From positions 30,545,716 through 30,609,715 of the forward strand of contig CM060850.1 in NCBI GenBank assembly GCA_030737835.1: a stretch of 64,000 nt of DNA, read 5' to 3'. Source of the DNA: Acorus gramineus. Its lineage: Eukaryota; Streptophyta; Magnoliopsida; Acorales; Acoraceae. Position numbers and translations under genes: made by a program. The notes beneath the pieces were generated by a model. The model had not been told where the DNA came from. It ran no database searches and worked only from the letters and a program-made list of their open reading frames with translations. Shown here in pieces: positions 1-64,000 of the stretch; the stretch's first letter is position 1, and each line of letters begins with the position of its first letter.

Positions 1-3000
1 TTTTGTAAACTCAATCCTCCTTATAAGGAGGAGGGTTGACAAGGGCTTATGGATTGCATTTGGTTATTAGACTTGGGTTTAGGTCAAGAAGAGACGACAG
101 AGATAGAGAGAATCTCTCTACGCAATCGATAACAGTCAGTGGAGGACTGTAACCGCCGCGTAATTAAGGACAGACGATTGCATAATCACATATCTTCTTT
201 TTATTGCACCAGAGAAGAAGATCAGCAAGGTTAAAACAACGTACAACATGTCTCCATCCAGACCATCTCTGAAACTCATTATCTATTGATCTGTTTTTTA
301 TCCATTGCATGCTAGTTTAATCAGATTTCGAAAAGAAGTTTTTCATAAAGTGGGCTAAACACTGGGTCTATCAGCAGTCAAGACATTAACAAAACAAACC
401 TGGTTGTTGATGATGGACAAAACACTCGATGAATCATCGTTCAGACAACATCCGAAAGGCCAGTTATGAAAATGAATTTGCTCTATATGCTAGTTCAACT
501 TAAACTAGTTCATGCACGATCGAGATCATATAACATAAGACAAAAAAGGTAATCCATCTCTGACTATCATCTGAGGATTCAATCAGGGGCAATTGCCCCT
601 GATGTTAGGCCAGATCTCTAAGGCTGCATGTAGAAAGATATCCATAACCAAAAAAATCCATCATATCGGTCATTATCTTTTTATTTATTTTTTTGTGTAA
701 AGAACCTCATTTTAAGAGTTCGTCTAGGGCACACCTATTACGCCTACAATTAGGGCCCATCATGGATTCAATATATATAATTCTCAAGATTCTTAAAAGA
801 TTGACTCCTCAACTGCTACAATTGAAAATTGTCACATGCACAAGCCTTCTTTTCATGCTGAACCATATAGGTTATGTGAATTTCCCCCAGAGGAAAAGTG
901 GATCCTAAGATCTTCAAACACAGCTCTGCCCAAATCTAGCTCCAAGAATAATCAGCTGATTTTGATTGATGTGGCATTTTCTGGAGGAAGGTACATAAGG
1001 TGGCCTATATGCTCACAGTGGTTCAGCTCAGTAGAAATGATCTTCCAACAATAGAAAACCTACCAGTCAGTGAACCTTTCTTTATAGTTCTAGAATTTGC
1101 AAAAACTGGTTAAAGAGGTCCACTGAAGCTAACCTGTCTTCCTTTAAAGCCATTAAAAGTTAATGTTTCCACCCAACATTTACCCATCTACTCAAATTGG
1201 TTAGTGATTCAGCAAATGGACTTTCACACAATGTGTTACTTTTTTCCTTTCATGGAGGGAACACTGGCAGTGGCACTCAAAAACTAAACCAACCCTGATC
1301 TAGCAGACACTACAAATTCAGTCCTCTCATGAGTAGTTAGCTTTCAATTTCATTCCTCTTTCTTTTATTTGAGAAGCATAATATGTGCCATGTTAATGAA
1401 CAACAATGTTTGTCGATACACATTGTCATGAACCTTCTTTTTAGGTTCTATTGAACTAATCCCAATATGTGTAAATAAGGGTGGATGAAAATGTTAAAAT
1501 GCATATGTTTGTCAAACAAGTGGCATTGAAGCCTAGAATTCCTGTTTGTTTCTATGGGATCGTTGTAATTGTGATCATAATTTCTACGTTAATCACAAGG
1601 ATGTGGCCCAACTTTGTGCGAACTATTTAATCAATGAAAGACACTTGATCTATCACGATATTACCTTATTCAAACATGAAGCATAGAATAATGGGATAAA
1701 CATAGTTAATTAAGCATATAAATAGAATTTCTTGCTCCTAAGTTTAAAGCAATGAGAGACACTGTCAATTTGTTTGGTTGGCTAATGAACTTCATTACCT
1801 TATAAAAGCCAGAAACTTAAAGCACATACATGGTATTTTGATGTGGTGTCGATTTAAATGGAACAATAAGTAGAAAGAAAATCTAGGCCTCGCATGGAAG
1901 ATCTACTCAGGTTATTCCACAATGTATTTGGTTTGCTTCCTAAGACAAATCTTTGTCACTGCCATCATAATCATCAGTTCTAGAACAATTTTAAGTGGAA
2001 GTTGAGGACTAATGGAAGGCAACAGCCTATCCACACTTCACATTTAACCACTTTGACTGCATTGCCTTAACAGCTCCACTTGAATTTACAAGATATTCCC
2101 TGGTAGGGTCCATAGCACATGCAAAACTTAGCCAAGGTTGGAAGACACAGACAGGGTCGCTGTCAAACTCATTAATCATCAGTAGAAATACAGAGCTCCT
2201 CAATCTATCCTTCATTTCCTTGTATGCTTATAGACCTCCTCAGTTTATCGGGTTAAGCTTCTAGATATGGAAGTTTAATAAAGAGGATTTGATTATGGAA
2301 TTCAACTCCTCCTGGGGCAGATGAGAAAGAGAATAGATTATTGTTTTTGTCATGGCTGCTTTGCATATCAAGTCCTTCTCTCACTTTAGTAAAAAACAAA
2401 TTCCATTCCATGTCACTGATAACATCAACAAATGTATCCCTCCCATTTCACTGTATCTTTCACAGACTAACCTCCTATCCTGTCATTCTGTTCTTTGCGT
2501 AGCTCGATGAGCCCATCACAACAGGCATTGCGGTCATCTCAGTTTTCAAAAATTCCTTAAATTCAACCTTGAAAAATGAAAATTTGTCATTTATAATAAA
2601 TTATTATTTTTGACAAACATTATCTTTTCATAATAACCACATTTTATCTGTGGAAAGATAATTGACTTTTTAGGGTCTTAATTAGGTTTTTTATTTTTAA
2701 TATGTTTCAATAATTATGTCATTACCACCGTTGTGTCATTCACTAGCTGAAGCGTGTCACTTCTAATAAATAAAAAATCAGAACCACAAAATCTAATTGA
2801 ATTAGTTATTGAACAATCTAATATCTTCCACATAGTAGGTGAAATGCATCAACATCAAACCAATACAACCAACCTCCTAGTATTTATGGTCTGCCCTATT
2901 GTTCTTACTATGAAATAAGTCAATCTTCCATTTGAGCAGTAAGAGAAAAAAAAAAGAGGGAATAAAGATGATTCAAAAAAGGGGAAAATCACTCACAAAA

Positions 3001-3090
3001 GAGGCAACAAATACACTCAGTCCTTGTTCTAGGCAAACACACCAGCATGTAGGCCATATATAGTGATCACGAAAGCTGTCTAAACATCAC
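1..3090. other. Intergenic, no gene seen
   Basis: No exon with a recognisable protein family, no RNA gene and no transposon ends were found here on either strand. The open frames are short (72 codons or fewer) and resemble nothing I know. The right end is the promoter side of the MYB gene. Confidence 0.5.
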
Positions 3091-3100
3091 CTATTTAAAG
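3091..3100 (+). promoter_or_regulatory. Probable TATA box of the MYB gene
   Basis: CTATTTAAAG lies about 60-70 bases before the MYB start codon at 3160. That would leave a 5' leader of roughly 30-40 bases. The spacing is right for a plant TATA box, but no transcript data support it. Confidence 0.45.
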
Positions 3101-3159
3101 AGATCTTCAACCAGGCACTCTCTCCTTCTCTGTATACAAGACTGGGGAACTGAGACAGA

Positions 3160-4375
3160 ATGGCTAGGAAGCCATGCTGTCACAGAGAGGGGCTTAACAA
3201 GGGAGCCTGGACAAGCCAGGAAGACAAGCTGCTTTCTGATTACATATCCATTCACGGCCTCGGCCGTTGGAGATCCTTACCCAAGAATGCAGGTTCATCT
3301 TCTTAGCTCCCACACTCTCCATCACTCACACACAGGCATAGTCACAAAATACTCCGAACTTTTTCTGAATGTTCAAAAAAACACTCTTGTTAGATGCCTC
3401 TGGTTCCTACGACCAAACATACTTCTATTCATCGAATTGCACAATTATTATTTCCAAAATTTGGATATACATTTTGATTGGATATTTTACAACTTTTAAG
3501 TTTTTTTTATTATTTCCCATACACAATGCATCAACAAAATAGTTTAACTATCCCCGCAATTCTAGTGTATTTATCCCATATGATTTCCAAATATATACAT
3601 TATGTGTTGAATGGAGTCCTTGTCAAATATCTGCTACACACACTTTGTGTCTAGCCTGCACTCATGTAGAGATCATAATTGTTTGGAAAAATAAAAAACA
3701 GGGTTGAAAAGGTGCGGTAAAAGCTGCAGACTAAGGTGGCTGAACTACTTGAGACCGGATATCAAGAGAGGAAACATAACTCCTGAAGAAGAGGAGTTGA
3801 TTATCAGGCTTCACAAGTTACTTGGCAACAGGTAACCCAAATTTTCCTTCCATCTTTTCCTGGAATATATATACATATATATTTTTTACTAACTTCAAAA
3901 GAGATCATATCATAACAGATGGTCCCTGATAGCGGGACGTCTGCCTGGGCGAACAGACAATGAGATCAAGAACTACTGGAACACCCGTCTCCGAAAGAAG
4001 CTCCTACAAGACTGCAATCCCAAACCACAGAAATCACAGACCGATATTCCGACCACAGAAATGGCTCATGCGGTGGATGTGATACGGACCAAGGCCGTCC
4101 GATGCACAAGGACATTCAAACAGTGCTTTTTCAACACAAACAAGGCATCTTCATCGTCTGCATCTCCACCAATGAAAGAGTTTTGCATGGATGGAGTGAC
4201 AAGAGAGGGAATTGGAGAGATCTTTGTGGGTGACACGGATAACAATATGTCAGAGAATGTTATATTGGATGAGGCAAGTGAGGATGATAACAACATGTAT
4301 CAGGAAGGTGGACTGGGTGGGGAGTGTTTGGATCCTTATTTTGATGCGGATGTGTGGGAGTCTTGGTTTCTGTAG
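3160..4375 (+). CDS. R2R3-MYB transcription factor, TT2-like (subgroup 5)
   Basis: Three exons (3160-3292, 3702-3831, 3919-4375), all with GT/AG introns, give 239 residues. The two introns sit at the usual R2R3-MYB positions, after the residues KNA and GN. R2 has Trp17, Trp37 and Trp56; R3 has Ile70 in place of the first Trp, then Trp89 and Trp108. Residues 76-95 fit the bHLH-binding signature [DE]Lx2[RK]x3Lx6Lx3R, so a TT8/GL3-type bHLH and a WD40 protein are the expected partners. The motif [10 protein letters not shown] (142-151) is the subgroup 5 hallmark of TT2 and maize C1 relatives, which activate proanthocyanidin or anthocyanin genes in the nucleus. The acidic C-terminus ends in DVWESWFL. 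At 239 residues it is at the short end for the group. The choice between proanthocyanidin and anthocyanin control is inference; DNEIKN in R3 leans to the TT2 side. Confidence 0.9.
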
Positions 4376-4691
4376 GGGTGAAGAGATGGATGAAGGGCTT
4401 TTATTTAGGGTTTTTTCGTGCGTGGTGATGCCATTTGCATGGTCACGAAATAATTTCATGTAGTAAGTTTTATGTATTTTTACTCAACAAGAAAAAGTTA
4501 ATCTTATGTATAGGTAATCCAAGTGTACTTGTATGACGATCCGACTGTGCTTGACACTGTGGTCAGGGACACCCCCCATTTCAAAGGGAAGAAGGTATCG
4601 AAGCTGTAAAGGCAGGAGTGAAAATATTATGTTCTACAGCCTATTGAGCTGGGTTCCCTATGCTTTAGCTTAATGTTATTTTTGTGTTTTG

Positions 4692-5094
4692 TTAGAGCAT
4701 CTTTAATGGACATGTTAACTCACTAATTAGTGTCAGATTTTTAAAAAACATGTAAAAATGATTCTCCAATAGAAGTGTTAAGAGAAAGCTAAATGTGGAC
4801 CTCACTTGTCATATGTTAAGAGAAGTGTTAACTGTGGCTAGTGCTTTAATCAATCAAATGTGGGCCCCACCATTTAAAATATTTTAAAAAATATTATTTT
4901 AGGTGAATGAAGAGGTTTGAATGGGTGGAGAAGTGGACCCATTATTATTTTGACTAGTTATTTAGCTAATTCATTGAAGTAACAACAACTAACTAAATAA
5001 TAATATAATAAATGAATGTCTAGTTGAATGATAAAGTGCTGACATGGTATTTTAACATCTTGATTAACTAACATTTTTATTAAAAATGCTCTTA
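4692..5094. mobile_element. PIF/Harbinger-like MITE in the MYB 3' flank
   Basis: A 397-bp element (4695-5091) is flanked by TTA on both sides (4692-4694, 5092-5094). Its ends are imperfect inverted repeats: GAGCATCTTTAATGG on the left, and the complement of the right end reads GAGCATTTTTAAT. Both ends continue into ATGTTA. It has no coding capacity. The TTA duplication and ends of this style are typical of Tourist-type, PIF/Harbinger-derived MITEs. Confidence 0.7.
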
Positions 5095-5483
5095 ACCTAT
5101 GTTCTAGTTGCCGTAAAAAGTCGGACTGTATTAACAAAAGGGTGAGTAATAAATTTAAATTTTTTTTTATATAATTGAGATGAAATTTAAATTATTCATA
5201 ATACTTTTATCTTAAAATTATGTATCATTCATTTATCTATTATCACTCCACCATCATCTCTGATTTTCATTTTTATTATTTTTTAATCTAAGCATTAATG
5301 AACCTTGGACAGCTATTGAGATATAGGATCGGACTAGCTCTTTCCATAACATTGACCCTATAAAGTTAAAGCCCATCCATTCATCACAATAAGGCCCTCA
5401 AATCAGTACCGGCGCTAAACGACTATAAACGCAACGCACCACGCGAATTTGGAGTCAGAGTGCTCCAAAAAGAGAGAGTCGAG

Positions 5484-7973
5484 ATGACTTTGTATCCCAC
5501 CAACTCGGCACGCCCTACAGCATCTGAAAAAGACCTAAAAAGGGATCTTCTTAAACAGGTTTTCTGAAACTTGTATCCCTTTTTCTCCAGCAATTGCAAT
5601 TCATATAAAAAGTTTTATTTAGGTTAGGAAATAGAAAGAATAAGAGGGAAAAAGTAAAAAACCCTTTTTTGGTTCTGTTATTTCAGATACGAAGTCATGA
5701 AGTTGCAATTGCAGAACTTAATAGCCTCTCATCCTCCAGGGTAGATATTCAATCCCTGATTCATGTTTATTCAATTTTCTTTGATGCCACTGAAGCTATA
5801 TCTTCTTGTCTTGATTTTTCTAAGTACATGTATTTCGGGATAGAAGCCTTTCTTCTCTAGTGTGTCAAGGTATAACTCACATGCGCAAACTGAATAATGA
5901 ATAAGAGTGAGGGTTTCTCATTTGCTTGTCTAGATTATATTAGTAGGCTGACATCAAAACTGTTGAGGAAGCTACGCGTTTAGGGATGGATCTCAACGCC
6001 TGCGTAATAATAAAGAGAATAAAACTACACAGGAGAACACACAAATTTACATGATTAAGCAAAATTTGTCTACATCCACGGAGAAGAAAACGATTCACTA
6101 TTAAGTAATCAAATTCTAAAATCTCTCTCCTCAACATTGTCCCTCTCTCAAAGAATACCCTATACGCAACGAAAAGACTAATAAATAAGATAAAAGTGGG
6201 GAAATGACAAAACTACCCCTAAAAATAAGCCTAACCTGGCTTAAGAGACAAGTCCATTCTTACTAGAATACAAGACATCTCACAACAAAAATAAAACCTA
6301 GTTTTTCTTTTTCTTGCTTGGTAGGGCTAGGGTTTTCAACCAGGGCTATAGTATTCAAAGTTGTATTGATTGCAATTTAACAAATAGGCACTTATGTAGT
6401 ACCCATGAATTGAGGAAATAGACTATATTCAATCATTCCAACAAGAACAGGTCATCAAATTGCAAGGAAGAAATAAAACAGGTGATCATTTTTGAAATCT
6501 GAATCAGGACCCAGTCAGTTACCTGTATCTGTTGCGGATGTTCGCTATGTTAGCTCAAGAGGTTGATTATTTAGCTCGTCTCAGAATGTATAAGCTGGTT
6601 CTCTGCTGTACAGAGAGATATTCCTACCTGGATAAATAAGGTAAGAAGAATAAATAAGTTACTGAATGTTTTGACTGATATGCTCAAAGAGGGGATTAGA
6701 AGAACAAATACAGCATGAACTTATCACATAAAATTTCAAAAAAAAAAAAAAACGGTGAGATTTTTCTTAATAATCCATCAATTGCTGAATTCAAAATGAC
6801 AAGAATTGTACAAATGGATGTCTTGAAACTTCCAGTTCAGAAGAAATTTTGTCTTCATGTGCTAGATGGAAGACTGAATTCTGTCATCGTAGCAAGAGCT
6901 AGAAAAAAAAATACACATTATCTATTGAATGCCGATTTAAGTGCAATTCTACAACCATATGACATCCAAGAATATCCACTGATGTTATGTTATAAGACAT
7001 GCATGTGAAATGACATTGTGACACCCACAAAATAAGATGTGCCGCTGATAAAGAGTATTGAATTGCTTGCTTTCATGAATTTTTATTAATTTCGGTGGAA
7101 CACTGTACAATAACATACTCTGATGTAAGGGGAAAAATAACAAGAAAGCCTGATAACAAGAAGGCACTGGAATGCATGATATCTTAGGTGGATAAGGGAC
7201 ATTTTTGTTTAGTGTGGATACATTTCGGAATAATTATATTCTCGTAAGATAGAACAAACCCTAATAACAATACAATGCGGGAATAAGTATAATTTATTCA
7301 TACTTGTCCATCAAAAATTATAACTATATTATAACAAGATAAACATGAAAGACAAAAATATATGCAAACACAGAAAAATAGCAACTAAACTGAGAATCAC
7401 CTATAACTATTTTATGATCAAATAAGTTTTCGCAAATTAAATGGAGGATTAGTAATTTTTATATTATCAACCAGGCACAAGTTTCATATTGCCCGGTGCA
7501 CTCGTGACCGTTTTTCTAGTACTTTTCAGTCATATTTATAATACAAATTTTTATGCGTTCTGAAAGTGCCTTTACTGTCTGTTTCTAAATTATTATCTGA
7601 TTTTCACAAAAACAAGAGATCTATGTACATTGACAGATGTCTCTCACATCCTCAAATGGCAAAATTTTATCATACCAACACTTTCAATTCTAGTTTTGTG
7701 GGGATACCCTTATGATAATGATAATCTACAGTTATAGTTCCAGAAGAGCTTGATACCAATTGCCTCTTAACAGGCTGTCTATCAAAGAAATGGAAATATA
7801 TTCTTCCGTAAAAATATCAAGACCGCGACAGAATTTGAACAAAGTAAGCAATTATGATTTATTTTTCATTGCTTATTTTAAAACTTATGGCGGTTTCTCA
7901 TTTTTGACATTTCTGTTGATCAGAACAACTTGATTTGACCAAGACTCAGCTGCAGAAGTTAAATGCAACTTGA
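5484..7973 (+). CDS. Prefoldin-like small protein (ASDURF / plant prefoldin-chaperone family), copy 1
   Basis: Four exons (5484-5558, 5687-5740, 7774-7843, 7924-7973) join in frame to 82 residues. The chain is a short coiled coil: a region containing EKDLKRDLLKQ, then the helix EVAIAELNSLSSSR, then the turn AVYQRNGNIFF, then a second helix ending QLQKLNAT. The turn, a Tyr followed by Asn and IFF, is the family signature shared with animal ASDURF, a prefoldin-like subunit of the PAQosome/R2TP-associated complex, and with small plant proteins annotated as prefoldin chaperone subunits. The likely role is cytosolic co-chaperone assembly. Intron 2 is about 2 kb and holds an unrelated gene fragment. 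The protein differs from copy 2 at residue 3 (Leu here, Ser there) and residue 16 (Lys here, Glu there). Relatives I know carry Glu at 16, so copy 2 may be closer to the ancestor. Confidence 0.8.
6505..7010 (+). pseudogene. Unidentified gene fragment inside intron 2 (copy 1)
   Basis: A decayed coding-like stretch lies in the long intron of the prefoldin-like gene. The matching place in copy 2 stays open for about 70 codons with a plausible protein-like composition. Here it is broken by small insertions and an A-run near 6730. Near the end the phrase LLNADLSAILQPYDIQEYPL is readable. I do not recognise the family. It probably entered the intron before the segment was duplicated. Confidence 0.35.
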
Positions 7974-8525
7974 CTTGTTTCCTGGACATGCCACACAGAA
8001 AGAAGGGGTTGTCACTTTCAGTTGTTGGTATCTCAAGTTTTGCCTAATTTATTATATTTATGTGGCTATTGGTTTTTACGGTTTGCAACTAATACTAGAG
8101 AACTGAAAGAGAGACTTCAATAGGTTTTGATGTTTGGATCTCTTATATTTGCAAATTGTGTGTTGGCATAACCACTAGCATAATATGCAACTCTATGTAT
8201 TTATTGCATTGAAATAGAGAACATGAACAAACAAAAAGGGATGCTATAAATAAATATAAAAAAAAGGATGCTACAGTGATTATGGCTCACATCAAAGCAA
8301 TATGAATAATTTGTCTCCAAAACACAAAGTCATGATGTGAATAGAAAATAGAAGTTGGAGAGTAGCATTCAACAGCTATACAATTCAAGAAGTTTATGTG
8401 TTAGCAAAGTAAATGATGGATCTGACCACAGAAATTAAAGAGGTGCTATTGTTTTAGATTTTCCACAAATTCACAAATAAAGATGTCTAGAGAGACAATC
8501 AAGTCTCGATGTCAACAATTTAAAA

Positions 8526-8834
8526 CTATAAATCCCATTTTAACATGATCAATGCCTTCTTTAACAATTCATTGAAAGAAGAATCAGAGGCAACGTTGTG
8601 TTTCAACACAGCACAACAAATGATCCTGTACAGAAACACATCGAATGAGATCGGAAGAAGAGGGAAAGTGAGGTTCACATCTTCTGCTTCGAATTGATTC
8701 CAGATTCCACCAGATTATTCACGACGGAGATCATAGTCGGGAGTCTCAACGAGAGACGGCGAAGTGTCCGCCGCCGAGGACCATCGGTGGATTGAAATCG
8801 TAGGGTTTCGGTGAGATCCCTCGTCGTTTGTCAT
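8526..8834 (-). pseudogene. 103-codon reading frame with one internal stop (copy 1)
   Basis: On the minus strand a frame opens with ATG at 8834 and runs to TAG at 8526, interrupted once by TAA (8715-8717). The first part begins MTNDEGSHRNPTISIHRW; the second contains FPLLPISFDVFLYRI and ends LIMLKWDL. Copy 2 (32530-32838) keeps the same frame and length, with a stop at the same codon but spelled TGA. The family is not recognised. It could be the dead 5' end of a divergently transcribed gene, or two short frames that happen to share phase. Confidence 0.35.
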
Positions 8835-8882
8835 CTCTTCTTCTGTTCTTCAGAAGAAAAAAATGATATCCACATCCCTGTT

Positions 8883-10230
8883 TTATAATGGCGGGTTATT
8901 CAAAATTTCAAGAGGGAAAATAAAAATGAAAACAAAGAGGGAGCTGAATAAAATCGGACGGCTCGCGCAAAAGAATCGTGTGAGGGAAGGATAGAAAGCA
9001 AAAATCTACACGTGGCAACATAAGAAGAAGCTTTCGATTGTGTCCGTAAAAATAAATGGTTAAATTCTGAGGACCATATCCAATTCAATTAATTAATGTT
9101 AATCCATTTTTCGGTCTCAATTACTATTTAAATTATTTTAATTTTTTTTAAAATAATATATATATCATCTAATGAAGTACATGTTTTTTTAAAAATTAAA
9201 ACATGTACTATAATAAATTGCGTGAATACATTTATAAAAAAATTATATACGTGCATATGCCTTGTTAACGTAAATATATTATTCGATGATTTTTTATCGA
9301 TGCGTGTGATAACACCACTCATCTGTTATAAAAAAACTCAACTCTAAAAAAAATAAGGGTTCTTACAAATTTACCCCCTGTCATAATGTATATTTGTCAA
9401 AATACACTTGAAAAAATCATCATCATAAAAATATATTATATGTGTAGTAAAATTTAAAGTATGGTTCTTATATATAGTAAAATTTAATGATTTAAACAAA
9501 CACCATTCCCCCGATCCCTCTGCTGTCATCATCTAATAATTGTCCAATTAAATTGAATATCCATCAAACAATTAAAAAATATATATAATAAATCACATCT
9601 TCCTGAACTGTGATCCGCTTTTTACTTCTCATTATCGTTTGTCTTCTAAAAACTAGCTGATGATAATAGCTTGAATTAGCATTGAAGAGATGATGATCGA
9701 TAGCTTGTTAAGATTGGAGGTTGGTGTTCACACCATATCATTCCTCTCCCCCCTATATATATATAGTTCTCATGTATTACGCGGAGCGAAAATGTTTAAA
9801 ATAAACACTAAAAAATAAAAATGATGCACTCTCCAATCTATCATAGATTGTAGTTCCACTTTTGTATAGGTGCATAGCGTGAGGGGCTCTGTGATTGAGG
9901 AAGACGGTAGAAACTTTTTTCTTCACTTCCTCTGCCGAAGAAGCATTTATAAAGATAAAAAATTCAAAAAGTTGCACGGGTTCTGTTTCGATAATCTTTG
10001 GGAGAAACTCATCAGTCTATGATCATATATTGGGTTCTTGTCCTGGGGTTGCCTCGCATCCACTTTGTATAGGTGCCCAGCGTGAGGGTCTCCGTGATTG
10101 GGAAAGATGGTACAAACATTTTCTACACTTCCTCTATCGCGTTTGTATGCTTTTTGTTTCTTTTTTTATATATATTTTGTTATTTTTTATTTGTTTCTTT
10201 TCATCACCCTTCAGATATTGTGTATTTTAA
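8883..10230. other. AT-rich spacer with repeat fragments
   Basis: No gene is seen. It holds one copy of a dispersed repeat (9105-9312). It also holds a Mutator-like terminal fragment (9357-9410) that matches the reverse complement of sequence near 37480-37537. Confidence 0.5.
9105..9312. repeat. Dispersed repeat family R1, copy a
   Basis: This ~200-bp stretch resembles 36826-37055 and 57445-57660 in the same orientation. Shared marks are a poly-T/A block, 'tctaatgaagtacatg', 'gaatacatttataaaaa', and 'gcatatgccttgttaacg' followed by a Ttttatcgatgc-type tail. Divergence among copies is large. No ends or target duplications were defined, so the type is unknown. Confidence 0.55.
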
Positions 10231-10231
10231 A

Positions 10232-10861
10232 CTATTTTTGGAGGGTGAAAACCCCGCACAAAGTGAAGTGCTTCATGTGGTTTCTTTTACAGGAAAAGCT
10301 GGTCACCAAAGAATTTCATCAAAAATGAAGACCAAACGAATCCCCAATGTGCCACATTTGTAGTGAAGAGGTAGAATCACTAGAGCATCTTTTTCTGTCT
10401 ATGCCCAGGGACAGCTCGGCTGTGGTTATGCTTGGAAGCGCTCGTTGGGAGGAGGTGCCGCATCCAATCCTTGAGGGATCTGCGGGAGGTGGTCTCGACC
10501 ATGCAGGCTAAACAAGCATCGAGGGGCAGGTGGAGCTGTCACTGTTTCCAGTAGCAGCATAGGTGATTTGACAATTTGTGGGAGACCTTTTACAGATGTG
10601 TCCGAGACTGGGACAAAGGATTGGCGGGTGCGGCAGGGGTAATTGTGGAGGAAGATGGGTGGTATGTGATGGCGTAACGAAAGGTTTTTTGTAATGAGAA
10701 GAGCTCTTTGGTATATGTAAATTGTTTACCTTGAGTTCCTTTACCCATGTTATATGTGTTGTAATTTTTTATTTCTTTTCTACTCCTCTCACCCCCATTT
10801 AGATATGTTTCCGTTCTATGATGAAATAGAAAGTGTCCAAATTGTCTCAAAAAAAAAAAAA
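10232..10861 (+). mobile_element. LINE 3'-end remnant with zf-RVT fragment and poly(A)
   Basis: From 10350 a frame reads CHIC, SEEVESLEHLFL, then SMP. This is the zinc-binding region (zf-RVT) that follows reverse transcriptase in plant L1-type LINEs; the final Cys of the usual HLFLxCP is a Met here. Just before it, KVKCFMWFLL matches the usual pre-zinc segment, but a TAG separates the two, so it is dead. An A-run at 10848-10861 fits the retroposed tail. The RT domain itself is absent. Confidence 0.6.
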
Positions 10862-12700
10862 ATTTCTACACGATGGTCCAGTTTTAGTGTTTTAAAACAC
10901 GACCCAACCCGGCTGGATAAATCGGTTAAATTTTCACCTGCTTTGAATTCTGGTTCAATTTACTCATAAAATCCACTGATATAAAAAATCGATAAAACTT
11001 AATCAATCCACCTGTTAAATCAACGATTCTTTATGAACCGGCACAGATTCATTAAATCGATAGATTCTTTACTTATAGAAATTATGATTAATTATTTGAT
11101 AACATATAAAATTTAAATAAAAATCTAGATTTATATACTAAAATCATGTTATAATGTTAAATAAAAAAATTTATAATTTTTTTTTAAAACATATCATAAT
11201 TTTTTATTAATATTAATAATTAATATATTTATTATATTATAATTATGTTACAATTTAAATGTAATGGGTGATCCTTGAGGGTTTTTTTTTTGTTTATTTG
11301 TTTTTCATAAACACTGTACAATTTACGAAAAATAAACGAATATTAATGAAAAAATAAAAAAAACAATAAAAAAACATCAACTCTAATGAGATTTGACAGA
11401 CAGTTGGAAACCCAACTTGACCTGGCAAACCCAACCGTTCAGGATCGGCCACGCCATCATCCAGTACGGATTCACTGCCACTGTCACGTCATTTTCGATA
11501 TACTGTACACTGACACAGCCCGTTTTTTGCCCCTAATTTCAGCCACATCATTTATATTATATTATTTATAAAATACGATCACTTTGTTATTTTTTAATTA
11601 TATTTTATCTAATATAATGACAAATCATTCAAATATATGTTTATTTTTATAATTTTTTAATAGAATTATTTTCACAAGCACGAGAAAGGCTATCAAAATG
11701 CCGAAGAACTGACTCATTTAGATGGAAATGTAAATGTCTCCATGCTTTGATAATCAAATAAATATTGAGACCGACATTGTTTTACAGTTTTTTTAACTTC
11801 AAAAAATTGATCTCAACATCGCGTTGATGTAGTATTCAGTGGTCATAACACAACGATTCAAAATTTAACAATGTTACCGATAATCCACATAAACACCATA
11901 TAAAAAAAAAAAATCACGTTAGATGTAGGTCAGGAACATGATAAAATAAAACCATATGAAAACACTTTCAGAGTTTTCCAGCCTTTGTACCGCATAATCC
12001 ACATCAACACGGAAAATGATAATTACATATTTACGCTAAGTTTTTTTAATTAATTTTATTATTTAAACTGATGCATTTCAATTACACAAAAATAATAGCA
12101 CTTATATGAAAAATGACATAATATTATATTTTTTGTGATTAATCCAAATAATCAAGTTGATTAAATTAATCATAACAGTATCAGTACCCATCTTCCTTAA
12201 ATAAAGGCATACCTTGAAAAACTAAAACTCTAAATACAAAAAAAATATAATAGTTGTATTTTATATTTAGTGGTTTTGAAAAATCAACGTGGAGAGAACG
12301 GCACATTCCACACTCAGCCGTTCGAGGAGTGGTGACGTCATCCCTCGGTGGGCAGCGGCTCCGCATCTCGATATATCTTCGATTGAACCGCTGACGTGGC
12401 AGTCGAACAGAGCCAAGTCTGACCATGTCAGCGAGGTCAGGCTGTCTTAAACATGTGCTAGCCAATCAAGACGCACGTTTGCCGACAACCTTTTTATTTT
12501 TCCAACCAGAATAAAAAAATAAAAAAAAAAATTAATTCAAAATATGCCACGTAAGCATGCAAACCTTAAAGAGGAAGCCAAATTTCACGTGATGTGATTT
12601 TACAAGTATCTCAGTATCTGATATTTTTATAGAATTGTTTACAATTACTCAGACTTTCACTTTGTAAGCAAAATCTGCAGCAAACAGAGCCTGAAATAGG
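10862..12700. other. Intergenic, no gene seen
   Basis: AT-rich with short A/T runs. Between about 12290 and 12480 the base composition rises and a palindromic TGACGTCA (12333-12340) and a GACGTGGC box (12393-12400) occur, as in bZIP-bound promoters. No adjacent gene start was found for them to serve. Confidence 0.45.
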
Positions 12701-13185
12701 GTGGACTCACATTATTTCAAAAAGAAATGCAGAGGCCAGACATGGCAGCTAATAATGCCAAATACTTGAATATGTTTGGTGGGGGTAAAAGTACTAGCAA
12801 GATCTGCTCTTTTTTTTTTGGTATCAGGGAAAAAAAAACCCACCCATTTCATGTTATAGTGTTGCAAATGCAGGCAGAGTATATAAAAGGACATGCAGAA
12901 GCAGCATTCATGCATTTGATGTAACATAAAATTATAATGTCAAGCCTCATTGGGACTGAGTGCAAATCATAGAAAAACAAAAGAACAGACCAGTAGCCAC
13001 TCCCCTACAGCAGAGAAGGTTTATCAGGAGAGAAAGACAGGGAGAGTTTTTAGAAAAACAAGTTAATTCTGTGAACAGCTTCAAGCCTTCATCATACCTC
13101 AATCATCTGCACGTGTAGGAACAGATAATGATTGTTAGGAGACATTCAGAGTCAGAAGAGAATAACAAAGTTGACTCGTTTTCAA

Positions 13186-16100
13186 CTAACCGTTCGGGGA
13201 TTGGGAGCTCGTCGCGGAGAAATCAGAGGAGGCCATTGGTATGGAAATGGAGAGTTGGGTGGTTGAGAATGACGAGCGGTTGGACCTCTCGTCATCCAAA
13301 TCTGACCATGAATCCCTCGCCTTGGGCCATTCGTCGAAGAAAGGTCGGAGAAACTGAGCTTCCTGTTTCACGGGCTCAGCAGAACAGAAGTCACTCCCAA
13401 AAAATGAATGCTGTTGCAGTTGCTGCTTGGACAGCGCAGAAGCAAGCGTTGAGTGTCCGAAGTCTTGCATGGATCGCATTTGGGGATAGTCGCTTTGGAG
13501 GAATGAGCCATTTCTAGGCTTTGAAGTTTGGAAGCAGGATACTCCAGATGGCATCAGACTCCATGTGCTGTCAAGGGAGGAATCCATTGTGAGGCTTCTC
13601 ACAGTTCCGGATGCTTCAGAGAAGAAACTATGTTCATCAACATCCCCCTTCATTCCATGGAGATATCTGTGCGTTCTCGGCAGAGTGGAGGAGGACATGT
13701 TAAAAGTGCATAATCTTGAAAAACAAGTTTCCTAGGATCACAAGATAGTTACAAAGTACAATATTTATTTTGGTAATCCAACTCATAAACATAGCTCATG
13801 AGAACTTAAAAGTTTTCCTTCCATGGGATTTGAGCAATCAATTGACATACTTGTTAAATACTTTAATATATAAAGGTCCACATAAATTTGATGTAAATGA
13901 GAGTCATAGGAACATGAGATGAAATTAGAGGTTTCATGGTAATCACAAGTTAAGCGGCTCACAAGGAGACCAACATGCAGTGAATCTGCTATGATTGCTG
14001 GTCCGATGTGGGTATCTCATAGTCAAAGCGCAGGGTGGTTTTCAGAGAGAAGCTACAAATTTTTGTTTGCAATATTGTCAATAAAGCAAGTCATTTCATT
14101 GAGGGCTTTATGGGATATTCAGAACTGATATAACAGCAAACAAGAGTTGAATGTTAATCTATCATGTACAACTGAATATGGACAATTTCGTCACCAAAGA
14201 ACTTCATGTGCTCCAGCAGAACAATGTACTGAATCACTGATAGTTATTTAAAAGCAAAATATCTGTTGATCTGTAGCACATTAGAACACTATGAAAGAAA
14301 AATTGATTCACTTACAGGAGACATTACAAGATTTATATCAAAAAGTAATTTTCAGAAAATCTTACACTTGGATGGGTAGATTTATAATGAGAAATGGGAA
14401 GACATTCTAGGCCCTACCGTCTTAAAGCATTGGGAAATAGTGAAGAGCTTAACTCACAATTGCTTCTGAAATTCTTCATCAAAAGCATATTGAATATGGT
14501 ACAGAACATCATACAGGCATGTAAATCAAGAAGGTGAGTTCACAACCTTTATCAGCATCAATCTAAAAGTCCACCTAGAATTTAGTGAATCCAAATCGGA
14601 TTTATGTTCACAGGTGCATTGAACCTGCTTATTATTGCAATCTTCTGGCCAAAAGGAGAGCTTGTGTCATTGACTCTTATGCCTTGCTAAAAGAGGTTCA
14701 GGAGATTGGCAACACAGAGAACCAGGAGTTGTTTTGATCCAATTAACCTACTACTAACAGTCTTGAGTTCTAAATAACTGGGTTGGTTGGGTAGAAACTT
14801 GACAAACAGTACAAACTAAAATTTCCACAGTTATTAACAATTCTCAATAAGTTTTAATAAAAAAAGATAGAGAAAAAAAATGCACATATAAATTCCGATC
14901 CACTTAAGACCAGTACCATGAAATTGGGATAGCTACCCTTCATAGGCAATCATTTAAACCGATGATCAAGAACTTCATCAGATACAAGAAGAAATACTAC
15001 CAGAAGAGAAATTACAGACATGGGGAATCTTGCGATCTTACTTATTTCTCGCATAGGTCAAGTTATTTGAAACTATATATAACGGATTTCAGAAAGGCCT
15101 TACTTGCAATCACAGTAAATAATCTAAAAATACGCGCACTGTTTTTGTGTTATATTTTGATACTCAACTATATCATTTAGCTGAATGAAGAAGCTACTTA
15201 TGTTCACAGAGTGATGTACCAATGTACCATCATAAATCAAACAGAGTCTAGCAAATAAGTTGTTCCTTGAGTACCTCAAACATAAACAAGCCTTAAGTAG
15301 AACAGTTCACCTGTAATCTTTGCTACCAATTCCATAGGTACCAGGTGGTTCCATCTGCAGGGAAGACACATTGCTGCTCCCGGAGCCAATTGAGTTCAAA
15401 GGCAGGCTATGGAAGCCTCCACCACTACCACCACAACCACCAGTGGTGGTGGAAGATGAACCGGCAGAGGCAGAGAGGGACGTGAGAGTCGATGAAGACT
15501 GAGAGAGGGAGTGGGTTTCCACAGGCTTTCTTGAACGGTTTCGGCCACGATGCATATGACGCTCACAGTATTTGGAGTCCGGATAAGCATCCTTCGAGCA
15601 CCTCCACTTCTTACCATCCGTCCTCCTGCACCGCCCTGGCTCCGGGTCCAGTTTCTTCCCATAATACGAGCAATACCCCACTGTCTCAAGCAAATCAATG
15701 CATAAATGTGGTGACATATGTGTATCGATTAATACCAAATAGAAAAGCTAAACAGTTTCACTCATATAAATGCAAGCGGAATGGCACGAGTTGGATTGAC
15801 AACATGGGATCACATAAATCAGTGAGAACTTCCAGTAAAAGATCAAAAAGCGAAAACAATGGGAAGAGAAGAGTCCCAAGATTCATATAAAACCGAAAGA
15901 GGTATATGAATGAGCTGAAAAGAATTGTCAAAGAACGCAAATGGCTCTGATTTGCAACAAAATCAAAACAAAGCAGGGCCGCATATAAAGCCCTCATAGA
16001 AACTATGGGAAATCAATAGAGAGTTACAGATCCTCAACATAACACTAAAAAATAACTAGATAAACAAAATCATAGACAAGAACCCTAAATGACCTAAAGA

Positions 16101-16689
16101 AACACAATATAAAAAAAACCTGATTTGCACTAAAAAAAAAAACAAAACAGGATCGATAACATCACCGCCCACAACCAAATCTACAAAAATTGATAAAAAA
16201 AAATTAGAAAACAAAAGGATAATTTTTTTCCACAAAAAAAAAAGACATTTTTTTTCCGGATTGAAACAAGTCTCCCAAAGCCAATGTCAAGCCATGCCCC
16301 AATAAAAAAAAAAAAACAGAGAATCCATCGAATATGAAATAATAAATCCCATCAACCAAACTAAACAATAAAAATATGACAAAAATAGAAAATACAAAAC
16401 CGCAATAGCATCAACGATTCATTAAAACAAAGAACGAGTGAATCTTCACAGAGACTGTACTAGTTGGGTGGTGGAAGAAGCGAGCGGACAAGGCTTCGAA
16501 GCTCTTCCTGATGGGGAGGAGGAGGTCGGGAGGGACGGCCATCCCCGCCATCATGTACTTGAATATCAGCGCCTGATGTTCCAGTTCCTTCCACTGCGAC
16601 GCCGTGAACGGCGGTCTCATCCCACCCCCCGCCGCCGTCCCCGCCCCGGCCGACGCCGTCGCGCCGTTCATTGTCTCCTCCCCCTCCAA
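13186..16689 (-). CDS. Growth-regulating factor (GRF) transcription factor
   Basis: Three exons on the minus strand (16689-16461, 15680-15311, 13666-13186) join to 359 residues. Both introns are GT/AG, and both junctions fall inside codons (Met77 and the Arg after KDY). The QLQ domain (about residues 26-62, [16 protein letters not shown]) binds GIF co-activators. The WRC domain follows (about 88-131) with the C3H set Cys94, Cys104, Cys115, His118 for DNA binding, then a basic nuclear signal [11 protein letters not shown]. The C-terminal part carries the conserved motifs FFDEWP and [14 protein letters not shown]. The short N-terminus and the segment after QLQ are closest to rice GRF1-like proteins as I know them. 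GRFs promote cell proliferation in leaves and other organs. The start is the first ATG in frame before QLQ. A miR396 site overlaps the end of WRC. Confidence 0.95.
15517..15538 (-). promoter_or_regulatory. miR396 target site in the GRF mRNA
   Basis: The transcript here is complementary to miR396 along the codons for RSRKPVE. The pairing is complete except for the one-base bulge known from eudicot GRF targets and a mismatch near the miRNA 3' end. The complement of the site begins TTCCACAGGCTTTCTTG, against TTCCACAGCTTTCTTG in the miRNA. This implies post-transcriptional limitation of the GRF, as in other plants. Confidence 0.9.
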
Positions 16690-16878
16690 ATCCCCTGCTC
16701 AAACAGTCCCCGGGACAACCAAAAGAGGAACAAAGGGTGCGAAGAGTACAGAAGCAGTGGCGGCTCAGACATAACGGGAACCGCCGAAAATGGCGGTCTC
16801 TCCCGATGAGAAAACGTAGGGTTTCGCCATTTTAGGAAGTGAAGGTGAGAGAGAAAAAGAGAGATGCGTGGGAGGGGC

Positions 16879-16888
16879 TTTTTATACA
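16879..16888 (-). promoter_or_regulatory. Possible TATA box of the GRF gene
   Basis: On the minus strand the sequence reads TATAAAAAGC about 190 bases before the GRF start codon. The stretch between is rich in GA/TC, as in many plant 5' leaders. It is supported by position only. Confidence 0.4.
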
Positions 16889-16889
16889 A

Positions 16890-18625
16890 GGGTCCTTTAT
16901 TTTATCAGTCGTTTCTGATAAGAGAGAGTTTTGCAGGGATCGATGCAGCTATTAATGGAGTTGTGTGTTCCGTAGAGAGAGAGAGAGTGTTGAGAGAGTT
17001 TTTTTTTATAAGCATCCATTTTTTAAAAAAATTAATCTATTTCAAGATATTTTTTTATTTAGATCTGACAATGATTATCATAATAGTGTATTATTTTCTA
17101 GATACTTTGACCAACTGTGCACGGAGATGTTAACTTCAACATTCCGTTTTCGGTATAAAAAAATTATGAAATAGGTAGATAAATGCTATTTTAAATATAT
17201 TTATTTAATAAATATTTAAAAAACACACATTATATAAAATACAAAAAAGAGAGTAAAATAGAGAAGAAGGGATTAATTTTTTTTATTCGATTTGAAAATT
17301 CATTATACTACGGTGATTATCATACATTTAAAAACAGATTTGAACAGGGATTAAAAACTACAAACTACAGATAGATTTCTATATATAAAAAAAATCAAAA
17401 TTTGAGTTTTATAGAAGCAGTATAGAGATAGCTTTTGTTTAAAATTAATTTTATAATCATGCAATCAAACACAGCAAGAGATAAGTTTTCCTGTTTGAGT
17501 TTTTGGGATGTGACATGACTAAATAATAAAGAAAAATAAGAAAAAATACATTTATTTTTAGACAATAAATCATATCAAATATGTCTCGATAAACTATGAA
17601 CAAGTATGATAATGATTCTAACATGTATTTAAATTGTTTATCACTTCTTATACATACTAATGAATAAAAATATTATTTTTTAAAAAAAAAATGATATTTG
17701 TCATGGTTAATGATGGTTCCTGGCTCAACATCATGTTAATACAAGAAATATTCTATTTTAGGATATGGAATATAGGAAAACAGTATTTAAATAAGCCTAC
17801 CAATAACTATGAAAATCTAAATCAGTCCTGTTATCAATGGAATACCCTTTAAACACGGAAAAACCAAGAGCGCCTTTGTCACCTCTACTGTGAATCAGAT
17901 ATTAGTTTATTTTTAATATAAAAATATATTATGAAATCCTATTAAAAAAATATTTATGTGTACATAAAATCTATAAATTTGTTTAAAATTTAATTAGATT
18001 GGATGAATATGTAATATAGATTCCTTTCTAATTAAATTTAATTAAGATTTCATTATACAGATTAGGAGAATGAACAAATGTTTAAGATAATAAAGGATTT
18101 TAATAACTCTATAAGGAATTTACTAATTTACTTTTTAGATTTTCATAAATTTTTAGAGAGTTGTATCGGTTTTTTTCAATAAAGATAGTAAATTTTAAAA
18201 GAGTATTACAATAATTTATCATGCATTAGGGTTAGCCACATATTTTATTCATTCTGTTATAGTAATTATTAAAATAAATATTATTTAAAAAAAACGACTT
18301 GAAAAGATTTATTGATTTTATAATGATTTTTTTTATTTTCATAAATTTTTAAAAAGCTATATTGATTATATATATATATTTTTTATTTTTGAGAGGCGTA
18401 GACAATTTATCCTTTGATCATATATTTTTCATTATTTTATATCATTGTTGATAAATTATTGCACGTAACACACTCATTTGTATCAAGTTGGATAAATGAG
18501 AAATGGATTTTAATGGAGCTGGGTGTCCCATTGGGAGGAGTTTTTTTTTTTTTATCCATTGATGTTCGTGAAAGAAACCATGCGGCACCAATTTTTAGGA
18601 AACTATAGACCTAAAAAAAAATATG
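16890..18625. other. Intergenic, no gene seen
   Basis: A GA-rich patch (16970-17000) is followed by very AT-rich sequence up to the copia target site. No coding signal or element ends were recognised. Confidence 0.5.
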
Positions 18626-18630
18626 AGGAC

Positions 18631-18941
18631 TGTTGTAAACTAAATAGAATATAAATACATAAGAGTATATAAACAAAACACACAAGCATATAGAAGAGAA
18701 GTAGAGAGAGATTCTTATTCACTATTTTTTTTTTTTTTAATACAAGAGAGAACCCCCTCTATTTATAGGGTGCATAGAGGAATCCCAAAGGTGGAGAGTT
18801 ACAAGTCTATAGAGGTGAGGGGGAGATAGTGGGGCACTAATGGGAGTGTTATGGAATAGAAGAGGGGGGAGGTTATGGAGTTGAAGAGTGGGGGAGGTTA
18901 TAGGTTAGAGAAGTGGTGGTTATCCACCATATCTCACAACA
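18631..18941 (-). repeat. Copia LTR (3' LTR of the element)
   Basis: It begins TGTTGT and ends ACAACA, the short inverted termini. It is a direct repeat of 24392-24700. It carries CTATAAATAG on the minus strand (18759-18768). Relative to the other LTR it has a longer T-run and small indels. Confidence 0.95.
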
Positions 18942-18950
18942 CTCCCCCTT
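18942..18950 (-). other. Polypurine tract of the copia element
   Basis: On the minus strand AAGGGGGAG abuts the start of the 3' LTR. This is the expected position for the primer of plus-strand synthesis. Confidence 0.8.
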
Positions 18951-18975
18951 GGATGACCACCACGCTAAGAAAATT

Positions 18976-19144
18976 GCCTCATTAAAACCTTGCTTGGAAA
19001 ACCCAATGGGAAAAAACCAAAGCGAAGGAAAAAGAGTACAATGTAACTTAATCGTATAATAGTGTATGCGTTTGACACTGCCTCATTAAAACCTTGCCAG
19101 GAAAACCCAATGGGACAAAACCTAGGCGAAGGAAAAAGAGTACA
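18976..19144 (-). repeat. 65-bp direct repeat in the copia 3' untranslated part
   Basis: Units 18976-19040 and 19080-19144 are direct repeats with a few mismatches, both beginning gcctcattaaaaccttg and ending aaagagtaca on the plus strand. They lie between the pol end and the polypurine tract. A similar block is familiar from other plant copia elements, so it may be a family feature. Confidence 0.75.
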
Positions 19145-19192
19145 GTTCGCAAAATGTCATCAAAAATTACTCCCCCTCATAAGTACAAGATT

Positions 19193-22100
19193 TCAAGAAT
19201 TTTGGTCGCAAACTCGTCGCATCCCGATTTCATACACCAGCTTCTTGAATGTTGATGTCGACAAAGCTTTAGTAAACAAATCTGCAAGATTGTCCTTTGA
19301 CTGAATTTGTTGAACATCAATTTCATGTCTCTGCTGGAGCTCATGAGTGTAAAAGAATTTTGGAGAAATATGCTTTGTTCTATCACCCTTGATATATCCC
19401 CCTTTGATTTGAGCAATGCATGCTGCATTGTCTTCATATATAGTTGTTGGAACATCTGTAATGAGAGATAGTCCGCATGCAGTACGAATATGATGAACCA
19501 AAGACCTTATCCACACGCATTCCCGGCTTGCTTCGTGGAGTGCAAGAATCTCAGAGTGGTTAGAAGACGTGGCGACCAAAGTCTGTTTCGTAGATCGCCA
19601 AGAGATTGCTGTGCCACCGCAAGTGAATACATAGCCTGTTTGTGAGCGAGCCTTGTGAGGATCTGAAAGATATCCTGAATCTGCATAACCCTTTAGTTGT
19701 GCACCATTATTGGAATCCTTTGCATAGAATAGACCCATGTCTGACGTTCCACGAAGATAACGAAAAATGTGCTTCACACCATTCCAATGCCTTCGAGTTG
19801 GTGCAGAGCTAAATCTGGCCAATAAATTAACTGAAAATGCAATGTCAGGTCTAGTGCATTGGGCCAAATATAATAAGGCACCAATTGCACTAAGATATGG
19901 TACTTCAGGACCAAGAAGATTTTCAGTATCTTCTTTTGGACGAAAAGGATCCTTTTTGGGTCAAGTAACCTTACTACCATTGGAGTACTTAATGGATGAC
20001 ATTTGTCCATATTAAAACGCTTCAGGATTTTTTCAACATATGTTGTTTGATGAACAAGTATCCCATTTGAACTTTGCTCAATTTGCAAGCCGAGACAATA
20101 TCTTGTTTTTCCAAGATCTTTCATTTCAAACTCCTTTTTCAGATATTCGGAAGCCTTTTTGAGCTCTTCAGGAGTCCCAATTAGATTAATATCATCAACA
20201 TATACTGCAATAATGGTAAATCCGAGTTCCATTTTCTTAATAAATACAGGGGCATATTGGATCATTGACATATCCTTCTTTTATTAAGTACTCACTAAGA
20301 CGGTTATACCACATTCGTCCAGATTGCTTTAATCCATACAAGGATCGTCTTAACTTGATTGAGTACATATTTCGTGGTTTTGCTTCAGGCAATTTTAGTC
20401 CTTCAGGAACTTTCATATAAATGTCGGTATCTAATTTTCCATATAAATATGCAGTAACCACATCCATTAGCTGCATGTCAAGTCCTTCTGAGACTACAAG
20501 ACTAATTAAATACCGAAATGTGATTGTGTCCATCACAGGAGAATATGTCTCTTCAAAATCTATCCCAGGTCTCTGCAGGAAACCCTGTGCCACAAGACGA
20601 GCTTTGTATCTAACAATCTCGTTTCTTTCATTTCGTTTTCTCGCAAACACCCATTTACATCCTACTGGTTTAACACCTTCAGGGGTTAGGACTACTGGTC
20701 CAAATACTTGGTGTTTTGCAAGTGAATCCAATTCTGTTTGAATAGCAGCTTTCCATTGTGGCCAACAATTTTTTCGTCTGCATTCATCCACTGAACGTGG
20801 TTCTAAATCATTATCTGAAATGATTTCTGTAGCTACTGCAAATGAGAATATATCATCAACAAGCACTTGCTTTCGATCCCACAATATTTGTGAATTTGCA
20901 TAATTTATGGAAATTTCTTCATTTCCATGTACTTGTTCTTCATGCACGGGCGTCACTTCAGGGACGTCAGTCTCTTCAGGGACTTGTGTCACTTCAGGGA
21001 CTTCTTCCTCTATAGGAGTTATTATTGTGGGTCTTTCAAGTGTTTCATACTCTTCTAGAGAATTATTCTTCATTGTTTTTCTCCTTCGGGGAGCTGAATC
21101 TTTTGAGCCTATAGGTCTTCCACGCTTCAGGCGTGTTTTTGTTGATTCATTAGCCGGCATATTAGCAGTTTTTCCTATTGGAACATTAATTCGAGCTGGA
21201 GTATTAGCAGCTGGAATATGTGATTTCATCACTTTTGCTGCATCATTGAATGCATCTGGCAATTGATGCGCAATTCTTTGAAGATGAGTGATTCTTTGCA
21301 CTTCAGTTTCACATTGATTAGTGCGAGGATCAAGATGAGACAAAGATGGAGTTTTCCATATAAGTTCACGTCGTTCTTCTGGCGACGGATTTTCTCCCCC
21401 TAATGACGGGAATATTGTCTCATCAAAATGACAATCCGCAAATCGAGCGGTAAAAACATCCCCTGTCAATGGTTCAAGATATCTTATAATAGAGGGAGAA
21501 TCAAAGCCTACATAAATTCCCAATCGACGTTGAGGGCCCATTTTAGTTCGTTGTGTAGGGGCAATAGGAACTTGTACAGCACAACCAAAAATTCGAAGAT
21601 GTGAAATATTTGGTTGATGACCCAGTACGAGCTGTAAAGGGGAATATTGATGATAAGCAGTTGGCCGAAGGCGAACTAATGCTGCTGCATGCAATATAGC
21701 ATGACCCCAAGCTGAAACGGGTAATTTTGTCCTCAAAAGCATAGGACGTGCAATTAGCTGAAGATGCTTAATAAATGATTCAGCTAATCCATTTTGGGTG
21801 TGCACATGAGCAACAGGGTGTTCAACATCGATGCCATGCGACATACAATAGTCGTTAAAAGTTTTCGATGTGAATTCACCAGCTCCATCAAGACGTATTG
21901 ACTTTATATGATAATCCGAAAAATGCGACTGTAATCGGATTATCTGAGCAAGTAGTCTTGCAAATGCAGCATTCCGAGTGGATAATAGACAAACATGCGA
22001 CCATCTAGCAGATGCGTCTATCAATACCATAAAATACTTGAATGGTCCACATGGGGGGTGGATTGGGCCACATATATCCCCTTGGATTCTTTGCAAAAAT

Positions 22101-22729
22101 GTTGGTGACTCAACATTGACTTTTGTAGGGGATGGTCTAACTATCAATTTTCCTTGTGAGCACGAAGTGCATTGATAGTGATTAGGTAAAAGAATCTTCT
22201 GGTTCTTTAACGAATGCCCAAATGAATTATCAATTATTCGACGCATCATTGTAGATCCTGGATGCCCGAGACGATCATGCCAAAGTGTAAAAATATCTGA
22301 ATCATAGAACTTCTGGTTCATTACAGCATATGATTCGATTGTTTTTATGGTTGTATAATACAACCCAGATGAGAAAGCATGAAGTTTCTCTAATACATGT
22401 TTTTGGCCTGAAACAATTGAAGTAATACATAAATACTCCATATTGTTTTCATTGATAGTCTCAATATGATATCCATTAAGACGGATATCCTTAAAACTTA
22501 GCAGATTTCTTCTGGATCTTGCTGAATATAATGCATCATTAATACAAAATTTTGTACCTCCTGGTAATATTATATTTGCTCTTCCGGAGCCTTCAATTAA
22601 TTTCGTAGTACCAGAAATGGTATTAACATTTGCATTGATTAATGTCAATGTCGAGAAATATTGTTTATTTCGTAGGATCGTATGTGTTGTAGCGCTGTCT
22701 GCTAGACAAATGTCACCAACCATAGCCAT
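19193..22729 (-). pseudogene. Copia pol polyprotein, two frameshifts
   Basis: Three successive frames cover protease to RNase H. Frame 1 (22729 to about 20240, 830 codons) has the protease site DSATTH at residues 11-16, HDRLGHPG of the pre-integrase zinc region at 151-158, the integrase triad Asp218, Asp281, Glu317 with DD35E spacing, and the first part of the reverse transcriptase. Near 20240 a small deletion in a T/A run shifts the frame. Frame 2 (to about 19955) carries the catalytic YVDD. A missing A in an A-run near 19955 shifts it again. Frame 3 ends at 19193 and holds the RNase H part, including YADSGY. The first ATG is just before the protease, with no gag joined to it. Catalytic residues are kept, so decay seems limited to the shifts. 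Confidence 0.93.
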
Positions 22730-23297
22730 TCTTGTAAAAAAAAAAAAATGAAATAAATAAGATAAATATAAAAATAAGAAAAATGGATTTTAGATAACAA
22801 AGAAAAATTATAATTATAAAAATTATAAAAGTCTGATCGTACATCAGGTACGTGACCATATTTTTAAAGCACCAAATACATAACAATCATTTTCCTTGTG
22901 TTAGGGGTTTGTTCTGCAACCCTTTTCCCTTCAATTATGCTTTTGTTTAATAGCAAATCACTTCTAGTGATTTGAGATATTTTACAAACTTTATGATTGT
23001 TGTGCTTTCTCAACTATATAAATCATGATCTCATCATTCATGACCACAACTTCCATGGCGAACATAAAATAAAATGCATTTACTTCGGGTAATGATGCTA
23101 TGCCATTGAGTTGAGTTATATGATATTTTAAAAAAATCGTTGTTCGGCAACGAGAATATATAAACTCGATGCTCTCAATATTGCTACAACTGGAGCATAT
23201 TTGAGGCATAATGGCCGGTGGACCTTTGTCAATGAGGTATTAATCTTTAAATCCTCTTCATTATGATGATGCTGATGGTGAAATCTAATCATAATTT

Positions 23298-23900
23298 ACA
23301 TGTTCCTGATGGGATACATGGATCTTTTTTTATTATTATTTGGTCCTTCAAGGACCCAAAAAATATATCATATAACTTTTGTTTGGTACTATAGGGACAC
23401 GAACAATCATGATTTTTGTATAGTCCTTCAGGGCCAGAACAAAATAAAATTTTACATGTTCCTGCTGGGATACATGGATCTTTTTTTTATTTATTATTTG
23501 GTCTTTCAAGGACCCGAAAAATATATCATATAACTTTTGTTTGGTCCTACAGGGACACGAACAATCATAATTTTTTGTATAATCCTTCAGGGATAGAACA
23601 AAATAAAATTTTACATGTTCCTTCAAAGATTCATATAATCATAATTTTTGTACAATCCTTCAGGGATAAAATAAAATAAAATTTGTATGATCCTTCATGG
23701 ATACAATATAGTCATAGTCCTTCAGGGACATTTTTACATGATTTTTCAAGGATCCATGTAATAATTTTTATAGTCCTTCAGGGATAGAATAAAATTTGCA
23801 TGGTCTTATTGGAACACATTATTCATAACTTCTACATGGTCCTTCAGGGATCCATGTAATTACAATTTTTGTATGATCCTATAGGGACACATGACATTGT
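23298..23900. repeat. ~157-bp tandem repeat array inside the copia element
   Basis: Units start near 23298, 23453 and 23612 (steps of 155 and 159), followed by shorter degenerate units to about 23900. Each contains the phrases tacatgttcc, ggatacatggatc, 'ccttcaggga' and 'gggacacgaacaatcat'. The recurring TCCTTCAGGGA-type core appears more often than the full unit. The array occupies the position expected for gag. Confidence 0.85.
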
Positions 23901-24371
23901 AACATTAAAATGAATTTCAAATCAAATATAAATATCAAATTAATTGATATTTGTGAGAACTTCTGGTTCACATAGATGTATAATATTTAAATTTTAATAA
24001 AAGATGACAAACATGGAACAGTTACATGAAAAATAAATAATCAAATGATAGATGCCGCATACTGTTGTATGGAAAAATTGCATACTAGTTTTCATAAATT
24101 AATCATATCATAACATATGTATGAAAATTTTCATGGGGATTGCATATGAAAAATAAAAGATAGATGTATGCAGTACATCAGATGAAAATAAAAGATAGAT
24201 GTATACGGGTTCTACACATAATTTGCATACGGTTCCATGCATATTGAAAAAAAAATTAATCATATGTATGTAGTAGATGATTTACATAAAAATACATAAC
24301 ATCAAGAGGGAGTATATTTTTGATATAGATCATTAAGAACCCATCGATACAAACCTTTCTCTTTAACAAAG

Positions 24372-24390
24372 AGCTTCTCGTGCTGATAAC
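24372..24390 (-). other. Primer-binding site region of the copia element
   Basis: One base inside the 5' LTR the minus strand reads GTTATCAGCACGAGAAGCTC. TATCAG matches part of the complement of the initiator tRNA-Met 3' end, the usual copia primer, but the match is short. The position is certain; the tRNA identity is not. Confidence 0.5.
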
Positions 24391-24391
24391 G

Positions 24392-24700
24392 TGTTGTAAA
24401 CTAAATAGAATATGATATATAAGAGTATATAAATAAAGCACACAAGCATATAGAAGAGAAGTAGTAGAGAGAGATTCTTATTCACTATTTTGTTTATTGA
24501 ATACAAGAGAGAACCCCTCTATTTATAGGGTGCATAGAGGAATCCCAAAGGTGGAGAGTTACAAGTCTATAGAGGTGAGGGGGAGATAGTGGGGCACTAA
24601 TGGGAGTGTTATGGAATAGAAGAGTGGGAGGTTATGGAGTTGAAGAGTGGGGGAGGTTATAGGTTAGAGAAGTGGTGGTTATCCACCATATCTCACAACA
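24392..24700 (-). repeat. Copia LTR (5' LTR of the element)
   Basis: This is the LTR at the upstream end of the minus-strand element. It has TGTTGT...ACAACA termini and a CTATAAATAG TATA-type box on the minus strand (24519-24528), which would drive transcription into the element. Confidence 0.95.
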
Positions 24701-24705
24701 AGGAC

Positions 24706-27188
24706 AAAATAAAATTCTGGAATTTATTATTTATTATTTTGTTTTCTAATGGATAAATGAGAAACGTGTACATGCATATTTGTCTGCTACAGTGTGTCTT
24801 TTCTTTTCTTTTTTAACCCACTCACTTTTCTTAAACACATTCCTTCTTATCCTTCTTGTCGTCGTCATTAATTAAATGATCTTATATGTTTTGGATAAGG
24901 ATAATGTGAGGAATAGTTTTAAATACAATACAATAAAAATTGCACACCTCGCAATGATTTATATAATTTGATGAAAATCATATATCAAAATATTGAATTA
25001 ATAGATTCAATTTTAAAAAATATAAGAAAAAATAAACGAAATATATATCACACTTTAAAAAAAAATCTCAGTTAAATAACTAAATATATGAGATTTCACT
25101 TTAAATATGAAAATTAAAAAAAAAATTGTAACATCACCCTTTCCATAAAGATGATCGTTGGGGGGACGAATTCTCTATTTATCTTTTGTGTTTATTTTGT
25201 ACTTGAATTGATTAAATAGTCTAAAATTTATCACAAGAAATGAGTTTATTAATCACATTTATCCTGTATATTTGATGATAAAAATAATTCAATTTGGAAG
25301 AATAAAAACAAACACAGTCAGATGAGTTCGGTTCGGCGTCCCCGGTTAGTGGGTCTGCAGATAGGAATTTAAGGTAAAATTATTCGCGGAGCGGTTTAAC
25401 CCAGCCCTTGATGGTGTCGGAAGGAAAGACAAAGACAGTGGAGTCATCAGTGGCTATTTTCGATTGATGTCGCCATCGCTAAGAAGAACAGTTTCCTATT
25501 TATATCTGGACTAGTAAACTCTTATTTTCATATCCAATCCGACTCGAGAACTATCAGTATTATTAATATTGAACTGTATAAGTAATTGTTAGGTATAGTG
25601 TTACTCTCTATCAGTTATATAATTTGATTAATAACAGGTATAGTTACTAATAATACTAGAACTAGAACTGGATCCGGCAGCTAACATAACGTCGTGGCCT
25701 TACATTCATTGGTCCGCAACACAAAACAGATCTAGATCGGACGGAAGAAGACCACTTGAAATGCATGGCAGCCAACTTGAAAATGATGTGGACCGTCGGA
25801 TTGGGTGAGGGGGACGCGTATCGAGCATCGATGGTCCCCCCACGAGGAAGCCTGATCGGTGGAGGGGGAGCAGATGCTCTGCCCTTTCCGAAAGCCCGTC
25901 CAATCTCAATCAATTTGGCGGTCGGACTCGTACGTGACACTCAACTCCATTTATTTATTTTTTACATTTAACATGGACGGCATGATCCACCGAAATGTCA
26001 TCTCAACCGTACAAAAAAAAAAAAATCAAATTCTTTAGCCAAAAAAGATCTAATCGAATATTCATATATCCCGTGCTTCGTTAGTGGAACAGAGCGGAGA
26101 TATTTGAGTGGAAAATCTGAATATTCGTATGATTGTATCATTTGATGGAAAATTAAAAATGAATAAAAAAATAATTTTTATTTGTTGTTTTTTTTTTTTT
26201 TAATAAATCATGATGGTAATATTTAGATAAATTAGAATAAAATCTAATAACTATTATAAAAAAATATTAAAATGGTTTATCGTAGTTTATGTATATCAAT
26301 TGATAAAAAAAAAAAAAATTATCATTTAAAAAAACTTATCTTATCTAATAATTTCACGTACACATTTTAAAAATTGTCATATCTATCAAATCAGTTAAAC
26401 ATCTCTCACGTGTTAAATCAATTTTTTATCTTTAATAAATTATTATTCATGTCTTATTTATTTTTTATCACAATTTATGTTAATAAAAAAGTCAAAACCT
26501 CATTATTGATTTTTTAATAATAATTATTAAAAACACGGATAAATAGAAAATAATTTATTTTTTATTTATACTCAGGGTTGTTAAGTAATAGGGGGGCTAC
26601 TGTTTTATTTAGAGTTCACCGGATCAACGGTTCAGATTAGATAGACCACGAGGTTACGTTGGGATGTCCTGAGAGACTTCGTACCGTCTTTAACATGCTT
26701 TTCTTTTCTTTTTTTGTGTTGTTTGTTCTGCCTTTCCAGCTGTGACTTTAGAACAGTAACGAACGGTTCTAATACGTTGAGAAAAAAATCAACGGCTTTC
26801 ACTAGCGTAAGCCATGCCTGGTACGGACGAAGCAGTATTTTCAACGATTGATGATACGATTTTCCGTTGGAGGGTACATCAGTTTTCGACGGTCCGATCG
26901 ACAGTTGTCTAATCAGGTGGAACTTTGGGGGGGTATAAAGTGAGTGTGACATAAAGCGAGATGGAGGAGGAGTGGTGCATTGTAAAAGGTATGGGAAAAC
27001 GGGAACAACTTATAATTGAGGTTGAGTCTAATCAGGACATCGTATCATGAAGCCCGTTCACGTGATAAAAGTGCGATGAGAGTGTGTGATTGCTATTGCT
27101 ATTGCTATTGCTATTGCGATTGCGCTAGCTGTTCATCACTCGTTTATTGTTTGTCCGGTTGTCCCCTTATTTGGCCGCCAGCCATATA
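24706..27188. other. Intergenic, no gene recognised
   Basis: Mostly AT-rich. Two islands of higher GC (25330-25500 and 25660-25940) look like promoter or old gene-edge sequence but have no recognisable exons. A hexanucleotide repeat lies at 27087-27120. A 106-codon minus frame (26632-26952) resembles no family I know. Confidence 0.45.
27087..27120. repeat. Hexanucleotide microsatellite
   Basis: About five units of TTGCTA/TTGCGA-type sequence in tandem, the last ones degenerate. Confidence 0.8.
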
Positions 27189-29200
27189 TCGTCTTTAACC
27201 ATTCTCTAACGGTCTGTTCATACACATCGTTAAATGTTTTTTATTTTTAAATTTTTAGAAATTATTTTTACTGTTTAATCTTTCTTTTATTCATATTTTA
27301 TTTTAAAAATAAATTATTGTATATTATTATATATAAAAAAATTCAATATAAATCCCTTTAAATAACTAAAATGCCCTACATAAAAAATACCCCACTATAT
27401 ATGTTTCTTCTTAAATGTGTTAAGAATAAATTATTATATACTATTAAGTTAATCATACTAGGTAGAGATTTATAAGAATTAAACGCGTAATTCAATTCAG
27501 AGAGTTATATGGATATTCAAAAAAATAAGAGATCGATATGTATATTCACGTTCTTTTAGGGGTTATGTGAATATATATTTTTAGAGTAACGTTAAATAAT
27601 TGAATATTTCAATAACATTCTTCATAAATTGATGACAATTTAACTCAGAATTGCTTGACCATAGAAAATTTTAGGATATACATGGTTTTTTAGAAAATAA
27701 AATACGGGGGTATGGATATTAGCGAAACGTTCAGGGGGCTTTATGTATGTTTCCCAAAAAAAAAAAAAAAAAACTACGGTCTCGGGTCACACTCCATTAA
27801 AGCCGGGATGTCCTGTTTGACAAATAAAAGGAAGCTCGAGAGAGAGAGAGAGAGAGAGAGACAGATCGATTGTTTGCTTTCTTGTCGCTCGATCCATTCG
27901 ATCACCATGAGCCTCTTCGGTCTGGGCAGGTGCTCTGATCTCTCCCCATCCCCGATGTTGTATGAATCGCATCGGTTTAATTGAAGTGTTTTTTTTTTTT
28001 TTTTTTTCTGTTTGTTGAATTATTCTAACGTGAATTCTTTAGTTGATCTGAACATAGATCGGGATCTTCTTTTTTAACTTGCTTTACTTTCGATGTCATA
28101 TCGCTTATCTTCCGTGCTGGTTTTTTTCGGAATTTTGTTTGATCTTGTTTTGATCTGGATCTGTATAGCTTATAAAAGAAGGTTTTGAAGGATATATTTT
28201 TCAATTCGGACAGAATTTCGAGGAATTTGGGGGGTTGGGGAGGGTTTTGTTTCTATTTGTGGATCAATTTTAGGGAGAATATTATTGAGTGAATAATAGT
28301 TGATTGAACAAAGTATCTAGAATATGTTTGATTTAGGGAGTGAGAGAATGAATCAGTTTCTCATTAGAGGTCAACCCCAAATATATAATACAAAGAAGAA
28401 AAGAGTATAAACTTCCCTTAAACAAGGAAAAAAAAATCAAAATATTGCGTACAATATCTTTAACAACCCCTCGAGCTCAATACGAATCACACACCGAGAA
28501 TTTGCTAAAAAAAAATGCATATCGCTGGAGTGTGTGTGACTTTATGAAAAAGTCAAATAACTGAAGAGAAAATGAAATATAAGGTAGTGACAATGTGCCT
28601 GCAAGAAAATTATTTTGGGAATTGAGAGAAGCCAAAATCCCTTTCATTGCAAATTTTTTTGAAATCTCTATGTTCAATGTCATCGAAGCTAACCTCGGTG
28701 CTTCTGTTCTCTCTCTCTCTTTTTTTTTCCATTCTGTTTTTGTTCTATTAATTGTCCACTGCAGTAACTATTTGATAACGTCTTCTACTCAATCATCTTC
28801 TTGTTATTTCTCAGTCGCACATCATTTAGATGCTTGAAACATATCATTATTGATTTTTGAACAGGAACTAGAAGACATTTCGCCCAAAAAAGAGTGCTCC
28901 ATCAGGGAGTAAGGTATAATTTTCCAACTCTTATGCATATTGAGACCTGGTCTGGTGTTTTACTTGATATTAAGAATTAATGAAATGCTGCATGTATTCA
29001 TAGAAAATGTTTGGAAACCAAGAAAGGTTTGGAAACAGCAATGAGATTTTTATAGAACTTGGAAAAATAATAATAGCATTGGATTAAAGATTTGAATCTT
29101 CAACTTGACTGCACCTGAAATAATTGATATGTTGAAAGGTAATTAGTAGACTGTGAATGGATTGGGTGATGGGAACTCATTGACATTTATATGAGAATTA
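27189..29200. repeat. Duplicated segment B, truncated copy
   Basis: This 2.0-kb block matches 38102-40147: MOB1 upstream sequence, exons 1-2 and part of intron 2. The match is looser over the first ~100 bp and close afterwards. It stops abruptly inside intron 2 at 29200, where segment A copy 2 begins. It lacks about 26 bp before the GA run that the complete gene has (near 38752-38780). Confidence 0.92.
27907..28913 (+). pseudogene. MOB1 5' fragment, truncated
   Basis: Exon 1 (27907-27929) is unchanged and encodes MSLFGLG plus two bases. Exon 2 (28865-28913) keeps both splice junctions, but its second complete codon is TAG where the complete gene has CAG, so translation would stop after about nine residues. 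Exons 3-7 are missing because the copy ends in intron 2. The upstream region is present and could still be transcribed toward prefoldin-like copy 2. Confidence 0.93.
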
Positions 29201-29453
29201 TGTATCATTCATTTATCTATTATCACTCCACCATCATCTCTGATTTTCATTTTTATTATTTTTTAATCTAAGCATTAATGAACCTTGGACAGCTATTGAG
29301 ATATAGGACTAGCTCTTTCCACAACATTCTATAAAGTTAAAGTCCATCCATTCATCACAATAAGGCCCTCAAATCAGTACCGGCGCTAAACGACTATAAA
29401 CGCAACGCACCACGCGAATTTGGAGTCAGAGGGCTCCAAAAAGAGAGTCGGAG

Positions 29454-31922
29454 ATGACTTCGTATCCCACCAACTCGGCACGCCCTACAGCATCTGAAGA
29501 AGACCTAAAAAGGGATCTTCTCAAACAGGTTTTCTGAAACTTGTATCCCTTTTTCTCCAGCAATTGCAATTCATATAAAAAGTTTTATTTAGGTTAGGAA
29601 ATAGAAAGAAGAAGGGGGAAAAAGTAAAAAACCCTTTTTTGGTTCTGTTATTTCAGATACGGAGTCATGAAGTTGCAATTGCAGAACTTAATAGCCTCTC
29701 ATCCTCCAGGGTAGATATTCAATCCCTGATTCATGTTTATTCAATTTTCTTTGATGCCACTGAAGCTATATCTTCTTGTCTTGATTTTTCTAATTACATG
29801 TATTTCGTGATAGAAGCCTTTCTTCTCTAGTGTGTCAAGGTATAACTCACATGCGCAAACTGAATAATGAATAAGAGTGAGGGTTTCTCGTTTGCTTGTC
29901 TAGATTATTAGTAGGCTGACATCAAAACTGTTGAGGAAGCTATTCGTTTAGGGATGGATCTCGACACTTGCGTAATAATAAAGAGAATAAAACTACTTAG
30001 GATAACACACAAATTTACGTGATTAGACAAAATTTGTCTACATCCACGGAGAAGAGTGGAAAACGATTCACTATTATTAAGTAATCAGATTCTAAAATCT
30101 CTCTCCTCAACATTGCCCCTCTCTCAAAGAAAACCCTATACGCAACTAAAATAATAAATAAGATAAAAGTGGGGAGATGACAAAAATACCCCTAAAAATA
30201 AGCCTAACCTGGCCTAAGTGGCAACTCTATTCTTACTAGAATGCAAGACATCTCACAACAAAAATGAAGCCTAGTTTTTCTTTTTCTTGCTTGGTAGGGC
30301 TAGGGTTTTCAAGCAGTGCTACAGTATTCAAAGTTGTATTGATTGCAATTTAACAAATAGGCACTTATGTAATACCCATGAATTGAGGAAATAGACTATA
30401 TTCAATCATTCCAACAAGAACAGGTCATCAAATTGCAAGGAAGAAATAAAACAGGAGATCATTTTTGAAATCTGAATCAGGACCCAGTCATTTACCTGTA
30501 TTTGTTGCTGATGTTAGCTCAAGAGTTGATTATTTAGCTCGTCTCAAAATGTTAAGCTGGTTCTCTGCTCTACAGAGAGAAATTCCTACCTCGATAAATA
30601 AGGTAAGAAGAATAAATAAGTTACTGAATGTTTTGACTGATGTGCTTAAAGAAGGGATTAGAAGAACAAATGCATAGCATGAACTTGGCACATAAAATTT
30701 CAAAAAATAATGGTGAGATTTTTCTTAATAATCCATCAATTGATGAAATTCAAAATGACAAGAATTGTACAAATAGATGTCTTGAAACTTCAAGTTTAGA
30801 AGAAATTTTGTCTTCATGTCCTAGATGGAAGACGGAATTCTGTTATAGTAGCAAGAGCTAGAAAAAAAAATACACATTATCTATTGAATGCCGATTTAAG
30901 TGCAATTCTACAACCATATGACATCCAAGAATATCCACTGATCTTCTGTTATAAGACATGCATGTGAAATGACATTGTGACACCCACAAAATAAGAGGTG
31001 CCGCTGATAAAGAGTATATATCCACCTAATTTATATTAATTTCAGTGGAACACTGTACAATAACATACTCTGCTGTAAGGGGGAAAATAACAAGAAAGCC
31101 TAATAACAAGAAGGCACTGGAATGCATGATATCTTAGGTGGATAAGGGACATTTTTGTTTAGTGTGGATTTATATTGGAATAATTATATTCTCGTAGGAT
31201 AGAACAAACCCTAATAACAATACATGCGGGAACAAGTATAATTTATTTATACTTGTCCATCAAAAATTATAACTATATTATAACAAGATAAACATGAAAG
31301 ACAAAAATATATGCAAACACAGAAAAATAGCAACTAAACTGAGAATCACCTATAACTATTTTATGATCAAATAAGTTTTCGCAAATTAAATGGAGGATTA
31401 GTAATTTTTATATTATCAACCAGGCACAAGTTTCATATTTCCCAGTGCACTCATGACCGTTTTTCTAGTACTTTTCAGTAATATTTATAATGCAAATTTT
31501 TATGCGTTCTGAAAGTGCCTTTACTGTCTGTTTCTAAATTATTATCTGATTTTCACAGAAACAAGAGATCTATGTACATTGACAGATGTCTCTCACATCC
31601 TCAAATGGCAAAATTTTATCATACCAACACTTTCAATTCTAGTTTTGTGGGGATACCCTTATGATAATGATAATCTACAGTTATAGTTCCAGAAGAGCTT
31701 GATACCAATTGCCTCTTAACAGGCTGTCTATCAAAGAAATGGAAATATATTCTTCCGTAAAAATATCAAGACCGCGACAGAATTTGAACAAAGTAAGCAA
31801 TTATGATTTATTTTTCATTGCTTATTTTAAAACTTATGGCGGTTTCTCATTTTTGACATTTCTGTTGATCAGAACAACTTGATTTGACCAAGACTCAGCT
31901 GCAGAAGTTAAATGCAACTTGA
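29454..31922 (+). CDS. Prefoldin-like small protein (ASDURF / plant prefoldin-chaperone family), copy 2
   Basis: The exons are 29454-29528, 29657-29710, 31723-31792 and 31873-31922, with the same splice phases as copy 1 and again 82 residues. There are four coding differences from copy 1. Two change the protein (Ser3, Glu16) and two are silent (one in exon 1, one in exon 2). Exons 3 and 4 are identical. The expected role is as for copy 1: a small two-helix co-chaperone subunit of the prefoldin-like/R2TP type. All junctions and the stop are intact, so both copies may be expressed. Its upstream flank has been replaced at 29196 by MOB1 intron 2 sequence, so promoter elements more than about 260 bases from the start codon differ from copy 1. 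Confidence 0.8.
30465..30963 (+). pseudogene. Unidentified gene fragment inside intron 2 (copy 2)
   Basis: The better kept copy of the intron fragment. A 70-codon frame (30465-30677) contains GPSHLPVFVADVSSRVDYLA and KLLNVLTDVLKEGIRRTN. Another frame follows with NNGEIFLNNPSIDEI and SCPRWKTEFC. Together they look like the decayed exon of a larger protein whose family I cannot name. Confidence 0.38.
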
Positions 31923-32529
31923 CTTGTTTCCTGGACATGCCACACAGAAAGAAGGGGTTGTCACTTTCAGTTGTTGGTATCTCAAGTTTTGCCTAATTTA
32001 TTATATTTATGTGGCTATTGGTTTTTACGGTTTGCAACTAATACTAGAGAACTGAAAGAGAGACTTCAATAGGTTTTGATGTTTGGATCTCTTATATTTG
32101 CAAATTGTGTGTTGGCATAACCACTAGCATAATATGCAACTCTATGTATTTATTGCATTGAAATAGAGAACATGAACAAACAAAAAGGGATGCTATAAAA
32201 AAAAAAAAAAAAGGATGCTACAGTGATTATGGCTCACATCAAAGCAATATGAATAATTTGTCTCCAAAACACAAAGTCATGATGTGAATAGAAAATAGAA
32301 GTTGGAGAGTAGCATTCAACAGCTATGCAATGCGTATGCAGATCTTCAGATGTCCTCCTACAAAAAGAGCAGGCTTATTGAATGCAATTCAAGAAGTTTA
32401 TGTGTTAGCAAAGTAAATGATGGATCTGACCACAGAAATTGAAGAGGTGCTATTGTTTTAGATTTTCCACAAATTCACAAATAAAGATGTCTAGAGAGAC
32501 AATCAAGTCTCGATGTCAACAATTTAAAA

Positions 32530-32838
32530 CTATAAATCCCATTTTAACATGATCAATGCCTTCTTTAACAATTCATTGAAAGAAGAATCAGAGGCAACGT
32601 TGTGTTTCAACACAGCACAACAAATGATCCTGTACAGAAACACATCGAATGAGATCGGAAGAAGAGGGAAAGTGAGGTTCACCTCTTCTGCTTCGAATTG
32701 ATTCCAGATTCCACCAGATCATTCACGGCGGAGATCATAGTCGGGAGTCTCGACGAGAGACGGCGAAGTGACCGCCGCCGAGGACCATCGGTGGATTGAA
32801 ATCGTAGGGTTTCGGTGAGATCCCTCGTCGTTTGTCAT
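32530..32838 (-). pseudogene. 103-codon reading frame with one internal stop (copy 2)
   Basis: Counterpart of 8526-8834, with the same start, end and frame. The internal stop is TGA (32719-32721) where copy 1 has TAA. One other visible difference changes Asp to Val before SPSLVETPD. Function unknown. Confidence 0.35.
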
Positions 32839-32902
32839 CTCTTCTTCTGTTTCATCTCTTCTTCTGTTCTTCAGAAGAAAAAAATGATATCCACATCCCT
32901 GT

Positions 32903-34760
32903 TCTTCTTCTGTTCCAGATACACCTGTATCTAAATTTGATATCCAGCCCATTTTGAAGATTGTTATTTATATTTCCATGGATTTAATTAATGTATAGCT
33001 GATTAATATCTAATTGCTTATTGTTTGTATTTTGAAGACCTTTTATAAATTTTCTATGCAGTGCTCAGTAGCATGTAGACCATAATTGTACATTTGAATT
33101 TTCAGATACATTATTGTATCTTAATTTGATAATATGTGGTTAATGTTCTGATTTTTCACCAGGCAGTGATGGTGATTTTATGGAGGACACATGCGAAGAC
33201 TCAATTCATTTGAACGACATCAATGATTCATATTATGTGGAAACCAGTTTGTCGAATGAATTGTTTGTTATGGCTGATCAGCAAAATGTATACGAGATGC
33301 AACTTATTTTTAAAGATGCGGAAATCGCGGTACAAAAGAAGCTATCGTGAAGCTTTAGAAACAAGTTGATGAACATAGTTGATCAACATGTTTTATACAA
33401 CAATTTCAGATACAATTGATTCAGATACATAAAGTGTTTACAAAAAACATTAAGACATTTTCATCAAGGGATTTAGATATGTTTTATAGAACATGAGTAC
33501 AACTTTTCAAATACAGTTGAGTATTCCAAATTATAAGTTTGAAGATATTAGTACACTATACATTTTGATTCACGGCACATACAACTTCTTAATAGCATGT
33601 AATGTGACTAATGGGATCTCTGTTTTTACATAATTGCTTCAGATTCAGATATATTTGGTTAACAGGTTTTCAGATACATATACAGTTGATTCAGATACAT
33701 ATATTGTTTACAAAAACATTAAGATATTTTCATCAAACCAATATATTCTAATTATCAAATATAAGATAATAATACATGATCTACATTTATATGACATTTC
33801 AAACATTTCATTTGGTTATTTTCAATTGCTCATTCAATCAGATTTTGTTTCACTGAATTAAGAAATAATTGCATATTATATACATTTTCAGATACATGTC
33901 TCTGACTTATGTATTCGTTTATCATTTTTTTGTTTCCTCAGAAAATGAACTGTGTACACGAGAAACCCTAAAACAATTGAAAAATGTCAATTTTTTTCCT
34001 TTAATCTAGATACACTGGTATACAAAAAGACAATGTAGCAGAAACAATTTCGTTATATATTAGAGATTTAGCACATGCTTCCAAACCTAAAAAAAATTCA
34101 GATTTGTTTGGATTCAGATACATGTATCTGAAACACTGATTTCAAACCAATCTTTTTTTATATTTCAGATGCACTTATCTGAAACACTGATTTTTCAAAT
34201 GGATTTCAGATTCAATCAGATTAACAGGAGACCAGAAAACGGAAGGGAATGGTTTTATATTTAATTTTGAAAACCAGATATTTCGTCCCCAAAAAAAAAA
34301 AAACCACGACAGTGAAGTTTCGATTGTGGCAAGAAATCTAACATTTTTTTTTTCGCTATTGTTGACGATCTGTTCAATCGGCGGATAGGATTCAATGATC
34401 CCTCTTTTTTTTTTTGGGATTCTGTTATGTCAATTAATGATGGGGAGAGGATTCAATGATCCCCCCTTTTTTGGGATTCTATTACCAGCATTAATTGGAT
34501 ATTAGTTAGTTAGAGCTAATTTTTAAAAATCTTAGAAGGGTAGTCATGTCATTGTCATTTTAGTGGTTTGAAAAAGTCAAACAGAGAACCAATAGGAGAG
34601 TGCCACCTATTGGGGCTCACCAATGGGGTCTAATTTCTGGGGCCCAGGTAGCAGCACTGCAATTTTAATCCTTTTGAGGGATATTGTTGAAAATAACAAA
34701 TCGGCGGTGATATTTTGTGTAAATGTGATTTTTAAGGGTATATATGTAAAAAAAACCATT
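32903..34760. other. CAGATAC-rich region, possible Mutator-like element remnant
   Basis: CAGATAC occurs at least eight times on the plus strand, several times in the palindromic form cagatacatgtatctg. A splice acceptor followed by a 62-codon frame (33163-33350) reads MEDTCEDSIHLND and later VYEMQLIFKDAEIAV, loosely like the start of a MULE transposase. The right end (34672-34757) resembles 37440-37537. Near 34390 and 34450 a ~37-bp direct repeat occurs. Defined termini are missing, so identity is uncertain. Confidence 0.35.
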
Positions 34761-35699
34761 AAAAATATTGAGATAGAATGGAAATGAATATGATATTATC
34801 CAATTTTTATATATATACTTACTTATATGGATAGATAGAATTTTTCTGTTTCATTTTTATCCCAATACAAAATCATAACAAAAAATAAAAAAAAACGATT
34901 ACGTTACATGATCAATACCATTCATTTCATGTATTTTAAAAAAAATTGTTATTATACTCAGTGTGACGAAGAAAGAATAAACAAATATGAATTGAAGAAA
35001 GTTGAAACGAGAAATGATCGGGCATTGCTAGATCCAATCAGTTTGTGTCAGAACTCAATACGGGAGAGACATATGTTCTTTTACATGCCAAGGATATAAA
35101 TTTTTATGCAAAATTTAGATATGTGTGGCGCGTTTGGGTGCACTTTTCTTTTTTGAAAAGCTAAAAAATTAAAATAGTGAAGCCAACCGGGTCAGTTTTT
35201 TGTAGAATCGGAAGCTGGATTCCTTAATCTCTAATTAGAATTTGAATTTGATAAATTTGATGGGACCCATCTTTAACTTGTTCTCAATCATGTCTTTCCA
35301 TACACTTCTTCCTTGCTACCTTCTTATCACAGATATGGGTCCCGTTTCGGATGACCTTAAAAACGAGTTTGCATCAACTTTTTACATGCAAATGTTATAA
35401 AATTGAGTTAAAAAAAGGGGCTTTGGAAAACTTCAAAGAGAGGTTAGGTTTCGAAACCTTTTTTGAGCCTGGAAGATAACTGTACACGAGTGGCATGTAA
35501 AATAATGGGCCAGGCCAGTAAACTATTCCTCCTGAATAAAGAGAAGACCATCGAATGTTGGGCCCACAAACAAATGTGGGCCCATACAAATCGTGTCTTA
35601 CTCTGTCAGGACAACTGTCATCTGGATGGCGATGGTCGGCTCTCGCACGGATATGGCTTTTGCTTTCTCAGATTTTTTTCATAGTGCGCTCATACATGG

Positions 35700-36112
35700 G
35701 GCTTCAAATAAACAGGGATAATATAAAAAAAAATGTTTAAAATTCTGAAATAAATAAGAATCTAATGTCAGAATTATAGGATAAAATGATATATGAATTT
35801 TAAACAGTCTCTGAAATTAAGTCATTATAGGATATTAAACTAAAAAGAATATGTGGATTTCCTGTCAAATCAATTGTTATACTCTTTTATAAATTTAATT
35901 AATTGTGAAATCAACTATAATTATTTTTTTACATTTTATAAATCCTTATCCACACCCTTTATTGACATTTTATCTAAACAACAAAGATTTTATTATTACG
36001 TTTCTCATAAGAATAATTTAATACACAACCAACAAAAAATTACTTTATTCTTATTTATATTAGAATATGTATAAACATCAAAACAACTTAATTCTCTATC
36101 CAAACGGGGCTT
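35700..36112. repeat. Dispersed MITE-like repeat family R2, copy a
   Basis: It resembles 44494-44897 and, over the right half, 58730-58910. Shared phrases are 'tgtcaaatcaatt', 'acattttataaatc', 'tttattatta', and the terminal 'ctatccaaacggggc'. The right end is clear and the left end is not. Confidence 0.5.
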
Positions 36113-36825
36113 AGTTTCCATTTTCTTCTCGTGTTTAAAATTTTTTAAGTAAAATTGTGTTTGAAATGATTCATTATTGTGTTTATTTTATGATATTCTA
36201 ATGATTTTTTATGTTTATTCTTATATATCCTATTAAAATTTTTCCTTCTACAAAATCTATCTGGATTCCTAGAAAGGAAAAATTCTTCTTTTGAACCAGA
36301 GTTACTAAATTGACCAATTTTTTGTGGTCCATTTGTAGTTGTCATCTCATTAATATTGTATATAAATCATCTAACATTATGTATATCTCACTAAACTATC
36401 ATAATATATAAGTTGTTATAAAATACGTAACAATATGTATTTAATTCATGTAAATAAAAGAATATAGTTCGTTAAATTATACATAAAAAAAATTAATATA
36501 TGTGTGAGCTGCAAACGGGGATAACATCAAAGTGAATATACTTGCATAACAAAATATGCCTATATTAAACTACGATGCGTCTACGGATATGAACCCAAAA
36601 CAATACAGATATCAAAGTTAGTATCCAACCATGTTCATATTAATACGAATATAAATGTTCATGGTCATCCGTTATTACGTGAGGTGTACTCAAATTCTGG
36701 GTACGGTTATTATGCCACTTCAGAGGCTTTAGAATTTTTCACATGGAAAATGTGACATTCAATTTCTTTTTCGTGTTCTTATTTTCAGTTTACATCCATT
36801 TTATTGTTTATATATATATATATAA

Positions 36826-37055
36826 TGTTACATCCAACCCTATTTTTAGTCTCAATTCCAGTTTACATGTGTTTTGAATTTTTTAAAAATAGAATAATTC
36901 ATCTAATGAGGTACATGCTTTTATAAAAAAAATGAAGTATATACTTCAATGAATTCCATGGATGCATTTATTAAAAATATAAAAAAATTCTTTCAAAGCA
37001 TATGTCTTATTAACGTGAGCATATACATTGTTAATTTTCTATCAACGCATATAAA
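36826..37055. repeat. Dispersed repeat family R1, copy b
   Basis: It resembles 9105-9312 and 57445-57660. It begins after a TA run with atgttacatcc and ends around 'ttttctatcaacgcat'. Divergence from copy a is far larger than that of the tandem duplication, so it is an older dispersed family. Confidence 0.55.
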
Positions 37056-37351
37056 GCTAGAATTGTGACTGGAAATGGATTTGGGTGTAACGGCCCTCAT
37101 ATATATACATATACATAAAGAATGTATACATATACATATAAAAAATGTGTAAAAAAAAATTAACAGGATATACATCTTGTTTCTATGAGTGCATGTATAT
37201 CTCGTTACTTAGAGTGCATGTGACGAACGAAAAATCAATTACCATCAATATCCCATCAATAATAAAAAAATTAACAAGATATACATCTTATCAAATTTTC
37301 CTCCTTGGAAGTCTACGACCATCAGTACCGTACAAAAGGGATTAAATTCTA

Positions 37352-37537
37352 CATTCATTCCCTTTTGAGGGGTATCAATACACAATTTAAATATTTTACA
37401 ATAATATCCCATAAGAGGGTATTTATGAACATTTTAAACCATTTCGAGAGGTATTACTGAAAATAATATTTCACCAGGAGTATTTTGACAAAATGAGATT
37501 ATGTCAGGGTCGTATATGTAAAGAAACCCCAATATTT
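37352..37537. repeat. Mutator-like terminal fragment
   Basis: It ends 'gtatatgtaaagaaacccc', preceded by 'tcagggtc' and 'attttgacaaaatgag'. A related end occurs at 34672-34757, and the reverse complement at 9357-9410. Phrases about 'gggtat' and A/T-rich breaks are typical of MULE terminal repeats. No complete element could be bounded. Confidence 0.4.
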
Positions 37538-38101
37538 TAATAACGTAATTTACTTTTGAGAAATTAAGTCTGGATCCTCCAAACAGTCCTGGAATTATTT
37601 TTAGGTCCTTAAAACATTTGTATTTTTTTTTTAGATCCCTAGATTGGTTGGAGTATTATATTCTAAGTTCTTTCATCCAATAATGTGTTATCTTTTACTA
37701 TTTTTTTCACTTTTGCCTCTACCAACATCTTTTATTTGTGTCCCCCCTCTTTTTCTCCCATCCACACGATGGCAACCCCTCCTCTTCCATGCGCGACGGG
37801 ACTAGCGCTGGTTGCTGGCAACGGGAAGATTGTTGGAGAAGAAGAGAGGAAGAAGAAGAGGGATCTCTGACGGATGGGTCCTGAGTGAGTTCTCAAGTTT
37901 TAAAAAAAGTAAAAGGGTAGATATAATAAAGGGGTGGGTTAGATAAGTATTGAGGTGGAAATAACGGCTCTTTTTTTCATTCAAGAGGAATGAAAAGACA
38001 AAAGGTTTTTTCAGTTTTAGTCCATGTGAATATATCTATTTAAGGATTGATCTCTCTCTTCTTAATATTTCTTTTTAATTCTCCTACTTCAACCTCCTAT
38101 T

Positions 38102-40147
38102 TCGTTTTTAACCATTCCCTAAACGTCCGTCCATGTATCGTTAAGTGATTTTTATTTTTAAGTCTCTATAAACTATATTTTATTGTTTGGTCCCTCCCTT
38201 ATTCATATTTTATTTTAAGAATAAATTATTGTATATTATTATATATATAAAAATTCAATATAAATCCCTTTAAATAACTAAAATGCCCTACATAAAAAAT
38301 ACCCCACTATATATGTTTCTTCTTAAATGTGTTAAGAATAAATTATTATATACTACTAAGTTAATCACATACTAGGTAGAGATTGATAAGAATTAAGCGC
38401 GTAATTCAGAGGGTTATATGGATATTCAAAAAAATAAGAGATCGATATGTATATTCACGTTCTTTCAGGGGTTATGTGAATATATATTTTTAGGGTAACG
38501 TTAAATAATTGAATATTTCAAGAACATTCTTCATAAATTGATGACAATTTAACTCAGAATTGTTTTTTGCTTGACCATAGAAAATTTTAGGATATACATG
38601 GTTTTTTAGAAAAAAAAATACGGGGGATATGGATATTAGCGAAACGTTCAGGGGGCTTTATGTATGTTTCCCAAAAAAAAAAAAAAAAACTACGGTCTCG
38701 GGTCACACTCCATTAAAACCGGGATGTCCTGTTTGACAAATAAAAGGAAACCCATTTCAGTAGAAGCTCTGCTTGGAAGCTCGAGAGAGAGAGAGAGAGA
38801 TACAGATCGATTGTTTGCTTTCTTGTCGCTCGATCCATTCGATCACCATGAGCCTCTTCGGTCTGGGCAGGTGCTCTGATCTCTCCCCATCCCCGATGTT
38901 GTATGAATCGCATCGGTTTAATTGAAGTGTTTTTTTTTTTTTGTTTTCTGTTTGTTGAATTATTCTAACGTGAATTCTTTAGTTGATCTGAACATAGATC
39001 GGGATCTTCTTTTTTAACTTGCTTTACTTTCGATGTCATATCGCTTATCTTCCGTGCTGGTTTTTTTCGGAATTTTGTTTGATCTTGTTTTGATCTGGAT
39101 CTGTATAGCTTATAAAAGAAGGTTTTGAAGGATATATTTTTCAATTCGGACAGAATTTCGAGGAATTCGGGGGGGTTGGGGAGGGTTTTGTTTCTATTTG
39201 TGGATCAATTTTAGGGAGAATATTATTGAGTGAATAATAGTTGATTGAACAAAGTATCTAGAATATGTTTGATTTAGGGAGTGAGAGAATGAATCAGTTT
39301 CTCATTAGAGGTCAACCCCAAATATATAATACAAAGAAGAAAAGAGTATAAACTTCCCTTAAACAAGGAAAAAAAAATCAAAATATCCCAAGATGCGTAC
39401 AATATCTTTAACAACCCCTCGAGCTCAATACGAATCACACACCGAGAATTTGCTAAAAAAAAATGCATATCGCTGGAGTGTGTGTGACTTTATGAAAAAG
39501 TCAAACAACTGAAGAGAAAATGAAATATAAGGTAGTGACAATGTGCCTGCAAGAAAATTATTTTGGGAATTGAGAGAAGCCAAAATCCCTTTCATTGCAA
39601 ATTTTTTTGAAATCTCTATGTTCAATGTCATCGAAGCTAACCTCGGTGCTTCTGTTCTCTCTCTCTCTCTTTTTTTCCATTCTGTTTTTGTTCTGTTAAT
39701 TGTCCACTGCAGTAACTATTTGATAACGTCTTCTACTCAATCATCTTCTTGTTATTTCTCGTCGCACATCATTTAAATGCTTGAAACATATCATTATTGA
39801 TTTTTGAACAGGAACCAGAAGACATTTCGCCCAAAAAAGAGTGCTCCATCAGGGAGTAAGGTATAATTTTCCAACTCTTATGCATATTGAGACCTGGTCT
39901 GGTGTTTTACTTGATATTAAGAATTAATGAAATGCTGCATGTATTCATAGAAAATGTTTGGAAACCAAGAAAGGTTTGGAAACAGCAATGAGATTTTTAT
40001 AGAACTTGGAAAAATAATAATAGCATTGGATTAAAGATTTGAATCTTCAACTTGACTGCACCTGAAATAATTGATATGTTGAAAGGTAATTAGTAGACTG
40101 TGAATGGATTGGGTGATGGGAACTCATTGACATTTATATGAGAATTA
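38102..40147. repeat. Duplicated segment B, parental copy
   Basis: Source-equivalent of 27189-29200. It covers the MOB1 upstream region, exons 1-2 and part of intron 2. Homology ends at the AATTA of 40143-40147; MOB1 continues uninterrupted beyond it. Confidence 0.92.
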
Positions 40148-42483
40148 GGTTTTTGGGAGGTCCGTGGCAGAGAATAGCCCAACGGTTATTGCTTCCCCAC
40201 AAATCCTAGATAACAGGTCTGCATGGTTTTTGATTGATACGATTCCAAAGACTAGACCTGATGGAACTATTAAACTGCCTAGTGCCTACTAATTGGTCAT
40301 AAATGGTTGGTGAGGAGTGTCAGACCCACTGACCCGGCCCATGCAGATGACATGCATGTGTACCACAACCTGCCGCTGCTTCACCCTTACCAGGAGGCTA
40401 TCAGCGAGTTATTTCTATCCCGGTAACCTTAGGAAAGTCAATAGTTAGTGATGTTCTTTAGAGCTGTACTTTTTGTTAATGAGTTGATTCCTGGTTTGTC
40501 GCTTTTAAACTTTTGCATTTGAATTTATTGCTGAGATGGGCTTGCTATAAGAGACTATAGCAGGTCATAAAATGGAAAAGCAATTGGTCTCTTGTAAAAG
40601 TAAATATACCATGCATTTATTGTTATTGATTTTTGTAAAACAGATTATTTTTTGGTTTTTTGCAGGGTGCCCAGCTGCGAAGGCACATTGATGCCACCCT
40701 TGGTAGTGGGAACCTCAGAGAAGCTGTAAGGCTTCCACCTGGGGAGGACTTAAATGAATGGCTTGCTGTCAATAGTAAGTCGTTTTTATCATTCCGTAAT
40801 TTGATTCAACTTGGCTATGTTAAAATTATTAATATATTTTGATGGGTAGGTGTGTGGAAACACCACAGCTTAATCAAAGAAAATGAATACTATATATTAA
40901 GGGGATGAAAGCCAAAACAACCAGAATGAACAAGTGCTGTTGTTCAAATGTTTCTCTATTGCAACTGAATAAGTTGCTTCAGCCTGGTGGCAGCCAGTAC
41001 ATACTTGTATATTATCTATAATTTTTCATGTCTGCATGTAGATTCTAGATGTTGTGGTTATTAGTTCCCTAAAATAACACGATATTTTTCAGAATAAAGG
41101 TGTTCGAATTCAAGCTTACCCACTGTTCTTTATTTTCAGCTGTGGATTTTTTCAATCAGGTGAATATGCTCTATGCCACTCTTACAGAATTCTGTACACC
41201 TGAGAGCTGTCCCACTATGACTGCTGGACCCAAGTATGGTTGGCCAAGTTTATTTTTGTGGTTATTTTCTGTATCAAAATTGGCTGAGTAGATATTGTCT
41301 TATAATCAGTCCTACATGCTCGAATGACTTATACTATGAAATTAGTGTTTTATAAATTTATTTTTTAAAGGCCAATCTTTTTGGTCTTTTTATTGGACCC
41401 AAATTATAAAGTTGTTATGCTGTGTTCGAATGTTAATGGGTCTAACATTCATTTGATTTCCTCCTCAACTGTCATTTAGTGGTAGCAATAATAATAATAA
41501 TAAATTATCATTTATACTATCAGCAGCAAGGAACATTTATTGCGTGTTTTATAAATGAATGTAGAATGTAGGCTTGTTTGATATGAGGGAGGGGGAGAGA
41601 GAGAGGGAGATGGGGAGGGAGGGAGTAGGGGGAAGGAAGGGGTGGGGGGTGGGGAGAAGAGAGAGTCTATTTTTGTGTGAAAACATTGGGTTTGACATTT
41701 CTTATGCAAGCCTAACTCAATGAGCTCACATTTTTTTTGTGTGAACAGTTTTGCTATTTGGAAATCACATACACACACACACACACACATTGTAGTTAGT
41801 TATCTGTACTCTTCTAAAAGTATCCATGAAATAGATCTACACATGCTCATCAACTTTTCTGGCACCTGTATAGAATTGATATCTCCCTTATGTGGATATA
41901 ATTTTTCAGGTATGAATATAGATGGGCTGATGGGGTACAAATAAAGAAACCCATTGAAGTTTCTGCTCCAAAATATGTTGAGTATTTGATGGATTGGATT
42001 GAGAAGCTTATCGATGATGAATCCATATTTCCTGAAAAGCTTGGTATAGTTTGATTACATTTTAAAGGACTTGATTCCCCATCCTCTTGCATTTATTTGT
42101 ACTAATTGTCTAATCTCATCTTGTAGGGGCACCGTTTCCTCCAAATTTCAAAGATGTCGTGAAGACAATTTTCAAACGTTTATTCCGTGTTTATGCTCAT
42201 ATATACCATTGGCACTTTCAGAAAATCGTGAGTCTAAAGGAAGAGGCACATCTTAACACCTGCTTCAAGCATTTCATCCTGTTCACTTGTGTAAGTTCTT
42301 TACCTTACTTGTCCAATCAACTTTATTCCATTTTCTTGACCATGTGAATAAGAATACTTGATTATCTATTAATGTGTCAAGGTCAGACTTATATATTTCT
42401 TCTTGCAGGAATTTGGTCTGATTGACAAAAAGGAGCTTGCACCGTTACAAGAGCTTATAGATTCCATTATCATTCCATACTAA
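38848..42483 (+). CDS. MOB1: MOB1-type kinase activator
   Basis: Seven exons (38848-38870, 39812-39860, 40666-40774, 41140-41233, 41910-42043, 42127-42290, 42409-42483) join in frame to 215 residues, the normal plant MOB1 length. The protein starts MSLFGLGRNQKTFRPKK and ends DSIIIPY. Zinc ligands Cys79, Cys84, His161 and His166 fall at the same positions as in human MOB1. The acidic surface that binds NDR/LATS kinases is in the conserved core. MOB1 activates NDR-type kinases and, in plants, works with SIK1 in growth, cell division and pollen or root development. The very short first exon is supported by the near-identical start in the truncated copy. Intron 4 holds a (CA) repeat and a G-rich tract. 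This is the only complete MOB1 gene in the window. Confidence 0.97.
41585..41665 (+). repeat. G-rich purine tract in MOB1 intron 4
   Basis: The sense strand is almost purely G and A. The part TGGGGAGGGAGGGAGTAGGG has four G-runs with short loops, fitting a G-quadruplex pattern in DNA and in the nascent transcript. Confidence 0.7.
41768..41790. repeat. (CA)n microsatellite
   Basis: About eleven CA units in MOB1 intron 4. Confidence 0.9.
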
Positions 42484-44493
42484 AACCAATAAGTACAGCT
42501 GAAGAAATGTCAAGAAGATACGGAGGTCACAATACTGATTCACTCATTATTGCCTTCATCACAGAAAAAAAAAAAACTGTGTAGTATAAGTGACTTCTGT
42601 ATCAAAATAAGCCACTGATGCTTAATACTTGATAAGCTCTGCTTTTGACTGTAATTGTGATTTGCTTGACCTTTTTACCTTTGCTTTTGGAGTGAGGAAG
42701 ATTACAGGAACTTGTTAAGTTGCAGAGAAGATTGTTGGTAAATGTTTGATGCTAAATGAATTTCAAGAAATACAATAAGTGTGAGTATTAGTATTTTTGG
42801 TAATGTATTAAATTTCTTTGTTTCCTTCATTTGTTTCCCTTTTCTTGAGCATCCAAATGCTAGTTTTCTGTGAAGAGCACAACGGGGGAACTATTTTTGG
42901 ATTTCCAAAGTGTTCTTTTGAATCGTTTGTTTCTCGGAATTTGTTACACTTGGTCAATCCTGAAGTAACTTTTGCGGTCTTAACACGTTTTATATTTTTA
43001 AAGAAATATATATTTGTCTCATGAAGTTTTTGTTTTTTTTTTTGGAGGTTGTATTAGGAGTGATGCACATCAACTTTGGAGATGTTTTTTTTTAGACGAA
43101 CTAAACATTATCATAATCAAGTAGTACATCCGATGGTTTGATTTATATGTTCGTTAATATTAAGCTGATGTGCATGGATGGTGACTATGGAATCCAAACA
43201 ACTTTCACCAAAAAATTTTAAAAAAAATAAAGATTTCCAACTAAGCAGCATAGCATCACATCATAATTTTATTCATATGGAAAAATGAATGTGTTTCATG
43301 ACAGATGAAGGCATGAAAATAATGTATATGCATGCATTATCAATCGTAAGTGTTTAAGCTGTTTCATCTCCGTTTTTTTCAGAAAAAACAGAATACACTC
43401 TACGAGGAATCTTATCTAATTTTATTAAATATTCACTTAAATCGCGAATATTTAAACTGAAATTGAATGCTATCTACAAAAGTGGATATATTTTGTCGCA
43501 GAAGGTCAAATTAAAGATATCGATATTTTTATTATAACAGTGATCATATATTGAAAGGATGTCTTAATAAATTCACAAAAATTAAAAAACTTGCGATCCT
43601 TTTCAATTCTCCTAGTTGGTAATGTTGAGTAAGATTGATTCAAAATCAAAATCCAAAATTGGTCGGTCAATATATTTTTTAACATATTATATGATTTATT
43701 ATATTATTTTCATTTTCGCGAACATCTTCGCCATCAATGGCAAGCGATTATGTGTTTGGATTCCTCTATTTTCAACGCTCTAATATGCATGCAAGCCCAA
43801 AGCCCCTCCTCCTATTTACACCGTAACTCTTTCTTTTTTTTTTTTTTTGAGAGAGAGAGAGAGAGAGAGAGTGTGGACAATATTAATTTGCACTGAAGAT
43901 TAGAACAGATAGTCCAAAAATGAGAGAGATTTGAAAGTAAAAACAACACGAACAGAAAAAACAAAGCACGAAGTTCTATCCTAGTGTATAACTCATTTTT
44001 TTTAATTTTTTTATAAAAAAAAAAATACGTTAATGTATCTCAATATATACTTCATTTCATATAACACCACGCGCTTTAAATGATGAGTGTATGATTTTTT
44101 TTTAAAAAAGACATGATAAACTGTAATTGGAGCTACAATAGAAATTGTGTGTATTTTTTTCTTAATGCAATAGATAACATTTTCCTAAAGATTTTCAAAA
44201 AATAGAACTATGGCTCATTTGGAAACGGGTTCAGGGTATTTTTCGATTCACAAGGAAGCCGAGTCTCTTAAACCCATTTTCAAAAAAAAAAAAAAAATTT
44301 GCTGACACCTTTTTTTAAAAAAAATCAAAAATCAAAAGCCAGTCTTTTCAGAAACACCACATCCTCCCCTTCGTGGTGTTCTCTCTTCTAACTGTCCACC
44401 ACCGCGCCTTTGCCTCCTCGCCTTCTCTCTCGCACGAGGCAAATGTATGTTTTAAATTTGGTTATGAAGACAATAGAAAATGTAAATCAATAA
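42484..44493. other. MOB1 3' flank and intergenic, no gene seen
   Basis: The first few hundred bases are probably MOB1 3' UTR. Beyond that the sequence is AT-rich, with a GA repeat at 43850-43871 and long A/T runs. No coding family was recognised. Confidence 0.5.
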
Positions 44494-44897
44494 GCCCCCC
44501 ATTTGATTTCGAGAATAGGGCATGAGATAAGTGTGAATCAGTCTAACCTTAAAATGAGTGTTTAAAAAGTTAAAATAATTGAGAATCTCTATGTCAAAAT
44601 TAACTAATAAAAAGTGTTATACAGATTCCAATTAATCTCTAGGATTAAATTATTCAACCTAAAAGAATATATAATTTTACTGTCAAATCAATTATCATTA
44701 CTTCTTATAAATCAATTGTCATCATTTTTTTACATTTTATAAATCATTATCTACACCTTATTCATATTTTATCCGAACAACAAAAACTTTATTATTACAT
44801 TTCTCAACAAGAATAACTCATAACAAAAAAAAAAAAATCACTTTATACTTGTTTATATTAAAATAATAATAAATCCCGTAACTATCCAAACAGGGGC
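44494..44897. mobile_element. MITE-like repeat family R2, copy b
   Basis: The ends are imperfect inverted repeats: GCCCCCCATTTG on the left, and the complement of the right end reads GCCCCTGTTTGG. A short A-rich target duplication (TAA/AAA) is possible but not convincing. The 404-bp body shares phrases with 35700-36112. Non-coding. Confidence 0.5.
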
Positions 44898-45254
44898 AAA
44901 AGGTTTTGTGATTATTGTTTTTTAAGATGGATCCTCATATCTCGTATCCTTCCAACAAATGCCAAAGAACTATGTTGCTCTTAGAAATCTATTAGTGTGT
45001 ACAGAGTTGAACATAATTCATAAAATATAAACAATAATAGATGTTCAGACTCGCTCATGTCCACCAACAAATACCAAACACTAAAACTCTAAATCAATTG
45101 GTATATATAATCAAACAATGAGTAGCAAGGAAAAAAAACTGATTCACATTTACTAACCTCCCAGAAACACTTATTTTAAAATATTTATCTGGTATACAAG
45201 ATAATATAATCCACTGCAACAGCTGAACTTTCAATTTCCATCCCCTCCTACAAA

Positions 45255-45300
45255 TATTTTTTTTTTTTTTTTTTTTTGGGGGGGGGGGTGGGGTGGGGTC
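45255..45300. repeat. Poly-T followed by a G-run
   Basis: More than 20 T, then about ten G, then GTGGGG repeats. Read on the minus strand this is a C-rich block followed by a poly(A) run, similar to the tail of the tRNA-like retropseudogene at 54903-55040. It may be the 3' end of another short retroposon. Confidence 0.6.
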
Positions 45301-46058
45301 ACCTCCTGCAAGAGAGAGTTTCTCAATTACATGTGTGGGAAATAAAACCAAAAAACACAAAACTTCAAGCAAAAGCCAAGTGATCCAAGTTTAAGAAAGG
45401 ACAATGATCCCTGCATTCACTTTTGCAGTCCAAGATGTTTTTTTTTTTTTTGAAGGTATATATACCTGTCTGATGAAGTATATACCTTCACAAAAAATTA
45501 TGTACATCCTTGAATGAATTTAGTGCATATTTTGTTGCATTTTCCCTCATCGTGTATATACTCGATTAGACCTGTCTCCTGTTACAAAGGACAGCTAGAC
45601 CAGAAAATGGTTCTCCACTGTATATAAACTAGAATGGTGTGACCAATCAAAGCAATTACCATTAAAAATGATAGCTGACAGAAGCAATCTCTTGTATGTA
45701 ACAAATTTCTAGTTGTGCACTAAAATCTAATAAGATAAACTATTGTAAAGGCTCTAGGCTCAGCAGCCCTTTAACTTAGGTTGAATCAGTTAGGATGATG
45801 TTATATGGACAGGAAGACCTTATCCTACTCCATTAATAGCATTGCAAGTGCAAAAATCTTGGGTGATTTCCAGTGTGGGACTTTTGTTATCAACACATCA
45901 TGTTGATATTTTCTTTAAACAAGTGCTCAGCACAAAAGAAGAACTTGAATTATGGTGAGAAGAAATTCTAATGATGCAGAAAAAGGGAAAAATGATCTGC
46001 AAACAACTTGAATGAAAGGGAAACCCACTCACATTTTGCTTGAACACGGGAGCATTTT

Positions 46059-49000
46059 TTATGAGATTTCCAACTTTGGCTTCTTAACCACCTCACTCTT
46101 TGAGATATTAGCTATATACTGATCCACAGATTTCTGATTCACTTCAAATATAAATGCCATGCCCCTCATCTGAAATGCAAAGAACAAGTCAATAAGTTTA
46201 TACAGAGTAATGTCATCATGATAACAGTGCAAATGTAGGATATATCCTGTATCTTGTGATTGTGCCTAGGTGCATGAAGCTTAATAAACTTTAACAATGA
46301 CAAGTTCTTAGAGAAGGATCATAAAAACCATCCAACAGTTTTAGAGTCAAATATATAGAAGTTCCTAGGTTATCATGTGGCCCTATGTGGTAGCATCTTG
46401 GAAAAGAGAGAGAAGTTAACAATAAAAACTCAGTCACCTCAATCAAACAGCCTGGAATAAGATGCAAATGCTGCTTCACCATCACTTCCTTGCCGTTAAC
46501 AAATATTGAGTGCCTTCCGACATTTTTTATAAAAAATGATCCATCTTCAGTCATTTTTATAGTTGCCTGGGTAAATGAGCAAACACAGGTTGTTGACAAG
46601 ACAAAGCTGAGGAATAGAAAATTCAGATAATTATGAAAGTTGAAAAGGATTATAGAGATGGAAGTTAGAAAGATTCATACTATGTTGGAATGCCACATGG
46701 AAGGAGGTAAGAAAGATTTAACCAGAAAATTTTATGCAAGGTAAATTCACTGTTAAGTTCACACAAGATGCACATGCCTATAAATGTGCATATCAACAAG
46801 GCTAAAATTGAATAACTAAAACAACACTAATTCCAATTGATTTTGTATAAAGGTCATCAATAGTGAACTCTTTGGTACAATTGATTTTTTTCATCGGTTG
46901 TGGTCGTTTGCATTTATGCATGCTTAAAAGGAAGAATTCCTCGTGATTTTATGCAATTAGTTTGCTCGCTTGGCAATAATGGAAGAACAAACTACATATA
47001 TATGTGAATCAAGCAATCAACTACACATGGTAAAACTGAAATTTCTTAGTAGGTATCTAGTCTAGACTTATACATTTATACCCATCTCTCGAAAATATAC
47101 CACCAAAATCTGAATCATCACACACATGGCACTTTTACAGCTGAACAACTATATATTTCAGCAATTCAACAATCGGCATATATAGGTTTTCACTTTCATA
47201 GCCATCAGCATCAACATTCGAAATACTGTTTTCCCAGAAAGAGATACCATTATATTAAAATTAATTACACTTAATTTCCAAACAGCTTCAAAAGTCACAG
47301 CACAATATTTCTTATAAAAACGTTGTTTTCATCAGATCAAGAATTTACAATTTACAAAATAGCAAAGAATAAGTTACCTGACGACGAGATATTTTATTAG
47401 CACGGCCTTCTCTTCCCAAGTCAATGTCAACATGTATATCTTCTGCCCCTCTCCCAAGTGAGACCTAAATTACAAATAAATTCTTCATTCTGATGGAATT
47501 ATAATAATTAATGAATAAATTTCTTAACTTATTTAATTAGATGCAAATACAACTCCCAGCACATTAAAACTATGCTATTATTTATATAAGTTAAATAGTG
47601 TTGAGCTTGCATTGGATATAGAGATCCCGAATATTCTGATACGTACATCAATCTGCAAAAAGAATCTTCAGAGACCCAGCAAAATGACTTCCATGTTCCT
47701 ACTTTAATTCAACCTCCAACTTAGAGAACAGAGAGTAATTTAGTTTGCCTAATATGTACAATTATATATCAGATCCACATGCTACACTTCAAGATAACAA
47801 ATTTCAAACATAAAATGAGAGACATGAGAGCTAAAACCTAGGGAGTGGAGACATTCATATATTATTATGTTTGAAACAGGCAGATGCGGTCCAAATAGGA
47901 ACAATTATAAGACCTAAAATCTATCAGTGAATGCAATAATAACTTAATATGCCAATCACAAAAAATTTCACAACTCAAAACGATTGTGCTGCAATTGATC
48001 CCTACCTATCATCTAACGAGGATGATTACCTGAATGTTCTCTAAACTTACATCACGTAATAACATAACCATGAACTTTAACGGTCAGATATGCATCTTAA
48101 TTAATTCAAAGGACCCTACAAAGGCTTGCCTTTGTGACAAATCATTAAAATCTGTAAAGTATATATTATCCTACCTAGATTCACATGAATGCGTTTACAC
48201 ATTTAGCTGCAAGCAACCTTCTCAACGTTCTGTTTCATTAATAAAAATTCCAAATAAAAATTACAGTCCTGCTAACAAGGTCGGATAAAAGGAGGTCAGG
48301 GGATGAAAACCCACAAGGACCCAAACAAAAAAAAAATAAGGTGAGATAAAAGAAATCCACAGATGCATTTTTCATGGATTTATATACCTCCGAATCCAAA
48401 ATTGCTAGAAAAATGGCGTACAACCCTGCAGAAAATACTTTAAAATGCAAATCACTTCTCAGTCAAGTTGCTTCACTGGGCAACTTAGCAAAAGGTTCGA
48501 ATATTTTAGGGCGTGTTTGTGCACAAATTGGAAGGGAAAATGAAAGAAAAGGAATTTTGGTCAAAGGGAAAATGAGTGAAAGTAGAATATTTTCCCTTTG
48601 TTCAATTTTCATGGTGATTGTGCATGAGATGGAAAGTGGTAAAATAATTTTCCTTCACTCTCTCAAACTCTCCCCTATGGGGAAGAGAAAAACTTCCCAC
48701 CTTTCATTATAAGACAAAATAAGAGAGGGAAAATAATGGAAATTTTTTTCTTTTCCTTGTTTTACACAAATACTAGCTTTTTTAATGGTCAAAGGAAATT
48801 TTTTTACTTTCCCTCACTTTCCATCATGCACAAACACATCCTTAGGAATTGATCAAAAGGAAACCAAAAGGCAGAGTTCTTTGAAAATTAATGAAATTTT
48901 CTTTCGAACCAGCTCTGCAAGCCACAAAAGTTGAATGCATAATAATTGATTACAATGAACAGAAACATTGGAGTAATAGATTTTGCTAGGCATGACAGCA

Positions 49001-52000
49001 GAAGAAAGACAGTATATTCTACAATCTTCAAACATAAGCATCTGAAACACAAGTCGATTAGTAAGTCACTACTTCTGACACTATCTTATGATTACCTCAG
49101 GTTTCCTGATGTAATGTTTCAGACGACGGCCATAGAGGACTGCAAAAGCTCCATGAGATGAAATAGCCCTCTGCATATAAGCACGTGCACCTTGCTCTAG
49201 TCTTATGATGGCCTTCTTTGTGTCATTTTTTTGGTAATTGGAAACTATAAATCAGAAGAAAAAAAAACAATCAAACAGTAAATACAACGCACTATGTAAT
49301 TGGAACTCAGTTATACATCTGATTGCAATGGGGCATTTGGCATGCACAAGGTTTAGTTCAACAAGTATGCAGAATTGATAATAAACTGATGGAAATTTCA
49401 ACAAATAGAGCATACCAAAACCTGTTCAAGTAAACTGTCAATCAGATGTTAAATAACAAGCAATTACATATAGAACAGATCCACCAAAGAAACCTAATAT
49501 ATGAGAGCTTGACATAATAACATTTCAAAGTTAATCATATCACACACCTTCCTTGCTAAGACATGATTCCTGATCATCTATACCCAGATCCATATCAAGT
49601 ATCTGCAAGCAGGTATAGCAAACGAAATGGTTATATTAGTTTTTAGAGGTGGCATGTATCAGTTAGAGTCTCTCAAAAAAAAAATGTATCCGCTAGAGAA
49701 AAATGCAATCTCTCCGTGCACTTTTAATTATATTAACCCAAAAGAAAGTTGTCACTTACCAAGGCCTCAATATCAGAGAAATAAGGCACTTCCCGATCAC
49801 AGGCTGGAACTTCTTGTTCTTGATCAAAATTTGGCATGAGCATCCCTGCATCTAGAGATGCCTGTTCTGCATGTGATGATGCACACTTTTGCACATCAAG
49901 GGCCATACTTGCTCCACAGCCACCAGGTACATCTACAGATCCAGTTATAGCATGCTCAGTTCCTTTAACTGCCTTGTTCAGCCAACCAGTTGAACTGGTT
50001 AAATTACGCACATCAAATCCAAGTTTTGCTTTTCCTGACACATTAATCAGAGAAGGTTGCAGAGCTGCAGATGTTAAAGAAGGTGAATTTGTGTCCCTTC
50101 CAGCATTACTCAATTGTCTTGAGACTACAGCTACAGAGTAGTTCTCTGATAACACATTTCTAAACCTTTTACCATCAGTATAGATCGAATCTGTTTCTGG
50201 TTGCTTTCCTGTATTTGGTGAAAATGCAGGATGGTTCACATGTGTTTCATGTTTTACCTTGTGCACATCAAATCCTTCCCTGGCCTTCAGACTGTCCGGA
50301 TAACCCTTGGTTGAGAAGGAAGCCATGCCTGAAGTCTCCATCATATTATTATGTACTTCAGAGGAAGCAGCCTGTTGAGGCTCCTCAGAGGTAAAAACAA
50401 CATCATCATTGCACGGAACATCTCTGTCCTCCGTGTTCAGTACACAAATCATAAGGTCTTTGCAAGGTTGAGCAGAATAAGAAATCTCTACAGAAGTCTC
50501 TGGCAAATCAATCTTTGGATCAGTCGCTTTACAACACACTTCTACAGTGACAGTGTGGGACCCACTTCCAACACATGCACCATCAGAAATAAGAAGGTGT
50601 GAATCTACAGGTGCAAATGCTTCAGGCCCACCTGAGTCTGGCATATTTACTCTATGCTCGTCAATAGGAGAATTCAACAGGATGGAGTTTAAACCATCGA
50701 GGTTCAAGTCTTTTCCTTCAACATCCATGTAAAAAAGCTCATCACTGAAGTCCAGAGGAGAATTTGAAAGGTCAGCAATGCTTCCACAAAAAGACATTGG
50801 ATTATCCAATCCGTCTGCACACATTCCATCATTCAATCTAGGATCTGAACGAGTAACATCAAAACCTGGTGAATTTACTTTTTCCACCTTTGGCATACTT
50901 GTTGAAATATCCTCCATTGTTCTCCATATAGGCATCACAGGGGGTTCTGATGAATAACCTAGCTCATGGAATGAGGCTCCACCATCCAAGGCCATCGAGC
51001 TTGGATCCTGATGACCTCCAAAACCGGAACAAAGGCCATGATGTTTATCATTTACTGAATCAAAAATATTAAGTGGTTTCAAATTCAAATCCTCACTGTC
51101 AAAGAGGTCGTTCACTGGCAATGTATGTGCTGACCCTACTCCTGTAACCCCCAGGCAATTTCCAAACGAATCCATATTTTCTCCAAGGATCCTGGGAAAA
51201 TTATCATGTACATCTCCATGCTGGAAGGAATTCCTCAAACCATTTCCAACAGACTTGTCAATAGGGATGGAGGAAGCATTCTCAGCAATGCCATATAAAC
51301 TATCCTGATCCAGTATCCCATCTGGAATTTCAACTTTCTGTGTACCCACACGCCGACTATGGAATGAGTTGTGTGGGGCAACAGAAGCAGAAGCCACAGT
51401 ACCAGCCCTACGCATCATTGGGAAAGCATTATCTGCATCAGCATTAAAACCTGCCTCCGGATGTTCATAATGGATCGAGGTAGCACCTCCAGCGAAACAA
51501 GTAGCTACAGAGATGCATTTTCCAACAGAACCTTCAGTTTGAATATTAACATTAACATTTTCACTATTACGCTCACCAGATCGCGTGTGAGAATCACAAC
51601 CAAAATTAGTATGAGGTTCACTGCAAATTCGCTTTCGCATGGCATAGTAATGATTGCGAATACTGTCAACTTTTCTTTTCACAGAACCTCCCTTTACATT
51701 GGAGCCGCCACAAGATTTCTTGGATTTTGATAAATTTGGAATGGAAACTTCCATTTCCACCTCCAACATTCGTGCGGATGCCTCTTCTGAAATCTTTGGG
51801 TCATATAGGAGAGAATGCCACCTGTCTCGAAGTTCTTGGAGACTGAATCGGCGAGAGAACGAAACAGCACCTTTGGCCAAACACTCCAAAGAAGCACCAG
51901 CCTGTCATGTGAAAAAGATGAGAAGGTTTCATGAGAACCATGAGAAGAAGAAGAAATATAACAGATCACATCAACTAGTCATGGCTCGATGTGATAGAGA

Positions 52001-55000
52001 TGAGCATGATGCAGAAGGTGGACAAAGAGACTGTAGATCCTACATGTTAATTATCCAGATTATCCAGCTGAAAGCCGAGATGGGGGGAGGGGGGGTTGGG
52101 ACTCCTTAGAGAGGGAAAGAGAGAAATCATATCCACGTGTATATGTCGTGTGCCATGTGTTCATGAGGTTTTTTTTCTTTGTAGGTGAGTCCAGGTTACA
52201 TTAAAGGCACACAATTTAACTGACTCCTGCCTATAAATTCTCTTCCTAGCGACTGTTATAATTATTGCAACTGGATAGGAGAGTGGAAGGTCAGTCTATA
52301 AGCAAACATTCTGAGAAGAAAAAAACACGTCATAGATTTCCAGGGACATAATCCCAAAATATTAAACAAGATATACTCGGCTATCTCTCAGTTTACACAT
52401 TAAGAACAGTTGGATTGCACTTCAATCATGTCATCGATAGAACCAACTCAATATGTTTTTTTTTAACGAGCTATAGCATGAATAACCTATTTAGAATGTT
52501 TAGAGTTAGTTGATTGCATTTTTATATTCAATAAGTATTACAATTAAATCCATCACAAATAGTCATATGTGATCAACAGCAAGACAACCAAAATTCTGTC
52601 ATTGACATGATTCAGTACCTTTTTTGGGGCTCAACCTAAACATAGCCATTCAAATCATGTTTCCCATAAATAGCATAAAAACATTCTTCAGAAGAAAAAA
52701 AATGACTGCAAGAATAGAAAGGACCATTTATGCTTCTCAACACAGTAATCCTCACTTCCTTGTATCTAATGTGAGAGTGTGACTCCCAGAATGACATTAA
52801 AAAAATTTCCATTAATGAGTCAAATGTTACATGTTTTTCTGTCCCGCGAAAAAAGTGAAAATTCCACTAAAGACGGACAATCTATTGATATTCCGAGTAT
52901 AATAACTAACCTTGCAAAAGAGCAGATAAAATATATACAACAAGTGTATTACTTTCTGCAGCATAGGTAACTTTATTAGAAAAACATGATTTGTTGAGAA
53001 AGAACAACTGCTCCATGTGGATGTTAGGGTTCAATGATCCCATAATGTCTCTGAACTTGTTTACATTATCAATATTGAACGATAAATGGTTTAAATCATC
53101 TAACCATATATGAGCCACGTTATCCCAGGAAAAATAAATCATGCAACCCATTTGATAATACATTTTTTCTTACATGTGCTACATGCATATGGCCAAGACC
53201 ACTTGATTGGTACAGCAAACATGAATAAGCAATGCCACTAGCAGGTCCCCTATTAGTAACGTAAACAAGCAAAATAATTATGACTTGGAAGATTTAAATT
53301 GAATGATAAAAATAGACTTACAATAAATTAAGGTGGCATGGAACAAAAGCAGCCACGAGCAATGCTAGACAAGAATCAATGCATTTACAGAAAATCTTGT
53401 CAATTATATTATTAGACTAGAAATTTTGTATTTCAAGGAAACCCATTGTACCGATAAGTCAACTAACAAAGGGCCCTCGTAAATAAGTAGGTTTTTTGCT
53501 TTGATGTGATATTGGAACTTAATGTAGCCAATTTAAACTTGGCAAACCTCACTCACATCATTCATAGGCTCACACTTCATGTAGCATGATACAAAATTGG
53601 AACAAAATTGGAATGGAGCAACAACTATAATATAAGTTATATTTTTTTTTCATACTTTCTATATATATAGCAACAAATATAGTACGATTATTACTTTGTA
53701 ATAATTTCCATATACAACTAATATTGATTAAAATTGAGAGATCCATTATAAAATAAATAGAACTGCAAGAGGAAAATGTAGACATCTCATTTCACATACA
53801 AAATGTTGAAAAATCTGGAATTAATTAGAAATGAGAGAATATTCCATGGTAAGCAATTAACATAAAAAAGTCACATGCAGTATATTGGCGTCTATGGTTG
53901 GCTCGCAACAACTATCTTTTCCAATACAAGAGGGTCTATGTGGACTTGTGGTGAACACACGGGTGGGATTTCACGCCTTCTTAAATCATGACATGTGGAT
54001 CCTTTGCGGGGAGACACCTTCTACCATCATGAGCAATGCATGGTTTGGATAGCGCGGTTGAGGTCATCCTTTAAACCGGGTTGTTTATTTTGTGGAGTTG
54101 TAATTTAGTTAAATTTTTTTATTTCATTTCCTTAGTCTTTGTACGAATATCCCTCGTCTCCTTTTATTCTGAGGCTTTCTTTAAATAAGATCGCACATAC
54201 CATTTTTTCTTTTTTTTTAAGAAAAGGATAGGAGTATCTACTTTAAAAAAAAAAAAGCGGGTTTATGTGTTGAGTACACATTGGATGGATTCCTAAGTTC
54301 CCTCAATGTTTAATTTCGAAAAGAAGATCCTTGTCTCATTCAAAATAAGCGTAATTACATGTAGACTTCATTTGCAATCCCATATCTCCATTCCCCAATG
54401 AAAAAAGAGAAGTTTGTTTTCAATCAGGTAATTGGTGTTGATGATATTTGTATCTTTTTTCTTCTTTGTTTGTTTATGGGATGCCTTATCACGGATCTGT
54501 CATCCCTAACCAAAAACAGGGATGGTTGTTGTCATAATGTAGTTACCAGCACGCATTCATAAGCAACCAAAAATAAATAAATAAAATAACACTACAAGAA
54601 AGACAAAAAGGGTTAGGATTCATTCTTAATCAATGAAATATTGGACGTGAAAAACAGCAAACTTAGTAAGTTTTCCTTTTTAGAAAAACAAACATAGTAA
54701 GTTAAATAAAGGCCAACAGTGTGCCACGTTTCTTTAATTCTAACCCGAATCTCAGTCAGTGTGCATCATATCAAATAACTATCAATAGAAGACAGCCAAA
54801 AAGGCACATTGACTGTGTGCTTTATTAGGAGGGCAAAACATAATTTTGATGAAATTCACCTTCCAGACCCAACCAGCAAAAGACTTGCCCCTTGTCTACA
54901 AAATCTGAATGGCGCAGCGGAAGCGTGGTGGGCCAATAATCCACAGGTCCCAGGATTCAATCCTGCTCTGATATGAGAAAAGCTTTCCCCGCCTTGACCC

Positions 55001-55606
55001 CCCCCCCCCCCTCACCCCACCACAAAAAAAAAAAAAAAAACCCTGTCAAACTAAATGGTTCCCGGTAAAGTGTTACCCATGCATTGTGCATTCCCGTCCC
55101 TCGATGACATGAATACAACCCAATTTGACATACAGATGGAGAGGCAGGAGAATCTCCAACACGCATATTAGATATCCCATCGATCAGAAGGACGGTTCTC
55201 CATACACGCTAGAGTCAATGCTCACTAACATTCCAAGCATAAATAAAAACATGCACAGGTTTTCCACGGGTGAAAGTTTTTTCAAGATCAACAACTTCAC
55301 TCATCAGCTCAATCTGTCACACGATCTATTTTCATCATCAATTGATTTAGATTTAACAAAACTATTCTAATAAAAACACAAACTTCACGTAAGAAGCACA
55401 ACAACCGTAACAATAAATTACATGTGACGAGAGATTCAAAATCAATTGCATAAACTCAAGATAGATTTAGATAAAAAAATTATTCATGAAAAAAAACATT
55501 AAAACAATAATTAAATCTTTCTTTCTTTCTTTCTCACCTCTACCGCATTCTTCAGGAGGACATCGTCTTCGGGGATCCACAGTGTTGGGGGGGCAAGCGC
55601 GCCCAT
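46059..55606 (-). CDS. MCRS1/EMB1967-like protein: MCRS N-terminal domain and FHA domain
   Basis: Seven minus-strand exons (55606-55538, 51901-49760, 49602-49548, 49244-49096, 47464-47378, 46566-46438, 46169-46059) join in frame to 913 residues. Exon 1 encodes MGALAPPTLWIPEDDVLLKN; exon 2 continues AGASLECLAKGAVSFSRRF and RDRWHSLLYDP. Together these form the MCRS_N domain of microspherule protein 1. A long low-complexity middle (about 110-720) follows. The C-terminal FHA domain (about 800-890) has LGRG, ISRRQ and VNGKE, which bind phosphothreonine peptides. Animal MCRS1 is a subunit of the INO80 and NSL chromatin complexes. The Arabidopsis relative EMB1967 is known as an embryo-lethal locus by name, so a nuclear, essential role is likely by analogy. 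Intron 1 is about 3.6 kb and contains a tRNA-like retropseudogene and a LINE remnant; intron 4 contains a MITE. Confidence 0.95.
48506..48844. mobile_element. PIF/Harbinger-like MITE in intron 4 of the MCRS1-like gene
   Basis: A 333-bp element (48509-48841) flanked by TTA (48506-48508, 48842-48844). The left end reads GGGCGTGTTTGTGCA; the complement of the right end reads GGATGTGTTTGTGCA. The body is rich in GGAAA/TTTCC and non-coding. It lies between exons 4 and 5 of the gene. Confidence 0.8.
53883..54225 (+). mobile_element. LINE C-terminal remnant in intron 1 of the MCRS1-like gene
   Basis: From 53883 the frame reads YWRLWLARNNYLFQYKRV and stops after about 23 codons. WLARNN followed by LF is the usual segment after the zf-RVT region of plant L1-type LINEs. 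Downstream sequence contains a 'gaggctttctttaaataag' phrase as in LINE 3' ends. No RT and no clear poly(A) on this strand, so this is a short relic. Confidence 0.4.
54903..54973 (+). pseudogene. Initiator tRNA-Met-like pseudogene, anticodon altered
   Basis: The 71 bases closely follow plant initiator tRNA-Met, with GGCGCAGCGGAAGCGTGGTG in the D region and CACAGGTCCCAGGATTCAA in the variable/T region. The anticodon position reads AAT instead of CAT. The acceptor stem has two mismatches and one base is missing near the 3' end, so it is not a working tRNA. It is followed by a C-rich stretch and an A-run, as in a retroposed copy. It lies antisense in intron 1 of the MCRS1-like gene. Confidence 0.85.
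54974..55040 (+). repeat. C-rich block and poly(A) tail of the tRNA-like retroposon
   Basis: The tRNA-like part is followed by about 30 ordinary bases, a run of about 13 C, TCACCCCACCAC and then about 18 A. This fits a short retroposed RNA or a truncated tRNA-derived SINE. Flanking target duplications could not be shown. Confidence 0.55.
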
Positions 55607-57444
55607 CGCGAGACCTCACTGGACGAACGAAGATTTTCAATATTGAACCGTCAAAACATCATAATCTACACACGCACGCACACAGAGAGAGAGACAGAGA
55701 GAGAGAGACCTTGGAACACTCCGCGATTTGAAAAGGTGGGTTTTGTTAGGGTTTCTTGGAAGATCAGGATTTTGCGAGGGTGGTGATATGAAAAGAGGAT
55801 CTCGTATCTTGATTTCCTTGAATAGGGTTACGGATGGAGAGGGGAGAGAGGGCGATGTGGCGGGAGAAGGGGTTTTTGTGATTTCAAGGGTTTTGGATGG
55901 GTTTACAAGGGGAAAGGTCGCGTCGCGTATGCCGCGGTGCATCGTACCCACCTTGATGGGACGCGTTCAATTCAACATCAGAATAATAAATCCGGGTTTT
56001 CCCTGTTTGTACCCTCAGATTTATATGTATACCGGTCAGTGGTTTATGGAACTAATCGTATACCCCTCAGATTTAGAAGTTTGATTAGGTGGATTACTGA
56101 TTTTAAGTGTAGATATTTTAAATAAAAAATTATTTAGTTCGATAAAAAAAATTCTTATTTGTAATTCTTATTGAAGAGTATTTATGTTAATTTTATTAAA
56201 TATTTTTTTTATTGATATTTGATTTATTGCTTTTTATAAAATCAATCAATTGGAGGTAAAAAGGTTTTTCAACAATTAATAATTAAAGTATTTTTAAAAT
56301 AAATATCAACTTGTTTGCTTATTAAAAAATATTTATTTACCAATAAGTATTTATAATAATCACTTAAAATAAATACCCAAATAAGAAATAAGTACTTATT
56401 TTAATTGATAAACCAAATAAATGTTTATTTCCGTAGAATCAAATTCTCTCTTACATTTATTAAATTTTTTTAATTTACATGTCCGCCCTTTCAAAATGAA
56501 TAAACATTTTTCATAGTATGAGAGTTTGAATCGAGAAAAAAGTTTTTAGGATTCCTATAGGATTATGAGAAACCTATCTATATTACTAACCACAAAATAT
56601 TTTCAACTCTTTTCTTTCCTTTATAAAATAACAATTTTTAAATATACATAGAATGAATAATATTGATCATACTACACAAATAAAAATGTTTCAAATTTTT
56701 AAAAACACGTGCATCGTACGTTGATGAAAACTAGTAAAATTATTATGTGTATCGGTAATAGATTTCATATTATTTTTTATATGTTTTGATTTTTTATTGG
56801 AATAAGTCGTGATTATTTTTTAAATTATATATATCGTCTGAAAAAAATTCATTTTGTGATAATTTTTTTCAATGGTGCTATTCAGTTATAGTAATTATAT
56901 GTATTTGAAAAAAAATGTTTAGGTTCAGCCGTTCAGGTTATGATTGAATTTCATTAATTTGGATTTTACATTGTTTATTTTTAAGACTATACGTGAGATT
57001 TTTTTTTAAGACTACACACGTGAGAATAAGATGAGGCGTGCACAAGAATTCAAATTTGGGATTCAATTATTCGAGGCTTTTGCACGTGACGTTTACTTCA
57101 AACATGGGCGTCTTGGCACCGCGGCGTAATCGCTATCGACGGTTTATATTTTTCATTGGAGTAGATGTCTTTTCTATTTAGGGGATGCTCAAGTCCATGT
57201 ATTTTGTATCTATTATGTATCTTTTCTCCCTCATTTCAGAATTTATGATTCGATCTTTCAGAAATGATATCAGATAGCAAATTTTTACCTCTTTAAAAAA
57301 AAAAAAATATTCGAGACTTCTAAATTAGAAATCAAGTACACATAAGGCATGTAAACAAGGCTCATGCATGTTGATTTAAGGGGCGCAAATCAATAAAGGC
57401 CCCTTGATCAATTGTTTCCAACAGATTTATTTATTCATGTATAA

Positions 57445-57660
57445 TATTACATCCAGTTAATTTTTCAATCATAAATCCAATTTACAAGTGTTTTAAATTT
57501 TTTAAAAATAGTATATTCTATTTAATGAGCAATATGTTTTTTTAAAAATTAAAAATATACTTTAATAAACTGCATAAATACATTTATAAAAAATGTGAAA
57601 AAAAATTATTGAAACATATACTTCATTAAAGTGAGTATAAGTTTTGATAATTTTCTATAG
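57445..57660. repeat. Dispersed repeat family R1, copy c
   Basis: It resembles 9105-9312 and 36826-37055. It starts aatattacatcc and contains ttttaaattttttaaaaata and 'ataaatacatttataaaaa'. Confidence 0.55.
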
Positions 57661-58729
57661 GACTGAAAGTGGGGTTAGAATAAAATCTGTGTTGTAACCA
57701 TACTCTTTTATTTCTTTATTATTATTGGGAATAAGATTGCATGTTGGTGATTCGGGTGGAATAAGATTAATTTTATACGGAAATAGATGGGTTGTGGGGA
57801 ACTGATTTATTTGCCTTGATTTATTGTACCATGTTAAAGTATGTTGTGACAATGAAAACGAGGAATTGTTGTACTCCTCGTACATCAAAGTACCCCGTGC
57901 TATCTTTGTCTTGCACTTTGGAATGCCACGATTCCGTAATATACAAGTTAGAATAGCAGTGAATAAGTTCAAAAAAATATGCTAGAATATAACAAATCAC
58001 AAGTATATTTTTTATAAATTAAGATTTCACATGTTAAATGTGATTTATTAAGGTTATGTCAAATAACAAAAAATAAATTATTAAGATTTAAAAAAAAAAA
58101 ACTATAAACACAACCAAGTGATAAATTATTTATTCCACTAGTGTAGTTATAAATATATTGGAACAATTATCAATACCTGAATATCTTATGTCACTATTCG
58201 AAAGATAAAGACTAAAATGACAAAATGATAAAATTTCGTAGATAAATTATCATAATTTTAAAGAATTAAAAAAATCCAATTATTCTGTTATTATTAACAT
58301 ATGTTAAAATTGAAAAAAAAAACTAAATGTTATTTCAATGTTTAAATGAAATAAAAAAATCTTTATATTTATTTCAAAAGGTGTACAAATTTCCACAATT
58401 TAAAACTCTGTACTTTGTTTTTCCTATAGCTTGCAGGATAAAAGTATTTCTCAACCACTTATTCCCTCACCTATCCCAATTATTTTCTATAGCTTATTTT
58501 ATATTATTCTTATTGAAAAAGACACATATTTTTTTTAAAAAAAATTGTTATCCAATAAAAATAAAACTGACCAATAAAAAAAAAACTAATGCCAAACGCA
58601 TGGTGCTCGTTGTAAAAGAATCTTAAATAAGTGTGACCTGGCCGGTAAAAAAAAATTGAACACAAAAAAAAAAAAAAATCACGAGTGACACATTTGCTCA
58701 GCAAACTAGTTCACAAATAACTTATGTCA

Positions 58730-58910
58730 AATAAAATTTTACCCAAAAAAAAAAAAAAACTTTATTATTAAGTTTTTTAATGAGAATAATTCAAAACACA
58801 ACCAAACACAAAATCATCTATTCCACTCTTATATCTACTTATACTAGTATAATTATATACCCCATAATAAATCTTATCATGTATTCAAACATAGGCTTAA
58901 ACCCTGTTTG
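58730..58910. repeat. R2-like repeat fragment, copy c
   Basis: Contains 'tttattattaagttttttaa', gagaataattcaaaacacaac and a terminal 'aaaccctgtttgattcc', matching the right halves of 35700-36112 and 44494-44897 loosely. Confidence 0.4.
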
Positions 58911-59253
58911 ATTCCGTTTTTTTAAAGCGATTTTATTTTTAATTAAGCAAAAATCCAACAAAGAAGCACGAATGGTATGAAAAGATGTTGAACAATTGAC
59001 TGATGAACCACTTAATTAATTGTTTGGTTCATTTGTGTGAATCGGTGACATTTTGTAGTACTGAAATTAATTAATTAGTTAAATCATCCCCAATACAAAT
59101 TATTGTCCAACTTCATTAACAACCAAAATCCATTGTGAATGACATGTCCCAGGGCCTACATGATTAAATAATTAACATGTAAACATCAATGCGTGAAAAC
59201 GAGAAAAGTTGGTCCATTCTCTACAGTCTAGTATAAAAATCACAAGAACAACT

Positions 59254-59495
59254 TAAAGGTCCGTTTAAAAACACATATGAAAAATAAGATTTTGAATAAA
59301 GTGACTTATTAAACAGACTTGATTATTGAAAAGCAAATTTTTTTATTTTTTAAAAATTAATTTTTTTGTATTAAAAGATCAAAATAACTTTTTTAATTAA
59401 AACCATTTTTTAGAATGCGTTTGTCAATACTTTTTAATTTTTTATTTAATTAAAAGTATAATCACTTTAATTAAGTGATATCAAACGGGCCCTAA
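59254..59495. mobile_element. PIF/Harbinger-like MITE
   Basis: A 236-bp element (59257-59492) flanked by TAA (59254-59256, 59493-59495). The left end reads AGGTCCGTTT; the complement of the right end reads GGGCCCGTTT. AT-rich body, non-coding. Confidence 0.65.
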
Positions 59496-60228
59496 ATCAT
59501 AAATGTCTTTTTCACATTAAGATATACACATTCATATAATTAAATAAATGTCTTTAGTGAACTAAAAATATAGGATTAAAAATAGAAGTGAGTATCCAGT
59601 GATATGTAGAAAAATAAATAAACTATAAGATGCAAATCCCCAAATAGAATTGATAGTCACAGCTACCTAAACCCATACCATTCGATTATCATGGATCTTC
59701 TTATTTGAAATTTCATAAGGCTTGGGCATTTATTGTAAAAATAATAGACAAAAAAAGATGTAGACGGGGAACTTACACGGATTGTATCACATTCAAACCG
59801 GAAAAGGGAATAGATGGAGAAAAGTCTCCTCCTTTCGTTGTAAAATCATACGTGACCATGATTTGATGGGCAACATGACATACTATGATAATATTTATTT
59901 AAAAAACAATAAATGTTGTCACGTACCAATCTAAAAGCAATAAATATAGTCCACCATCGAATATCTTGTTCAAGTCCTTGCTCAACAATAAAATCTATCT
60001 CGCTCGAGCGTTTGAAAGCGCACTGTAAAACTGATTTTTTTATAAACGCTGGATTTAAAAATTAAATAACTGTAGAAACAGTTTCTTCTAATCGCAAAGT
60101 TTGATAAAAGTATCATAAAAAAAATTTACACATAAAAAATAAAAAACTTGAATCTTGCATATCTTCAATTCCTTAGGACATCTTATATATGATTTTTATT
60201 TACATAAAAGAAATATATAAAACATGTA

Positions 60229-61846
60229 TTTAAAAAAAGGGAAAAATGCATATAACTCCCTATAAAGTTGTCTATATCCATCTTAGTCCATATCTTTTTA
60301 CAAAATCCAAATAACTTCCTACTAGGGATGATAGTGGGATTGTCCCAATAGGATACCTGACCCGACCCGTCCCAATTGGGTCCGGTCGGGTTCAGGTTTA
60401 GGAGGTGTAAAAAGAAACCCGGCAGGTTTGGGACGGAAAACGGGTTCACTTAGCAAAATCCACCCCGAATCCGCCCTGGTTGTAAATTAATATTAATATA
60501 AATATATATTTAATATAATAATTACATATTTTGTTAATGTCTTTTGATATTTCAAAAAATTAAAATAAAAAAACATTCACTTATTCACTTGAGTGATGAA
60601 ACTTTTTTGAAATTTGAATTTGAATATTGAATAATAATGAACAAATCAACATTTGGTTTTCATAAAAGGAAAAAATAAAATAAAATAAAATAAATGAATG
60701 AATAATGAGTAATTAATAACCTAAACCTACCTATTGACCAGCCAAGAGCCTAAGACGGTAAGACCAACTGTTTCACATTTTTCACCCTTTATTGATTTAT
60801 TCCCTCACCACTCACCACCAACCATTGGTCCACCCTTTATTGATGTATGGATTTTCATTTTATTAATCTATTTACTTATTTGTTATATTCAACTTTTTTT
60901 TTTTTTGTTAATTAGCTCATTTTTTAAGTATTAATAAATCTTTCATTTGTTAAAAAAATATAAGGAGATGCTATGCTTTCTTTTGGTGCTCTTCTTTAAA
61001 AAGATATGAAGGAACTTGGACAAGATCTTCTCACTTTTTGTCTTTCTGATCTTGCAATGTTGTTCTTTTTAGTAGATTGAAAGCAATTTTATTTGAGATG
61101 TAGTTTATGTTTAAAGAGACATGAAGGGAGCTTATGTCATGTTGTTGTTTTTAGTGGATGAATGCTTATATTTTTTTTATTTCTTATTTTATAGGTTAAA
61201 TATTATATTAAAATATGCTTTCATATTTTTCCCAAACCCGTTCTAATCTAACCCGACCCGACCTAAGTGGGACGGGGCGGGGCGGGTTTAGGTTTTTTAC
61301 ATGCTTGTTGGGACGGGGTTAAGAAGGGAAAGTAAAACCCGTCACGGGTTTGGGATGGGATTTTATTAGCGGATTTGGGTTTGGGTTTCACCAAACCCGT
61401 CCCGTTGCCATCCCTACTCTCTACGAAGTTAATGTAAATCCATAAAAGTCTCTGGGTTAAAATCCAGTTAACATAATTGGTATATTCCAGATATATTTCA
61501 TCTAATTTACCTCAGATTAATAGCAGATATGCAAATATACCCCTAGAAATAATTTAAAATCCATATAGGTCACTGTCAATTACAATTGTGCTTCTCCCTA
61601 TCATTGCAATCTAACAATTGCTACATTGTAGAAACCTTTCATTTGTGTTAGTATTAAAGGGCTTAATGATAATTGATCAAGTGTGGTTAAATTTAATCAA
61701 CCATTGGGTTACCCAAACTAATAGAAGGACAATAATGGATTTACATTAATTTTGTAGGGAGTTATTTGGATTTTGTAAAAACACAGGGACTATATGGATA
61801 TAGGCAACTTTACAGGGAGTTGTACACATATTTCTCTTTAAAAAAA
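60229..61846. mobile_element. Mutator-like MITE carrying a nested element
   Basis: The element spans 60239-61836, flanked by TTTAAAAAAA on both sides (60229-60238, 61837-61846). A 9-10 bp target duplication is the mark of Mutator-like elements. The terminal inverted repeats are about 110 bp: the left side (60239-60322 and 61417-61445) pairs with 61733-61836 through phrases such as caaaatccaaataact and gttgtctatatcca. The left arm is split by the nested element at 60323-61416. There is no transposase frame. Confidence 0.8.
60315..61424. mobile_element. hAT-like non-autonomous element nested in the Mutator-like MITE
   Basis: A 1094-bp insertion (60323-61416) with ends TAGGGATG on the left and CATCCCTA on the right, inverted for at least eight bases and imperfectly beyond. 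It is flanked by an imperfect 8-bp duplication, CTTCCTAC and CTCTCTAC. Subterminal GGGACGGG/CCCGACCC repeats are typical of hAT-derived MITEs. No transposase could be read. Confidence 0.75.
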
Positions 61847-64000
61847 TGTGTCCAAAATGAAATCAGAGAAAAAAAAAATTACGGATATACAAGAGAGAAT
61901 GCATGTGGTTCAACAAAAAATTTATCATCAAAGAGAAGAAAGAGAATATTTCACTATATTACGAGAAGTCATAACACATAAAAGAGTATATATAACCTCA
62001 ATACAATACTAAAATGCTCTTGTATATAGTACAAAAACTACAAATACTGCTTTTACAAGTGAAAAATATACTTGAAAAAAAAAAAATATTTGCAGCAAGC
62101 CAGCAGCAAACAATATTTGTGAAGGACTCATGTGATACAATTTTTCTTGATATTTTGAAAATGATATGTTCAGGCTTGTGTAAAGTCTTTTTGCAAACTC
62201 TATTGATTTTTAATAAAAAATATATACATCCGTCTATTGAAATGCATATTGTTGTAAAAATGAAGATATGAATTAAAATACATTTTTTATTAAAAAATAA
62301 TTTTTATATATTATAATAATGCAATATATGTGTGTGTGCATGCATAATCGAGGGACCGTTTTTGAAAATGAACTGGGTGTACCAGTGCAAGAAACTATAT
62401 ATATATACCTAGGCATGTTAACGGGTCGTATGTCAATCTGGACCCGATCCGATAAAAGACATAAATACTGGACTCAAATGATTCGACAATCAAAACGGGT
62501 CGAGTCGGGGTTCACCCCAACCCGATCCTATAGACCCGATTGACCCAACCCAAATACTATGTAATTTTTTTATATTTATGATCTAACCCAACGTTCATGA
62601 TTAAACCAAACGATTATAACTAAATATTGAATAATTATTTAAAATTTTAAGCATTTAAAATATTTTTATAACCATTTGACTTCACGTAAAAGCATAATAA
62701 TCCAAATCGTATTCCAGATGTTTTCTCATAAAATATTAAAAAAATCAAAATAGTGAATAACTATTTATAATACACTAGAAACTATTAAAAAGAAGAAAAA
62801 AAGTCATTGTAGATCTTTGAGAAGTTCTTTGACCTCTCTTTGAGAAGTTCTTTATCTGACCTAAGCTTGTTAATGGATCGACTCGATCCGATCCGAAGGA
62901 TTGACAATCAAATTGGTTGTCACACGAAAAGAAAATGAGCAGGCCCACCTCAGCACGCTGAAAACTTACAATACACGTATTTAATTAAGGTCTACTGCTT
63001 CCAACCGGGACCACTAGATACGGACGGTCTGCGTCCTCTTCACCGTCTTTTGAGACAAAATGTACGGCTGTGATGAACACTCACATGTTGTCGCCCAATG
63101 TACAGGAGTTCTCGCTCTCACGAATCTCTCACCATCACATACTTTACAAAACACAAATCAATTCATTTTTGAATTTGAATTCTTTAAAAAGCTAGTTCCA
63201 TATATATATGCGGCAGTAGATGCACGTCGTCGAAGTAGGCCCCACATGATCCCTGAGTTTCGAAATTACAGATTAAAGTTCAAACGTGTAACCGGCCAAT
63301 TTTTCATGGGTTCAGCAATGTAGGCCTATCATAATTGGTTGGTCTTTTATAAAGGTCTAATTATTTTCCAGTTACAAAGAACAAATACGTGGACGGTGGA
63401 CACCTCTTTCAGAGAGTGATAAAGTTCATGAATGATTTATAGTATGTCCAGAAACACAGCTTAAAAAATAATTTTTAATTTTTAGATGTTTTATGCACAT
63501 CTGTTGAGGGTGTAATGATGATGACTACTTTATGAAACATAAATTTTGAGATACCGTGTCAGATACAAAATCAAATAATGATGATAACAACTTTTACCTT
63601 TACCTTATAAAAAAGTTAATTTTTTTTTTGTTTGTGTGTGTGTGCCAAATGCACTCTGATAGTTTGATTCACACGGAAATGAATGATTCAAATGTAACTT
63701 TTTAGGGTATTTCAATTTTACATAATGAAAATGAGAATGAACATCAAATAAGATTTATGGTGAGTTTGGTGACTATAATACAAAAAAAGAAATTTTTTTT
63801 TCTATAAAATCAGTTTTAATAAATTTTTTAAAAGAAAAATTTGATCTAAAATATAAAAAAATGAACACAGAAATAAAAGATTTAAAATTTTATTTTTCTA
63901 TGCATTTTAAAGGAATGAGAACGAAGCGTGGTCAACACGAGAGTTATCCTAAAAAACCGTTGTTCCCGCAAACCCAATTCCCACTAGGGCTGCAACTTGG
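61847..64000. other. Intergenic, no gene recognised
   Basis: AT-rich. GACCCG-rich sequence begins with 'taggcatgttaacgggtcg' near 62410, and a similar end 'taagcttgttaatggatcg' occurs near 62862; both look like hAT-type element ends in one orientation. 63000-63330 is GC-richer without a recognisable exon. Confidence 0.45.

Follow-up and report, generated by a model that had tools for sequence, protein, structure and literature searches.

Genes and Repeats at the Locus

The window, that is the whole stretch of 64,000 nucleotides analysed, corresponds to C4:30545716-30609715 of a genome of 398.6 Mb in 137 contigs. Positions are those of the window, with the prefix w where another contig is discussed. 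Its gene content of MYB, GRF and MOB1 points to a plant, and the coordinates of the features are collected in Table 1. The tblastn query used for MOB1 was an Arabidopsis protein. Exons 1 and 2 of the gene (38848-38871 and 39804-39860) lie in a block here called B. The GRF gene lies between two further blocks, A and B'; its WRC domain was found at 15517-15645 (C4:30561232-30561360), and the QLQ part was read by eye. Also between A and B' are a zf-RVT match, probably the remnant of a LINE, and a retrotransposon whose LTRs of ~310 bp differ at 8 of 306 sites. The latter is absent from a second contig described below, where a single AGGAC stands against the two copies of this target duplication that flank the element in the window. 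A search with Rfam gave one tRNA-like match, at 54903-54973 (30.2 bits, cut-off 29).

Block A contains a conserved stretch in which a plus-strand reading, QAVYQRNGNIFFRKNIKTATEFEQSK, was found at 7771-7848. A preliminary description of the DNA, made from its letters, had called this block prefoldin. The name found no confirmation: no Pfam family reached an E-value of 0.1 in the six frames of 5001-9002, and the Prefoldin_2 profile gave five matches in the whole genome and none in the window. Arabidopsis prefoldin subunits 1, 2, 4, 5, and 6 had no match in the window.

Table 1. Features of the window, with the evidence on which each was placed.
Feature	Position	Strand	Evidence
A, original copy	5216..8882	+	self-BLAST, divergence, junction letters
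Conserved stretch in A, possibly exons	7751..8179	+	conserved with C10
GRF transcription factor gene between A and B'	13189..16698 (extent approximate)	-	ORFs, WRC match
LTR retrotransposon	18631..24700	-	self-comparison, ORFs, letters
B', truncated copy of MOB1 5' part	27185..29200	+	self-BLAST, tblastn
Joint of B' and A', 5-bp microhomology AATTA	29196..29200		junction letters
A', truncated copy of A	29196..32903	+	self-BLAST, divergence, junction letters
Filler-like 12-mer at joint of A' and right flank	32904..32915	+	letters, word search
High-copy transposon, cut off at left end	32913..34669		comparison with other loci
Second repeat family, first ~46 bp absent	34670..34981		judged from two copies
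Repeat unbroken across left end of B (38097/38098)	38000..38219	+	44 of 45 matches span the point
B, original 5' region of MOB1 (upstream part, exons 1 and 2, beginning of intron 2)	38098..40147	+	self-BLAST, tblastn
MOB1 gene, seven exon stretches	38848..42480	+	Pfam Mob1_phocein; tblastn

Two Direct Duplications and Their Joint

Self-BLAST of the window found two direct repeats, A/A' and B/B'. The first is made up of 5203-8384 with 29183-32331 (95.2% identity), 8378-8847 with 32382-32851 (98.5%), and 8831-8882 with 32852-32903 (100%); the second pairs 27185-29200 with 38098-40147 (95.3%). With E-values of 0 for the long matches, chance cannot account for either pair. These are the blocks that the preliminary description had reported as duplicated, and self-BLAST and the letters put its coordinates right to a few bases. 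It had further placed the start of the second A at the base where the truncated B stops; in the letters, B' passes into A' at AATTA, which recurs at 5216-5220 in A and at 40143-40147 in B. A microhomology of 18 bp, taken from the overlap at 29183-29200, was dropped, as the junction letters give 5 bp. The copies are direct and the end of a segment (B) is joined to the start of one (A), as at a joint of the tandem type; equally, fragments of separate sources are joined by 5 bp of microhomology without long homology, as in a templated insertion. Together B' and A' (27185-32903) measure 5.7 kb.

That a MOB1 fragment precedes the full MOB1 gene, as had been described, is borne out by B', which carries exon 1 (27907-27930) and exon 2 (28857-28913). 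The second of these contains an in-frame stop, which the first of the B copies on the second contig shares, and B' is thus a dead MOB1 fragment.

A single tandem copy of the segment from A into MOB1 had been proposed to account for the order of the blocks with no second event needed. Such a copy predicts that the whole interval between A and B is present twice, and it is present once. The 18.3 kb between A and B' (8883-27184, with the GRF gene) were compared with the 5.2 kb between A' and B (32904-38097) by sensitive BLAST, and the best match was 214 bp at 68% in a dispersed repeat. No exact word of more than 14 bases (same strand) or 16 bases (opposite strand) is shared by these intervals, and the longest shared words are close to those of shuffled sequence (13-15 in five shuffles, same strand only).

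Outer Ends of the Copies and Their Flanks

On the left, the B/B' match begins within a dispersed repeat; B contains this repeat whole, and another copy of it lies upstream of the window. In the search with 37900-38300, for which the best 40 candidate places were scored, 44 of the 45 matches listed outside the window and the second contig cross 38097/38098. Since copies of the repeat elsewhere run across this point, B is unbroken there and B' is cut. At the other end, an old paralogous region on C10 matches w8530-8658, 8772-8815, and 8881-8913 in order, the last over 33 bases at 94% (E 7e-5). These ordered matches extend past 8882, so the right edge of A is continuous and A' is cut. Read from these comparisons, the breakpoints at the two outer ends of B'A' belong to the copies and not to the originals. 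Neither the left edge of B' nor the right edge of A' runs on into a duplicated interval, as would be expected of a tandem copy. With the interval single and the outer ends truncated, an origin by tandem duplication requires at least two further large deletions that complement each other and that both preceded the split of the two contigs. The earlier proposal therefore stands in part: order, orientation, the joining of the B end to the A start with 5-bp microhomology, and, weakly, similar mean divergence speak for tandem duplication, but not for its sufficiency as a single event.

On its right, A' is followed by CTTCTTCTGTTC, a 12-mer that occurs within the window only at 32904, in A (8837), and in A' (32858), and whose last three bases fit the adjoining transposon too. 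It has the appearance of short templated filler, a reading somewhat weakened by its simple, CTT-rich make-up. Among the matches listed, 32 other places match the transposon from the same base onward. It was considered as a complete Helitron-like element ending at 32913, and this was rejected because in one of those places, and likewise in an unrelated copy situated close to the second contig, the element extends ~0.9 kb further left. The window copy is thus cut at the joint and, judged from these two loci, lacks ~0.9 kb or more of its left end. The missing part gave only two short matches in the window, at E 0.01. At the left flank the head of the second repeat did not turn up, although a piece of 46 bp is too short to be conclusive. 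Among the best 40 candidate places scored, the left flank (26574-27184) had no copy except that of the second contig. The search for an empty site by way of repeats that span the flanks found none, so that 27184 and 32904 are only presumed to have been neighbours.

Paralogous regions, probably too old for their spacers to be aligned, may preserve parts of an older arrangement. On C10 the A paralog has a GRF (WRC) exon ~20-23 kb away. Such an exon also lies ~21 kb from a MOB1 gene on C1, where the two stand in the other relative orientation, and ~91 kb from a MOB1 gene on C9. No matches to A near the C1 or C9 genes were among those listed (best 40 candidates scored). This suggests that A, GRF, and MOB1 once stood in this order with no counterpart of B'A' between them, a history that fits both of the main explanations considered below.

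Divergence of the Copies

The two pairs had been predicted to show similar divergence, and their means agree with this. A and A' differ at 108 of 3635 sites (K80 0.0304; block-bootstrap 95% range 0.021-0.039) and B and B' at 47 of 2006 (K80 0.0239; 0.007-0.047). The difference between the pairs has a Fisher p of 0.17, but divergence is very uneven along both, so the agreement is weak evidence. Per 250 sites it runs from 0 to 7.2% in A and from 0 to 10% in B, with no difference over ~500 sites in the conserved part of A and 10% in the first 250 sites of B. The copies may have been subject to conversion or selection, and given this unevenness an equal age of the pairs is weakly supported. The K80 values between A and the six A' copies of the second contig are 0.032-0.038.

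A Second Contig Carrying the Same Joints

Two runs of exactly 10,000 N, read here as assembly gaps, bound the second contig (C4:11145355-11201570, 56,216 bases). Summed over pieces, all but ~350 of its bases are in BLAST matches to w12293-45928, and it differs from the window by 0.9-1.9%. Per 500 bp the difference is 0 to 1.6% in GRF and 0 to 0.6% across the greater part of MOB1, with values of up to 6.5% elsewhere. On C70 there is a full-length copy, at 99%, of a 6-kb stretch from the contig that comes next. The second contig probably represents the other allele, misplaced in the assembly. The joint between B' and A' and both outer joints are present in this separately assembled sequence as well; a misassembly of the window is therefore unlikely, and the joints predate the split of the contigs.

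The order in the second contig is B'A' with the same joints, then w37081-29037 inverted, then w29385-32844 forward and joined to 35702 onward. It contains six A' copies (two of them inverted and two forward and partial) and three B-type copies, and this unit of ~19.7 kb occurs twice. In the middle B copy, letters of the B type and the B' type form a mosaic over 23 informative columns, the pattern expected of recombination between B' and B. In the remaining four B copies, 19 sites group B with B and B' with B', and the alternative groupings have 4 and 1; B' thus predates the split.

At 50048-50112 of the second contig, pieces of 15 and 12 bases match w32948 and w32907, the next 15 and 13 bases match w37050 and w37068 reversed, and ~20 bases of this patchwork match neither source. 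Joints of 3 and 4 bp, read from the letters, lie at 58118 and 61549. The patchwork joint is strong evidence for template switching at the locus, in an event later than B'A'. The contig also shows that the unit from A' to B was later duplicated in tandem here.

DUP-TRP/INV-DUP type rearrangements arise by template switching. The forward, inverted, and forward copies of w29385-32844, with their short joints and patchwork filler, resemble them; unlike them, the case here concerns a plant locus and includes a further tandem copy of the whole unit.

Possible Origins of B'A'

We prefer, with about an even chance of being right, the explanation that B'A' is one compound templated insertion (of the SDSA/MMBIR/TMEJ type) made by error-prone DNA repair. 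A break would have arisen in the spacer that separates GRF from MOB1 and been mended by copying, first of 2.0 kb from the MOB1 5' region and then, after a switch at AATTA, of 3.7 kb from A. Joining to the far side would have proceeded via a piece of 9-12 bp copied from the end of A, with a target loss of ~0.9 kb or more. Later, template switching and recombination between B' and B would have rearranged the locus again on the probable other allele. We infer a single event for all three joints, as well as the break and the copying itself. One such event covers the three joints, both truncations, the filler, and the target loss, and it agrees with the lack of a duplicated interval. It likewise fits a B' that starts inside a repeat unbroken in B, an A' that stops where A continues past 8882, a 12-mer at the right joint found otherwise only in A and A' within the window, and a flanking transposon that is cut off. 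The same kind of process is seen in the second contig, in its patchwork joint and its joints of 3 and 4 bp. Against this explanation stands the arrangement: B' before A', both direct and between the originals, is the exact outcome of a tandem duplication, and free template switching would yield it in ~1/8 of cases by our own estimate. Moreover, stretches of 2 and 3.7 kb make long filler patches, and the 12-mer is CTT-rich; no empty site was found, and the missing transposon part makes target loss a necessary assumption.

Order and orientation follow at once if a segment from A through GRF to the MOB1 5' region was duplicated in tandem via the AATTA microhomology and two large deletions came after. 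One would lie in unit 1, from 27184 to a point inside the B repeat, and the other in unit 2, from 8882 to a point inside the transposon, with loss of the second GRF. This remains a serious but less credible reading. It requires three events against one, and both deletions must have left zero overlap and preceded the contig split, while the four aligned pieces of the two contigs outside the rearranged part contain no indel of at least 30 bp. It draws on the tandem-type joint, the similar mean divergence, and the pieces of the old order A-GRF and GRF-MOB1 on C10, C1, and C9. The second contig, too, has its later tandem duplication of the A' to B unit, and large losses do occur there, w32845-35701 being gone from the forward copies.

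The change of order from A..B to B'A', with the two outer ends of the source joined, is also a published sign of circular intermediates in segmental duplication (PMC7450558). Here a segment from A to B would have been released, closed into a circle at AATTA, opened elsewhere, and reinserted. The model described there has the ends of the derived copy neighbouring each other in the original (PMC7450558). By contrast, ~29 kb of the window separate the ends of the present insert, 8882 and 38098, A and B are each continuous beyond them, and an extra loss of the whole interval would be required, which makes a circle improbable. Capture by the high-copy element beside A', which would have carried both fragments, is very improbable: A' ends 9 bases from the element, but the element is cut off at the joint rather than ended, no terminal structure or target duplication enclosing B'A' was seen by eye, and the sources are two neighbours and not scattered genes. 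No copies of B'A' outside C4 were among the matches listed. Least probable of all is an assembly artefact, for which the redundant sequence between 10-kb gaps in the genome could be cited, against the presence of all three joints in two separately assembled contigs 0.9-1.9% apart.

Relation to Known Systems

Wicker et al. in 2010 reportedly described the movement of plant genes by double-strand-break repair with copied filler DNA. This idea is summarised in PMC3445842, and fillers in rice range from a few bp to several kb (PMC5023962). Filler copied into breaks in plants, with gene fragments and pieces of kb length among it, has thus been described already (PMC5023962, PMC3445842), and the locus, taken as a compound insertion, is a further case of this known kind of event. 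As in those cases, gene fragments would have been copied to a break and left truncated, with filler at the joints; unlike in those cases, two neighbouring sources are combined in one insert, in an order that mimics tandem duplication. A literature search on prefoldin, MOB1, and tandem duplication gave nothing relevant among the matches listed.

The maize p1 alleles combine filler, tandem copies, and recombination in a like mix (PMC3014980). They share with the present locus a small region with recurrent repair of breaks, short filler drawn from positions tens of bases distant, and tandem copies with unequal recombination between them (PMC3014980). They differ in concerning another gene, and inverted copies are found here, on the second contig.

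A compound repair patch can take on the appearance of a classic tandem duplication. Telling the two apart takes an inspection of the outer ends of the copies, besides their order and joint. The second contig adds a later step, in which such a patch would have seeded inverted and tandem expansion. It is conceivable, if somewhat short of probable, that the GRF-MOB1 spacer is a recurrent hotspot of template switching where the same process acted at least twice. The two alleles of one plant, one with A and a single A' and the other with six A' and three B-type copies, would then record a small compound insertion that seeded an expanding array. For annotation, B' is a dead MOB1 fragment and is not to be counted as a gene.

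The second contig on chromosome C4

The second contig, which shares the joints of the B'A' insert with the window, spans 56,216 bp and is bounded on both sides by runs of 10,000 Ns. It aligns to much of the window's interior and contains additional inverted and tandem copies. The LTR retrotransposon of the window, whose LTRs differ at 8/306 sites, is absent from this contig, which has a clean empty site there. The second contig is probably the other allele, misplaced by 19 Mb. In the sequence to its left, the initial 6.15 kb recurs directly before the N run at 96.9% identity.

Smaller length differences were also found. The window has a segment of ~97 bp that the copies on the second contig lack and that recurs at other places; this is a small polymorphic insertion. 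Moreover, the window's copy of the high-copy transposon beside A' lacks ~100 bp which both the second contig and another locus carrying the element (L034) have.

Coordinates of the features discussed
Feature	Window	C4
Second contig (L012-L018)	12293-45928 (aligned)	11145355-11201570
Sequence to its left (L009-L011)		11110001-11135354
LTR retrotransposon	18631-24700	
~97 bp insertion	35125-35225	
Site lacking ~100 bp	34371-34374	
C10-conserved stretch, A	~7.7-8.2 kb	
C10-conserved stretch, A'	~31.7-32.2 kb	

Divergence between A and A'

Comparison of A with its truncated copy A' gave 0% divergence in two 250-site bins. The lowest divergence roughly coincides with the stretch of A conserved in the old paralogous region on C10, where A' may have been kept intact by selection or conversion.
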